This document shows positions 1 to 54,309 of a stretch of 54,309 nt of DNA, in pieces. Numbering within the stretch: the stretch's first letter is position 1; each line of letters opens with the position of its first letter. The notes under the pieces are model-generated. The model searched no databases and was not told the origin of the DNA. It worked only from the letters and a program-made list of their open reading frames with translations. The position numbers and the translations under genes are program-made. Origin of the DNA: Acidobacteriota bacterium (lineage in GTDB: Bacteria; Acidobacteriota; Terriglobia; Bryobacterales; Bryobacteraceae); the NCBI GenBank assembly GCA_016871155.1, contig VFZO01000013.1:1-54309 (forward strand). The letters are read 5' to 3'.

Positions 1-247
1 CGCGGTCGCGTGGTTTTCGGACGCTGCGACGCAGGAGCCGAATAGTTCGCTTGCCCGGCTGAACCTGGCGGCGGCGCTGCTCAGCGCGGGCAAGCGGGAC
101 GATGCCAAACGCGAGGCGGAGGAGGCGATCCGGCTGGAGCCGCTGCTCGAAGAGGCCTACGCCCTGCTGGCTGAGATCGAGCCGAAACGGGCGTCGTATT
201 GGAAGGATCAGTACCGGAAACAGGCGCCGAGGCGGCTGCTTCCCTGA
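1..247 (+). CDS. C-terminal fragment of a tetratricopeptide-repeat protein
   Basis: An open frame enters from the left edge, reading from base 2, and stops at TGA 245-247. The 81 visible residues contain a helical repeat pattern typical of TPRs: Asn-Leu-Ala-Ala-Ala-Leu-Leu, then Gly-Lys, then Ala-x-x-Glu-Ala-Ile-Arg-Leu-Glu-Pro, followed by a second helix pair. The tail is basic (RKQAPRRLLP). TPRs mediate protein-protein contacts, and in acidobacteria they often form the C-terminus of large exported or kinase-linked proteins. The rest of the gene lies outside the window, so no specific role can be given. It converges on the receptor at 255-3725 with only 7 bases between the stops. Confidence 0.75.
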   Translation, partial: AVAWFSDAATQEPNSSLARLNLAAALLSAGKRDDAKREAEEAIRLEPLLEEAYALLAEIEPKRASYWKDQYRKQAPRRLLP

Positions 248-254
248 GGAGCGG

Positions 255-3200
255 TCAGAATAGGAACTTCAGCGCCAGTTGATTCACTCTGGGAAGCCCC
301 GTCGTCGTCACCAGTTGACCGAACAGCGTGCTGTTCACGAGCGTGTTGGGCAGCCAGAAATTTGCGCGATTCATGACGTTGAACGACTCCGCGCGGAACT
401 GCAGCTTCCATTGTTCCCGAATCGCGGTGTCCTTTACCAGCGAGAGATCCACCAGCCAACTCCCTGGCCCGCGCGTGTCCGGCAGCGTGCGGGAAACATT
501 GCCGAACGTGAAGGGTGCGGGCTGTGTAAATGCGGAGGTATCGAACCACTTGGCCACCTGTTCGTTCCGCGATCGCCCTCCCGGCAGTTCTGCTCTCCGG
601 CCTGTGGAGTTCGGACGATTCCCACCGTTCGGGATGGTCGCCGACATGGCGAGAGGATAGCCGCTGCGGCTCCGCGAAACACCCGATAACTGCCAGCCGC
701 CGATCAGCTTTCCGGCCACTCCGCGAGAGCCGGAGAAGAATCGCTTGTTGGCTCCGAAGGGGAGTTCGGCCACGACGCTGGCGGCAAAGGCGTGGGTGGC
801 GTCGATTTCGGAGATGGCGCGTTCCGCTCGCAAGTCGAACCAGTTCTGCACCGTGGTGTTCAATCCAACGTTTTGCGCATTCCCGTTCGCGCCGACCGAA
901 TTGCGGACGTCCGCGATCGACTTCGAAAGCGTGTAGGCGAGCAAGAAACCAACGCCTCTCGATGCGCGCTTTTCGAATTTCACCGCCAGCGAATGATAGA
1001 TCGAGTTGCCCGAGCTCGAGTTGAACGTGGAAACCCCGCTGTATTGCGGATAGGGGAGCAGCAATTGCTGCCGCGCTACGGAGGGACGGCTAAGCGCACC
1101 GGCGGTGATATTCGGGAAGAAGGGATTCGGCACCAGTGCCTGCAATCCAGTACCGAGACTCAGCAGATCCGGCGACAGCGCGTTGAGCTGCCGGACCTGA
1201 TTCAACTTCACGCCGCGATTCGCCGAATAGGCCGTATCCAGAATGAAGTCCCTGCCAAATGCCCGCTGGATATCCAGATTCCATTGAACAGTGTACGGCG
1301 TGACGGCGGCCGGATCCCACTGATTTACGGCTTGTCCCAGAAATGTGCTGGCGCCCAGACGATCGCGCGTCGGAAGGGTCAGGCCCTCCGGCAGCGGATC
1401 GCGCAGGAAGCGGAACGGGGTCAGGCCATCCAGGGAGGCAACCATGGGCGAAACGGAACTGAAGCCGGCGTCGGGTACGGCGCCGTTTGTTCCGTCGCCC
1501 CCGGTGCCGAACGGCGCGAAGAAGAGGCCAGCGCCGCCGCGAATGACGGTGCGGTCGAACGGGGTAAAGGCAAATCCAAAGCGCGGGGCGAAGTTGTTGC
1601 CATCCCGGCGGTAGGCCTGGCGATTGTCCTTTCCCGCGTAGACCAATCCGCCGGTGAGATTCGGAAACGACGGATTGCGCACCGGACTGGCCAGCGCCGG
1701 GTCAAAACTATGGAACTGGTTTCGCTTCTCGGTGAATGGCGTTTCGGTCTCGTAGCGAAAACCAAGATTCAGCGTCAGGCGCCGATTCACGCGGATGTCG
1801 TCTTGAACATACCCGGCGTAGTAGAAGTTCTGAAGCGTGTGGCCGCTGGCGATATTGACCTGACCGGTGCTCGCCGCGCCCAGCAGGAAACTGGCAAAGC
1901 TTACACCCGCGTTCTGGACCACGACATTCGGGTCGGGACCCCGCGTCATCGCCCGTGTGAATCCAAAGGTTCCGGATCCTGACGAGAGGTTGAACACATT
2001 CAGCCGTTGCGCGCGGCCTTCAAATCCGGTCTTCCAGCTATGACGTCCCGCCAACCGCGAGTACGACGCGAGCAGCGAGTAACTGTTCTGGCCGGAGCGC
2101 AACATGCCGCTTCCGCTCAAGCCGGCCATGCCCTCGATGTTCGCCTCCGGGAAGAGCGGATTTGTAAACGCGCGCACGAGGCTCGCGGGAAGCCCCAGTT
2201 GAGTGGCGTCAAAGCCTTCACTGAAGAGTTGGCGCGTCCAGAAGAACCGCGCGAAACCCGCCCGCACGTTGAATACCGACGCGGCGTTCAACGTCACCGT
2301 GTGATCCATTCCGGCGGAAGCGTTGTTCAGCGCCACGCCTTTGAGCCCGCCCGGCGTAGCGATGTTGCCGAAGGTATCGGGTTGGCCAATCGTGGAGCGG
2401 TGCAGCGAAACCCGTCCGAACATGCGCCACGCCTGGCTGAAGTAGTGATCCAGGCGGTTGCCCACGTTCGCTTGATCGATTCGAATCGGCGCGTTGTTGA
2501 TGTAGTTGTTGTTCTGTGTGAAAAGATCGCCGCTAGTGTTGGCCGCGGGGTAATAGGCGTTCATGGCTCTGGCCACCGGGTCGAACCGGTTGACGGGAAT
2601 GACGTTGCTTGGAAAAGCATCGCGCAGGAAACGTCCCGCTTGCGCCGGGTTGGGCCGGGTGGAGAGCGGGTCGTACACCAGGATCGGCTGACCGTTCTGG
2701 GCGAGCGTGCCCGAAAAATCCCCGCGACTCTGCAGCGCCGTAGGCACTGTTCCCCGGAAAACCTGTCCCCGCCGCCAGCGGCTGCCCTGGTAGTCGGTGA
2801 AGAAAAACGACTTGTTCCGGCCGTCGTAGATCTTCGGCAAAACGACGGGTCCACCCACGGCGTAACCGAACTGGTTCATGCGGAAAGCGGGAATGGCGCG
2901 CCCAGCTCCCCGGTTGAAGAATTCGTTCGCGTCAAATGCGTCGTTGCGAAGAAACTCGAAGAGCGAACCGTGCAGTTGGTTGGTGCCGCTGCGCGTGGAA
3001 ACGTTGATGACACCGCCGCCAAACCGGCCCCACTCGGCGGAGAGGTTGTTGCTCTGCACCTTGAACTCCTGGGTGCTGTCGACATTGGGAACCGTGGTCA
3101 TGACATTCACGAATCCCGTGGTCGTCGGGATTCCATCCACCAGCACTTCGTTTGAACGAGCGCGCCCGCCATTGATGGAAATCATCGAGTCGTCCATCAT

Positions 3201-3725
3201 GTTCACCGGGATATCCTGAAACTGCCCGTTACCTGTGGGCGCCACCGCCACGTTCGGAGTCAACTGCGTGAGCCGGAGCGGGCTTCTCCCGTTCAGCGGC
3301 ATGTTGAGTACCTTCGATCCGTCGATCACCTGACCGAGCGCCGAAGTGTCCTGATCGATCTGCACAGCGGTTGCGCTGACTTCCACGGACTCACTCACCG
3401 TTCCGAGTTCCAGCGTGAAGTCCATGCGAGCGGTTTGATCCACGGCCAGCGTCAGATCCGTGCGTGCCATGGGCCGGAAGCCCGTCTTTGCCACGCTCAC
3501 GCGATACACGCCAGGAGGCAGCGGCGACAGCAGGTAGTTGCCTTGCTCATTCGTGCCGGTTTCGCGCTTCAATCCTGTACCGTCATTGACGGCCGCCACG
3601 ATTGCCCCGGGGATCACGGCGCCGGATGCGTCCGTGACGGATCCGGTGATCTGGCCGCTGGTGCCTTGGCCGTGCAATGAGATGCTGGCGGCCACCATCA
3701 TGGGTATAAAGGCAGGTACTCTCAC
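255..3725 (-). CDS. Oar-like TonB-dependent receptor with carboxypeptidase-regulatory domain (receptor A)
   Basis: This 1156-residue outer-membrane protein begins with a GTG at 3723-3725. That start is favoured because AAGGA lies 6 bases upstream and it gives a signal peptide (MRVPAFIPMMVAASISLHGQ). Residues about 25-105 form a CarboxypepD_reg/Cna-B-like beta-sandwich (GQITGSVTDASGAVIPGA). A TonB plug follows at about 120-250 with the conserved MPLNGRSPL turn. The remainder is a long beta-barrel rich in aromatic and Asn residues, ending in LALKFLF with the C-terminal Phe expected of outer-membrane barrels. Such Oar-like receptors are thought to import large substrates using TonB energy; the substrate cannot be told from sequence. 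It lies downstream of receptor B on the same strand, but a terminator separates them, so it is probably transcribed on its own. Confidence 0.9.
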   Translation of the reverse strand: MRVPAFIPMMVAASISLHGQGTSGQITGSVTDASGAVIPGAIVAAVNDGTGLKRETGTNEQGNYLLSPLPPGVYRVSVAKTGFRPMARTDLTLAVDQTARMDFTLELGTVSESVEVSATAVQIDQDTSALGQVIDGSKVLNMPLNGRSPLRLTQLTPNVAVAPTGNGQFQDIPVNMMDDSMISINGGRARSNEVLVDGIPTTTGFVNVMTTVPNVDSTQEFKVQSNNLSAEWGRFGGGVINVSTRSGTNQLHGSLFEFLRNDAFDANEFFNRGAGRAIPAFRMNQFGYAVGGPVVLPKIYDGRNKSFFFTDYQGSRWRRGQVFRGTVPTALQSRGDFSGTLAQNGQPILVYDPLSTRPNPAQAGRFLRDAFPSNVIPVNRFDPVARAMNAYYPAANTSGDLFTQNNNYINNAPIRIDQANVGNRLDHYFSQAWRMFGRVSLHRSTIGQPDTFGNIATPGGLKGVALNNASAGMDHTVTLNAASVFNVRAGFARFFWTRQLFSEGFDATQLGLPASLVRAFTNPLFPEANIEGMAGLSGSGMLRSGQNSYSLLASYSRLAGRHSWKTGFEGRAQRLNVFNLSSGSGTFGFTRAMTRGPDPNVVVQNAGVSFASFLLGAASTGQVNIASGHTLQNFYYAGYVQDDIRVNRRLTLNLGFRYETETPFTEKRNQFHSFDPALASPVRNPSFPNLTGGLVYAGKDNRQAYRRDGNNFAPRFGFAFTPFDRTVIRGGAGLFFAPFGTGGDGTNGAVPDAGFSSVSPMVASLDGLTPFRFLRDPLPEGLTLPTRDRLGASTFLGQAVNQWDPAAVTPYTVQWNLDIQRAFGRDFILDTAYSANRGVKLNQVRQLNALSPDLLSLGTGLQALVPNPFFPNITAGALSRPSVARQQLLLPYPQYSGVSTFNSSSGNSIYHSLAVKFEKRASRGVGFLLAYTLSKSIADVRNSVGANGNAQNVGLNTTVQNWFDLRAERAISEIDATHAFAASVVAELPFGANKRFFSGSRGVAGKLIGGWQLSGVSRSRSGYPLAMSATIPNGGNRPNSTGRRAELPGGRSRNEQVAKWFDTSAFTQPAPFTFGNVSRTLPDTRGPGSWLVDLSLVKDTAIREQWKLQFRAESFNVMNRANFWLPNTLVNSTLFGQLVTTTGLPRVNQLALKFLF

Positions 3726-4244
3726 GGAAATTCCTTTCGCAGATGCATCCTACCAAAACCTGCGATGCCTCTAATCGCCCCCGGGTCCTCATAGCTGCAT
3801 CTGATTCGTCATGGATTCCCGGCATCGCGCGAACCTGGCGGTCAAAACTTTCGCAATGTCCAGGTACTCCGTTGCCATGCCGTGCGCTTCTCCCGGGCGG
3901 CGTCCAAATCGAACAATCGCCACTCCGGCTCGCCGGCCATTTGAATTGCCTTACACGTCGCCTTTCGAACGGCGCGATTGTGTTGTCCGGCCGCGGGAGG
4001 TTCTCCGCCTGCGGCCCGCACGCAGGCCAGCGCCAGAGCCAAGGTCGACAAAACCTTTACATAGCGGGTTCCGGCCGGGGCCCGTCCGGGCTAACTCAGG
4101 ATCATCGCAACGCGAACTCCGCCTTCCCCGGCAGGTTGGCCTTGACAAAAAGTAAACGCCGTCTTCCCGCTGACCGCGGAAAGACGGCGCCGTTCAAAAC
4201 ATGCTCTGTCAGTCTATCGAATGGCCTGGGAGGGTCGCGCAGCG
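3726..4244. other. 519-bp intergenic region between two receptors, with a possible small exported ORF
   Basis: The region contains the terminator at 4157-4189 and the upstream region of receptor A. One minus-strand frame, 3842-4051, is worth noting. Starting from TTG it would encode 69 residues with a signal-like beginning (STLALALACVRAAGG) and codon use that looks coding. It has no good ribosome-binding site and I recognise no family. An overlapping minus frame near 3790-3900 also looks protein-like, containing GEAHGMATEYLDIAKVL. A frameshifted small gene is therefore possible, but so is chance in high-GC DNA. No RNA gene is evident. Confidence 0.3.
4157..4189 (-). terminator. Rho-independent terminator of receptor B
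   Basis: A stem of 14 positions with one C:A mismatch (arms starting CGCCGTCTT and ending AAGACGGCG) closes a short loop around TGACC. It starts about 55 bases after the stop codon of receptor B. Read on the minus strand it is followed at once by TTTACTTTTTGTC, the expected U-rich tract. This is the clearest intrinsic terminator in the window and isolates receptor A from receptor B transcription. Confidence 0.85.
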
Positions 4245-7200
4245 TCAGAACGTCAGCTTCATGCCGAGCTGAATGTTCCGCGGGCCAACAGCCTGACTAT
4301 TAATACGGCCGAACGCGGCGTTGGTGAAGTCCATGATCGGGTTGCCGAAGACTACTCGATTGAACGGATTCTGCATCTCCACTCGGAATTGAGTGTTCCA
4401 CCGCTCGCCGAATCGCGTATTCTTCATGAACGCCAGCGACTCGTCCCAGCGCGCCGGACCGCGCACCTCGAGGGCTCTGGGCGCGTTTCCGAACTGGCCG
4501 GCGGCCGGCGGCGCGAAGGCCGCGCGATTGACATACGTATTGCGCGAAGGGTCGTTCGGATCGTAGGCGCCCATGGAAACATTTGATCGAATGTTTCCGC
4601 TGATGAGGTCCGGGCGGAGGCCCAAGCTAAAGAACGGCAGCGAGTTCGACGTGGACGGGTACAAGCGGCCGCCGGTCGTGTAGGAGTTTACCGCCCCGAG
4701 TTGCCAGCCGCCCAACACACCGTTGGCCAAACCGTTGCGGAAATCCCACTTAGCGCCTTTGCCAACCGGCACGTCCCAGACCAGCGAGAAGGTCAGAATG
4801 TGCGGATAGTCCGAGGTGTGGTAAGACTTCTCGCGTTGCAGCGCGTTCTGCTGGCCGGGGTTGTCGTCGAACATCGCGGCATCGGTCAGGAACTTCGACC
4901 AAGTGTAAGCCACCGTGGACGACAACCGGCGTGCGTAGCGTTTGTCCAGCTTGTATTGGAAGGAGTGATAGCTGGAATTTCCAACCGTCGAGCCGTACTG
5001 GCCAACGCCGTTAAACTGCGGAAACGCCCGCAGAGCCTGATTTACACGGGCGGCGTTGCCCCACAACTGCGAGAACCCGGCGAACGGTTCGCGGATGCCC
5101 GCCGTGCGTGCGGCGTCGGAGTTGATATTCGACGTCAGCAGCGAAAGCGGCATGCGCTGTGCCTCGGGAGAAAGCTGGTTATGTTGTTGTGTGTAATAGA
5201 GGTGCCGGCCGGCATTGGCGACGTAGGCGAAACTCATCGACAGATCGTTGGCGAACTGATGTTCGATCGTGAAGTTCCACTGCACCTTGTACGGCAGCTT
5301 GTAGTTGTCCGGCAGGACCATCGTAACGCCTTGACCGTTGGCGGCCGTCGCATCCTTCACCGGCGGCCGGCGGAAGTTCTGCGGGAAGCCGCCATCCCAG
5401 TTAAAGGCCGGCGTGAAGCCGCCATCGGCCGAGACGAAGGAAGCGGTCGTGGAATAGCCGAAGGCGGGCAGCCCCAACCCTTGATTGATGTAATTGGAGT
5501 TGAAGATACCGCCCCCGGCGCGGACCACGGTGCGGTTGGTCACCCGATAGGCGAAGCCAAGACGAGGCGCGTAGTTGTGCCAGAGCACCGAGAGGAAGCG
5601 GTTTCCGTTCCCCGGACTGCCTCCGAACCTCATCGCGCCGGGCAGTCCGCCCGCCGCGTCGTTCCGCAAGGTGATGTCCATGAAACTGATCCGCCCCAGC
5701 GGATCGCTGTGCGGCGTCACCGGCTCCCAACGCAGACCATAGGTCATCGTGAGCTTGTTCGTGATCTTCCAGGTGTCGTCGATAAAGAAGCCCCACACGG
5801 TGTAGCGCCCGCCCGGTATCGAATCGCGGAAGAAAGCGCTGGAGGAGTAGGTCTGGCCCAGCAGGAAGCTGGCGAATGCGTCGCCCGTATTCGCGACGCC
5901 GGAGAGCCCTGTGGTCTCGCGGCGATAGCGGAACGTGCCGCCCCCGTTGCCGAAGTTGCGGTAGTTGTCGCGGTGGCGCTGGATTTCTCCGCCGATCTTG
6001 AACGTGTGGTTGCCGCGGATCATCGTAACGGTGTCGAGCGCGGTGAACGTGTGGAAATAGTTATCGCTGGCGATGTCGTCGCCAAACCGGGTGTAGCCTT
6101 CCGTATCGAACTGAACGGTCGGGAACAGGTCGAACTGCAAGCCTCGCAGGCCGAGCTTGCCGCCGTTGGGCTGCGTCCAGCCCTCGTTCAGGCCCAGGCT
6201 GAAATTCGGATTGCGGAATCGCGAGTAGCCGAGTCCAACGTGATTAATCGTCGTCGGCGACAGGTTCGAGTCGAAGTTCACGTGCAGGACATTAGTGCGG
6301 ACCTTTTGCAGGTTGTAGTTCAGAAGTCCGGTTTCCTTGATGCCGCCGACGGGTATAAGGCGCGACGGGCCCGGGCTCTTGATCGATGGCCGGTAGGTGT
6401 CGTTGTACATTCCGCTGATCCGGTGCTTCGTCGAAAAGATGTGATCCATCTTAAAGCCGGCGGTCCGTTCGTCGGCCGTGGGACTGCCGAGCGGCGCCAC
6501 GGAGTTGTTGACGACGCCCGGCAACTCGGGCGCGGGCAGGAAGGGCAGCATCTTGCGGGAGATGTCGCTGAACCGGCTCTGCGGAATTACATTACCTGGG
6601 AACGCCGCGCGCGTTGCCGTCGTAGCGCCCGACATCGGATCGTAAATGGTGCGGCTGATTTCGCCAAAGTCGCCGCGCGCCATGCGCGTGGTGGGCAAGG
6701 TGTTCAAACCACCCAGCGCGCCGCCACGGCGCAAGAACTGGTCGAAGGAGAAAAACCAGAATGTCTTGTCCTTGCCGTTGTAAAGCTTCGGCAGGACCAC
6801 GGGCCCGCCCAGCGTTCCACCAAACTCGTTCTGCTTGGAGGGCGGACGGGTCGCCGCGAAGAAGCCGCGAGCGTCGAACAGTTCGTTGCGGACAAAGGAA
6901 AACGCCGTGCCATGAAACTGGTTCGTGCCGCTCTTCATGGTGAAGCTGGTGACACCGCCCAAGGCGTGCGCGTATTCGGCCGAATAGTTGTTGGTGATGA
7001 GCTTGAATTCGGCGATCGCGTCGACCGAAGGGTTCACCTCGGCGTCGTTAGAGAGATCGCCTCGGCTAAGCGCGATACCGTCGTAGTAGACCTGATCCTG
7101 AAAGCCGCCGCCGCCCGAAATCGATTTCGTCCAGGTGCCCGTGGGGCTGACGCCAGGCGAAAGCTTGATGAAGTTCGACGGATTGCGGATACCGCCGCCT

Positions 7201-7628
7201 AAGGCGAGCGGCATGTCCAGAAACTGTTTGGATTCGACGACGATGCCAACGTCGGTGGACTCGGTCTGGATCAACGGCACGGCGCCCTGCACCGTAACGC
7301 TCTCGGTTACGGCGCCGACCGTCAGATTGATATCGATCGCCACGGTCTGATTGGTCTGAATCTGAATCCCCGTCTGTTGGAACGTATTAAACCCGTTTAC
7401 CTTGGCGGACAGATTATAGAGTCCGATCGGCAGGCCGACCAAGCGGTAGGCGCCGGTGCCGGTGCTAACGGTTTCGCTGCGTACATTCGTCGCAGTGTTC
7501 ACCACCTCGATCGCAACGTTCGGAACGGCGGCGCCCGATTTGTCGGTGATCACGCCAGTGACTGCGCCACGGTCGCCCTGCGCGAACGCGACGGCGCCGA
7601 ATACTGCCAAAACGGTCAACAGTTTCAT
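4245..7628 (-). CDS. Oar-like TonB-dependent receptor (receptor B)
   Basis: This is a 1127-residue outer-membrane receptor. The ATG at 7626-7628 is chosen because AGGAGG sits 4 bases upstream and it begins a standard signal peptide (MKLLTVLAVFGAVAFAQ). A longer frame opening further upstream adds only a charged, signal-less extension. Residues about 20-100 are a carboxypeptidase-regulatory domain (GAVTGVITDKSGAAVPNVA). The plug follows with DMPLALGGGIRNPSNFI and a Gly-rich Ser-Gly-Gly-Gly-Gly stretch, then the barrel, ending GMKLTF. It shares architecture with receptor A, but its plug sequence differs clearly, so the two are not a recent duplication. It diverges from padR, with about 130 bases between starts. 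Substrate unknown. Confidence 0.9.
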   Translation of the reverse strand: MKLLTVLAVFGAVAFAQGDRGAVTGVITDKSGAAVPNVAIEVVNTATNVRSETVSTGTGAYRLVGLPIGLYNLSAKVNGFNTFQQTGIQIQTNQTVAIDINLTVGAVTESVTVQGAVPLIQTESTDVGIVVESKQFLDMPLALGGGIRNPSNFIKLSPGVSPTGTWTKSISGGGGFQDQVYYDGIALSRGDLSNDAEVNPSVDAIAEFKLITNNYSAEYAHALGGVTSFTMKSGTNQFHGTAFSFVRNELFDARGFFAATRPPSKQNEFGGTLGGPVVLPKLYNGKDKTFWFFSFDQFLRRGGALGGLNTLPTTRMARGDFGEISRTIYDPMSGATTATRAAFPGNVIPQSRFSDISRKMLPFLPAPELPGVVNNSVAPLGSPTADERTAGFKMDHIFSTKHRISGMYNDTYRPSIKSPGPSRLIPVGGIKETGLLNYNLQKVRTNVLHVNFDSNLSPTTINHVGLGYSRFRNPNFSLGLNEGWTQPNGGKLGLRGLQFDLFPTVQFDTEGYTRFGDDIASDNYFHTFTALDTVTMIRGNHTFKIGGEIQRHRDNYRNFGNGGGTFRYRRETTGLSGVANTGDAFASFLLGQTYSSSAFFRDSIPGGRYTVWGFFIDDTWKITNKLTMTYGLRWEPVTPHSDPLGRISFMDITLRNDAAGGLPGAMRFGGSPGNGNRFLSVLWHNYAPRLGFAYRVTNRTVVRAGGGIFNSNYINQGLGLPAFGYSTTASFVSADGGFTPAFNWDGGFPQNFRRPPVKDATAANGQGVTMVLPDNYKLPYKVQWNFTIEHQFANDLSMSFAYVANAGRHLYYTQQHNQLSPEAQRMPLSLLTSNINSDAARTAGIREPFAGFSQLWGNAARVNQALRAFPQFNGVGQYGSTVGNSSYHSFQYKLDKRYARRLSSTVAYTWSKFLTDAAMFDDNPGQQNALQREKSYHTSDYPHILTFSLVWDVPVGKGAKWDFRNGLANGVLGGWQLGAVNSYTTGGRLYPSTSNSLPFFSLGLRPDLISGNIRSNVSMGAYDPNDPSRNTYVNRAAFAPPAAGQFGNAPRALEVRGPARWDESLAFMKNTRFGERWNTQFRVEMQNPFNRVVFGNPIMDFTNAAFGRINSQAVGPRNIQLGMKLTF

Positions 7629-7653
7629 GGAGCCTCCTGCAGGATTGTACTTG

Positions 7654-7671
7654 CCGCCGCGCGAACGGCGG
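7654..7671 (-). promoter_or_regulatory. GC-rich hairpin in the receptor B leader
   Basis: A perfect 6-bp inverted repeat (CCGCCG / CGGCGG, 6-base loop) lies about 26 bases upstream of the receptor B start codon, on the side that would be its 5' leader. There is no U tract, so it is not a terminator. It could affect translation or mRNA stability, or be chance in GC-rich sequence. Confidence 0.25.
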
Positions 7672-7718
7672 ATTGGTGCCATTTAAGCATGTCTCGAAGG
7701 CGAACGGAAGACTTATTT

Positions 7719-7757
7719 CATTTGACATTCAAATGGAATCCGCGCATACTCCATTTG
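7719..7757 (+). promoter_or_regulatory. padR promoter with overlapping inverted-repeat operator
   Basis: TTGACA (7722-7727) is separated by exactly 17 bases from CATACT (7745-7750), a near-consensus sigma-70 promoter. The predicted transcription start, about 7 bases after the -10 box, falls at about 7757, two bases before the padR ATG. The mRNA would then be leaderless or nearly so, and no ribosome-binding site is visible. The -35 box lies inside a perfect inverted repeat CATTTG-ACATT-CAAATG (7719-7735), which extends to 10-bp arms with one mismatch. A third CATTTG half-site occurs at 7752-7757. Binding there by PadR would block its own promoter; autoregulation is inference. Confidence 0.6.
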
Positions 7758-7758
7758 G

Positions 7759-8097
7759 ATGACGAATGAACGGGCCGGCGTTTTGCAGGGAACGCTGGAC
7801 TTGATGATCCTGCGGACGCTCGCCGCCATGGGCGCGCAGCACGGTTACGCAATCGCGGCGCGCATTGAGCAGGTCACCGGCGGAGCCGTCCAGCTCAACA
7901 TGGGAACACTCTATCCGGGCCTGGTCCGGCTGGAGGCGAAGGGTTGGGTGAAGGCCGAGTGGCGCACCACCGAGACCAGCCGCAAGGCGCGGTTCTATCA
8001 GCTCACCAAGTCCGGGGTCAAACAACTCGCCGTCGAAAAGGCTGAGTGGCTGCGGACAGCGGGCATCATGGCCCGGATCCTGGAGGACCCGTCATGA
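7759..8097 (+). CDS. PadR-family transcriptional regulator, acidobacterial ADOP-linked type
   Basis: A 112-residue winged-helix regulator. The N-terminal helix carries the PadR hallmark GTLDLMILRTLA, followed by HGYAIAARIEQ and the recognition and wing segment NMGTLYPGLVRLEAKGW with YQLTKSG. It lacks the long C-terminal helical domain of some PadR proteins, as expected for the short acidobacterial subfamily (TIGR03433-like, from memory). Its stop overlaps the ADOP permease start as ATGA, so the two genes are translationally coupled. In this family PadR usually represses an adjacent transporter; here the palindrome at its own promoter suggests autorepression. The ligand is unknown. Confidence 0.92.
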   Translation: MTNERAGVLQGTLDLMILRTLAAMGAQHGYAIAARIEQVTGGAVQLNMGTLYPGLVRLEAKGWVKAEWRTTETSRKARFYQLTKSGVKQLAVEKAEWLRTAGIMARILEDPS

Positions 8098-10628
8098 GGG
8101 AGTTCTTTTGGCGGCTGCGCGCCATGTTCCGCCGGGATGGAATCGGCGCCGAACTGGAGCATCACCTGGAACTGGAGACGCAGGCCGGTATCGAACGCGG
8201 CCTGGAGCCCGCGGAGGCCCGGCGCCAGGCCGTCCTTCGCGCGGGCAACCTGACGGGCGCGCAGGAGTCGCTGCGTGAGGCGCGTGGAGTGCCTCTGTTC
8301 GACGGTCTGGCGGCCGATCTGCGCCACGCCGCCCGCTCGCTGCGGCGCTCGCCCTCCTTTGCCGCCGTCGCCGTCGCCGCATTGGCCGCGGCCGTCGCCA
8401 TCAACACTCTCGTCTTCTTCCTGCTCGACGGAATTCTCCTGCGGCCGCTGCCCTACCCGGATCCGGCCCGGCTCATTCGCGTATACGAAGCTGGGCCCAG
8501 GGTTACGAAATGGCCGCTCTCCATCGCCAACTACGAGGAGTTCCGCCGCTCGGCCAAGAGCCTGGAGAGCATGGCGCTTTACACAGGGTTCGATCTCGAA
8601 CTGAACAAGGAGCGAATCCCCGGCATCGCCGTCACGCCGGAGTTCTTTTCGATTCTCGGCGCGACACCGTTCGCGGGCCGGTTTTTCGAGCGCTCGGAGA
8701 TGACGCGCTCCGCCCGGCCCGTGGTGATCAGCCACACGATCTGGCGGACCCACTTCCATTCCGATCCGGCGATCGCCGGCCGGGCCATCCGCATGAACCG
8801 CGAGACGTGGACCATCATCGGGGTTGCCCCGCCGGGCTTTCAACACGTCGGGGGAGAATACCGGTCTCCGCTACAGGGCGACACGGTTGGGTTGTGGATT
8901 CCACTCGCTCTCGACGGGAGCGAAATGCGCCGCCGCGCCTCGCACTTTTCAAACGCTGTGGCGCGACTGCGTCCGGGCTACACGGCGGAGAGCGCGCGAC
9001 TGGAGTTGTGCGCCATCGCAAGTCGAATCGCCAAGGAAGATCCGAGATTTTCCGAAGGGCTGCAGGCCAATACGGCGCCGCTGCTGGATGAGGTCGCCGG
9101 CCGGTCGAAGCAGGTGGTATTTCTGCTGGCGGTGGCAGGACTGATCGTGATGATCATCGCCTGCGCCAATGTCGCCGGCCTCTGTGTGGCACGGGCGATC
9201 GCCAGGGGCCGCGAGTTCGATATCCGCCACGCGCTCGGCGCCGGCCGCTGGCAACTGCTGCGCGCGGGCCTGGCGGAGAATCTGGTGCTCGGTGCTGCCG
9301 GCGCCATCCTGGGTCTGCTGTTTGCCACGGCCGTACTGCCTGTCCTCCGAACTCTGCTGCCGGCGGACTTCCCGCGGCTCCATGAGATTCGCCTGACTCC
9401 GCTCGCGGCAGCGTTTTCGGTCTTCGCGGGCCTGGCGACCGCCCTGGCCGCAGGATTGATTCCGCGCGTCCGTAGGCCAACCATGCACGCCCGAGCCTGG
9501 CTGGTGGGTGCGGAGGTGGCCCTTGCCGTGCTGCTGTGCGCCGGCGGCCTGCTGCTCGGCAAGAGCTACGAACTGCTGGGCGAGCGCGACCACGGCTTCA
9601 CGCCCAACGGCGTGCAGTCCTTTCAAATCAGTTTTCCCGGCCCGGAGTACCGCGATAGCGAAAAGCTCTCACGCGTGTCTCGCGAACTTCGCTAGGCCAT
9701 CAACGAAGTGCCCGGAGTAGTCTCCTCCGGGCTGGGTACGGATCTTCCCTGGTCCGGCTGGGACGAGAACAGCTCCTGGGGTCTGCCGGACGGAAAATCC
9801 GAACCGCACTCCGGCCGCTTCCACATGGCGTCGCCGGGGTACTTCGAGACCATCGGAACCCGGCTGGTGGCGGGCCGGTACTTTGACGAGCGGGAGTACC
9901 GGAAGCAGCCGGATTCCATCATCGTGAACGAAGCGCTGGTCAACCGGTACCTCGACGGCAAGGGGGCCTTGGGCCGCAAGCTCAGCGTCTGGGGAAAGCC
10001 GCGGGAGATTGTAGGAATCGTTGCGGATATTCGCGACTACCCCGCGGATAACACAACGGCACCCGCCTACTGGTTCCCGGATGGTCAGGTGCCGTTCGGG
10101 CAACTGAGCGTCGTCGTGAAAGCAAACGGCTCCGAGCTCTCGGCCGTGAAGCAAGCAATCGCGCGCATCGATCCGGAACTGCCGATGGCGAACGTCCGCT
10201 CCTTGGAAGAGCACGCCGCACGGGCCATGGCCGCCCGGCGCTTTGCGCTCTGGCTCTTCCAGGCGTTCACGGTCCTGGCCCTGGTGCTTGCGGCCGTGGG
10301 TGTGTACGGACTGCTCTCTTATTCGGTCCAGCAGCGAGCACGCGAGATCGGCATCCGGATGGCGCTGGGCGCCACGCGCTCTAACGTTTGGAACATGGTA
10401 GTGCGCGATGGCGTCCGCGTGGCCGCCCTAGGGGCGCTGGCCGGTGCGGTGACCGTTCCGATGGCGTCGCGATGGATCAGCGGCTTTCTATTCGGCGTCT
10501 CACCGGTGGACACAGCGATCCTGCTGCTGGCGCCGGCCGTTTTGGTGGGCACCGCCTTCCTGGCAACGCTGGCACCCGCGCGGCAGGCCACGCGCTGCGA
10601 GCCGGCGGACGCCCTCCGCCATCAGTAA
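8094..10628 (+). pseudogene. ADOP-type ABC transporter permease interrupted by an in-frame TAG
   Basis: This is an acidobacterial duplicated orphan permease (MacB/FtsX class; TIGR03434-like, from memory), normally one chain of roughly 800-900 residues. The 845-codon frame runs unbroken from ATG 8094 to TAA 10626-10628 except for TAG at 9693-9695, codon 534. Upstream lie the ADOP N-terminal domain (1-80), a first transmembrane helix, MacB-like periplasmic domain and FtsX domain (about 335-430). Downstream, in the same frame, are the rest of the second periplasmic domain (AINEVPGVVSSGLGTDLPWSG) and the second FtsX domain (VGVYGLLSYSVQQRAREIGIR). The second part has no convincing start of its own. 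A CAG to TAG change (Gln) would explain the interruption. As in other ADOP loci there is no adjacent ATPase gene. It may be a recent nonsense mutation, a sequencing error, or two split polypeptides. Confidence 0.85.
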
Positions 10629-10642
10629 ACTGGTTAGCGATC

Positions 10643-12118
10643 ATGAATCGCCGTCAGTTCCTTTCGGCCGCCTCGATGGCCGCTGCCCAGCCGGCCAAGC
10701 GTCCGAACATCCTATTCGCCATCGCCGACGACATGAGTTGGCTGCATACCGGCGCCATGGGAGATCCCATCGTGAAGACACCGGCCTTCGACCGTGTCGC
10801 CAGGGCCGGCGTCCTGTGCCGTAATGCCTTCTCCACCTGCCCCGGCTGCGCGCCGTCCCGGGCGTCGATCCTCACCGGGCGCTCCATCTGGCAGAACGAG
10901 GAGGCCGGCACCCACGCCAGCCTTTTCCCGCGCAAGCTGGTGGTCTTTCCGGACCTGCTGCGGGAAGCGGGCTACCACACCGGACTGACTGGAAAAGGGG
11001 CCGGTCCGTGCAACTTCAAGGCGGCCGGCTGGCCCCACAACCCGGCCGGGCCCGACTACGACGAGCACGAGATCGGCGGCAAGAAGGGTCTGCAGATCAG
11101 CAACGAAGACTACGCCGCGAATTTCGACGCCTTTTTGAAGAAGCGTCCCAAGGATGCGCCCTTCTATTTCTGGTGCGGCTCCCACGAACCGCACCGCGGC
11201 TATGCCGTAGGCAGCGGAGCAAAGGCCGGTAAGGACCCGTCGAAAGTCACCGTGCCCGGGTTCCTGCCCGACACGCCGGAGATGCGTTCCGATATCCTGG
11301 ACTACTACCAGGAGATCGAATACTTCGACTCCCATCTGGGCCGGATTCTGGACTCGATTGAGAAGGCCGGTGAGCTTGAAAACACGCTGGTGGCCGTCTG
11401 CGCGGACAACGGCATGTCGTTCCCTAGGTCCAAAGCGAATCTGTACGAGTATGGAATTCATCTGCCGCTCGCGATCGCCTGGCCGCGCGGATTCGCGGGT
11501 AAGCGCGCAGTGGACGATCTGGTCAGCTTCCGCGACTTCGCCCCGACTTTCCTCGAAGCCGCCGGACTTAAGCCTCCGCCGGCGATGAGCGGCAAAAGCC
11601 TGCTGCCACTGCTGAAGAACGGCCGGGACTCCTCCCGGACGTTCATCACGGCCGGCCGGGAACGCCACTCCCACGCCCGCCGCGACAACCTCGGCTATCC
11701 GTGCCGGGCGTTGCGCACGAAACAGTACCTTTATATCCGGAACTTCAATCCGGATCTTTGGCCGGCGGGCGATCCACCGCTCTACGCGGATATCGACAAC
11801 GGACCCTCCAAGTCGATTGTGATGGCGGATAAGGGCAAGTTCCATGCTCTGGCGCTCGGGAAACGGCCGGCCGAAGAGCTGTTCGATATTCAGAGAGATC
11901 CGGCATGCCTTCACAACCTCGCGCTGGATCCGAAAGCCAAATCCGCTCTGGAGTCGCATCGCGCGCAACTGGAACGGATCCTCAAAACGGAGGGCGACCC
12001 GCGGGTGACGGGCAAAGGCTCCATCTTCGATAGCTACCCTCGCTACTCGCAGATGCGCAAGGAGTTGGGCGGCTTCGTCGAGCAGGGCCAGTACAACCCG
12101 GCCTTCACTCCGAAATAG
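10643..12118 (+). CDS. Exported sulfatase of the formylglycine-dependent family
   Basis: A 491-residue arylsulfatase-type hydrolase, predicted to cleave sulfate esters outside the cytoplasm. The N-terminus (MNRRQFLSAASMAAAQ) has a twin-arginine motif, suggesting Tat export. Metal-binding Asp-Asp is at residues 29-30 (IADDMSW). The active-site motif C-A-P-S-R-A-S-I-L-T-G begins at Cys69, which would be converted to formylglycine by a maturase not encoded here. Later family features include CGSHEPHRGY and ADNGMSFPRSKANLYEYG. It starts 14 bases after the ADOP frame and may be co-transcribed with it. Its 3' end overlaps the convergent ceramidase-like gene by 14 bases. Sulfated polysaccharide is the likely substrate class, but this is inference. 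Confidence 0.92.
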   Translation: MNRRQFLSAASMAAAQPAKRPNILFAIADDMSWLHTGAMGDPIVKTPAFDRVARAGVLCRNAFSTCPGCAPSRASILTGRSIWQNEEAGTHASLFPRKLVVFPDLLREAGYHTGLTGKGAGPCNFKAAGWPHNPAGPDYDEHEIGGKKGLQISNEDYAANFDAFLKKRPKDAPFYFWCGSHEPHRGYAVGSGAKAGKDPSKVTVPGFLPDTPEMRSDILDYYQEIEYFDSHLGRILDSIEKAGELENTLVAVCADNGMSFPRSKANLYEYGIHLPLAIAWPRGFAGKRAVDDLVSFRDFAPTFLEAAGLKPPPAMSGKSLLPLLKNGRDSSRTFITAGRERHSHARRDNLGYPCRALRTKQYLYIRNFNPDLWPAGDPPLYADIDNGPSKSIVMADKGKFHALALGKRPAEELFDIQRDPACLHNLALDPKAKSALESHRAQLERILKTEGDPRVTGKGSIFDSYPRYSQMRKELGGFVEQGQYNPAFTPK

Positions 12119-12839
12119 GGTCTCGATCGGCGATCATCCGGAGTGGCATCCAGAGTGCGACGGCCGCGGCGGCGTGCTTTAGCGCGTGCCCGCTCATCGC
12201 CTCGCCGGTCCAGGCCCAAATCTCGCGGTCCAGCAGCTCCAACAACTTGGCCGCCACGTACCAGATGACCATCCACCAAATACGATTGGAGTGCGTGTAG
12301 CGGGACCGGAACAGCCAGAGCATTAGAGGGATCGCCAGCATTGGATAGAACTGCACCAGGACGTAGTACCGCAGGTCGCCGACACCGGTGAGTTCGCCCC
12401 GCCGCCACACCTCGACGCTCAACGCCCCCAAAATGACGAAGGGTCCCAACAGCAGCCAGCCAACGCGGGCGTGGACGCGCTCGGCGATCACGGCCGAGAA
12501 CACGGCCATGAACCCGAGCGTCATCGGCAACCGGTCCCAGAACAGCGTCCGGTTGTCCGGCCGCCAGTGATAGTAACCGCTTCCAAGGCCGATCAGGAAC
12601 GCCGCCCCGGCCACTACGAACCAGGCGTAGCGATCGGCGGCCTGCTCCCACCTGGCCCGCGGCCACACCCAGACTCCATAGGCCCCGACAAACAGGAATG
12701 GAAGGTTCGAGAGTACGTTCCAGAAATTCGGCACGCCGAGCAAGGTTCGCGTGTCGACGAACCGGTGATAGGCCGGATCCTGCGGGACCCGGGGCGCCAG
12801 CAGCGCCGCGGCGGCCGCCGCGGCGGCAAGCGTCAGCAC
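12105..12839 (-). CDS. Alkaline-ceramidase-like integral membrane protein (CREST superfamily)
   Basis: A 244-residue protein with about seven hydrophobic helices. It has the CREST hydrolase signature: Ser87 and His91 in GSGYYHW, Asp102 in WDRLPM, and His218/His222 in SGHALKH. These correspond to the metal-binding and catalytic residues of alkaline ceramidases and phytoceramidases, so it may hydrolyse an amide-linked lipid; the real substrate is unknown. The start is the GTG at 12837-12839, with a GGGGAAAAG sequence shortly upstream; no in-frame ATG is available there. It begins 23 bases after receptor C and is probably the last gene of a four-gene operon. All key residues are present, so it looks functional. 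Confidence 0.75.
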   Translation of the reverse strand: MLTLAAAAAAAALLAPRVPQDPAYHRFVDTRTLLGVPNFWNVLSNLPFLFVGAYGVWVWPRARWEQAADRYAWFVVAGAAFLIGLGSGYYHWRPDNRTLFWDRLPMTLGFMAVFSAVIAERVHARVGWLLLGPFVILGALSVEVWRRGELTGVGDLRYYVLVQFYPMLAIPLMLWLFRSRYTHSNRIWWMVIWYVAAKLLELLDREIWAWTGEAMSGHALKHAAAAVALWMPLRMIADRDPISE

Positions 12840-12862
12840 GATAGCGACTTTTCCCCGGAAAC

Positions 12863-15800
12863 TCAGAAGCGGTAGTATATCCCAAACTGCAGGAGCCGCC
12901 GCCCGGTCGCATTGGCGTTGATTCGCATGAAGTTAGGCGAGTCGAGGTTCTGATCGTCCAGGAACCACGCGGGATGGTTCAGAACGTTGAACGCCTCTCC
13001 TCGCAACTCAACGGTATGCCGGTCGCGTATCCGGGCCGTCTTGTGCAGCGCGGCGTTGAGTCCAAAGACGGAGGGTCCCGAGAACAAGCGGCGCTGCAGG
13101 CCGCCGATCGTCCCGGCCGCCGGGTGGGAGAAGACCTGGCCGGCAAACGGAGCACGGCCGTCAGCGGCGGCGCCGCGGCCGTCCGGCCCCAGAGCGGAGG
13201 CGGAAATGTAGGAGGGTCCCGAGGGCGTCATGCGAACACCCAGCAGTTTGTTCAGTTCGGCCAGGTTTAGCGTTGTGTTGGCGCCATTATTCAAAGCCCG
13301 GCTGAAACGGTTGAACGTCGCCCGGCCGGAGAGAATGCTCAGCGGATTGCCGCTCTGCCAGTTCGTGTCTCCGCTCACAACCCACCCGCGAACGAACGGC
13401 AAGGAGTAGGCAAAATTCGCCTTCCACGCGTGCCGGAGGTCGAAAACCGCGCGTCCACGCTCCAGCGCGGCGTTGCCAAGGTCGTGGAACGGCTCAAAGC
13501 GTATCTGCGAATCGCCGGAAGAGTCGCTCAAGACTTTCGACCACGTATAGTTCGTTTGAAAGAAAAAATTGCGGGTCAACTGCTTGCGAACGTCTACCTG
13601 CAGGGAGTGATAGGTGGCGTTCGAGTAGTTTGTCATCAGATTGGTGCCGAGCGAGAAGGGATTTCGATAGAACCGGACGTCACGTTCCAAACCCAGGTCG
13701 ACATAGAGTTGGGCCAGGTCCGCCACGGCGCCGTTTTGGATGAGCGGCAGCACCAGCGGGTCGGTGAGAAAGCCGCTGCCGCTGATTCTTGGGAACACGA
13801 TGAGAGGCTGGCTGCCGGGGACCGCGGAATTGAAGCGGGGATCAAAGCCACGGCCGGCGGCCTGCGCCAGCCGCGCGTTGGACTGCGCCCGAAGGTAGTC
13901 GTCGAGAAACCCGTTCTCGCGGATTTGGATCTGGTTGAAGTCGAAGGCGCGAAACAGTTTCGTCTGTCGATTGCCGGCGTAGCGGATCTCGGCCAGCGCA
14001 CCCAGCACGCTGCGCTGCACGCCGAACGTGAACTGTTGGACGTAGGGCGTCCGCAGATTCGGATCGGGCATCCCTACGGCGGACGCGCGATCTAACGCCC
14101 AGTTATCGGAAAACCTTCGCGGCACTCGATAAGCCGGTGTCTGGATCAAGGGCAAGGGGCCGCCGGCGCGCGCGCTCTGATTTCTCAGCGTCACCTGTTG
14201 CTGCAAGCCCCGGTTGTTTTGCGTCACGTTGAAGTCCATGGCCTGGATGAACTGGTCGTTGACAAAGCTGACGGCGTAGCCGCCCCGGATGGCCGTTTTT
14301 CCGTCGCCGAAGGGATCGACCGCAAAGCCAAAATGGGGAGCGAAATTATTGCGATCGCGGTTATACCAGGGCCGGCCAAAGGCGGATCCGGCCAGCGCGA
14401 GCGAAGAGTTCGAGAGCAGCGAATCGATGACGCTTTGCCCACTCTCGATGACCGGCAGCAGCGCGCGCCCATTTCTCTCTTCCAGGCGGGTCCAGTATTC
14501 GTAGCGGAGCCCCATGGTGAGGGTCCAGTGCCGGTTGATGCGCCACTGATCCTGAAAGTACGCGGCGAGGTTGTGGTAGCGAAAATCCTGTTCGCGAAGC
14601 GCGCGTGGTTGGAAGCCTGCTTTTGGGTCAACGGCGTTAAAGGACTGTGTGCCCGTGGCTACGAAACCGCCCAGCGACTGCAGAAGCCGGTTGGCGAGCA
14701 CCAGATCCTGCGCCCCGATGCCGGGCAGGCCGGCGGGAGTGAGGCCGAAGGGGCTATTCGCCGGAAGGCCGATGGACCAGTTCGGGCGGACGCCATTATC
14801 GACTGCGAACCGCGCATCGACCGTTTGCCCTTGAAAGCCTGCGCTGACGCTGTGCCGGCCGCGGGTCCAAGTGGCGTTGTCCTGGTAGTGGAGGGTCCGG
14901 GTGGCGCGGCAGTCTGGCAACGCCAGGTTCACCGGATTGCTCCAGGAGAGGCCGGTGATAAGGGCGTCCCCGAAGTTCTCCGAAGTCTCGAAGGCCACTG
15001 GCGCTAGGTTGAATCCGCCGCGCAGTTCATTGGTGAATGCGGGCGCGGGATTCCAGCGCCAGGTGGTGGACAGAAAATTGGCCCGGTTGTTGTTCCGAAC
15101 CTTCGGCACGCGGGAGTAGTCGTTGAAGGTTGCGGCATCGGTGCGGTCCAGGTTGTCGTTATTCCAGGAGTAGGTTCCACTCCAATGGCTTCGTTCTGAA
15201 CGGATGTAGTCGAGCCTGCCAAGCAGATTGTTCCGCGACCCGTTGTTGCGCGCGGTGAACGCGTAGCCTGCGTGATTGCGCAGCAGCGAATCTGAAGAGT
15301 CGCCCACCCGGAAGTTGTTAATATTCTCCGGTCCCGGAACACCGCGAAGGAGATCTCCCGGTGTGACACCCGTCAGCCGCAACAGGTTCACGGTCTGCGC
15401 GGCGCCTCCGGAGTTCCGGTAGACGAAGTCCCCCTGCCGGGCGCCGGCGGTGGGAATGACGCGATTGACGGAGGTCTCCTGGCGAAGCCGGTAGGCCTCG
15501 AAATTCGTGTAGAAGAACAGTTTGTCGCGAGAGAGCGGACCGCCCAGGAATCCGCCCGCCTGATTCTGGTTCAGCGGCGGCCGCTCGATCCGGTCCCGGT
15601 TATTGAACCATGTGTTGGCGGCGAATAGACTGTTGCGGTTGTACCAAACCGCGCCGCCATGCAGTTCGTTAGTTCCCGATGGCGTTGAAAAGCTCACCTG
15701 GGCCGCGCCGCCGCCAGCCGCCGCGCCGGCGTTCGAGGTGGTCAGCGTCATCTCCGCAACACCGTCCAACAACAGCCGGTTCGGCGTAAACTCCAGCGAA

Positions 15801-16378
15801 TTCGTGCGCACCGCGTTGTCCTGGATGTTGATACCGTCCAATGTCAAGTTGGCGAAGGAGACGCGCAGCCCCTGAATCGTAAGCGGGCCCCGGCTGGACG
15901 AGACACCGGCCTGGGTGTTGATCAGCGCCAGCGGATTTCTGTTGAGCACCGGAAGTTGCCGGAACTGTTCCTGCGTCACCGTCATGGAAACCTCGGAGTT
16001 CAGGGTTGTCAACCCTTCCCTGCCCGCGATGACCTCAACCGACTCGGTGAGCTGCCCGATCTCCAAGCGGATTGGCGGAAGGGTTAACTCCTTGCCGGTT
16101 TCCAGACGGAGGGTCCGAATCCGCTGCACTTGAAAACCGGGCGCCTCGACAAAGAGGTCGTAGAACGACGGACGAATCCCAACAAACCGGAACGCGCCGC
16201 GCATCGACGTCACCGTCACAGCAACCACGCCGTCGCCATTCGCCGTGCGAAGGCGAACGGCCGCGCCGGCAACCCCCGCGCCGGAGCTATCGAGGATCGT
16301 ACCGGAAAGACGCGCCGAGTCCTGGGCTTGGCAAGCCGCCAAAAACAGAGCCGCGCACGCCAGCCGCCGCGGGCGCAT
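12863..16378 (-). CDS. Oar-like TonB-dependent receptor (receptor C)
   Basis: A 1171-residue outer-membrane receptor. Its ATG follows the stop of the Ig-like gene by 5 bases, indicating translational coupling. The signal peptide (MRPRRLACAALFLAACQA) contains a Cys near the cleavage region and could be a lipobox-like or ordinary signal. Residues about 22-100 are a carboxypeptidase-regulatory domain (RLSGTILDSSGAGVAG). The plug contains QLPVLNRNPLALINTQ, followed by a barrel ending GIYYRF. Its place directly after a surface Ig/BACON protein and a GH-like protein suggests these act together on one substrate, somewhat like a polysaccharide-utilization locus without SusD. That is inference; no SusD-like gene is present. 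Confidence 0.9.
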   Translation of the reverse strand: MRPRRLACAALFLAACQAQDSARLSGTILDSSGAGVAGAAVRLRTANGDGVVAVTVTSMRGAFRFVGIRPSFYDLFVEAPGFQVQRIRTLRLETGKELTLPPIRLEIGQLTESVEVIAGREGLTTLNSEVSMTVTQEQFRQLPVLNRNPLALINTQAGVSSSRGPLTIQGLRVSFANLTLDGINIQDNAVRTNSLEFTPNRLLLDGVAEMTLTTSNAGAAAGGGAAQVSFSTPSGTNELHGGAVWYNRNSLFAANTWFNNRDRIERPPLNQNQAGGFLGGPLSRDKLFFYTNFEAYRLRQETSVNRVIPTAGARQGDFVYRNSGGAAQTVNLLRLTGVTPGDLLRGVPGPENINNFRVGDSSDSLLRNHAGYAFTARNNGSRNNLLGRLDYIRSERSHWSGTYSWNNDNLDRTDAATFNDYSRVPKVRNNNRANFLSTTWRWNPAPAFTNELRGGFNLAPVAFETSENFGDALITGLSWSNPVNLALPDCRATRTLHYQDNATWTRGRHSVSAGFQGQTVDARFAVDNGVRPNWSIGLPANSPFGLTPAGLPGIGAQDLVLANRLLQSLGGFVATGTQSFNAVDPKAGFQPRALREQDFRYHNLAAYFQDQWRINRHWTLTMGLRYEYWTRLEERNGRALLPVIESGQSVIDSLLSNSSLALAGSAFGRPWYNRDRNNFAPHFGFAVDPFGDGKTAIRGGYAVSFVNDQFIQAMDFNVTQNNRGLQQQVTLRNQSARAGGPLPLIQTPAYRVPRRFSDNWALDRASAVGMPDPNLRTPYVQQFTFGVQRSVLGALAEIRYAGNRQTKLFRAFDFNQIQIRENGFLDDYLRAQSNARLAQAAGRGFDPRFNSAVPGSQPLIVFPRISGSGFLTDPLVLPLIQNGAVADLAQLYVDLGLERDVRFYRNPFSLGTNLMTNYSNATYHSLQVDVRKQLTRNFFFQTNYTWSKVLSDSSGDSQIRFEPFHDLGNAALERGRAVFDLRHAWKANFAYSLPFVRGWVVSGDTNWQSGNPLSILSGRATFNRFSRALNNGANTTLNLAELNKLLGVRMTPSGPSYISASALGPDGRGAAADGRAPFAGQVFSHPAAGTIGGLQRRLFSGPSVFGLNAALHKTARIRDRHTVELRGEAFNVLNHPAWFLDDQNLDSPNFMRINANATGRRLLQFGIYYRF

Positions 16379-16383
16379 TCCCG

Positions 16384-19300
16384 CTACTTGACCCGTAGGA
16401 CGACGCCGGCCTGGCTGGAGGCGCCGCCGGCCACGATCACCACCGCATGATCGCCCGGCGCGATGCCGCCAGGGACGCGCAGCCGGCAGCGCGCCGAACC
16501 ATTGACCACGCCTTCCGGCGTTCCGCAGGAGAGAACCTCCGCACGCAAGCCACCGATTGTAGCGGCGACCTCGGCCAGCGGCCTTCGCTCGGCGCCGGAG
16601 ACGGTCACACCGTCTTCGCCGGGCGGATCGGTTTGCCCGAGTCCGGTGACCTCCAATTCGATCACGGCCCCGGCTTCCACCTCCTCGTCGACTCCCTTGG
16701 GCCGGCCGCGGCCGGAGCCGGTGCGGGTGTAAATTCCGGGATTCGCGTCGGCCACGCGCAGTTCCAGTTCCCGGCTAAGCAGGCCATCGATCAGGACACT
16801 GACCCGCGTGGAGACGCGGCCCCCGATCGCGAACGGAACGGCGGCGGTGAGTTGAGTCGCTTCGTTCGATAGCAGTGCGGCGCGATTGGCGTCGAAAAAG
16901 ACTCGAACGTCCCGGCCTTCGAAGCCGCCATAGAGCGTGGCAAACATGCCCGGCGCGACCGGACCGGGCAGCGTGCTGCCGGCGTTGGTCACGCTGAGGA
17001 TCCACGGCAACTCCCGTCCGGCGGGCGCGCCCTGAGGCGGCACCACGGTAAGGAGGATGGGCACTCGAACACCGCCCGCGTTGCTTTCTAATTGAATTTC
17101 CCCTTCCAGGCGGATCACGGAAGTGGTGGCCTGTGGCAGGCGGTCTTTTCGAATCACGGCCTCCAAGCGGGCCGGTGTGACACCGGAGTCCGGCGTGACC
17201 GAGAGCCATTCCGGCGCGGCCCGGACGGTGAAGTTCGCCGGAAGTTCGGAGCCTTGCCGGATCACGGTGAAAAGCTGCGGAGCGGCGTCCCGGCCGGTCT
17301 CGACCAGGTAGACGAGCGCCGAGGGTTCGGCGCGCAGCGCACCCGCGCCGCTCACCGACAACAAGACTGTCACGACACCGACCTCTTCGGACCCCCGGCG
17401 GAAGCGAATTTCGCCGCGATAGTTGCCGGCCCCGAGGAACTGCGGGCTAACACTGACGTCCAGAACGCCTGGCGTCGTGCCGGCGCGGGAAGACAGGTTG
17501 ATCCAAGTTACCGTTGTGGCCGCGTCCCACGTCACAGGCAAACCGTTCGACGAGAGCTGAATTCGCTGGCTGGGTGGAACGCCTCCGCCCTGCCGCCAGT
17601 CGAAGATCAAGCTCGACGTGTTGGTGGAAAAGACGCCTGGACCGGTTTGGCCGGATTGCGATACGCTCAGCGAGACGTTCACGGCGACCGAGCTTTTCAG
17701 TCCGTTCGGATTTGTCGTGGTGACCAGAACGGCACCCTGATGAGTGCCGGGAGAGAGCTTGGTGGCGTCGGCGCGGATTTGAAAGTTTGCCGGCGTGCCG
17801 GAGACGTTCGACGTTATGACGCTGAGCCACTCCACTGTGGGCTCCGCTTTGACCTCCAACGGCGCGTTTACGGCGGTGACGGTGAAAGACAGCGTGGTAA
17901 TCGGATTCTGAGTCGTGACGGAGCCGGCGAGTTGCTCCGGCGAGATCCGGATCAGTGGATCGGTTGGGACCGGCGCGGCGGGCGTTACGTTGATCGAAAC
18001 GGGGACCAGCACTGTCGTGCCCCCGCTAAAGAAGCGGAGGTTTCCCTGATAGGTTCCCGCCGCCAGACCGGAAGGGAAGGCCGTGACGGTAATGTTGGTT
18101 GGCGTCGTGCCGTTCGGCTGACTTAGGGTCACCCATGGAACGTCACTGCCCGCTTGCCATGTGAGCGGGCCGCCTGCGTTATTAATGGTCAGACTCTGCG
18201 AGGGCGCCGGCGCCCCGCCGGACTGGCCCTGGAAGCTCAATGACGCCGGTGTGACGCTGAACCCGGAGGTAGGCGCGGCCGGATCGACAGTCAATACCGC
18301 ACTGACCGTGAAGGGACTTCCAATGGCGGGGGCGCCATTCCGGTTCGCGGAAATCCGCAGGTTGCCGTTGTAGACGCCGGGTTCCAGCCCTGTGGAGTTG
18401 AAGACTACGTTCAGCGTATTCGGCGTTTCACCCGTGAACGGCGTGGCGGCCAGCCAGTTACCGCCGACGGGCGAAAACGCTTCGACAGTGAATGTCAGGG
18501 GCGCTTCGGTGGAAAGAAGCTGCACTCCGCGAGTCACGGGCGGATCGTTCTGCCGCAGAGTGACCGAGAGCGAGGCCGGGCTGACGAGCAGGCCGGGTTG
18601 CGGCAGCACTGTCATTTCGATGGAGACTTTGGTGGAAGCGCCAACGCCGTCCTCTGGAACGATATCGATCACTCCATTGAAGAGTCCGGGATTGTTATTC
18701 AACACCCGCGGGGCGACGGAGATGGTAAACGGAGTCGTGAGCACCGCCGATGCGCCAAAGCCCGTGTCGACCGCAAATCCCGGATTCGTTACGGTGACGC
18801 GATACCGGAAATTTCCGCCGTCCCCGGAAGCGATATTGACGGTCTGGGCGGGCGGCGCTGGATCGCCGACACGCGTTGAAAAACGCAGGAACGAAGCGCT
18901 AACCTGCAGGCCCGCGCCGAGGGTGATGATCGCGGCGTAGGACTGCGTGGCCGCCATTCCGCCTCCCTCCACGCGCAGCGAAAAGTTGTAAGTGCCTTGC
19001 GTGGCCGCCACGCCGGTGAGCCGCCAGAGGCCGCCCGCCGTGGAGATCTGGACTCCGGGCGGCAAGGTGCCGCCGGCCAATGCCACTCCCGTGACGGTGA
19101 CCGGGGTTGACCCGGCCCTGAGCCCGATCAATTGATCGAAAGGCCGCCCCACCGCCCCGGTGGGCATTTGGAGCGGCGAGACGTTCAACGGCCCATCAAT
19201 CACGATGCGGAACGCACCCTGCCCAACGCATCCGGCCGAATCGGTGACACGCAACGTGAAGTCGTAGGTACCCGACGTGGTGGCGACGCCGGCGAAGGCG

Positions 19301-19518
19301 GCGGCTCCCCCCGCACGCGTCACGCTGAGCCCGGGCGGCAGGGCGCCAGCCGTGAAGGTGTATTGATAGGGATTCGAACCTTCGTGGGCGATAGTACCCG
19401 GATAGTTGGAGCCTTGCGCGCCGAGTCCGAGAGATGGAGAGAGCGGGAGCGTGCAGGTTTGCGCGTACACGCCAACGGACATTCCAACAGCGGTTGCCAG
19501 CAAGATAGTCCGAAACAT
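16384..19518 (-). CDS. Secreted multi-domain Ig/BACON-repeat protein with Solibacter-type C-terminal domain
   Basis: A 1044-residue exported protein of beta-sandwich repeats. The signal peptide is about 1-19 (MFRTILLATAVGMSVGVYA). Two putative-Ig domains follow (to about residue 200), each with LPPG...GTY(D/N)F(T/S)LRV. Six BACON-like repeats then occupy about 200-810, opening with motifs such as FSVTPASLSFQGQSGG and LLVSPASLSVTLRQ and usually containing a Gly-x-Tyr-x-Gly turn near their end. The last 200 residues (APGMFATLYGGF ... VTGLGQTDPPGEDG ... VPGGIAPGDHAV) match my memory of TIGR03437, a C-terminal domain of unknown function common in Solibacter. Such repeats usually bind carbohydrate or act as spacers at the surface. 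It starts 26 bases after the GH-like gene and ends 5 bases before receptor C. Confidence 0.85.
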   Translation of the reverse strand: MFRTILLATAVGMSVGVYAQTCTLPLSPSLGLGAQGSNYPGTIAHEGSNPYQYTFTAGALPPGLSVTRAGGAAAFAGVATTSGTYDFTLRVTDSAGCVGQGAFRIVIDGPLNVSPLQMPTGAVGRPFDQLIGLRAGSTPVTVTGVALAGGTLPPGVQISTAGGLWRLTGVAATQGTYNFSLRVEGGGMAATQSYAAIITLGAGLQVSASFLRFSTRVGDPAPPAQTVNIASGDGGNFRYRVTVTNPGFAVDTGFGASAVLTTPFTISVAPRVLNNNPGLFNGVIDIVPEDGVGASTKVSIEMTVLPQPGLLVSPASLSVTLRQNDPPVTRGVQLLSTEAPLTFTVEAFSPVGGNWLAATPFTGETPNTLNVVFNSTGLEPGVYNGNLRISANRNGAPAIGSPFTVSAVLTVDPAAPTSGFSVTPASLSFQGQSGGAPAPSQSLTINNAGGPLTWQAGSDVPWVTLSQPNGTTPTNITVTAFPSGLAAGTYQGNLRFFSGGTTVLVPVSINVTPAAPVPTDPLIRISPEQLAGSVTTQNPITTLSFTVTAVNAPLEVKAEPTVEWLSVITSNVSGTPANFQIRADATKLSPGTHQGAVLVTTTNPNGLKSSVAVNVSLSVSQSGQTGPGVFSTNTSSLIFDWRQGGGVPPSQRIQLSSNGLPVTWDAATTVTWINLSSRAGTTPGVLDVSVSPQFLGAGNYRGEIRFRRGSEEVGVVTVLLSVSGAGALRAEPSALVYLVETGRDAAPQLFTVIRQGSELPANFTVRAAPEWLSVTPDSGVTPARLEAVIRKDRLPQATTSVIRLEGEIQLESNAGGVRVPILLTVVPPQGAPAGRELPWILSVTNAGSTLPGPVAPGMFATLYGGFEGRDVRVFFDANRAALLSNEATQLTAAVPFAIGGRVSTRVSVLIDGLLSRELELRVADANPGIYTRTGSGRGRPKGVDEEVEAGAVIELEVTGLGQTDPPGEDGVTVSGAERRPLAEVAATIGGLRAEVLSCGTPEGVVNGSARCRLRVPGGIAPGDHAVVIVAGGASSQAGVVLRVK

Positions 19519-19544
19519 TTTGGCCTCTATTTGTTACTGCAATT

Positions 19545-21050
19545 CTACACCACGATTTCGGCCCACTCCACCCGGCCTGGTCCGCCGGCTTTCGCGTCCA
19601 CGACGATCTCGGGACCGGAAATCCCGGCGGCGAAACCATACACGGGAACGTCCGGCCCCGGCCGGAGGCCGTGGTCGACGCCCGCGAAACGGGAGAGAAC
19701 TCCGTTCAAGCGCACCTCCCAACTTCGAGGGTCAGCTCCGCGGACCCCGAGGCGCAGCCGCGCGGGACCCTTCGTCTCGCCTACAGGAATCCGGATGGCA
19801 AACCACCGGCCGGCCTCTGTATCTACCGGCAGCTTGTGCGCCGGTTTCTCGCCGGGGGCCCAGGTGTCCTGGTAGGTCACAACATGCCGGCGCACCTTGC
19901 CGCGCAATGTGTCCTTACGTCCTGCCTCCCGCAACAGCGCCGGATAGGTGGAATTGTTGTCCATCGCCGTTTGGCTGTCCATGTAATTGAACAGGTAGAT
20001 GCCATCGGCGCCCTGTTCCAGATATGCCCAGGCCGAACCGCGCACGGTTTCCAACGAATTCGATTGCCAGGCCCGGCCGCCGGCGCCGATCGAGCCGGGA
20101 AAGGCGTTCAGCCCCAACTCCAGGCCGGCGTTCAATTTGACGCGCGCCGGAAGAAGGCTCCGCCAAAGCGCGATCGGCATATCGTTATCCACGGTACGCC
20201 AGAAATTCGTCACGGTGACAACGTCGACCAGCCCTTCCCGCGCCCAGGCGAGCACGTCCAGTCCCAGGCGGGCCGCAGTCTCCGGCCTGGAGGGCGCGCG
20301 CACGGCAATCTTTTTCCGGCTGCCCAGCCGGGCCCTGACTCGCCGGTGAAAATCGGTGAGCACCCGCGCGCCTTCCGCCTCACGCCCCGGCGCCAGATGG
20401 AACCCGAAGCGCATCCAGTCCAACTCCATTCCGTCAAAGCCGTAGCGGGTGGCCACTTCGTCTATCAAGGCAAAGTTGTGCTCACGTACCTCCGGCCGCA
20501 GATAGTCCAGGGCGCGGTCCCGTTGCTCGCCCCGGTACGGCACGCGGCGCAGTTCTGGATGTTCCTTCCAAAACGCGCTGTGCAGGTAGTGGCGCTCATC
20601 GTCGACGTTGTGCAGATCGTTCATTCGGATGGACACCCACGCGCCGATGCGGTGTTTGCGGGCCCGCGCCAGCCAGAGTTTGTAGACGTCGATTCCGTCC
20701 CAGTGCAACTGCCAAGCCTGGTGCACCCAGGCGCGCGCGGACTTGGCCTCCTCTGCCTTTACACTGGCGAACAGCGGCTGCGTGTCCGGACCGTTGGGAT
20801 CGTAGCCGTCCCAGAAACTGGACCGGGTCGTCGAGGGAAACCCGGCGCGCATCGCATTGACGTTAAAGAGCAGATCCTGGACCTGGGTTCCGGCATACTG
20901 ATCGACGAACGCCGAGACGTCCGCTGCAGTGAGCCGCTGGCCGGCCCGGCTGGAAAAGAAATGGTTGCTGTCCTCGTTTAGAGCCAGTCCGCCGCCCCGT
21001 TCCGCACCCTGCGCGAACGCCCCGAGCGCAAGAAATGATCGCCGTTCCAT
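19545..21050 (-). CDS. Exported TIM-barrel glycoside-hydrolase-like protein
   Basis: A 501-residue protein. The ATG at 21048-21050 is chosen because it begins a twin-arginine-like leader (MERRSFLALGAFAQG); the frame is open upstream but antisense to ttcA there. The central region reads like a (beta/alpha)8 barrel, with a conserved acidic strand end YGFDGMELDWMRF near residues 200-215, where Glu and Asp are candidate catalytic residues. Other barrel-like segments are GLVDVVTVTNFW and GADGIYLFNYMD. The C-terminal ~130 residues look like a beta-sandwich. It resembles uncharacterised planctomycete/acidobacterial hydrolases rather than a named GH family, so specificity is unknown. It heads the operon with the Ig-like protein and receptor C, and diverges from ttcA with 24 bases between starts. 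Confidence 0.7.
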   Translation of the reverse strand: MERRSFLALGAFAQGAERGGGLALNEDSNHFFSSRAGQRLTAADVSAFVDQYAGTQVQDLLFNVNAMRAGFPSTTRSSFWDGYDPNGPDTQPLFASVKAEEAKSARAWVHQAWQLHWDGIDVYKLWLARARKHRIGAWVSIRMNDLHNVDDERHYLHSAFWKEHPELRRVPYRGEQRDRALDYLRPEVREHNFALIDEVATRYGFDGMELDWMRFGFHLAPGREAEGARVLTDFHRRVRARLGSRKKIAVRAPSRPETAARLGLDVLAWAREGLVDVVTVTNFWRTVDNDMPIALWRSLLPARVKLNAGLELGLNAFPGSIGAGGRAWQSNSLETVRGSAWAYLEQGADGIYLFNYMDSQTAMDNNSTYPALLREAGRKDTLRGKVRRHVVTYQDTWAPGEKPAHKLPVDTEAGRWFAIRIPVGETKGPARLRLGVRGADPRSWEVRLNGVLSRFAGVDHGLRPGPDVPVYGFAAGISGPEIVVDAKAGGPGRVEWAEIVV

Positions 21051-21074
21051 AAAGAGATAGTAAAATGAAAGAGA

Positions 21075-21878
21075 TTGGATCTCGAAAAAACTCTTCTCCG
21101 CAAGGTCGGCCAGGCGATCGAACGTTTCGACATGATTCGGAACGGGGACCGGATCGCCGTTGGGCTTTCCGGCGGAAAGGACTCGGTGACCCTGCTGGAG
21201 GCGTTGTGCCTTCTGCAAAAGCGAGCGCCGATCGACTTTGAAGTCTGCGCTTTCACAGTGGAACAAGGCAAGTTCCTGGCTCCCATCGCCCCGTTTGGCG
21301 AGTACATGAAGGAGCGAGGCATTGAGTGGTTATACGTCCGGGACGAACCAAGCATTCAACTCATCGAGGATCAGCCGGACCATGGCTGCGACCTTTGCAG
21401 CCGGTTCCGCCGCCGCGCCGTTTACGAGATCGCGGCGCGTATGAACGCCAACGTCATCGCCCTGGGCCACACGGCCGACGATTTTTGCGAGTCGCTGCTG
21501 CGAAACGCAATGTACACAGGCCGGCTAAGCGCCTTGCCGGCGGTAACTTGGTCCGCGAAAAAAGATTTCCGGCTGATTCGCCCGCTCGTTTTCGTCGGCG
21601 AAGACATTACCCGCGCCTATTCGGCCGGTCTCGGCGCACCCGTCATTCCGTGCGGCTGCTCGCAAAAGACTGGTACCGTCCGGCGCTCGCTTCGTGATAT
21701 CTTTGCTGAGCTTGAGCAGGATCACCCATTCTTGAAAGAAAATTTGTTAACCGCGATGGGCAACATCGACCATTCCCGCCTGCTTGACACCCGCTATCTA
21801 GCGGACGACGCAGGCGGCAAATCCCAACCTCCCTCCCCCAGCCGTTCCGAATTGTTTCCAGTCGTCATGGAGTTGTAA
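21075..21878 (+). CDS. ttcA: tRNA 2-thiocytidine(32) synthetase TtcA-like
   Basis: A 267-residue PP-loop ATPase. The nucleotide-binding motif SGGKDS is at residues 32-37. The Cys pair of TtcA is present as C105-D-L-C108, and the later cluster ligand region is IPCGCSQKTG (C193/C195). These fit an iron-sulfur-dependent thiolation enzyme that modifies cytidine 32 of tRNA in the cytoplasm. GHTADDFCESLLRN is also typical of the family. The best start is TTG at 21075; an ATG 10 bases upstream is out of frame. A -10-like TAAAAT lies at 21061-21066, so the leader may be very short. The C-terminal ~25 residues are low-complexity (Pro/Ser rich). Other TtcA/TilS-like thiolases are the main alternative. 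Confidence 0.85.
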   Translation: MDLEKTLLRKVGQAIERFDMIRNGDRIAVGLSGGKDSVTLLEALCLLQKRAPIDFEVCAFTVEQGKFLAPIAPFGEYMKERGIEWLYVRDEPSIQLIEDQPDHGCDLCSRFRRRAVYEIAARMNANVIALGHTADDFCESLLRNAMYTGRLSALPAVTWSAKKDFRLIRPLVFVGEDITRAYSAGLGAPVIPCGCSQKTGTVRRSLRDIFAELEQDHPFLKENLLTAMGNIDHSRLLDTRYLADDAGGKSQPPSPSRSELFPVVMEL

Positions 21879-21949
21879 CCAATCCAGGCTTGCTACTCCG
21901 GAAACCCCTCTGAGACACTAAGCTTTCCCCTTTTCCCCACTGAGGCAAC

Positions 21950-22564
21950 ATGAATATCCTTCCGCGCGAAGAGAAGTTCTTTGAACTCCTGAACACCCAG
22001 ACGCGCCTGATCAACGAAGCCGCCAACGTCCTTCTTGAAGGCGTTCGAACCGGCAATTCGCAGCTGAAGCTGACCGAACCCCGCATCCAGCAGTACGAAC
22101 ACGAGTGCGACGAGATCCTGCACGACGTTTTTAAGCGGCTGAATCAGACATTTATCACTCCGCTCGATCCGGAGGACATTCACAAGCTCTGCTCCCACCT
22201 GGACGATGTGATGGACGGAATGGAGGAGGCATCCCACTGCCTAACGGCCTACAACGTCGAACCGATTCCTCAGCCGGTCATCGAGATCTGCAAGTTTCTG
22301 GTCTCAGCCGTCAGTGAGATGAAGTCCGCGGTGGCACTGATTGAGAGTAACCGCCAGATTGTCGAACACTGCATCGAAATTAACCGGTTGGAGGACCAGG
22401 TGGACAAGATCGTCCGCCAAGCCGTGGTGGATCTCTATAACCACGAGAAAGATCCGATCCGCGTGATGAAGCTCAAGGAAATCTACGACATTCTGGAGTG
22501 GACCGTGGACTCGTGCGAAGACGTCTCCGACGTGCTCCAGAACGTCGTCGTGAAGAATAGCTAA
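21950..22564 (+). CDS. DUF47 / PhoU-like phosphate transport accessory protein
   Basis: A 204-residue all-helical protein of the DUF47 (PhoU_div) family, with no signal peptide or membrane segment. Acidic and His-rich helix segments such as HECDEILHDVF and SHLDDVMDGMEEASH are the metal-cluster-type motifs shared with PhoU. It starts with ATG after a GAGG sequence at about the right distance. Twelve bases separate it from the PiT transporter gene, an arrangement seen in many bacteria, where DUF47 proteins are thought to modulate Pit-type phosphate uptake. It probably acts at the cytoplasmic face of that transporter. Confidence 0.9.
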   Translation: MNILPREEKFFELLNTQTRLINEAANVLLEGVRTGNSQLKLTEPRIQQYEHECDEILHDVFKRLNQTFITPLDPEDIHKLCSHLDDVMDGMEEASHCLTAYNVEPIPQPVIEICKFLVSAVSEMKSAVALIESNRQIVEHCIEINRLEDQVDKIVRQAVVDLYNHEKDPIRVMKLKEIYDILEWTVDSCEDVSDVLQNVVVKNS

Positions 22565-22576
22565 GCACCTACCCGC

Positions 22577-23605
22577 ATGGATTCGACATTCCTGCTCGTA
22601 GCCCTGATTATCGCCGTAGCGCTCGCGTTCGACTATATCAACGGGTTCCATGACGCCGCGAACTCCATCGCTACCGTTGTGGCGACCCGCGTGCTGAACC
22701 CGCTCCATGCCGTTATCTGGGCCGGTGTCTGGAACTTCGTCGCCGTCTTTGTGCTAGACACCGGCGTTGCGTCAACGGTGGGCAAGGGCATGGTGGATCT
22801 AAAGGTTGTCACGCCGTTCGTCGTGCTTGCGGGGCTGCTTGGAGCGATCTCCTGGAACCTGCTTACCTGGTGGTGGGGCCTGCCGTCTTCGTCGAGCCAC
22901 GCGCTGATCGGCGGATACGGCGGCGCCGCCATGGCAAAGGTCGCGTTAACTCAAGGCATTACCTCTACGTTCGATGCGCTGGTGATACCGGGTTGGATCA
23001 AGACGATCTCATTCATCGTGATCGCTCCGGCGCTGGGCATGGCGCTGGCGTACCTGCTGATGGTCGCCGTTTACTGGGTATTTCGCGACACGCACCCGAA
23101 CCGGGTCGACAAGTGGTTTCGCGGTTTGCAGCTCTTTTCCTCGGCGGTATTCAGTTTTTCGCATGGAGCCAACGACGCCCAGAAGACGATGGGAATCATT
23201 ACGAGCGTCCTGTTTTCGGCGGGCTATATCTCGGAGTTCATCGTGCCGGTTCCGGTCATCTGGGCGGCCTACATCGCCATCGCCGCCGGCACAATGTCCG
23301 GAGGCTGGCGCATCGTGAGGACCATGGGCGCACGATTAACCCGGCTGAAACCGCGCGGCGGATTCTGCGCCGAAACGGCGGCGGCGATTTCGATTCTGTT
23401 CCCCACCTACCTGCATATGCCGGTTTCGACCACCCACGTCATCGCGGGTTCGATTGCCGGAGTCGGCTCAATCCACCGCTTGAAGGCAGTGCGCTGGGGA
23501 CTGGCAACCAACATCGTGTGGGCGTGGATCATGACCATCCCGGCTTCGGCCGGCGTCGGCGCATTTTGCATGGCGCTGATCTATTTTCTAGCCGGAAAGT
23601 CCTGA
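22577..23605 (+). CDS. pit: PiT-family inorganic phosphate transporter
   Basis: A 342-residue inner-membrane protein with about ten transmembrane helices. It contains the two inverted signature repeats of the PiT/SLC20 family: GFHDAANSIATVVATRVL near residues 23-40 and FSHGANDAQKTMG near 194-206. These line the phosphate/cation path. Length is typical for a bacterial low-affinity Pit. It follows the DUF47 gene and is surely co-transcribed with it. No Pho box is evident in the short upstream region, so phosphate control cannot be claimed. Confidence 0.93.
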   Translation: MDSTFLLVALIIAVALAFDYINGFHDAANSIATVVATRVLNPLHAVIWAGVWNFVAVFVLDTGVASTVGKGMVDLKVVTPFVVLAGLLGAISWNLLTWWWGLPSSSSHALIGGYGGAAMAKVALTQGITSTFDALVIPGWIKTISFIVIAPALGMALAYLLMVAVYWVFRDTHPNRVDKWFRGLQLFSSAVFSFSHGANDAQKTMGIITSVLFSAGYISEFIVPVPVIWAAYIAIAAGTMSGGWRIVRTMGARLTRLKPRGGFCAETAAAISILFPTYLHMPVSTTHVIAGSIAGVGSIHRLKAVRWGLATNIVWAWIMTIPASAGVGAFCMALIYFLAGKS

Positions 23606-23667
23606 GGCGAAAAAATTTAAAAAATTTCCCTAACAAAATGGCCGCCGGTTGCGTATGTCATTGCAAT

Positions 23668-23814
23668 ATGGAGTTGCCGAAACTTTTCGCCGCGTTGAGT
23701 GCCGCAGCCGCCTTGCTGATTGTCGCGCCGGAACCCGCCCGCAATCCGCCAACCAAGTTAGGAGAACAGCCCGCGCCGAAGAAGCCCTGCGAAGCCAAGC
23801 CGAAGGCGGCATGA
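23668..23814 (+). CDS. Possible small exported Pro/Lys-rich protein
   Basis: A 48-residue frame from ATG 23668, or 58 residues from ATG 23638. It has a hydrophobic N-terminus (LFAALSAAAALLIVAPEP) that resembles a signal peptide or single transmembrane helix, and a polar tail (PAPKKPCEAKPKAA). It follows pit by 62 bases, across an A/T-rich stretch (23610-23632). No clear ribosome-binding site is visible and I recognise no family. The signal-like start and coding-like composition make it plausible, but it could be chance. Confidence 0.35.
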   Translation: MELPKLFAALSAAAALLIVAPEPARNPPTKLGEQPAPKKPCEAKPKAA

Positions 23815-23850
23815 TGGCCTGGACTGCTCCGAAGTCAGCCGTGGTGAGGC

Positions 23851-25218
23851 CTAGGTAAGGACCTTCTTCACGACGTTCCCGTGCACATCCGTCAGGCGGT
23901 AGTGCCGGCCCTGGAATTTAAACGTCAGCTTTGTATGGTCCACGCCAAGGCAATGGAGAATCGTGGCGTGCAGGTCGTGCACGCTTACGGGGTCCTCGGT
24001 GATGTTGTAGCTGAAGTCGTCCGTGGCGCCGTGGATCGCGCCGGCCTTCACGCCGCCGCCCGCCATCCAGATCGTGAAGCAGCGGGGATGATGATCCCTG
24101 CCGTATTCGGCCGGAGTCAGAGGCCCCTGGCAGTACACGGTGCGTCCGAACTCCCCGCCCCAAACCACGAGCGTTTCGTCAAGTAATCCGCGATCGGCCA
24201 AGTCCGCCACCAGCGCGGCGGAGGCCTGGTCCACGGCCCTGCACTGCGCAGGAAGTGCGTCCTGCAGGTTGCGATGATGATCCCAGCCGCGGTGGAAGAG
24301 CTGCACAGTCCGGACACCGCGCTCGGAGAGCTTTCGCGCCAACAGGCAGTTGGCGGCAAAGCTGCCGGGCTTCCGCGCGTCGGGACCGTACCGGTCCACG
24401 ACATGGGCGGGTTCCTTGGAAAGATCGGTCAGCTCCGGAACCGAGGTCTGCATGCGAAACGCCATCTCGTACTGGGAGATGCGCGTGGCGACTTCGGGAT
24501 CGCCGGTGACGTCCAGTTGTTCGCGATTCATCTCCGCCAGGCCGTCCAGGAACTTTCGGCGCAAATCGCGGTCCATGCCGACGGGGTTGGAGAGATGGAG
24601 AACGGGGTCCGCGCCGGAACGGAAGCGAACACCCTGATAGGAAGACGGCAGAAACCCGCTTCCCCAAACACGATCGGCCAACGGCTGATCGCCGAGCTTC
24701 TGGCCGGCAGCGGTCATGACGACGTAGGACGGCAGGTCCTTATTCTCGCTGCCCAACCCGTAGGAGAGCCAAGAGCCGAGGGACGGGCGGCCCGCCAGTT
24801 GGAATCCGGTTTGAAAGAACGTGATGCCGGGATCGTGATTGATCTGCTCGGTGTTCATCGACCGGATGAAGGCGAGTTTGTCGACAATCTTTGCGGTGTG
24901 CGGCAGCAGTTCGCTGACCCACATGCCGCTCTGGCCGTATTGAGCGAATGAATAAATCGACCGCGCCACGGGAAAGCTCGTTTGCGTGGCGGTCATCGCG
25001 GTCAGCCTCTGTCCCATGCGAATCGAGCCAGGCAACTCCTGCCCGTGCAGGTCTTTCAACCGCGGCTTGTAGTCGAAGGTCTCAATTTGAGAAGGGCCTC
25101 CGAACATGAACAGGTAGATAATCCTCTTCGCCTTGGGCGCGAAGTGTGGTGCCGTGTCACCCGCCATGAGCGATTGAATCGCCGCCTGCGCCAGGAAATT
25201 TCTTCGGGTCGATTGCAT
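23851..25218 (-). CDS. Tat-exported DUF1501 protein (module 1)
   Basis: A 455-residue DUF1501 protein. Its leader [11 protein letters not shown] is a twin-arginine signal. Conserved family motifs are present in order: [14 protein letters not shown] (about 38-51), [51 protein letters not shown] and [17 protein letters not shown] at the end. I recall the family being grouped with the alkaline phosphatase/sulfatase fold; the Asp/His motifs would then be metal ligands, but no reaction is established. It starts 4 bases after the PSD1 stop, so the two are coupled. It is likely the last gene of the esterase-HExxH-PSD1-DUF1501 run. Confidence 0.92.
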
Positions 25219-25222
25219 TGCT

Positions 25223-28210
25223 CTATTCCTTCGTCACGGCGGCATCCAAATTCAGAATCTGGCTGGCTACCGACATCCAAGCGGCGTGCTCAACGGGATC
25301 GATGGAGGTATCGCGCGCGGACTCTCCCTGGCGCAAGAACTCTGCGGCATCTGCGGGATTGGTGCGGAAGCGGTCCCGAGCGTAGGCGAGCATGTCTCTC
25401 AGGACGTCTCGCTCCTTCGCCCGGGCCTGCCGGCCCACGACGTGGCGGAACATGTGGTCGATGCGGCTCTCAGCCGCGGTTTCGCGGATGGCGCGCTGGG
25501 CCAGGGCGCGGGCGGCCTCGAGAAACTGGGTGTCGTTCATTAGGTGCAGGGCCTGCAGGGGTGTATTCGTACGGCCTTCCCGCACCGTGCAACTCTCGCG
25601 CAGGGCGCTGTCGAAGGTCGCCATGAACGGGGGCGGCGAGGTGCGGCGCCAGAAAGTGTAAAGGCTGCGGCGATAGAGGGACTCGCCGGTATCGGGAGCG
25701 TAGTCGGCTCCGCCGTTCTCCGTCCAGAGTCCGCCCGGCTGATACGGCTTCACGCTCGGGCCGCCGGCTTTCTCCACCAGCAGGCCGGAGACCGCCAAAG
25801 CCTGATCGCGCACCATCTCGGCCGGCAGCCGAACACGAGGGCCACGAGCCAGCAGGCGGTTATCTGGATCCTTGTCTCTCAACTCGGGCGTCACGCGCGA
25901 CGATTGGCGATAGGTCTCAGAAAGCAGAATCGTTTTCCACAGTTTCTTGACGTCCCAACCGCTCTCCATGAACTCCACCGCCAGCGAATCCAGCAGTTCT
26001 GGATGCGAGGGCCACTCGCCCTGCGCGCCAAAGTCCTCGACAGTTTTCACAAGTCCGGTGCCGAAGATCATCTGCCAGAACCGATTCACGGCGACGCGCG
26101 CGGTGAGCGGATTCGAACGGTCTGTTAGCCACCGGGCCAAGCCCAAGCGATTGGGCGGCGCGCCCGCCGGGAGCGGATGCAGCGCCGAAAGGACCCCTCG
26201 CTCGACCTTCTCACCGGGGCGGTCGTACGCGCCGCGCAGCAGGATGTGTGTAGGGCCACGGTTCTCGCGCTCCTGCATAACCATCACGGTTGGCAAGTCG
26301 CGATTGTACGCCTCTAACGCTTTCCTCGCGGCGCGCGCCTGTGCGTCCAGGGTTTTGAAGCGCGGCTCGGCGGCCAGCGCCAAGTAGGCGCGGCGCGCGA
26401 GTTCGGACTCCGTGGCGGTTCGGGCCACCACGCTCTTCCGCACGATGCCGTCCAGGCCGGATTCGAGCGCCAACATTTCGACTTCGTTGGGGTCGAGCAC
26501 GTCGTTATACGAACGGAATTCGGCCATCGTGCCCTGGAATCCATGGGGCCACCCGGCGCCCGCGCCGAGGTTCAATTTCCCCGGCTTCCGGAAGTCCTGG
26601 TTCAGGGCGTCCAGTTGAGTCTCCAGTTCCACAGGTTTTCCATCGACGTACATTTTCACGCCGGACGCCATGCGGCTGCCATCGTACGTAATCGCCAGAT
26701 GTACCGAACGCCCTTTGGCAACCGGCGTTTTCGAACGCACCAGAATGGCGTCGTCGAGACGGCGGACGGCGAAGTGCGCTTCTACGTGACCGTTGTCCAG
26801 GTTGACACCGTAGCCTTCCGAATAGTTTTGGACACCGGTCATCCGATGGAACAGCACGCCCTGGCCGGTCTGGGAATTGAAACGCAGAGCCACCGTGAAG
26901 CGATTTTGAAACCCGAATTGCCCGTAGTCGGCGGTTTCATGCATTGTCTTGCCGTCAAAGGAGAGCGAAGTCAGCGGCACTTCGTCACGCAACGATTCGC
27001 GAAGCATCCACTTCGTGCCGGCGGGCAGCGATTTCTCCCAAACCGATTGCGCTTTCGAGAGCTCGCCTTCGGCGGCGGCCAGGGCCTGCGACGCCGCGGC
27101 GGCGCGGCTCTGAAGCCGGGACATCTCCGCCCGGTGGGCCGTAGTAGGCGCCTGAATCAGAGGCGGTGAATTTCCGTACTTCTGGTAGCGCCCGGGGTCG
27201 CCGATCTGGTCGAAGTAGGCAAAGAACTGGTAGAACTCCTTCTGCGTGATGGGGTCGTACTTGTGGTTATGGCAGCGGGCGCAGCCCACGGTCAAGCCGA
27301 GAAATACGGTTCCCATGGTCTCCAGGCGGTCGACCGCGTATTCGGCCAGGTACTCTTCGGGCACGATGCCGCCTTCCGAATTACCCCGGTGATTTCGGCT
27401 GAATCCGGTGGCGATGATCTGCGACTCCTTCGCGTTGGGAATCAGGTCGCCGGCGATCTGTTCGGTAATGAACCGGTCGAACGGCATGTTCTTGTCAAAG
27501 GCTTCGATAACCCAGTCCCGCCAGCGCCACATGAAGCGCTCGGCATCGGTCTGATAGCCGTTGGTGTCCGCGTAACGGGCGGCGTCGAGCCAGCGGATCG
27601 CCATGCGCTCGGCATAACGAGGACTGGCAAGCAAACGGTCGAGTTGCTTTTCGTACGCATCCGGCGAGCGGTCGTTGACAAACTGATCGATCTCGGCGGG
27701 TGAGGGCGGGAGACCGGTGATGTCCAGCGCCGCGCGGCGAAGCAACGTCTGCGGGTCCGCCGCCGGCGACGGCCGCAGTCCCTCCTTCTTCAAACGCTCC
27801 CGCACGAAAACGTCGATGGAGCCTTCGGTCTTCACCGGCGGAATGAACGACCAGTGTTTCTGCCAGGGCGCGCCTTCGGAAATCCACTGCGTAATCGTCG
27901 CGATCTCCTTTGCCGATACGCGCAGGCCCGTATGAACCGGCGGCATACGAAGCGCCTGATTCTCGCTCTGGATTCGCTTGAGGATCAAGCTCTCCCCGGG
28001 CTTGCCGGGGACGATGGCCTTTAGCGGCCCTTTGGCCGACTCCTCGCGGTCGAGGCGCAGCCGGATCCCTTTATTGGCAGCATCCTGGCCGTGGCAGCTC
28101 AGGCAGCGGTCCGAAAGAATGGGGCGGATGTCGCGATTGAACCCCAGCGGCTGGGCGTGGCAAACGGCGGCCGCCAGAAACGCGCCGCACATCGAATGGA
28201 AACGCAGCAT
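25223..28210 (-). CDS. PSD1/DUF1549/DUF1553 cytochrome-domain protein with LamG-like insert (module 1)
   Basis: A 995-residue exported protein with a signal peptide ([19 protein letters not shown]). The planctomycete cytochrome-C domain has a first heme motif C-L-S-C-H at 36-40. The DUF1549 (PSCyt2) domain follows at about 140-345, with a second CxxCH (C-A-R-C-H) near residue 307 in [15 protein letters not shown] LamG/concanavalin-like segment lies at about 420-600 ([10 protein letters not shown] is the typical strand). DUF1553 (PSD1) forms the C-terminus (about 690-960), with [14 protein letters not shown] and [14 protein letters not shown]. Heme attachment implies periplasmic redox activity. 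The physiological role is unknown. Confidence 0.92.
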
Positions 28211-28237
28211 GGCTTAGCCGTCATTGTATGCCAAACC

Positions 28238-28732
28238 TCAGTAACGAAGTGGTTCCCTGGTGAGCGCCGCGAAGAAGGCGCGGCGCCCGTCGCACCATCT
28301 TTTCGGGAGCGTGAACTCCTCGTGGCTCTCGATTCCCGCATACAGCCAGGCGGCGGTATCGCAGAAGGCTTCGCAGGCATAAGAGTTCGTCCGCACAGGC
28401 CGTTCGCCCTTTCGCCATTCGCTGGACCAGCCGAGTTCGCCCCGCGCGCCCCGGCGCAGTTCCGCGGCGATCACACTTTTCCACGCGGCGCGCTTTGGAT
28501 TCCCAAGGCGCACCCAGACGAAATGAAAGATCTCGTGGACGAGAATGCGGTCTCGCTCTTTGCTATCGCGCCGCAGACGGGGATGCAGATGAATTACGCG
28601 CCCTCGAATGTCGGAGCCGGCGACGGCATCGCGAGATCCATCCCGCAAACCGGACGTCCAGACGATCCGGATGGGTTCGCTATTCGATTGCGAGAGGACC
28701 GAACGCAGGCGTCCCCATATCGAGTTCGTCAT
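28238..28732 (-). CDS. Small HExxH putative zinc metallopeptidase
   Basis: A 164-residue protein with H-E-I-F-H at residues 66-70 on a hydrophobic helix (ILVHEIFHFVW), and a second helix E121-A-F-C-D125 (YACEAFCDTAAWL). HExxH plus a downstream ExxxD is the pattern of small gluzincin-type zinc peptidases. There is no signal peptide, so it may act in the cytoplasm unless exported otherwise. The start overlaps the end of the esterase gene by 53 bases, and no ribosome-binding site is visible. A later start is possible, but an in-frame Met is not available before the motif. It ends 27 bases before PSD1 module 1. Function is unknown, and the peptidase call rests on the motifs alone. Confidence 0.65.
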   Translation of the reverse strand: MTNSIWGRLRSVLSQSNSEPIRIVWTSGLRDGSRDAVAGSDIRGRVIHLHPRLRRDSKERDRILVHEIFHFVWVRLGNPKRAAWKSVIAAELRRGARGELGWSSEWRKGERPVRTNSYACEAFCDTAAWLYAGIESHEEFTLPKRWCDGRRAFFAALTREPLRY

Positions 28733-30152
28733 TCAGATTCACATACGGATCGCGCCCTGCCCCGTAGTGCACGGTGGCGCCCTCCGGCAACTTACCGGAT
28801 ATGTGGAGCACCACGGCGTTCCCATCCCGAGGGTCGACCTGCGCGCGAAAGATCGCCGGAATCGCGGCGCCGCCGGCGTCGTGAATCGAGAAGCCCGCCA
28901 GCCGGCCCGCCGTCACCAGCTTGCCGTTTACTTCGGCGAAAAGGATTCGTACCGTCTGGCCGTCGCGCTTGGCGTTCACGGGCCTGGGGCCGCGGCGGTA
29001 GGGCTTGAACTTTTCGAGTTCGGGATGCATATCGTGGGAGACCAGATCGGCCGTTCGCCGCGCCAGGCGCTTCAGATCCGGAGTGCCGATATGAATGCCA
29101 TCGTCCAGTGAGAGATCCACGGCGGGCACCATACCGGCTTTCGGAGTTCTGGACTCGAGCTTTCGCTGCGCCTCCTGCACCATGTTCCATTCCGCCTGGT
29201 TCGCATTCGAGACATGGCGGCCGATTTGCACGTAGTAGAACGGCAGGTCCGGCTGGTGGAGATCCTGGCGAAACGCAGCAATCAGCTTCTCGAACTTATC
29301 CATATACTGGCCGATCACTTTCGGATTCGCGTCCGATTCGCCCTGATACCAGAGCATCCCGCGCACCCGGCCGCCAACCGCGGTGACTCGGCGAATGGTG
29401 GCGCCATAAAGAGAATCCCCCTGCTTGTCGCGGCCCGCGGGACTCCACTGTTCCATGGACGTTCCGCCGTGCGCGCACGGCACAAGGCCGACCGGCACGC
29501 CGGTGCGGCGCAGCATCTCCTTGGCAAAGGGCAGGCCCATGCCCGCGCCCTTCTTGCGGTTGGCGACGTACTGCTCCAGTTCCTGGCCTTCCAACTTCTT
29601 CGGGATGCCGTCCTTGTCTTTTCGCCAATGCACGCGGTCCGCGGCGTTGACGAGTTGATGCAAGGGCTCCGAGGCAAGCACCCACCGGTCCGACTGGTCG
29701 AACGATCGAATTCTCGCATCGGAGGGTTCCACGTCGACGAGGTCGCCGACGCCCTCCATGTTACTTTGGCCGGCTAGGACCCAAAGGTCGCCGACGAAGA
29801 AATCCTTTACAGAATCCACGCTGGTGCTGCCTGCGACTTTGATCTCCAAGGTGTAGGGACCGCCCTGTGGAATCTCCTTGAGTTCTCCGGACCAGGAGCC
29901 TCCGGCACGGACTTTTTCCAGCGCTCTCCAATCCTGACCAGTGATGGGTTCGCCTTTATCGTTAACTATTCGTGCTTCCACGAACTTGTTGACGGATACC
30001 CTCGGCGCGGTTCCCGCGATTCGAACGTCCGCCCGTCCATCGCCATTCCGCTGCAAGACCGATCCGGTGCTCGGACCTAGATTGATGCGCAGGTCCTGTG
30101 CGGACATGGCACAGGCGATCAGCGCAAGTTGTAAGGTTACCCTTGGGAACAT
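28680..30152 (-). CDS. Exported sialate O-acetylesterase-type SGNH hydrolase (SASA domain)
   Basis: A 490-residue secreted esterase. ATG 30150-30152 is preferred to the TTG two codons earlier because it begins a signal peptide (MFPRVTLQLALIACAMSAQD). The SGNH block I is VLAGQSNMEG, with Ser120 as the likely nucleophile. YQGESDAN is the family's central motif, HGGTSMEQWSP another, and the Asp/His partner is in DDGIHIGTPDLKRLA. A beta-sandwich precedes and follows the catalytic domain. SASA-domain enzymes remove acetyl groups from sialic acids or, in environmental bacteria, from plant polysaccharides such as xylan. It heads the run that includes PSD1 module 1 and diverges from the isomerase-like gene, with 29 bases between starts. 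Confidence 0.88.
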   Translation of the reverse strand: MFPRVTLQLALIACAMSAQDLRINLGPSTGSVLQRNGDGRADVRIAGTAPRVSVNKFVEARIVNDKGEPITGQDWRALEKVRAGGSWSGELKEIPQGGPYTLEIKVAGSTSVDSVKDFFVGDLWVLAGQSNMEGVGDLVDVEPSDARIRSFDQSDRWVLASEPLHQLVNAADRVHWRKDKDGIPKKLEGQELEQYVANRKKGAGMGLPFAKEMLRRTGVPVGLVPCAHGGTSMEQWSPAGRDKQGDSLYGATIRRVTAVGGRVRGMLWYQGESDANPKVIGQYMDKFEKLIAAFRQDLHQPDLPFYYVQIGRHVSNANQAEWNMVQEAQRKLESRTPKAGMVPAVDLSLDDGIHIGTPDLKRLARRTADLVSHDMHPELEKFKPYRRGPRPVNAKRDGQTVRILFAEVNGKLVTAGRLAGFSIHDAGGAAIPAIFRAQVDPRDGNAVVLHISGKLPEGATVHYGAGRDPYVNLNDELDMGTPAFGPLAIE

Positions 30153-30181
30153 GTTCAAAATAGTATCATCGCGGGGTGACG

Positions 30182-31246
30182 ATGCAACGCAGGGAGTTCC
30201 TTACCGGCGCGCTGGGAGCCGCAACGCTCCAGGCGAAGATGACGGGGCCTATCCCGATCGGCCTGAATACATACTGTCTCCGGTCGCTGCGCTGGCACGA
30301 CGTAGAGCACTTGGAGTATTGCGCTAAACAGAGGCTGGACGCAATATTTCTACAGGATTCGCTGGATCCGAAGAAGGACGATCCGTCGCATTGGCAGTGG
30401 GTGCGCGGCCGCGCCAAGGAACTCGGGCTCCACCTGGAGACGGGCGGCGGCGGGTTTTTGCCGCGAACGCCAGGCGACAAAGGAGCGTCAATCGCAAACC
30501 TGCGACAGAACATCCGGCGTGCCGCCGCGATGGGTTCCCCGATCATGCGCGTGATTCTGGCCTCCGACCGCGCGAGCTTTCCACCAGGTCCAGTGGAGGC
30601 GCACATGGAGACGGCGATTCAGCTCTTTCGCGAGGTAAAGTCGCAGGCCGTCGACGCAAACGTCAAGCTCGCCGTCGAGGTGCACAAGGACCTGCAGGCC
30701 TGGGAGCACAAGATCGTCATTGAGGAGGCAGGCAAAGACTTCGTCGGGACCTACCTGGATACGGGCAACCCGGTGTTCGTTTTGGAGGATCCGTCGCAAA
30801 CCCTCGAGGTGCTGGGTCAATACGCCCTGACCGTTCACCTGCGAGACTCGGTTGTGTATGAACACCGCGATGGCATCGCTGTGCAATGGGTGCCGCTAGG
30901 CGAAGGTACGATCGACTTCCCCAAGTTCATCGCACGGCTTCGCGAGATCGTCACCGGTGTCCACATCTACATCAAACCCATTACCGGCCGGCCGCCCTAC
31001 GTTCACAAGATTTACGACAAGGATTTCTGGACAGCGTTCCCAAAGGCCCGTTCCGCCGACTTCGCCCGGTTTTTGACCCTCGCCAAGAAAGGCCATCCGT
31101 ACGACGGGCACGTTGTGATCGAGGATCTCTACGGCCGGCCGGTGCCCGGCCACTTCCTCTCGGCCGTTCAATACCAGCAGCGCGAACATATGGAGCGGTC
31201 TATCGCCTACGCTCGCAAGGTGCTGGGCCTGGGAGTGCGGAGCTAG
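30182..31246 (+). CDS. Exported xylose-isomerase-like TIM-barrel protein (sugar phosphate isomerase/epimerase family)
   Basis: A 354-residue protein with a twin-arginine leader (MQRREFLTGALGAATLQA). ATG 30182 is chosen because GGGGTGA precedes it; a GTG two codons upstream is the alternative. The rest is an AP-endonuclease-2/xylose-isomerase barrel. Candidate metal ligands are Glu in KLAVEVHKD, Asp in GTYLDTGNP, His in LTVHLRDS and Glu in HVVIEDLYG. Members interconvert sugars or inositol derivatives, but exported ones are largely uncharacterised. It is divergent from the esterase operon and probably shares control with it. Confidence 0.83.
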   Translation: MQRREFLTGALGAATLQAKMTGPIPIGLNTYCLRSLRWHDVEHLEYCAKQRLDAIFLQDSLDPKKDDPSHWQWVRGRAKELGLHLETGGGGFLPRTPGDKGASIANLRQNIRRAAAMGSPIMRVILASDRASFPPGPVEAHMETAIQLFREVKSQAVDANVKLAVEVHKDLQAWEHKIVIEEAGKDFVGTYLDTGNPVFVLEDPSQTLEVLGQYALTVHLRDSVVYEHRDGIAVQWVPLGEGTIDFPKFIARLREIVTGVHIYIKPITGRPPYVHKIYDKDFWTAFPKARSADFARFLTLAKKGHPYDGHVVIEDLYGRPVPGHFLSAVQYQQREHMERSIAYARKVLGLGVRS

Positions 31247-31359
31247 GCTTTCGCGGTTGTCAGCTTCAAGAGGCACACGTCCTGAACGGCATTCTCCGCG
31301 AGCAGCAGGCGCATGATCGCGCGAGCCATCGCTCCGAAGCGGTGCTCGTTTTCGACCAA
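31243..31359 (-). other. Coding-like short frame of unknown origin
   Basis: A minus frame, open from about 31418 to TAG 31243-31245, encodes a segment that looks like a protein C-terminus: HRFGAMARAIMRLLLAENAV then QDVCLLKLTTAKA. Third-position G/C is high across it. It has TTG (31359) and ATG (31329, 31314) starts but no good ribosome-binding site. It begins just beyond the BON gene stop and overlaps the isomerase stop by 4 bases. It may be a tiny gene, the tail of a decayed gene, or chance. Confidence 0.3.
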
Positions 31360-31396
31360 CGAGACGCGCCGCCCCGGTAGGGATTTGGGCAACGGA

Positions 31397-31774
31397 CTAC
31401 CGGGGCTCCCCCCGCGTCACCTGAGCCCGGCGGCGGCCCTGCGCTAATCTGGCGCGTGCCTTCTCCTTGGCGTCTTCGGAGATTTGAATGTTGTTGACGA
31501 CGGCCCGTGCGCCCGCCGACTTGGCGAGACGGGTGGCGGCACCCTTGTGCTGTACAACACCCGTCTTCCCCTCGATGGTAACGACGCCGCCAGACGTCTT
31601 GAACTGAAATCCATTGCGTCCGATCTTCGATTTCGCCAGCTTTCCCTGGATTCGGGCTTGAATCTCCGCGTCCGTTGGCCGCACCGCAGAAGACACCGGC
31701 GCTTTGGGCCTCGCGTTCGGCTGCTGGCCGGGGAGCAGACAAAGGCAAGACACAGCGAGAAGGAATATTCGCAT
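31397..31774 (-). CDS. Exported BON-domain protein
   Basis: A 125-residue protein. ATG 31772-31774 is chosen because it begins a signal peptide (MRIFLLAVSCLCLLPGQ), possibly with a lipobox-like Leu-Ser-Cys. After a Pro/Ala linker, one BON domain covers about 45-110: DAEIQARIQGKLAKS, then GVVTIEGKTGVVQHKGAA and ARAVVNNIQIS. BON domains are thought to bind phospholipid membranes and occur in periplasmic stress proteins. The C-terminal ~20 residues are strongly basic. It diverges from PSD1 module 2 with a 54-base shared promoter region. The exact role is unknown. Confidence 0.8.
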   Translation of the reverse strand: MRIFLLAVSCLCLLPGQQPNARPKAPVSSAVRPTDAEIQARIQGKLAKSKIGRNGFQFKTSGGVVTIEGKTGVVQHKGAATRLAKSAGARAVVNNIQISEDAKEKARARLAQGRRRAQVTRGEPR

Positions 31775-31828
31775 CCTATGTAGATAGTGGGCGCCAAACG
31801 CCAAAACTCTCATTTAGAATTTAGTCAG

Positions 31829-34606
31829 ATGCGAATTTTAGCGATCATCGCGACGCTGGCGGTCTCCGCGGCGGAGCCGGGCCTGGAGTTCAATCGCGAC
31901 GTCCGGCCGATCCTGTCCGACCGCTGCTTCGTGTGCCACGGCCCAGACGCAACGTCCAAAGGAGTCCCGACCCGGCTGGATGTCGAAGCGGACGCCAGAA
32001 AAGCCGCACCCAAGATCGTTTCGCGCATTACGTCCGGACATAGTGCCATGCGGATGCCGCCGGCCGCCACCGGCATGAAGCTGAGCGAGCGGGAAATTGC
32101 GACTTTGACCAAATGGGTGGAACTCGGTACGCCGTGGCAAAAACATTGGGCATTCCTTCCGCCAGTGCGCCACGCCAGAACCATCGACAGCTTCGTTCGC
32201 GAACGGCTGCGCCGGGAAGGTCTCACGCCATCCGCCGAGGCAGGTAAGGAGACTCTGCTGCGGCGCGCGGCGCTGGACATTACAGGTCTTGCACCCACTC
32301 CGGCCGAACTTGGCAGCGCGGTGAGCCTGCCCTACGAAGCCTGGCTGGATCGATTGCTCGCCTCGCCCCGCTACGGCGAACGGATGGCCGCCCGATGGCT
32401 GGACGCCGCGCGCTATGCAGACACCAACGGCTATCAGTTCGATGGCGAACGCGTGATGTGGCGATGGCGCGATTACGTCATCGAGAGTTTCAACAAGAAC
32501 AAACCGTACAACCGGTTCGTGATGGAGCAAATCGCCGGAGATTTGTTGCCGGACGCGTCGTTTGAAAGCCGCCTGGCGACAGGCTTCAACCGCAATCATC
32601 GCGGCAACACAGAGGACGGCATTATCGCCGAGGAGTACGCGGTGGAATACGTGGTCGACCGGGTGGAGACCACCTCGGCGGCATTCCTGGGACTCACCCT
32701 GGGATGCGCGCGTTGCCACAACCACAAGTACGACCCGATCACGCAGAAGGAGTTCTACCAATTCTTCGCCTATTTCAACAACGTACCGGAGCGGGGGCGC
32801 GCGATGAAGTACGGCAACTCGCCGCCATTACTGGTGGCGCCGACGGCGGCCCAGCGCGCGGAACTGGACCGGCGCGACGAAGAGATTCGGAAGCTGGAGG
32901 CCGGACTGCGGCGCGATAGCGCGAACACCAAGGTGACGGGCGAATGGTATCCGTTTGTTGGCCGGCAGGAGACGAGCGATCCAAAGGCGCTGGACTTCGA
33001 CATCGAAGACAGATTTTCCATCCTGGCGAACGTTCAGGCGGATGGCGTGATCGCATCCAGAAAGTCCTCCGCCAGCGCCAAATCGAAAGGAATTCAATTC
33101 TTCGTCCGGAATGGCAAGGTCCATTTCCAGATGAACAACGCATACGATACCGACGCGTTGCGGGTCGTGACGGAACGCGCCCTGGAGGCGGGCAGAACGC
33201 ATCTGGTGGCGGTTTCGTACTCCGGAACGCGAATGGCGGAGGACGCGCGAATCTACATCGACGGCCAGCCCGCCAAGACGGTTTTCGAATCCGACACGCT
33301 GTACCGGCCGTTCCGCAACGCGGGCGCCAAGTTCGTGTCGACGTTTCAGTCCGCGCCGGGCATCCGTCTGTACTCCCGCGACTTGAGCGCGGACGAGATG
33401 GCCGCCACCTTCGCGGCTCGCGCGCGCCTCTCGGAAGTCCAAACGAACGAACTGTCCTTCGCCGCGAATCAACCGGGTCTGTGGAGCGAAATCATCAACA
33501 AACGCGAGGAGCGCGAGCGATTCACGCGAACGTTTCCGACGGCCATGGTGATGGGGGAGTCTGCCGTGCCCAAGAAGACTCACCTCTTGATCCGCGGCGC
33601 CTACGACAAGCCGGGTGAAGAGGTGAGGCCAGGCTTGCCGGCGATTCTGGGCGGCAGCGCGCCGAGCCGTTTGGAACTGGCGAAGTGGATGGTGGACCGC
33701 AGCAATCCTCTCACCGCGCGGGTATTCGTGAACCGGGTGTGGCAGTCGATCTTCGGCGTGGGACTGGTTAAGACGGCGGAGGACTTTGGCCAGCAGGGCG
33801 AATGGCCGACGCATCCGGAGTTGCTCGATACGCTGGCGGTGGACTTCATGGAGAGCGGCTGGGATACGAAGGCGCTGATGAAGAAAATCCTGCTTTCGGA
33901 AACGTACCGGCAGAGTTCTCGCGCCACGCCGGAGCATCTGGCGAAGGATCCAGATAACCGGCTGTTGGCCCGGGGGCCGCGTCTGCGCCTTTCGGCGGAG
34001 ATGATTCGCGACGTCGCACTGCAACAGGCGGGCCTGCTGCACGAGCGGCTCGGCGGACCTTCTGTAAAGCCGTATCAGCCCGACGGCCTATGGAAAGAGG
34101 TCATCATGCAGGACATTTACTATGTGCAGTCGAAGGGGAGCGACCTGTACCGCCGCGGCCTGTACACATTCTGGAAGCGAACCTCCGCGCCGCCGATGAT
34201 GATGAACTTCGACGCATCGCAGCGGGAAGCGTGCATGGTCCGCGAGAATCGAACCAATACACCGTTGCAGGCGCTGAATTTGATGAACGACGTCACGTTC
34301 CTTGAGGCCGCCCGCTTTGTGGGGCAGCGGATGATTCTGGAGGGTGGCGCGGGTATTGAGGCCCGCCTGCGGCACGGTTACCGGATTGTCCTTGGGCGGT
34401 ATCCGAAGGCGAAAGAGTTGGAGATTGTCCGGGCCAGTCTCTCGTATCACCGGGACCACTTCGCGTCGAATCCGAAAAAGCTGGAGGCGTACTTAAGCCA
34501 CGGCGATTCCGCGCCGGACGTTTCCATCGATAAGCGGGAACTGGCCGCCTATGCCGCCGTCGCCAGCCTGCTGATGAATACCGACGAGGCGATCACAAAG
34601 GAATGA
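31829..34606 (+). CDS. PSD1/DUF1549/DUF1553 cytochrome-domain protein with LamG-like insert (module 2)
   Basis: A 925-residue exported protein. The start at 31829 gives a signal peptide ([17 protein letters not shown]); a longer in-frame start adds a signal-less extension. Heme motif C-F-V-C-H is at 33-37 and a second, C-A-R-C-H, near 293 in the DUF1549 domain. A LamG-like segment ([11 protein letters not shown]) precedes DUF1553 ([14 protein letters not shown] ... [14 protein letters not shown]). It is closer to module 1 than to module 3: the block [19 protein letters not shown] is shared with module 1. No ribosome-binding site is seen, but TAGAAT at 31815-31820 would start transcription almost at the ATG. 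Its stop overlaps the next start as ATGA. Confidence 0.92.
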
Positions 34607-35949
34607 TGCACCGAAGAGGTTTTCTATTCTCCACCGCCGCCGCGACGCTGCTGGGTGCCGCGGCGCCCAAGGCCAAGCGTGTCATCTATCTGTTCCAGCA
34701 TGGCGGCCCGTCGCAACTGGACCTGTTCGATTGGAAGCCGGAGCTTTATCGTCATCGGGGCAAGAACCTGCCCGCTTCCATCCGGATGGGTCAGCGGCTG
34801 ACGGGAATGACAGCGTATCAAGAGTCGTTTCCCACGGCGTCGAGCCTGTTCAAGTTCGCGCAGCACGGCCAGTCCGGGGCGTGGTTGAGCGAGTTGCTTC
34901 CGCACACCGCGAGGATCGCCGATGAACTCTGCATCATGAAGTCGATGCACACCGAGGCGATCAACCACGATCCGGCGGTGACGTTCTTTCAAACCGGCTT
35001 CCAGTTGGCCGGGCGGCCGTCCATCGGCTCCTGGCTGGCGTATGGACTGGGCAGCGAGAACAAGGATCTTCCGGCGTTTGTCGTCATGATCTCCCAGGGA
35101 CGGGGCAATTCCCAGGCCCTGGCCGACCGTATGTGGGGCAGCGGTTTCCTGCCGACGAAGTACCAGGGCGTGAAGTTCCGCTCCGGGCGGGATCCCGTTC
35201 TGTATTTGAGCAATCCAGACGGATATGACGCGGGCGCGCGCCGGCGCTATCTGGACGACCTGGGCGCGCTGAACCAATTGAAACTGGAGGAGAGCGGCGA
35301 TCCGGAAATCGCCACACGTATCGCCCAGTACGAGATGGCGTTTCGAATGCAGTCGTCGGTCCCGGATCTGACGGACCTTTCCAAGGAACCGGAAAAGACG
35401 TTTGAGATGTACGGCGCGACGGCGCGAACGCCAGGGTCATACGCGGCGAATTGCATTCTGGCCCGGCGTTTGGCGGAACGCGGCGTACGCTTCATACAAC
35501 TTTTCCATCGCGGTTGGGACCAGCACAATAAGCTACCCACCGAAATCGTGAAACAGTGCGAGGATACCGATCAGCCGACGGCGGCGCTCATCCTGGACCT
35601 GAAGCAGCGGGGCATGCTGGACGATACGCTGATCGTCTGGGGCGGCGAGTTCGGCCGCACCGTCTATTCGCAAGGGGAGTTGACGGATACGAACTATGGC
35701 CGGGATCATCATCCACGCTGCTTCACGATGTTCGCCGCCGGCGGCGGTTTCCGCAAAGGCTACACATACGGCGAGACGGACGATTTCAGCTACAACATCG
35801 TGAAGGACCCGATGGATGTCCACGACCTGCACGCGACCCTGCTGCACCTTCTGGGCGTGGACCACACGCAGCTCACCTTCAAATTCCAAGGCCGCCACTA
35901 CCGCCTGACCGACGTGCACGGCAAAGTCGTTCAGCCACTGCTTTCGTAA
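34603..35949 (+). CDS. DUF1501 protein (module 2)
   Basis: A 448-residue DUF1501 protein coupled to PSD1 module 2 through a 4-base ATGA overlap. The leader [20 protein letters not shown] is a twin-arginine signal. All family motifs are intact: [65 protein letters not shown] and [15 protein letters not shown]. The protein is likely periplasmic. It is followed after 54 bases by an M20 peptidase on the same strand. Chemistry is unknown, as for module 1. Confidence 0.92.
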
Positions 35950-36003
35950 TGCGGCCATCGTCCAAGAGGTTCATCGAGAACCGTAACATCTGGGAGTCTT
36001 TTC

Positions 36004-37242
36004 GTGCTCGCACAACTCGGTAGCGCCGTCATCTCGGCGCTCCTCGCCGCCGTCGACGGCGAGTCCGCTTCCGCCACGGAACTGCTGGAAAAACTGGTCT
36101 CGCGGAACTCGGGTACGTTTCACACCGCCGGCGTCCAATCGATCGCCAATACGATGGAGGCCGAACTCAAAGCACTCGGTTTCACGACGCGCCAGATCGA
36201 CAACTCGGCGATTCAGCGCGGAGCGCATGTGTACGCCGAACGCCGCGGAAAGGCGCCGGGCAAACCCGTGTTGCTGATCGGGCACATGGATACCGTGTTC
36301 GAGCCGTCCCATCCTTTTCAGAACTGGGAGCGCAAGGGACGAACCGCCGTTGGACCAGGAACCTCGGACATGAAGGGCGGTCTGGTTGTAATGCTCACGG
36401 CTTTGAAAGCGATGGCCAAGGCCGGTGAGCTCGATAACGTCTCGCTGACGGTGTTTCTAACCGGCGACGAAGAGGCGCCCGGCGAACTGAGACAGGCGCG
36501 GCAAGGTTTGATCGAAGCGGGCAAGCAGGCCAGGGCGGCGCTCTGTTTTGAGACCGGCATTCGCGGCGTGGGGCAGGACTTCGCCTCCACGGCCCGCCGG
36601 GGTTTCGTTGGTTGGGAACTGCGATCCAGCGGTACCGCCGCGCACTCCGGCCAAATATTCACGGAGCGGGCCGGCTACGGGGCCGTGTTCGAAATCAGCC
36701 GGATTCTCAACGAATTTCAGAGCACGCTGCGAGAGCCGAACATGACATTCAACGTGGGGCTCCTGTTGGGCGGTGCGAACGCGAAGGCCGACCGGTCCGG
36801 AACGAGTTCCGTAACGGGCAAGGACAACATTGTTCCCTCCGAGGCGCTCGCCCGGGGTGAAGTTCGCGCGCTTTCGCCGGAGCAGGTGGCCCGCATCAAG
36901 GACCGGATGCACGCCATCGTCGCCAAGAACCTGCCGGGAACCAAGTCCACGTTGACGTTTGAAGAGGGCTATCCGCCGATGGCTCCCACGCCGGGCAACA
37001 AGCGATTGCTCCAGCTTCTGAACGAAGGCAGCCGGGCCGCGGGTCTCGGCGAGATCGGCGAGTTGGACCCGATGCAGCGCGGAGCGGGCGACATCTCGTT
37101 TATCGCACCGTATGTCGACAGCCTGTCCGGGCTCGGCGCGATCGGCACAGGCGCCCACGCCGCCGGGGAGTCGGTGGATCTGGAAAGCATTCCACGCCAG
37201 GCCAAGCGGGCTGCGCTGCTGATCCGGCGGCTCGGTCTGTAG
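36004..37242 (+). CDS. M20-family metallopeptidase (glutamate carboxypeptidase-like)
   Basis: A 412-residue zinc peptidase with all M20 catalytic residues: His94 and Asp96 (GHMDTVFE), Asp122 (GPGTSDMKGG), catalytic Glu156-Glu157 (TGDEEAPG), Glu182 (CFETG), and the last ligand His385 (GTGAHAAGE). A dimerisation domain occupies about 200-310. The order of motifs is closest to carboxypeptidase G2-like enzymes, which remove C-terminal Glu or hydrolyse amide-linked amino acids. GTG 36004 is the chosen start, with GGGAG 8 bases upstream. The N-terminus is weakly hydrophobic, so export is uncertain. It follows DUF1501 module 2 and converges on DUF1501 module 3 with 6 bases between. Confidence 0.9.
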   Translation: MLAQLGSAVISALLAAVDGESASATELLEKLVSRNSGTFHTAGVQSIANTMEAELKALGFTTRQIDNSAIQRGAHVYAERRGKAPGKPVLLIGHMDTVFEPSHPFQNWERKGRTAVGPGTSDMKGGLVVMLTALKAMAKAGELDNVSLTVFLTGDEEAPGELRQARQGLIEAGKQARAALCFETGIRGVGQDFASTARRGFVGWELRSSGTAAHSGQIFTERAGYGAVFEISRILNEFQSTLREPNMTFNVGLLLGGANAKADRSGTSSVTGKDNIVPSEALARGEVRALSPEQVARIKDRMHAIVAKNLPGTKSTLTFEEGYPPMAPTPGNKRLLQLLNEGSRAAGLGEIGELDPMQRGAGDISFIAPYVDSLSGLGAIGTGAHAAGESVDLESIPRQAKRAALLIRRLGL

Positions 37243-37248
37243 CGAACG

Positions 37249-38661
37249 CTACGCCAGCAGCTTTTTCACGACGTTGCCATGCACGTCGGTCAACCGGAAC
37301 CAGCGGCCCTGAAACTTGTAGGTCAGCCGCGTATGGTCGATGCCGAGCGCATGCAACAGCGTGGCTTGAATGTCGTGAATATGTACGGGATCGCTGACGA
37401 TGTTGTAGCTGTAGTCGTCGGTTTCGCCCATCGAAAACCCGGCTCTGAATCCACCGCCCGCCATCCACATGGCGAAGTTTCGCGGGTGGTGATCGCGCCC
37501 GTAGTCGGTGTCCGTAAGTGGCCCCTGGCAGTAGACGGTTCTCCCGAATTCGCCGCCCCAGACCACAATCGTGTCGTTCAGCAGCCCGCGCTGTTTCAAA
37601 TCCCTCACCAGCGCGGAAGCGGCCTGATCGCTGGCTTCGCACTGCAACTTCATGTCACGCGGCAGGTTGCGATGCTGATCCCAGCCCTTGTGATAGAGCT
37701 GCACGAATCGCACGCCGCGCTCCACCAATCGCCGGGCGAGCAGGCAGTTCGCCGCATAGGTTCCCGGTTTCTTGGCATCTTCTCCATACAACTGGAACGT
37801 CGAAGCCGGCTCTTTCGAAAAATCGGTCAGTTCGGGCACCGAGGCCTGCATCTTGTACGCCATTTCGTACTGCTGGATGCGGGTATCGATTTCCGGATCG
37901 TGATACGCGGCTTCGCGCATTCTATTGAGCGCGCCCACCGCGTCGAGCATTTCCCGCCGGTCGGTACGCGACACGCCGGGAGGGTCCGCAAGGTAGAGGA
38001 CCGGCTCCTTGCCGCCGCGAAGCCGGACGCCCTGATAGCGGGACGGCAGAAATCCGGCGCCCCACAGGCGCGAAAACAGCGGCTGATCCGCGTTAATACT
38101 TGCCTGCTGCGATAGCAACACAACGTAAGCCGGAAGGTCCTGCGATTCGCTTCCCAGTCCGTAGGAGACCCAGGCGCCCATGCTCGGCCGGCCCGGCTGC
38201 TGGCTGCCGCTTTGAATAAAGGTGATGGCCGGATCGTGGTTGATGGCGTCGGTGTGCACGGCCAGGCAGAGCGCCATCTCATCGGCGATTTTCTTGTGAT
38301 GGGGTATCGCGTCGCTCATCCAAACGCCGGCGCGGCCCGCCCGTTCGAATTTGAAAATCGACGGCGCCACGGGCAGCGTCTTCTGCCCGCTGGTCATCCC
38401 GGTGATTCGCTGCCCCATTCGCACGGACCCAGGCAGATCCACACCCGCGTGCTTGACCAACTGCGGCTTGTAGTCGAACAGATCCAATTGAGACGGACCG
38501 CCGGACTGGTGCAGCCAGATGACCCGCTTCGCCGTCGGTGTATGGTGGGTCGTCGCGCCGTTCATCAAGCTGGAGAGCGCGGCCAGCCCGATGGCCTTGG
38601 CGCCTTTCCCAAGCAGTTGCCGCCGCGTTTCCAATAGGTCCATTTCACGCGAAACATTCAT
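37249..38661 (-). CDS. Tat-exported DUF1501 protein (module 3)
   Basis: A 470-residue DUF1501 protein. ATG 38659-38661 is selected because it lies 5 bases after the PSD1 stop; the longer open frame upstream is antisense-like sequence inside PSD1. The leader has a twin-arginine core (ETRRQLLGKGAKAIGLAALS). Motifs are [65 protein letters not shown] and LGIDHTRLTYKFQGR. Two positions differ from modules 1 and 2: HKGWD for HRGWD, and RNF for RCF. This supports it being the more distant paralogue. Confidence 0.92.
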   Translation of the reverse strand: MNVSREMDLLETRRQLLGKGAKAIGLAALSSLMNGATTHHTPTAKRVIWLHQSGGPSQLDLFDYKPQLVKHAGVDLPGSVRMGQRITGMTSGQKTLPVAPSIFKFERAGRAGVWMSDAIPHHKKIADEMALCLAVHTDAINHDPAITFIQSGSQQPGRPSMGAWVSYGLGSESQDLPAYVVLLSQQASINADQPLFSRLWGAGFLPSRYQGVRLRGGKEPVLYLADPPGVSRTDRREMLDAVGALNRMREAAYHDPEIDTRIQQYEMAYKMQASVPELTDFSKEPASTFQLYGEDAKKPGTYAANCLLARRLVERGVRFVQLYHKGWDQHRNLPRDMKLQCEASDQAASALVRDLKQRGLLNDTIVVWGGEFGRTVYCQGPLTDTDYGRDHHPRNFAMWMAGGGFRAGFSMGETDDYSYNIVSDPVHIHDIQATLLHALGIDHTRLTYKFQGRWFRLTDVHGNVVKKLLA

Positions 38662-38666
38662 GGCAT

Positions 38667-41600
38667 CTACTCCTTGGTAATCACTTCGTCCAGGTTCAGC
38701 AGAACACTCGCCACGTTCGTCCACGCGGCCAGTTCGTGGACGGCCAGCGACGTGTCCACCGGGAACTTCCCGACACTCAACAGCGCTTTGGCCGCCGGGG
38801 CGTCGTTGCGGTACCGCTCCAGTTGGCGCGCGGCCAGTTGATTCAATACAACTGCTTCCGTCGACGAAGGGGCACGGCCGGTCACGCGCCGGAACGCGAA
38901 CGTGAGCCGGTCCGCGGCGCCGGCGGAGCGCAGCGTATTCTGCGCCAGAACGCGTGCAGCCTCCACAAACGCGGGATCGTTCATGAGCACCAGAGCCTGC
39001 AGCGGCGTGTTGGTCACGCTTCGCCGGGGCACGCACTTTTCGCGGTCCGGGGCGTCGAACGTGGTCAAGGGAGCGGGCGGCGCCGTGCGCTTCCAGAACC
39101 AGTACATGCCGCGGCGGTACAGATCGTCACCGGTGGACTCTTTATAGACCTGTGCCGAGAAGATCTCTCCGCGAGCGATCTCCTCCCAGATTCCTTCCGG
39201 CTGATACGGATAACTGCTGGGGCCGCCGATTTTTGCATTCAACAATCCGGCGGAGGCAAGCGCATTGTCACGCACCAGTTCCGCGGGAAGACGGAATCGC
39301 GACATACGCGCCAGCAACCGGTTTTCCGGGTCTCTCTCCACCAACCCGGGCGACGCCGCGCTGGTTTGCCGGTAGGTGGCCGAGGTGACGATCATTCGGT
39401 GGAGCGCCTTTACGTCCCACTTCGCCGAAAACTCGGCCGCTAGCCAATCCAGCAGTTCCGGGTGGCTGGGCGGCTCACCTTGGGTGCCGAAGTTCTCGCT
39501 CGACTTCACCAGGCCGATGCCGAATAGATTCTGCCAGAACCGGTTCACGGCGACGCGCGCCGTCAATGGGTGCTTCGGGTCCACCAGCCAGCGCGCCAGC
39601 GCCAGGCGGTCCACGCTTCCTTGCGCGCCGAGTGGCGGCAGCACGCCCGGAGTCGCCGGGCCCACCTTTTCCCCTTTGTTCCGATAGTCGCCCCGGGCCA
39701 GCATGAAGGTCTCGCGCGGCTTGTCCAGATCCGCCATCACCATCGTGTTGGCGATCTCATCGTTCAAGGCCGCCTGCTCCGCTTTCAGCTTCCGAAGTTC
39801 AGCCGCCGCCGCGCGCAGTTCCACGGGCGCCGCTTCGCTTAGGTAGTAGTCCCGCAACCGCGCCGTCAGTTCCCTAGGCCGCGCCTTCACCGGAATGTCG
39901 ACCATGTGCGAGAGGCGATGATGCGTGGCCAGATGATAGGCCTCGTCACTCTGCAGAGCCCGCGAATACAGGCGCAGGTCCGCGATCCGGCCGCGGAATC
40001 CATGCCGATCGGAGCCGGCCGCCTGACCGATGGCGAATGCGGAGACCGCCGGCAGTGGCGCCGACTCCTCTCGCACCACAGCGGCCGCGGCGCCGTTCAC
40101 GCGGATCGTCGCACCGCCCTCCGGCGTGTGGGAAATCGTGACGTGGTACTGCTCTCCCTGCACTAGACGGCTGGCGGTTCGAAGGTGGCCCTTCGCCGTC
40201 GCCACGTGCAGATGGGCTCCCCGGCGTAGATGGGGCAAAGGCTCCGATGCGTCCCACCACACGTCCAGGCCCGGAGCCTGGAACACTGTTTGCGGTTCAT
40301 GATGTCCCTGCACCAGCCATGCCGCTATGGAATACGTTTCGCTCCAGCGAGGATCGAAGAACGTGACGTGGGAGGGAGCCGTGAAAACAGTGGCGCGGCC
40401 CACACTCGTCAGTGCCTCGCTCAACTCGCCGCGATGCAACTGGCCGTGCCGGTAGCCGCCGCTGTGTTCGTGGACGGTACCATCCATCTCATAGTGCGCC
40501 ACGAGCCCCGTTTTCACGGCCGGCAACGAGCTGAACACGCGTGGCACGCCCTTTTCAAACGCCTCCACCAACGGCTTCACCTTCTCATCCGCCGTCGTCT
40601 CCTCCAGCCCGCGGATGCGCAAATTCAGAAAATCTTCCCGGCGCTTCTGTTCCGGTGTGTGCAAGCGCAAAACCGGATCCGCATTGCCGTCCCTGCCATC
40701 CAGCCCCTTTTCCTTGACGCCATTGAAGAACGCGAAGAAGCTGTAGAAATCCTTCTGTTTGATCGGGTCGTACTTGTGGTCGTGGCAGCGGGCGCAGCCC
40801 ATCGTCATCGCCATCCAGACAGTCGCCGTGGTTTCGGCGCGGTCCGCCACGTACTCAATCAAATACTCTTCCGGAATCGCCCCGCCCTCGTAGTTGATCA
40901 TGTGATTGCGATTGAATCCGCTGGCGATTTTCTGTTCCACCGTCGCGTTCGGCAGCAGGTCGCCGGCCAGTTGTTCGATAGTGAAGCGGTCGAAGGGCAT
41001 GTTCTTGTTGAACGCGGCAATCAGCCAATCCCGCCACGGCCACATGTCGCGATGAGAGTCGATGTGAAAACCATGCGTGTCGGCGTAACGCGCAAGATCC
41101 AACCAATGCAAAGCCAACTTTTCGCCATAGTGGGGCGAGGCCAAGAGGCGGTCTACCTGCTTCTCGTAGGCATCGGCCGACCTATCCCGTAGAAAGGCAT
41201 CCACCTCCGCCGGCGTTGGCGGAAGGCCGGTCAGGTCGAGAGCAAGGCGGCGGAGGAGCGTAACACGGCCGGCTTCTTCGGATGGCTTCAGGCCTTCCTT
41301 TTCAAGCCGCGCCAGAACAAAATTGTCGATCCCGTTCCGAGCCCATTTGTTTTTCGAGACGGGCAGGGGAGGACGCACAGGCGCCTCATACGCCCAATGC
41401 AGTTTGAACTCGGCGCCCTCGGCAACCCAGCGGCGCAGCAGCTCGACTTGCGCGGCGTTCAGTACTTTGCCCGTCGCGCGCGGCGGCATCCGCAAGTTCA
41501 CGTTAGCGTGAGTCAGGCGGGGCACAATTTTCGGGAGAGCCGCCTGGACGCCCTCACGGGTGTCCAGGCGCAGCCCCGCCATTCGCGTCGAATCGTCCGG

Positions 41601-41717
41601 CCCGTGACAGGCAAAACAGTTGTCGGAGAGCAGCGGCCGGACGTCTCGATTGAAATCGACTTTGGAATCGGCGGCGTACGCCGCCATGGTGAGGAGGCTT
41701 AGAACGCGAATCGGCAC
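38667..41717 (-). CDS. PSD1/DUF1549/DUF1553 cytochrome-domain protein (module 3)
   Basis: A 1016-residue exported protein with a short signal peptide (MPIRVLSLLTMAAYA). Heme motif C-F-A-C-H is at 34-38 and the second, C-A-R-C-H, near 307 (MGCARCHDHKYDPIKQKDF). A LamG-like region lies at about 420-600 and DUF1553 at the C-terminus (NRFWQNLFGIGLVKSSENFG ... NTPLQALVLMND). It is more diverged than modules 1 and 2, for example HGFHIDSHRDMWPW where they have NGYQ...MWRW. It begins 18 bases after an S41 peptidase and ends 5 bases before DUF1501, so the three form an operon. Confidence 0.92.
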   Translation of the reverse strand: MPIRVLSLLTMAAYAADSKVDFNRDVRPLLSDNCFACHGPDDSTRMAGLRLDTREGVQAALPKIVPRLTHANVNLRMPPRATGKVLNAAQVELLRRWVAEGAEFKLHWAYEAPVRPPLPVSKNKWARNGIDNFVLARLEKEGLKPSEEAGRVTLLRRLALDLTGLPPTPAEVDAFLRDRSADAYEKQVDRLLASPHYGEKLALHWLDLARYADTHGFHIDSHRDMWPWRDWLIAAFNKNMPFDRFTIEQLAGDLLPNATVEQKIASGFNRNHMINYEGGAIPEEYLIEYVADRAETTATVWMAMTMGCARCHDHKYDPIKQKDFYSFFAFFNGVKEKGLDGRDGNADPVLRLHTPEQKRREDFLNLRIRGLEETTADEKVKPLVEAFEKGVPRVFSSLPAVKTGLVAHYEMDGTVHEHSGGYRHGQLHRGELSEALTSVGRATVFTAPSHVTFFDPRWSETYSIAAWLVQGHHEPQTVFQAPGLDVWWDASEPLPHLRRGAHLHVATAKGHLRTASRLVQGEQYHVTISHTPEGGATIRVNGAAAAVVREESAPLPAVSAFAIGQAAGSDRHGFRGRIADLRLYSRALQSDEAYHLATHHRLSHMVDIPVKARPRELTARLRDYYLSEAAPVELRAAAAELRKLKAEQAALNDEIANTMVMADLDKPRETFMLARGDYRNKGEKVGPATPGVLPPLGAQGSVDRLALARWLVDPKHPLTARVAVNRFWQNLFGIGLVKSSENFGTQGEPPSHPELLDWLAAEFSAKWDVKALHRMIVTSATYRQTSAASPGLVERDPENRLLARMSRFRLPAELVRDNALASAGLLNAKIGGPSSYPYQPEGIWEEIARGEIFSAQVYKESTGDDLYRRGMYWFWKRTAPPAPLTTFDAPDREKCVPRRSVTNTPLQALVLMNDPAFVEAARVLAQNTLRSAGAADRLTFAFRRVTGRAPSSTEAVVLNQLAARQLERYRNDAPAAKALLSVGKFPVDTSLAVHELAAWTNVASVLLNLDEVITKE

Positions 41718-41735
41718 GCTCCTATTTCATCACGG

Positions 41736-43502
41736 TTAGGGCGCGGTCTTGGCGATCTCGGTCAGCAAAACATTGGTCACGGCGTCCATGTACGGACGTC
41801 CCCGCGCCATCAGATTCTCGCGGGTCATATAGTTCACTTCCACGTCGGGAAGAATGCCGATGTTCTCGATGTACGGCGCTACGGGCAGGTTTGGCGCTTG
41901 GATCGGCCGCGCGCGGATCACCAGGCTGTTGGTCGCTGAAGTAAAACTCTCCGAATAGGTGCCGTACGACCAACCGGTGACGGAGCCGCCTGCACCGGCC
42001 GTACGCATGCCGACAATCGGTCCGCGTTTGGCGTCCTGCATCATGCCAGGGAAGATATCGCCGAACGAAATGGAGAGTTCGTCGACAAGAACGATGAGCG
42101 GCTTATCGTAAGCGGCCAAAGTTCCATCGGGACCGCGAAGCGGTTCGAACATGGAACCCGGCGCTGGAAACGACTCGGATGACGTGCCGCACACGGCAAT
42201 GGGACCGGTCATCGCCCGGTTTTCCTTCGCCGACGCTTGGAGCTCAGTCAGGAAGCTTTCGTAGATATTGATGACCCACTGCTCGGCCCGCTGCGCCCGC
42301 GCGAGGCGGAGCGAGTTCGATACTTGCGCAATCAGCTGGAGAGTCGGGCGCAAGTGCTCGGTGAACGCATAGAACGGCTGCGTCATCAGCCGTTGCGCGT
42401 AGTCGATGCCAATGCAGCCGCCGCCGGTATTCCGCGAGATGTCGACGATCAAGCCGTCGGTGTTCGCTTTGAAGAACGCGATTTCGGCGTCAAGTTCGCG
42501 CAACGCGAGGAACCCGGACCCGGGCGCGAAATTCGGAATCCGGAGAAGTCCGACTCTCTTCCCCGACGCCATAAACGTACCCGTGAAGAAGGTGTCGGCC
42601 GCCGACTGACCCCGCCGAATGGCAAATCCCGCTGGTGGATTGTAGTAGGGGGCGCGGCTACCCCAGCCAAGGATGTACCCGCGTGTGGTTTGGCCACCCT
42701 CCCCGTCATCGATTACACGCTGATTAATGTCGCGAATCACATCCGAGTCGTACTTCCAATTCCGAAGCTCGTTCAGAGTTTCCATGTAGTCGAGCCCGGC
42801 GGCCGTACGGTTCGACGCCGAGGCGAACGAGGGCGACGGCACGGGCGGAACGCTGAGGATGGGTGCGCCCGTCTTCAACCAGGTAAGCCGGAAGGTCTCG
42901 ACGGTTCCCGTCGAGGCCCGGCGAATGGCAACATCGGACTGATCCGGAAGCTCCACGGCCCGTGGAAACCGGGACTGGGATCGAAATACCAACGCGTCCG
43001 CCGCCATGCGCCGTGCGCCCAGCGCGTTGCCGTATCCGGTCAGGCGGGTCAATCCGGCTAGAATCGTTTCCGCCGCTTGCCCATCGATCGAAACAAGCTC
43101 GTCGCCGATCTCGAACGGAAACTGGGCGGCTGGATAGCGCGTCCGATTAATGCTCTCGATCAGAGGCTTGCCGTCGTACAGGTCAACGAACAGCCCAAGA
43201 TCGGCGGCGAATAAGCTACGCATCGAGTGGCTCGAGTGACCGTCCTGTAGACTGGCGACAAATTCCGCGCAGATCTCGAAAAACTCCAAATCGCTCTTGG
43301 AGGCCCGCACTCGGTCCATCCAGGGCCGCAACTCAAAAATGTTGACACCCAACGCCTGGATCTTCCAATTCGCCGGACCATAGCGTTTCGCGTAGACGCC
43401 GGCGAGCGCCTGAAACTCAAATACCTTCTGCTCTTGCGTCAATTGCGCGGCCAATGGCACGGCAGCCAAGGTGGCGGCAAGTACTCCAACAAGAATCCGC
43501 AT
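41736..43502 (-). CDS. Exported S41-family (C-terminal processing type) peptidase
   Basis: A 588-residue secreted protein with a signal peptide (MRILVGVLAATLAAVPLAAQ) and an AAGGAG ribosome-binding site 8 bases before the ATG. An N-terminal helical region ends in LQDGHSSHS, typical of S41 peptidases. A PDZ-like segment lies at about 125-150 (FEIGDELVSIDGQ). The peptidase core has IVDISRNTGGG (about 353-364) and VLVDELSISFGDIF (about 466-480), where the catalytic Ser is expected; it reads SISFGD rather than the usual SASAGE. GAGGSVTGW follows. It diverges from receptor D. Whether the altered active-site region retains activity is uncertain. Confidence 0.82.
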   Translation of the reverse strand: MRILVGVLAATLAAVPLAAQLTQEQKVFEFQALAGVYAKRYGPANWKIQALGVNIFELRPWMDRVRASKSDLEFFEICAEFVASLQDGHSSHSMRSLFAADLGLFVDLYDGKPLIESINRTRYPAAQFPFEIGDELVSIDGQAAETILAGLTRLTGYGNALGARRMAADALVFRSQSRFPRAVELPDQSDVAIRRASTGTVETFRLTWLKTGAPILSVPPVPSPSFASASNRTAAGLDYMETLNELRNWKYDSDVIRDINQRVIDDGEGGQTTRGYILGWGSRAPYYNPPAGFAIRRGQSAADTFFTGTFMASGKRVGLLRIPNFAPGSGFLALRELDAEIAFFKANTDGLIVDISRNTGGGCIGIDYAQRLMTQPFYAFTEHLRPTLQLIAQVSNSLRLARAQRAEQWVINIYESFLTELQASAKENRAMTGPIAVCGTSSESFPAPGSMFEPLRGPDGTLAAYDKPLIVLVDELSISFGDIFPGMMQDAKRGPIVGMRTAGAGGSVTGWSYGTYSESFTSATNSLVIRARPIQAPNLPVAPYIENIGILPDVEVNYMTRENLMARGRPYMDAVTNVLLTEIAKTAP

Positions 43503-43837
43503 CGGAATTCTCCTTACTCTTGAATATGTTACTGACTACATGCAGCGTCCTGCATGGTAGCATTCTGGCCGATGCATTTGGAGTCGAGGCCCGATGGGTG
43601 CGGCGGGATCGAGGCACTGCGGGCGGGATGAAGTACCGCCGGAAGAGGGGTCGAGAGAACGGCTGGAAACAGGCCTGTCGCCGGTTTTGGTTTTTGTACG
43701 ATGGTCCGAACAAGCCATCCGCAACCACCGGCCCGCGCAGGGAAGGAGGCATTCCGATCGGCTTCGGCGCGGGAGTAAAGCACCGGATGTATGCTGGTGG
43801 AGTCCGCGAGACCCAGAATGGAAAGCCGGTTCAAACC
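43503..43837. promoter_or_regulatory. Divergent intergenic region between S41 peptidase and receptor D, with an inverted repeat
   Basis: This 335-bp stretch separates two divergent starts. It contains a perfect inverted repeat CATGCAG-CGTC-CTGCATG at 43539-43556, 37 bases upstream of the peptidase start, a good position for an operator. The rest stays open in the receptor frame, but it lacks a signal peptide or a better ribosome-binding site, so I treat it as non-coding. No RNA gene is seen. Confidence 0.45.
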
Positions 43838-46800
43838 GTGAAGCGCTTCGTTCTTGCTTTGGCTCATTTCTCCTCCTTCGTGCTGGCGCAGGCGGAGTCC
43901 GCCCGCCTGAATGGCGTGGTGACCGATCCGTCGGGGGCTCGCGTGGCCGGCGCCCGCGTCGAGTTCGTGCACGTGGGCACGGGCGCCCGCGCATCGGTGA
44001 CGGCCGATGCCGAAGGCCGCTACCGTTCACTGCCGCTGCGGACCGGCGAGTACCGGGTGGAGGCGCAGGCGGACGGCTTCAAGCGTGCGGTCCGGGGGGG
44101 CGTTGTTCTCGAGATCCAGCAGACGGCGCAACTCGATCTGACGCTCGAGTTGGGCGCCACCAGCGAGTCAGTGGACGTCACGGCCGACGCCCCGCTGCTC
44201 GCCACCGCCGACGCGACGCAGGGCCAGGTGATCAACAACAAGCGAATTGTCGACATGCCGCTGAACGGACGCAACTATGTCCAGCTCGCGCTGCTGTCGG
44301 TGGGCGCCGTGGAGACGGCGAACGGCGCGCGCTTCAGTACGTTCAGCGCGGCCGGACAACGCGCGCCGCAGAACAACTTCATGCTGGACGGCATCGACAA
44401 CAACAACGTGCAACTCGCCGCGCAGGGCCGCCAGGCCGAAACCGTGCAGCCATCGGTCGACGCCATTCAGGAGTTCAAGATCTCCACCAACTCCTTTTCC
44501 GCGGAATATGGCCGGGCGACCGGCGCGGTCGTGAATGCCAGCATCAAATCGGGATCGAACACGTTCCACGGCACCGCCTTCGAGTTCCTTCGGAACGAAA
44601 AGCTCGACGCCAAGAACTTCTTCGACTCGCCCACCGCGAAGCGCCCGCCATTCAAGCGCAACCAGTACGGCTTTTCGTTCGGCGGCCCGGTAATCCGCAA
44701 CGAGACGTTCTTCTTTGGTGACTACGAATGGACTGACATACGCGAGTCGCGCACGGCGAACAACACGATTCCCACGATCCGCATGCGGGCGGGTGACTTC
44801 GGCGAATTTCGCAACCAGGTCCACGATCCGTCCACCTATAGCGCCGCGACGCGCACCCGCGCGCCCTTTCCCGGCAACCGCATTCCAGCGAGCCGCCTCG
44901 ATCGTGCCGCCCGGCAGGCCATCGGCTGGTATCCGGCGCCCCAAACCGAGGGCCTGACGCAGAATTACCTGGCGAACCCGCCCAACATCGCCGACGTTGG
45001 CCGCGGGGATATCCGGGTGGATCAGACCATCGGCGCCACCGACACGATCTACTTTCGCTACAGCCGCCAAGGTCTCTCGGAACCGTCGTCGCCCAGTCTG
45101 CCGCCGCCCGCGTTCGGCTCCGACTCTACCGACTTCCGGAACGCCGGCACCAACATGGGTTTGGTGTGGAGCCACGGCTGGTCGCCAAGGATGCTGACCA
45201 CCTCGCGGCTCGGCTGGAACCGGCTCTTCACCGACGAGCAACCGGCCACCACGACGAACGCCAACGCGGAACTCGGCCTGCGCGGCGTCGACACGGTGAC
45301 GCCCGGCGCGCCCCGCTTTAATATCTCCGACGTCACTGGCCTTGGCATTGGCGCAAATCTTCCGAACCTGAACGATTCACAGACGCGCCAATTCGTAAGC
45401 GACACTTCCTTCGCCGGCGGCGCTCATAGCTTCAAGTTCGGGGCCAATCTCTCCTGGCTTCAGGCTTTCATCACGAACCCGAAGGAGGGCCTTGGGGTCT
45501 TTGCCTTCAACGGCAATTTCACCCGCAATCCACTCAACAACACCGGAGGCAATCCCACCGCCGACTTCCTTCTGGGCCTCGCCTTCCAGACCGACATCGC
45601 CAACCCGGTCTACTCCAATCTGCGGAGTCCGTTCCGCCACTTCTACGCGCAGGACGAATGGCGCGTCTCGTCGAAGCTTTCGCTGTCGCTCGGTGTGCGC
45701 TATGAGTTCAATGGCAACTGGGTGGAGACGCGCAACATGCTATCGAACTACGATATCGACGTGCCGGGCGCCTTGAAGCCGCTGGTGGTGGCCGCCAAAG
45801 GCTCGCGGGCGGCGCGCGCGCTGATCCGCGACGACAAGAACAACTTAGCGCCGCGATTCGGTTTTTCGTACTCGGCCGGGACTCGCACCGTGGTCCGCGG
45901 GGCATTCGGACTCTTCACTGGGAATTATGAAGGCACTGGCGGCGGGCGTTTTATGCTGGGCAATCCGCCGAACACCATTAGCGTGCGCCTTCTGACGGAT
46001 TCGATCACACCGGCGTTCGTGCTGCAAGACGGCGTGCCCGCCGGATCGCTCGATCCGCGCAACGTCACCAACCTGCGGCTGTCGTCATTTCAGACGGATC
46101 CGAAATGGCCGATGGCCATGCAGTGGAACCTGAACGTGCAGCGCCAGTTTGGCAAGGATCTGGTATGGGAGACGGGTTACTATGCCGCGAAATCCACGCA
46201 CCTGCCGACACGCTGGAACGCCAACTACGCTCTGCCCGGCGCCGGCAACATTAACGCGCGCCGGCGCTTCGGATCCGTGGTCTACCCGGGAAGCGATCTG
46301 GTGGTGCGGCCGCTCACCATCGTCGACCGGCACGACTGGTTCGGCAATTCGCAGTTCCACTCGCTGCAGACCAGGCTCGAGAAGCGCTTCTCCTCCGGAC
46401 TGGGTTTCCTGGCGGGCTACACGTTTTCGAAGACGATCGGCGATACAGGCGGCTTCTCGGGCGCGGGCTCGCCGCCCGGCTCGCCGCAGGGCTTCCAGAA
46501 TCCGTTGAACCGGCGTCTGGAGAAGTCGCTCGACGACCAGCATCTGACGCATCGTTTCGTCGCCAGCTATCAATACGAGCTGCCTTTCGGCAAGGGGCAG
46601 CGGGCCGGCGGTGCCATGGAGGGACTGGCCGGCGCCGTACTCGGCGGCTGGTCGGTGGGCGGGATCACAACGCTCGCGTCCGGTCAGCCGCAAGGCCTCA
46701 CCGTGCGCGGCGACAACGCGAACACGGGCGATCCGAACCGCCCGAACTTAATCGGCGACTGGCGGCTGGACCGTTCGTCGCGCACGCTGGATCGCTTCTT

Positions 46801-47080
46801 CAATGGCGCCGCCTTTGCGCCGAACGCGCCGTTCACCTATGGCAACGCCGCGCGCAACCTCCTCGAGCAGCCGGGTCTGGTGAATTTCGATTTCGCCTCG
46901 TTCAAGCGCTTTGCCGTCACCGAGCGGGTGCATCTGCAATTCCGCTTCGAGGCGTTCAATCTGTTTAACACGCCGAAGTTTGGCCCGCCGAACTCCGAGG
47001 TGGGCAACGTGAACTTCGGGCGCATCACCGGCGCGGGCCGGGCGCGGAACCTGCAGTTCGGACTGAAAGTGATCTTCTAA
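43838..47080 (+). CDS. Oar-like TonB-dependent receptor (receptor D)
   Basis: A 1080-residue outer-membrane receptor. GTG 43838 is chosen because it begins a clear signal peptide (VKRFVLALAHFSSFVLAQA); ATG 43787 would place 17 polar residues before it and is the main alternative. Residues 22-105 form a carboxypeptidase-regulatory domain (RLNGVVTDPSGARVAGA). The plug carries DMPLNGRNYVQLALL and MLDGIDNNNVQLA. The barrel ends GLKVIF with the terminal Phe. The MPLNGR turn is shared with receptor A, while B and C differ. It is divergent from the S41 peptidase, suggesting shared control, and converges on the ATP synthase cluster with 158 bases between. Confidence 0.88.
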   Translation: MKRFVLALAHFSSFVLAQAESARLNGVVTDPSGARVAGARVEFVHVGTGARASVTADAEGRYRSLPLRTGEYRVEAQADGFKRAVRGGVVLEIQQTAQLDLTLELGATSESVDVTADAPLLATADATQGQVINNKRIVDMPLNGRNYVQLALLSVGAVETANGARFSTFSAAGQRAPQNNFMLDGIDNNNVQLAAQGRQAETVQPSVDAIQEFKISTNSFSAEYGRATGAVVNASIKSGSNTFHGTAFEFLRNEKLDAKNFFDSPTAKRPPFKRNQYGFSFGGPVIRNETFFFGDYEWTDIRESRTANNTIPTIRMRAGDFGEFRNQVHDPSTYSAATRTRAPFPGNRIPASRLDRAARQAIGWYPAPQTEGLTQNYLANPPNIADVGRGDIRVDQTIGATDTIYFRYSRQGLSEPSSPSLPPPAFGSDSTDFRNAGTNMGLVWSHGWSPRMLTTSRLGWNRLFTDEQPATTTNANAELGLRGVDTVTPGAPRFNISDVTGLGIGANLPNLNDSQTRQFVSDTSFAGGAHSFKFGANLSWLQAFITNPKEGLGVFAFNGNFTRNPLNNTGGNPTADFLLGLAFQTDIANPVYSNLRSPFRHFYAQDEWRVSSKLSLSLGVRYEFNGNWVETRNMLSNYDIDVPGALKPLVVAAKGSRAARALIRDDKNNLAPRFGFSYSAGTRTVVRGAFGLFTGNYEGTGGGRFMLGNPPNTISVRLLTDSITPAFVLQDGVPAGSLDPRNVTNLRLSSFQTDPKWPMAMQWNLNVQRQFGKDLVWETGYYAAKSTHLPTRWNANYALPGAGNINARRRFGSVVYPGSDLVVRPLTIVDRHDWFGNSQFHSLQTRLEKRFSSGLGFLAGYTFSKTIGDTGGFSGAGSPPGSPQGFQNPLNRRLEKSLDDQHLTHRFVASYQYELPFGKGQRAGGAMEGLAGAVLGGWSVGGITTLASGQPQGLTVRGDNANTGDPNRPNLIGDWRLDRSSRTLDRFFNGAAFAPNAPFTYGNAARNLLEQPGLVNFDFASFKRFAVTERVHLQFRFEAFNLFNTPKFGPPNSEVGNVNFGRITGAGRARNLQFGLKVIF

Positions 47081-47238
47081 TTGAAGGCTTGCTCACGCAT
47101 CCGAATGGTGTCGATTGAGACGCCAATATGTACCACCCCAGCGTGGATGCGGCGTCAAACAAACGCCCGTTCCGGTAGGGTGACAACGCCTACAAGGTCC
47201 TTGCTTAGCGGGTATGCGCTTCGAAAGTTTCGTGCGAA

Positions 47239-47646
47239 TTAGCGCCCGGTCTTGGCGACCGCGTCCAGCCGCGCCCGCGCCCGCTCAGCCGCGGCAAGGG
47301 CCCGCGCGATATCCCAATCGCCGGCTTCTTTCAGCCGGCGCTCGGCGCGGTCCAGCGCCTCCTGCGCGCGTTTCATATCGATCTTGTCGGGATGCTCGGC
47401 CGTCGCCGCCAGTACGCGGGTGCGGTCGCCCAACACCTCCACCCAGCCGCCGGCGATGACGACGGAGTGCTGCTTTCCGCCAATCGTGTAGCTGAGCAAA
47501 CCGGCGCCGATTTCGGAGATCAGCGGCGCGTGCTCTGGAAGTATCCCGAGGAAGCCTTCCTTGCCTGGCACCTGCGCTTCGGACACCTGCTCCTTGACCA
47601 GCAGTTTATCCGGCGTCGCGACTTCCAACTCAAACGTCGCCGCCAT
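47239..47646 (-). CDS. atpC: ATP synthase F1 epsilon subunit
   Basis: A 135-residue protein with the N-terminal beta-sandwich of F1 epsilon (LEVATPDKLL, GKEGFLGILPEHAPLIS, VVIAGGWVEVL) and the C-terminal helical hairpin (AQEALDRAERRLKEAG). Epsilon links the gamma shaft to the c-ring and inhibits ATP hydrolysis. It is the last gene of the cluster, 3 bases after atpD. No terminator is obvious downstream. Confidence 0.95.
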   Translation of the reverse strand: MAATFELEVATPDKLLVKEQVSEAQVPGKEGFLGILPEHAPLISEIGAGLLSYTIGGKQHSVVIAGGWVEVLGDRTRVLAATAEHPDKIDMKRAQEALDRAERRLKEAGDWDIARALAAAERARARLDAVAKTGR

Positions 47647-47649
47647 GGC

Positions 47650-49981
<2,332 letters not shown>

Positions 49982-49984
49982 GGC

Positions 49985-51487
<1,503 letters not shown>

Positions 51488-51516
51488 ACTTGTGCGTTTC
51501 TCTCAAAAACCTGAAA

Positions 51517-52065
51517 TTACGAACGAACCAAACGGCCGCGCATCGCCTGCAATTGGCCGCGCACCGATCCGTCATAAACACGTGAGCCGACCCGCGCGAC
51601 GATGCCGCCAATCAACGCCTCGTCGACCGAGTATTGACCAAACACCTTCTTACCTGTCGTCCGCGCCAGCGTCGCTTCTACTTCGCTTCGCTGCGCTTCG
51701 TCCAACGGACGCGCCGATGTGACGGCGGCGCGAACGATGCCGCGGCGCTCGTCGAGTTGCTGCTCCAGCGACGCGAGGATTTCGCCCATCAGCGCGGCGC
51801 GCCGGTGGTCGATAACGACATTCAGGAAATTCTTCAAGACCGGGCCGAAGCCCAACTGCCCGGCCAACCGTCCGGCAGCGGCGCGTTTCTTCCGTACCGG
51901 GACGGCCGGAGAAGCCAAAATATTTCGAAGCTCGACCGATCCGCTTTGCAGCCCATGAAATGCCCGCAACTGGGAGAGAATCTCGTCGGCCGAGGCGCCT
52001 GCCTTGCCATCGCTCACCAGATCGGCCAGTGCGCGAGCGTATCGGGAAGCGACCGCCAAGGACAT
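51517..52065 (-). CDS. atpH: ATP synthase delta (OSCP) subunit
   Basis: A 182-residue stator subunit joining the b stalk to the top of F1. The N-terminal helical bundle starts with VASRYARALADLV, and the C-terminal domain contains LIGGIVARVGSRVYDGSVRG, the most conserved part of the family. Its ATG abuts the atpF stop with no spacer. A 29-base gap follows before atpA. Confidence 0.95.
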   Translation of the reverse strand: MSLAVASRYARALADLVSDGKAGASADEILSQLRAFHGLQSGSVELRNILASPAVPVRKKRAAAGRLAGQLGFGPVLKNFLNVVIDHRRAALMGEILASLEQQLDERRGIVRAAVTSARPLDEAQRSEVEATLARTTGKKVFGQYSVDEALIGGIVARVGSRVYDGSVRGQLQAMRGRLVRS

Positions 52066-52602
52066 CTAGTTCAACCCCTTCAGGAAGCCGCGAATCAAAC
52101 CGGCATCGGTCGGGACCGTCAGTTGCCCGCGCAGCTTTTCCTCGGCGATGTCGACCGCCAGTGCCGCCGCGTAGGCCTTTAGCTTCGCGCGTTCCGCCTT
52201 GGCCATCGACGCGATCTCGTTCTCCCCGTGCGCCTGCATCTTCGCCAGCAGCGAGGCCGTCTCGGTCGAAATCCGCTCTCCTTCGGCAACGATATCGGCC
52301 TTCGCCTTCGCGCGCAGCTCCGAGATCTCGGTCTCGAGATTCCGCAGGCGCGCTTCCATGGCCGCGGTGCGCTCGTTGGCCTCGCGTTGCAACCGCGCGC
52401 CCTCCTCAAGCGAAGCCTTGATCTCGGCGTTCCGGGACGCAAAGAACGCGGGAGCGTTTTTCGCAATCATGTAGGCAAGGCCACCAGCTAGAATCGCGAA
52501 GTTCGCCCATTTCCACACGATGGAAACTTCGGCCGGCCCGCCTCCGTGCTCCTGCGCGGAAAGGGCGGCGGAGAAAGCCGCCAGCACCAGAATGCGCATC
52601 AT
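52066..52602 (-). CDS. atpF: ATP synthase F0 b subunit, with signal-peptide-like N-terminus
   Basis: A 178-residue peripheral-stalk subunit. A first hydrophobic stretch (ILVLAAFSAALSAQ) looks like a cleavable signal peptide. It is followed by the membrane anchor (WKWANFAILAGGLAYMIA) and a long charged coiled coil from about residue 55, rich in Glu/Lys/Arg. ATG 52602 overlaps the b' stop as ATGA, and GGAGG lies 5 bases upstream. The signal-like start is a deviation from enterobacterial AtpF. Pairing with b' means the stalk is probably a heterodimer. Confidence 0.92.
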   Translation of the reverse strand: MMRILVLAAFSAALSAQEHGGGPAEVSIVWKWANFAILAGGLAYMIAKNAPAFFASRNAEIKASLEEGARLQREANERTAAMEARLRNLETEISELRAKAKADIVAEGERISTETASLLAKMQAHGENEIASMAKAERAKLKAYAAALAVDIAEEKLRGQLTVPTDAGLIRGFLKGLN

Positions 52603-53045
52603 GCAGTCCTCCGGAGGACCGAGCCAACGATTTGATCGGCCAGCCTCTCGCTCTCGGCTCTCAGGCTTGCCTGCGCAGCGCGAAACTCATTGGAAAGATC
52701 GGCTTTCGCTATTTCGATCGCCGAATCGGCGCGCTTCTTGGCGTCGGCCAATTGGACGGCCTGTTCCTCGCGCCACTGCTTCCGCAAAGCCTCGTTGTCC
52801 CGGTACACCTCAGCTCGGGCATTCTTGATCGCCTCTTCGTACTCCTTGGCCTTCGCCTCGGCTCTCGCAATGGCGGATTCCGCCTGCTTCCTGGCCCCGG
52901 TCGTCGCGGCGGACCGCTTCTCCAGAACCTCGGCCAACGGACCGAAAAGCATCTTCTTCAAATAGAAGTGCAAGAAAATCAGCAGGAAAAATGTCGGGAG
53001 GCCCTTTAGGACAATCTCGCCGAGCGCGTGCAACGTAGCTTCCAT
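52599..53045 (-). CDS. ATP synthase F0 b' subunit (second b-type stalk subunit)
   Basis: A 148-residue b-type subunit. The membrane anchor is near residues 10-32 (LPTFFLLIFLHFYLKKMLF), followed by the b-family motif GPLAEVLEKR and a coiled coil to the C-terminus. ATG 53043-53045 is chosen because the upstream open extension is polar and Arg-rich with no homology to the family. It heads the visible cluster. Two b-type genes in tandem are common in photosynthetic and several other bacterial lineages. Symbol left blank because naming (atpF2/atpG') varies. Confidence 0.9.
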   Translation of the reverse strand: MEATLHALGEIVLKGLPTFFLLIFLHFYLKKMLFGPLAEVLEKRSAATTGARKQAESAIARAEAKAKEYEEAIKNARAEVYRDNEALRKQWREEQAVQLADAKKRADSAIEIAKADLSNEFRAAQASLRAESERLADQIVGSVLRRTA

Positions 53046-53127
53046 TATGTGGGTACAGAGGGGGCGACGAACTCTCAATGTAACACGTGCGGCTAAACAG
53101 TCGCAACCTTTTGGACGATAGAAACCC
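53046..53127 (-). promoter_or_regulatory. Possible ATP synthase operon promoter in a short divergent gap
   Basis: On the minus strand TTGCGA (complement of 53101-53106) and TACATT (complement of 53077-53082) are 18 bases apart. This would start transcription about 25 bases before the b' ATG. Each box matches consensus at about four of six positions, so the call is tentative. The gap also serves the divergent glycosyltransferase gene. Confidence 0.3.
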
Positions 53128-54309
53128 ATGTGGCGCGGCTCCGTAATCGTGTTTTCGATGAGCCTCCTATTCGTCTGGTGGCTCACCGGTGACCGCCTGA
53201 TTCTCATCAATGATGAGGGCACATTTTTGTCGCAGGCGGCTCGAATCGCCCGCGGAGAAGTGCTCTATCGAGACATCTTCGGCCTCACGGGACCCTTGTG
53301 CTATTGGCTGCTGGCAGTGTTGTTTAAGTTGTTTGGAATCAGCATGCAGACGGCCCACTCGGTGCTTGCGGCAGAGATGGCGGCGCTCACCACTCTCGTG
53401 TTCCTGATCACAAAGCGCCTCTCGGATGAAACCTCCGGATTCATCGCCGCATTCGCCTTTCTGGCCTTCAATGCCGCGGACCCCGGCATGATGGCCATCA
53501 ATCACCGCTGGGACGCGGACACCTACGCAATCCTGGGCGTGTATGCGATTTGGCGCTCGCGGCCCGCGCTCGGCGGATTCCTGCTGGCGCTCTCCTTTTG
53601 GGCAACGCCGGTGATGGGCATTACAGCCTTGGCCGGCGCCGGCGCCGCGTGGTTGATTGGACAACCGGTCCTGCGCGTCGTGGCGGGGGGCGCGGCCGGC
53701 GCGCTGGCCGGTACGGCGGCGTTGTGGGCCACAGGAGGCTTGCAAGGGTTCATCGACGGATTGCTGTGGGCGCGCGCCAACTACTCGGGCGCCAACCGGA
53801 TGGCCTATGGCGAGGTCGTCGGCGGCTACGGAGCGCTCTTCGGAGACGCAGCGGGCGCGGAGCTGGGGTTTCGGGCTCTGCTGGTTTTCGGCCTGACCAT
53901 CTCGGCGTGGCTGCCCGTGCTGAGCGGATTGCTGATTCTGAAGAGCCGGGATCGAAACCTGCTGTTCCTTGGCGTCTGCGGGAGTTCGATGATTCTGGGC
54001 ATGTCGCCGCGATTCGACATCGGCCACCTAATCTTCGCCGCGCCGCTGTTCTATCCCATTGCCGCGTCCTTCCTGCAGAAAGCCCGTTGGACCATCCTCC
54101 CGGTGGGAGCCGTGGGGGCGCTCTTTCTGTTCAGCGCCGTTATCAACCGCATGGGGCTCGTCGAGGTGGAAACGCCGGTCGGCACCGTACGGACGGAAGC
54201 CGGGGCGGCGGAGCTCACGCGGTTTCTCGTCGCCAACGTCAAGCCGGGCGAGAAGCTCTTCGCCTATCCATATGTTCCGATCGTTTATTTGGTGACGGGT
54301 GAGGGAAAA
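53128..54309 (+). CDS. GT-C-type integral membrane glycosyltransferase (ArnT/PMT-like), 3' end outside window
   Basis: An open frame from ATG 53128 runs to the last base of the window (394 residues, no stop). A first transmembrane helix (VIVFSMSLLFVWWLTG) leads into a loop with the acidic motif LINDEGTFLSQAARIARGE followed by VLYRDIFGLTGPLCYWLLA. That DE motif, then tyrosine, Arg-Asp and Gly-Pro, is characteristic of lipid-linked-sugar-dependent glycosyltransferases of the PMT/ArnT/GT87 type. At least eight further hydrophobic helices are visible, and a soluble segment begins near residue 350 (VETPVGTVRTEAGAAELTRF). It probably transfers a sugar at the periplasmic side. Donor and acceptor are unknown. 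Confidence 0.85.
   Translation, partial: MWRGSVIVFSMSLLFVWWLTGDRLILINDEGTFLSQAARIARGEVLYRDIFGLTGPLCYWLLAVLFKLFGISMQTAHSVLAAEMAALTTLVFLITKRLSDETSGFIAAFAFLAFNAADPGMMAINHRWDADTYAILGVYAIWRSRPALGGFLLALSFWATPVMGITALAGAGAAWLIGQPVLRVVAGGAAGALAGTAALWATGGLQGFIDGLLWARANYSGANRMAYGEVVGGYGALFGDAAGAELGFRALLVFGLTISAWLPVLSGLLILKSRDRNLLFLGVCGSSMILGMSPRFDIGHLIFAAPLFYPIAASFLQKARWTILPVGAVGALFLFSAVINRMGLVEVETPVGTVRTEAGAAELTRFLVANVKPGEKLFAYPYVPIVYLVTGEGK

What the first reader, a model, noticed from the sequence alone, without database searches (positions are those of the whole stretch)
23851..43502. Three PSD1-DUF1501 modules, each joined to a different hydrolase
Within 20 kb the PSD1-DUF1501 pair occurs three times with gaps of 4, -4 and 5 bases. 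Each is in an apparent operon with hydrolases: SGNH esterase plus HExxH protein (module 1), M20 peptidase (module 2), S41 peptidase (module 3). The hydrolase differs while the pair is constant. This suggests a general periplasmic redox/DUF1501 unit reused with different substrate-opening enzymes. PSD1-DUF1501 pairing is known in planctomycetes and acidobacteria, but its function is not.
Basis: partly seen in the sequence, partly recalled or inferred. Interest (0 to 1): 0.75.

Follow-up and report, generated by a model that had tools for sequence, protein, structure and literature searches.

The report
Autonomous cytochrome–DUF1501 gene pairs, changing neighbours
The three gene pairs are real and belong to a family of about seventy such pairs in this genome, but the hydrolases beside them were not found beside the matching pairs examined in related species.

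Summary
The anatomy is confirmed. Three PSD1→DUF1501 pairs (gaps 4, −4, 5 nt) lie next to a SASA/SGNH esterase plus HExxH protein, an M20 peptidase and an S41 peptidase. I found 71 such pairs in this genome, so three within 20 kb is expected by chance (P about 0.66). In the same-genus loci examined, matching pairs keep both genes but not the window's hydrolase: SASA 0 of 6, M20 0 of 9, S41 0 of 12 assessable. They carry a PQQ_2 propeller, a galactose-oxidase-like protein, Gfo/Idh/MocA oxidoreductases, other hydrolases, or none of these. Genome-wide, neighbours are mixed: S41 and, weakly, sulfatases are enriched near pairs; M20 and SASA outside the window are not. The constant unit is the pair: PSD1 directly precedes DUF1501 in 70 of 80 loci from other genomes, and the two trees match (Mantel r 0.93). 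A predicted structure gives DUF1501 a sulfatase/alkaline-phosphatase-like fold without the CxPSR motif (0 of 61). PSD1 proteins carry cytochrome c motifs and often a lectin-like domain. Best reading: a portable extracytoplasmic redox unit for glycans with exchangeable partners. Its function is inferred, not shown.

The parts
23851..25218 (-). D1, DUF1501 protein (twin-arginine N-terminus; AP/sulfatase-type fold inferred from the D2 model)
   Evidence: Pfam PF07394 7.6e-160; alignments A1, A4
25223..28210 (-). P1, PSCyt1-PSCyt2-LamG-PSD1 protein, CxxCH at aa 36 and 310
   Evidence: Pfam; motif positions
28238..28732 (-). 164-aa HExxH ORF, overlaps SASA by 53 nt; found overlapping SASA in three relatives, not next to P1 there
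   Evidence: L176; L188, L195
28680..30158 (-). SASA (SGNH-type) esterase
   Evidence: PF03629 3.2e-54
30176..31246 (+). xylose-isomerase-like TIM barrel, syntenic with SASA and P2-D2 in six relatives
   Evidence: PF01261 6e-19
31397..31813 (-). small BON-like ORF between TIM barrel and P2, syntenic in relatives (the BON name is by eye)
31787..34606 (+). P2, PSCyt2-PSD1 protein with LamG match just below cut-off (likely start 31829), CxxCH at aa 33 and 293 from that start; AF2 model made
34603..35949 (+). D2, DUF1501 protein; AF2 model pLDDT 87.9, sulfatase/alkaline-phosphatase-like fold
36004..37242 (+). M20 peptidase, 54 nt after D2; not found beside D2 in nine relatives' loci
   Evidence: PF01546 1.3e-22
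37249..38661 (-). D3, DUF1501 protein (ORF opens to 39036, likely start 38661)
38667..41717 (-). P3, PSCyt1-PSCyt2-LamG-PSD1 protein (likely start 41687), CxxCH at aa 24 and 298 from that start
41736..43502 (-). S41 peptidase; not found beside P3 in twelve assessable relatives' loci
   Evidence: PF03572 6.3e-17

Best explanation
PSD1-DUF1501 is an autonomous two-gene unit, probably an operon because the genes nearly touch, that has duplicated as a unit (71 pairs found here). Shown: adjacency, co-duplication, CxxCH motifs and lectin-like domains in PSD1, a sulfatase/AP-like fold in a DUF1501 model, and a twin-arginine motif in most DUF1501. Inferred: PSD1 is a c-type cytochrome that binds glycans, and DUF1501 is an exported AP-fold metalloprotein without the formylglycine nucleophile. 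Inferred further: together they modify or oxidise a glycan-derived substrate outside the cytoplasm and pass electrons to small c-type cytochromes. Different copies serve different substrates, and the enzymes beside a copy (hydrolases or oxidoreductases) are exchanged over evolutionary time. The three hydrolases in this window are such lineage-specific neighbours.
For: Pair constancy: 71 P-to-D pairs, 43 with gaps of -10 to 20 nt; PSD1 directly before DUF1501 in 70 of 80 loci across phyla, 72 pairs, 60 of them with gaps up to 200 nt; matching trees, Mantel r 0.932, 0 of 2000 permutations, 64 of 71 pairs used. Partner exchange at matching pairs. Redox or glycan side: C..CH.HK in 48 of 48 aligned PSD1 proteins, two CxxCH in 37 of 48; Laminin_G_3 in 37 and PSCyt1 in 42 of 48. 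PSCyt1 is the commonest family among scanned co-directional neighbours, 6 of 33, one of them being another PSD1 protein. PQQ_2 propeller upstream of P1 in 6 of 6, galactose-oxidase-like or Gfo/Idh after D2 in 6 of 9, Gfo/Idh divergent from P3 in 8 of 15. On three Alteromonadaceae plasmids cytochrome c genes lie close to the pair; two of these pairs lie among glycan-degradation genes, the third beside a fucose permease gene. DUF1501 fold.
Against: No activity or haem binding is known or testable here. In this genome 32 of 62 full PSD1-type proteins have one CxxCH, not two. The redox-type neighbours change between lineages too, so they may be as incidental as the hydrolases; PQQ_2 propellers need not be dehydrogenases; Gfo/Idh, NHL and oxidoreductase genes also occur among background partners. 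The Singulisphaera plasmid pairs have no glycan or extra cytochrome genes annotated beside them. Foldseek matches have low TM-scores and high rmsd. Gene calls come from my own script, orthology rests on best hits, most assemblies are drafts, and the cross-phylum sample was chosen by similarity to DUF1501 (best 80 of 589).
Confidence: 0.4

Rival explanations
1. One reading: a general periplasmic redox/DUF1501 unit coupled to substrate-opening hydrolases, each pair with its own hydrolase in one operon.
For: Short co-directional gaps: HExxH-P1 27 nt, D2-M20 54 nt, S41-P3 18 or 48 nt. S41 enriched near pairs. Two relatives put other hydrolases directly after the matching pair: GDSL esterase (4-nt overlap) and amidase after D3 in G085 and G086. 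Two plasmid pairs lie in polysaccharide regions.
Against: SASA 0 of 6, M20 0 of 9, S41 0 of 12 assessable matching pairs, although SASA is present in all 18 and M20 in 14 of 18 other genus genomes. No PSD1 within 1.5 kb of the 29 S41 relatives whose loci were fetched from other genomes, some cut by contig ends. M20 and SASA show no enrichment outside the window. Hydrolase share of partners not significant without the window, P=0.12. Cross-phylum pairs have a co-directional neighbour within 200 nt in only 18 of 62 cases upstream and 19 of 67 downstream.
Confidence: 0.2
2. Neutral gene-order turnover: the pairs are independent operons and their neighbours are draws from a genome rich in secreted enzymes.
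For: Partners include argininosuccinate synthase and a SecA-like protein. 42 of 71 pairs have a close partner against 95 of 135 background anchors, P=0.12. A cluster of three pairs is expected by chance.
Against: S41, FGE-sulfatase-type, sulfatase and TonB-receptor-like genes are enriched beside pairs in a family-blind clustering: 4 of 187 vs 0 of 796, 6 vs 6, 8 vs 12, 15 vs 33 (P 0.001 to 0.03, not corrected for 7 families tested). PQQ_2, Gfo/Idh and galactose-oxidase-like neighbours are kept by several genomes.
Confidence: 0.3
3. DUF1501 is itself the hydrolase: an AP-superfamily esterase or phosphatase acting on glycans, with PSD1 as its binding and anchoring partner; the CxxCH motifs need not carry haem.
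For: The 50 Foldseek matches shown are sulfatases, alkaline phosphatases and related enzymes, best E 1.3e-7, 185 matches at E<=1e-3. D306, H308, E349 and H369 are invariant in 61 of 61.
Against: CxPSR in 0 of 61; the sulfatase metal Asp aligns with E349. TM-scores only 0.25-0.41 with rmsd 8-20. PSCyt1, a cytochrome c family, matches 42 of 48 partners.
Confidence: 0.2

Closest known systems
PSCyt2/PSD genes next to constant unknown genes in freshwater Verrucomicrobia (He et al. 2017, PMC5615132; passages including the abstract, and one section, read)
   Same: Same PSCyt/PSD domains with carbohydrate-binding modules, constant neighbouring unknown gene families, sulfatases often nearby; a role in carbohydrate metabolism already suggested
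   Different: Verrucomicrobia; the passages read show no test of whether matching pairs keep their neighbours; DUF1501 is not named in the main text searched
PSD1/PSC2 proteins of Rhodopirellula baltica (PMC2754498; one passage read)
   Same: PSD1 with PSC2, 41 copies of each domain reported, a function in redox reactions already suggested
   Different: The passage does not mention DUF1501 or hydrolases beside them
DUF1800-DUF1501 operon beside bacterial chitin synthase genes (PMC5122149; passages read)
   Same: DUF1501 with one constant partner gene, Tat motif noted, moves between genomes together, polysaccharide context
   Different: Partner is DUF1800, not PSD1; 1 of 48 PSD1 proteins shows a weak DUF1800 match, 0.00077, below cut-off
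DUF1501-containing genomic clusters of PVC bacteria (Kamneva et al. 2012, seen only as cited in PMC4452313, one passage read)
   Same: DUF1501 gene clusters treated as a genomic module with signal peptides
   Different: Discussed there in relation to intracellular membranes; the original was not read
Type I sulfatases (PF00884)
   Same: Fold and C-terminal sequence similarity of DUF1501
   Different: No CxPSR/formylglycine motif; the metal Asp position is Glu
Bacteroidota polysaccharide utilisation loci (recalled, no call)
   Same: Analogy only: a constant pair multiplied across a genome with varying enzymes beside it
   Different: Here the matching pair does not keep its enzymes

Membership tests
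PSCyt2-PSD1 proteins (PF07583, PF07587) | Both Pfam domains | tested here: met
   All three window proteins above cut-off; 48 of 48 in A5
DUF1501 (PF07394) | Pfam domain above cut-off | tested here: met
   All three, 497-533 bits vs cut-off 27
c-type cytochrome | CxxCH haem-attachment motif | tested here: met
   Two per window PSD1 protein
c-type cytochrome | Covalently bound haem | not testable with these tools
   Needs haem staining or spectra
Formylglycine sulfatase (type I) | Sulfatase/AP fold | tested here: met
   AF2 model of D2 and Foldseek against PDB, low TM-scores
Formylglycine sulfatase (type I) | CxPSR/CxASR motif | tested here: not met
   0 of 61 DUF1501; 6 of 7 own sulfatases as control
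Alkaline phosphatase superfamily metalloenzyme | Complete two-metal ligand set | tested here: inconclusive
   D306, H308, E349, H369 invariant; F350 where sulfatases have Asn or His; profile alignment probability 52%; no atomic superposition possible
Tat substrate | Twin-arginine near N-terminus | tested here: met
   RR within 45 aa in 50 of 61; RR.[FLV] within 70 aa in 45 of 67 own proteins; export itself not tested
   SASA 0 of 6, M20 0 of 9, S41 0 of 12 assessable
   S41 and weakly sulfatases yes, M20 and SASA no; overall 12 of 68 vs 5 of 68, P=0.06
   Sigma-70 consensus scan found 3 sites, 3.8 expected: uninformative

The most novel reading that the evidence does not exclude
PSD1-DUF1501 is a portable extracytoplasmic electron-extracting unit for glycans: an AP/sulfatase-fold protein with a histidine near where sulfatases carry formylglycine, paired with a lectin-bearing c-type cytochrome. 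Fixed slots beside the pair receive different carbohydrate hydrolases or oxidases in different lineages: before P1, PQQ_2 propeller versus SASA-HExxH; after D2, galactose-oxidase-like/MauG, Gfo/Idh, a possible alpha/beta hydrolase or M20.
Probability: 0.2. Interest if true: 0.75.

Novelty: new member of a known kind. Interest (0 to 1): 0.38.

Why it matters
These pairs are highly multiplied (71 found here; 41 copies of each PSD1/PSC2 domain reported for Rhodopirellula baltica in PMC2754498), yet I found no study of their function. Showing that the pair, not the neighbouring hydrolase, is the unit of inheritance warns against guessing its substrate from one genome's neighbours. The sulfatase-like fold without the formylglycine motif, the recurring redox-type neighbours and the plasmid copies in algae-associated bacteria give concrete, testable handles.

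Tried and rejected
Rejected: 'three in 20 kb is unusual'. Rejected: 'SASA belongs to pair 1'; in six relatives it sits with the TIM barrel and P2-D2, divergent from P2. A chimeric assembly cannot be excluded without reads (contamination estimate 6.54%), but every junction is intergenic with intact genes. A PSD1-DUF1800 homology was considered; 1 of 48 members matched, weakly. Foldseek on the PSD1 model: the matches shown at E<=0.001 look like lectin-type domains for its LamG part; none shown for the helical core. Promoter scan uninformative. Paper searches for DUF1501, DUF1549, DUF1553, DUF1800, PSCyt and PSD1 listed no title on the function of the pair in that open-access library; I read passages of four papers only.

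Limits and dropped rows: of 68 close co-directional partners 41 were scanned with Pfam, one more was identified, and 26 were judged by eye as non-hydrolases. The SASA-HExxH unit is not among the 68, because my caller missed the HExxH ORF. The background count (2 Esterase, 1 GDSL, 1 HAD, 1 BNR_2 = 5 of 68) leaves out a DPPIV_N and a Lysine_decarbox match, and one search printed 25 of 29 families. One search printed 25 of 40 families; four neighbours cut by locus ends were left out of it, one of them (L241) sialate-esterase-like by eye. For one search I merged split matches and dropped those below cut-off (sulfatase 115 to 107, M20 16 to 14). Alignment A4 used 58 of 63 complete DUF1501 plus the window's three.
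Full report
Each window PSD1 protein has two CxxCH motifs, PSCyt2 and PSD1 domains and a LamG-type match; that of P2 lies just below Pfam's cut-off.

Is it more than chance? The window lies in a 7.22 Mb draft genome of 577 contigs with 86 DUF1501 and 83 PSD1 matches, fragments included. I fetched the regions of all DUF1501 matches but two that lie below the cut-off, called genes with a codon-based script, and found 71 same-strand PSD1→DUF1501 pairs, 43 of them with gaps from −10 to 20 nt. With that many copies, three within 20 kb arise in 66% of simulations that ignore contig limits. The three PSD1 proteins are each other's relatives (42-51% identity in BLAST), but the matching genes lie on different contigs in G083, G084 and G085.

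Are hydrolases over-represented beside pairs? Only 42 of 71 pairs have a co-directional partner within 120 nt, against 95 of 135 background anchors (Fisher P=0.12). Positions of four families in the whole genome, tested against the flanks of 86 PSD1/DUF1501 gene clusters, gave: S41 4 of 9 within 3 kb (expected 0.45, P=0.00065; without the window contig 3 of 8, P=0.006); sulfatase 8 of 107 within 1.5 kb (expected 3.2, P=0.014), 10 within 3 kb (P=0.04), 12 within 5 kb (P=0.08); M20 1 of 14 and SASA 1 of 3, the single hit being the window's own each time. A family-blind clustering of 187 neighbour and 796 other genes (seven families had three or more neighbours, P values uncorrected) gave an Ig/PPC-like secreted protein 5 vs 1 (P=0.001), S41 4 vs 0 (P=0.001), an esterase-like family 3 vs 0 (P=0.007), FGE-sulfatase type 6 vs 6 (P=0.015), sulfatase 8 vs 12 (P=0.023), TonB-receptor-like 15 vs 33 (P=0.026), and an ABC-ATPase-like family 4 vs 8 (P=0.18); names partly by eye. 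Hydrolases among partners: 12 of 68 versus 5 of 68 in a background sample, P=0.06; 10 of 66 without the window's two, P=0.12; 12 versus 7 if two doubtful background genes count, P=0.16.

Does a pair keep its hydrolase? This is the most direct test and the answer here is no. Among 18 same-genus genomes searched besides the window's I fetched 6 P1-D1, 9 P2-D2 and 15 P3-D3 loci, not every match listed; orthology rests on best hits, and 8 of the 15 P3 matches are only 52-56% identical. One search gives their neighbours. P1: SASA in 0 of 6; a PQQ_2 propeller precedes it in all 6, directly adjacent with gaps of 9-27 nt in 4 and with an opposite-strand ORF between in 2. D2: M20 in 0 of 9; it is followed by a galactose-oxidase-like protein in 4 (the copy scanned, from G094, matches Glyoxal_oxid_N, GO-like and di-haem MauG domains), Gfo/Idh in 2, a 288-aa protein without Pfam match that I read by eye as an alpha/beta hydrolase in 2, and an opposite-strand small ORF in 1. 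P3: S41 in 0 of 12 assessable loci, 3 more being cut by contig ends; instead GDSL esterase and amidase after D3 in 2, a convergent RND-type pump in 4, a divergent Gfo/Idh gene in 8, other genes in 1. The hydrolases exist in the relatives: SASA in all 18, M20 in 14 of 18. SASA has its own conserved setting: SASA, TIM barrel and P2-D2 stay together in 6 of the 9 P2 loci, with SASA divergent from P2; the BON-like ORF was called in 5 of these 6 and the HExxH ORF in 3.

The unit that is kept is the pair. Of the other ten, two have the order reversed and several no PSD1 in reach. Co-directional neighbours within 200 nt are few: 18 of 62 upstream, 19 of 67 downstream. Of 33 complete ones scanned, the commonest family is PSCyt1 (6, one of them another PSD1 protein), then NHL and chitobiase/Fn3-associated domains (3 each); among the 25 of 40 families printed, hydrolase families match one or two members each. 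Within this genome the PSD1 and DUF1501 trees agree: r=0.932 (64 of 71 pairs used, 0 of 2000 permutations), and r=0.783 within the main subfamily of 48.

What the proteins look like. The AF2 model of D2 (pLDDT 87.9, pTM 0.89) matches sulfatases and alkaline phosphatases: 185 matches at E<=1e-3, the 50 shown with TM-scores of 0.25-0.41 and rmsd of 8-20. Profile comparison aligns its GEFGR segment with the sulfatase SDNG metal segment (probability 52%, E 1.4e-4), and a 16-sequence profile finds sulfatases weakly (E 0.015). The sulfatase CxPSR motif is absent (0 of 61). Invariant residues include H122, D306, H308, E349, R352 and H369. That H122 sits near the place of the formylglycine is my reading of motif spacing, not a superposition. 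RR within 45 residues occurs in 50 of 61 DUF1501; a twin-arginine motif was noted before for another DUF1501 (PMC5122149, passages read). The cross-phylum PSD1 proteins all carry C..CH.HK (48 of 48), with Laminin_G_3 in 37 and PSCyt1 in 42; in this genome 32 of 62 full-length ones have a single CxxCH.

Context elsewhere. tblastn found DUF1501 relatives on 5 plasmids. Three Alteromonadaceae copies, from algae or algal mud, lie directly after DUF1553 genes with a c-type cytochrome gene close by. The Saccharobesus copy is near GH88, GH28, pectate lyase and pectinesterase genes; that on Catenovulum pCadTS8_1 near GH43, GH115 and GH98; that on pCadTS8_2 beside a fucose permease gene. Haliscomenobacter carries cytochrome-DUF1501-DUF1553 before sigma/FecR/TonB-receptor genes. 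Singulisphaera carries two tandem pairs without such neighbours.

Interpretation. The pair is best read as an autonomous, portable extracytoplasmic unit, probably redox and glycan-related, whose neighbours are exchanged. A role in carbohydrate metabolism was already suggested for PSCyt genes by He et al. 2017 (PMC5615132), and a redox role for PSD1/PSC2 proteins in PMC2754498.

Noticed in passing
own genome loci L052, L053, L054, L048 (upstream), L027 (downstream): A divergent subfamily of 8 pairs has an extra Ig/PPC-like secreted protein as co-directional neighbour in 5 of 8: a possible three-gene variant. Only one of the five has a Pfam match (PPC).
   Followed up: partly
own genome loci L030, L064, L068: A second divergent subfamily of 8 pairs has S41 or S41-like peptidases beside 3 pairs and FGE-sulfatase-type genes beside 2.
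   Followed up: partly
L188:3-3056 and homologues in L176, L190, L195: Large galactose/glyoxal-oxidase-like protein; the G094 copy also matches a MauG di-haem domain. It follows D2 in four relatives and is not beside D2 in the window.
   Followed up: partly
plasmids NZ_CP026605.1, NZ_CP109966.1, NZ_CP109967.1: DUF1553-DUF1501 pairs with cytochrome genes on plasmids of algae-associated Gammaproteobacteria; horizontal gain is a guess, no tree was made.
   Followed up: partly
window 28238-28732: HExxH protein without a Pfam match, overlapping the SASA gene by 53 nt here and 56 nt in three relatives: a coupled pair of its own.
   Followed up: partly
L130:3344-4678: Weak DUF1501-like frame (36 bits) on the opposite strand next to tandem S41 peptidases in a same-family genome.
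   Followed up: no
L191: In G085 the M20 match lies about 520 nt before another PSD1-DUF1501 pair on the same strand.
   Followed up: no
window 10643-12118 and 255-7628, 43787-47080: A sulfatase and several large TonB-receptor-like genes lie in the same contig (TonB naming by eye).
   Followed up: no
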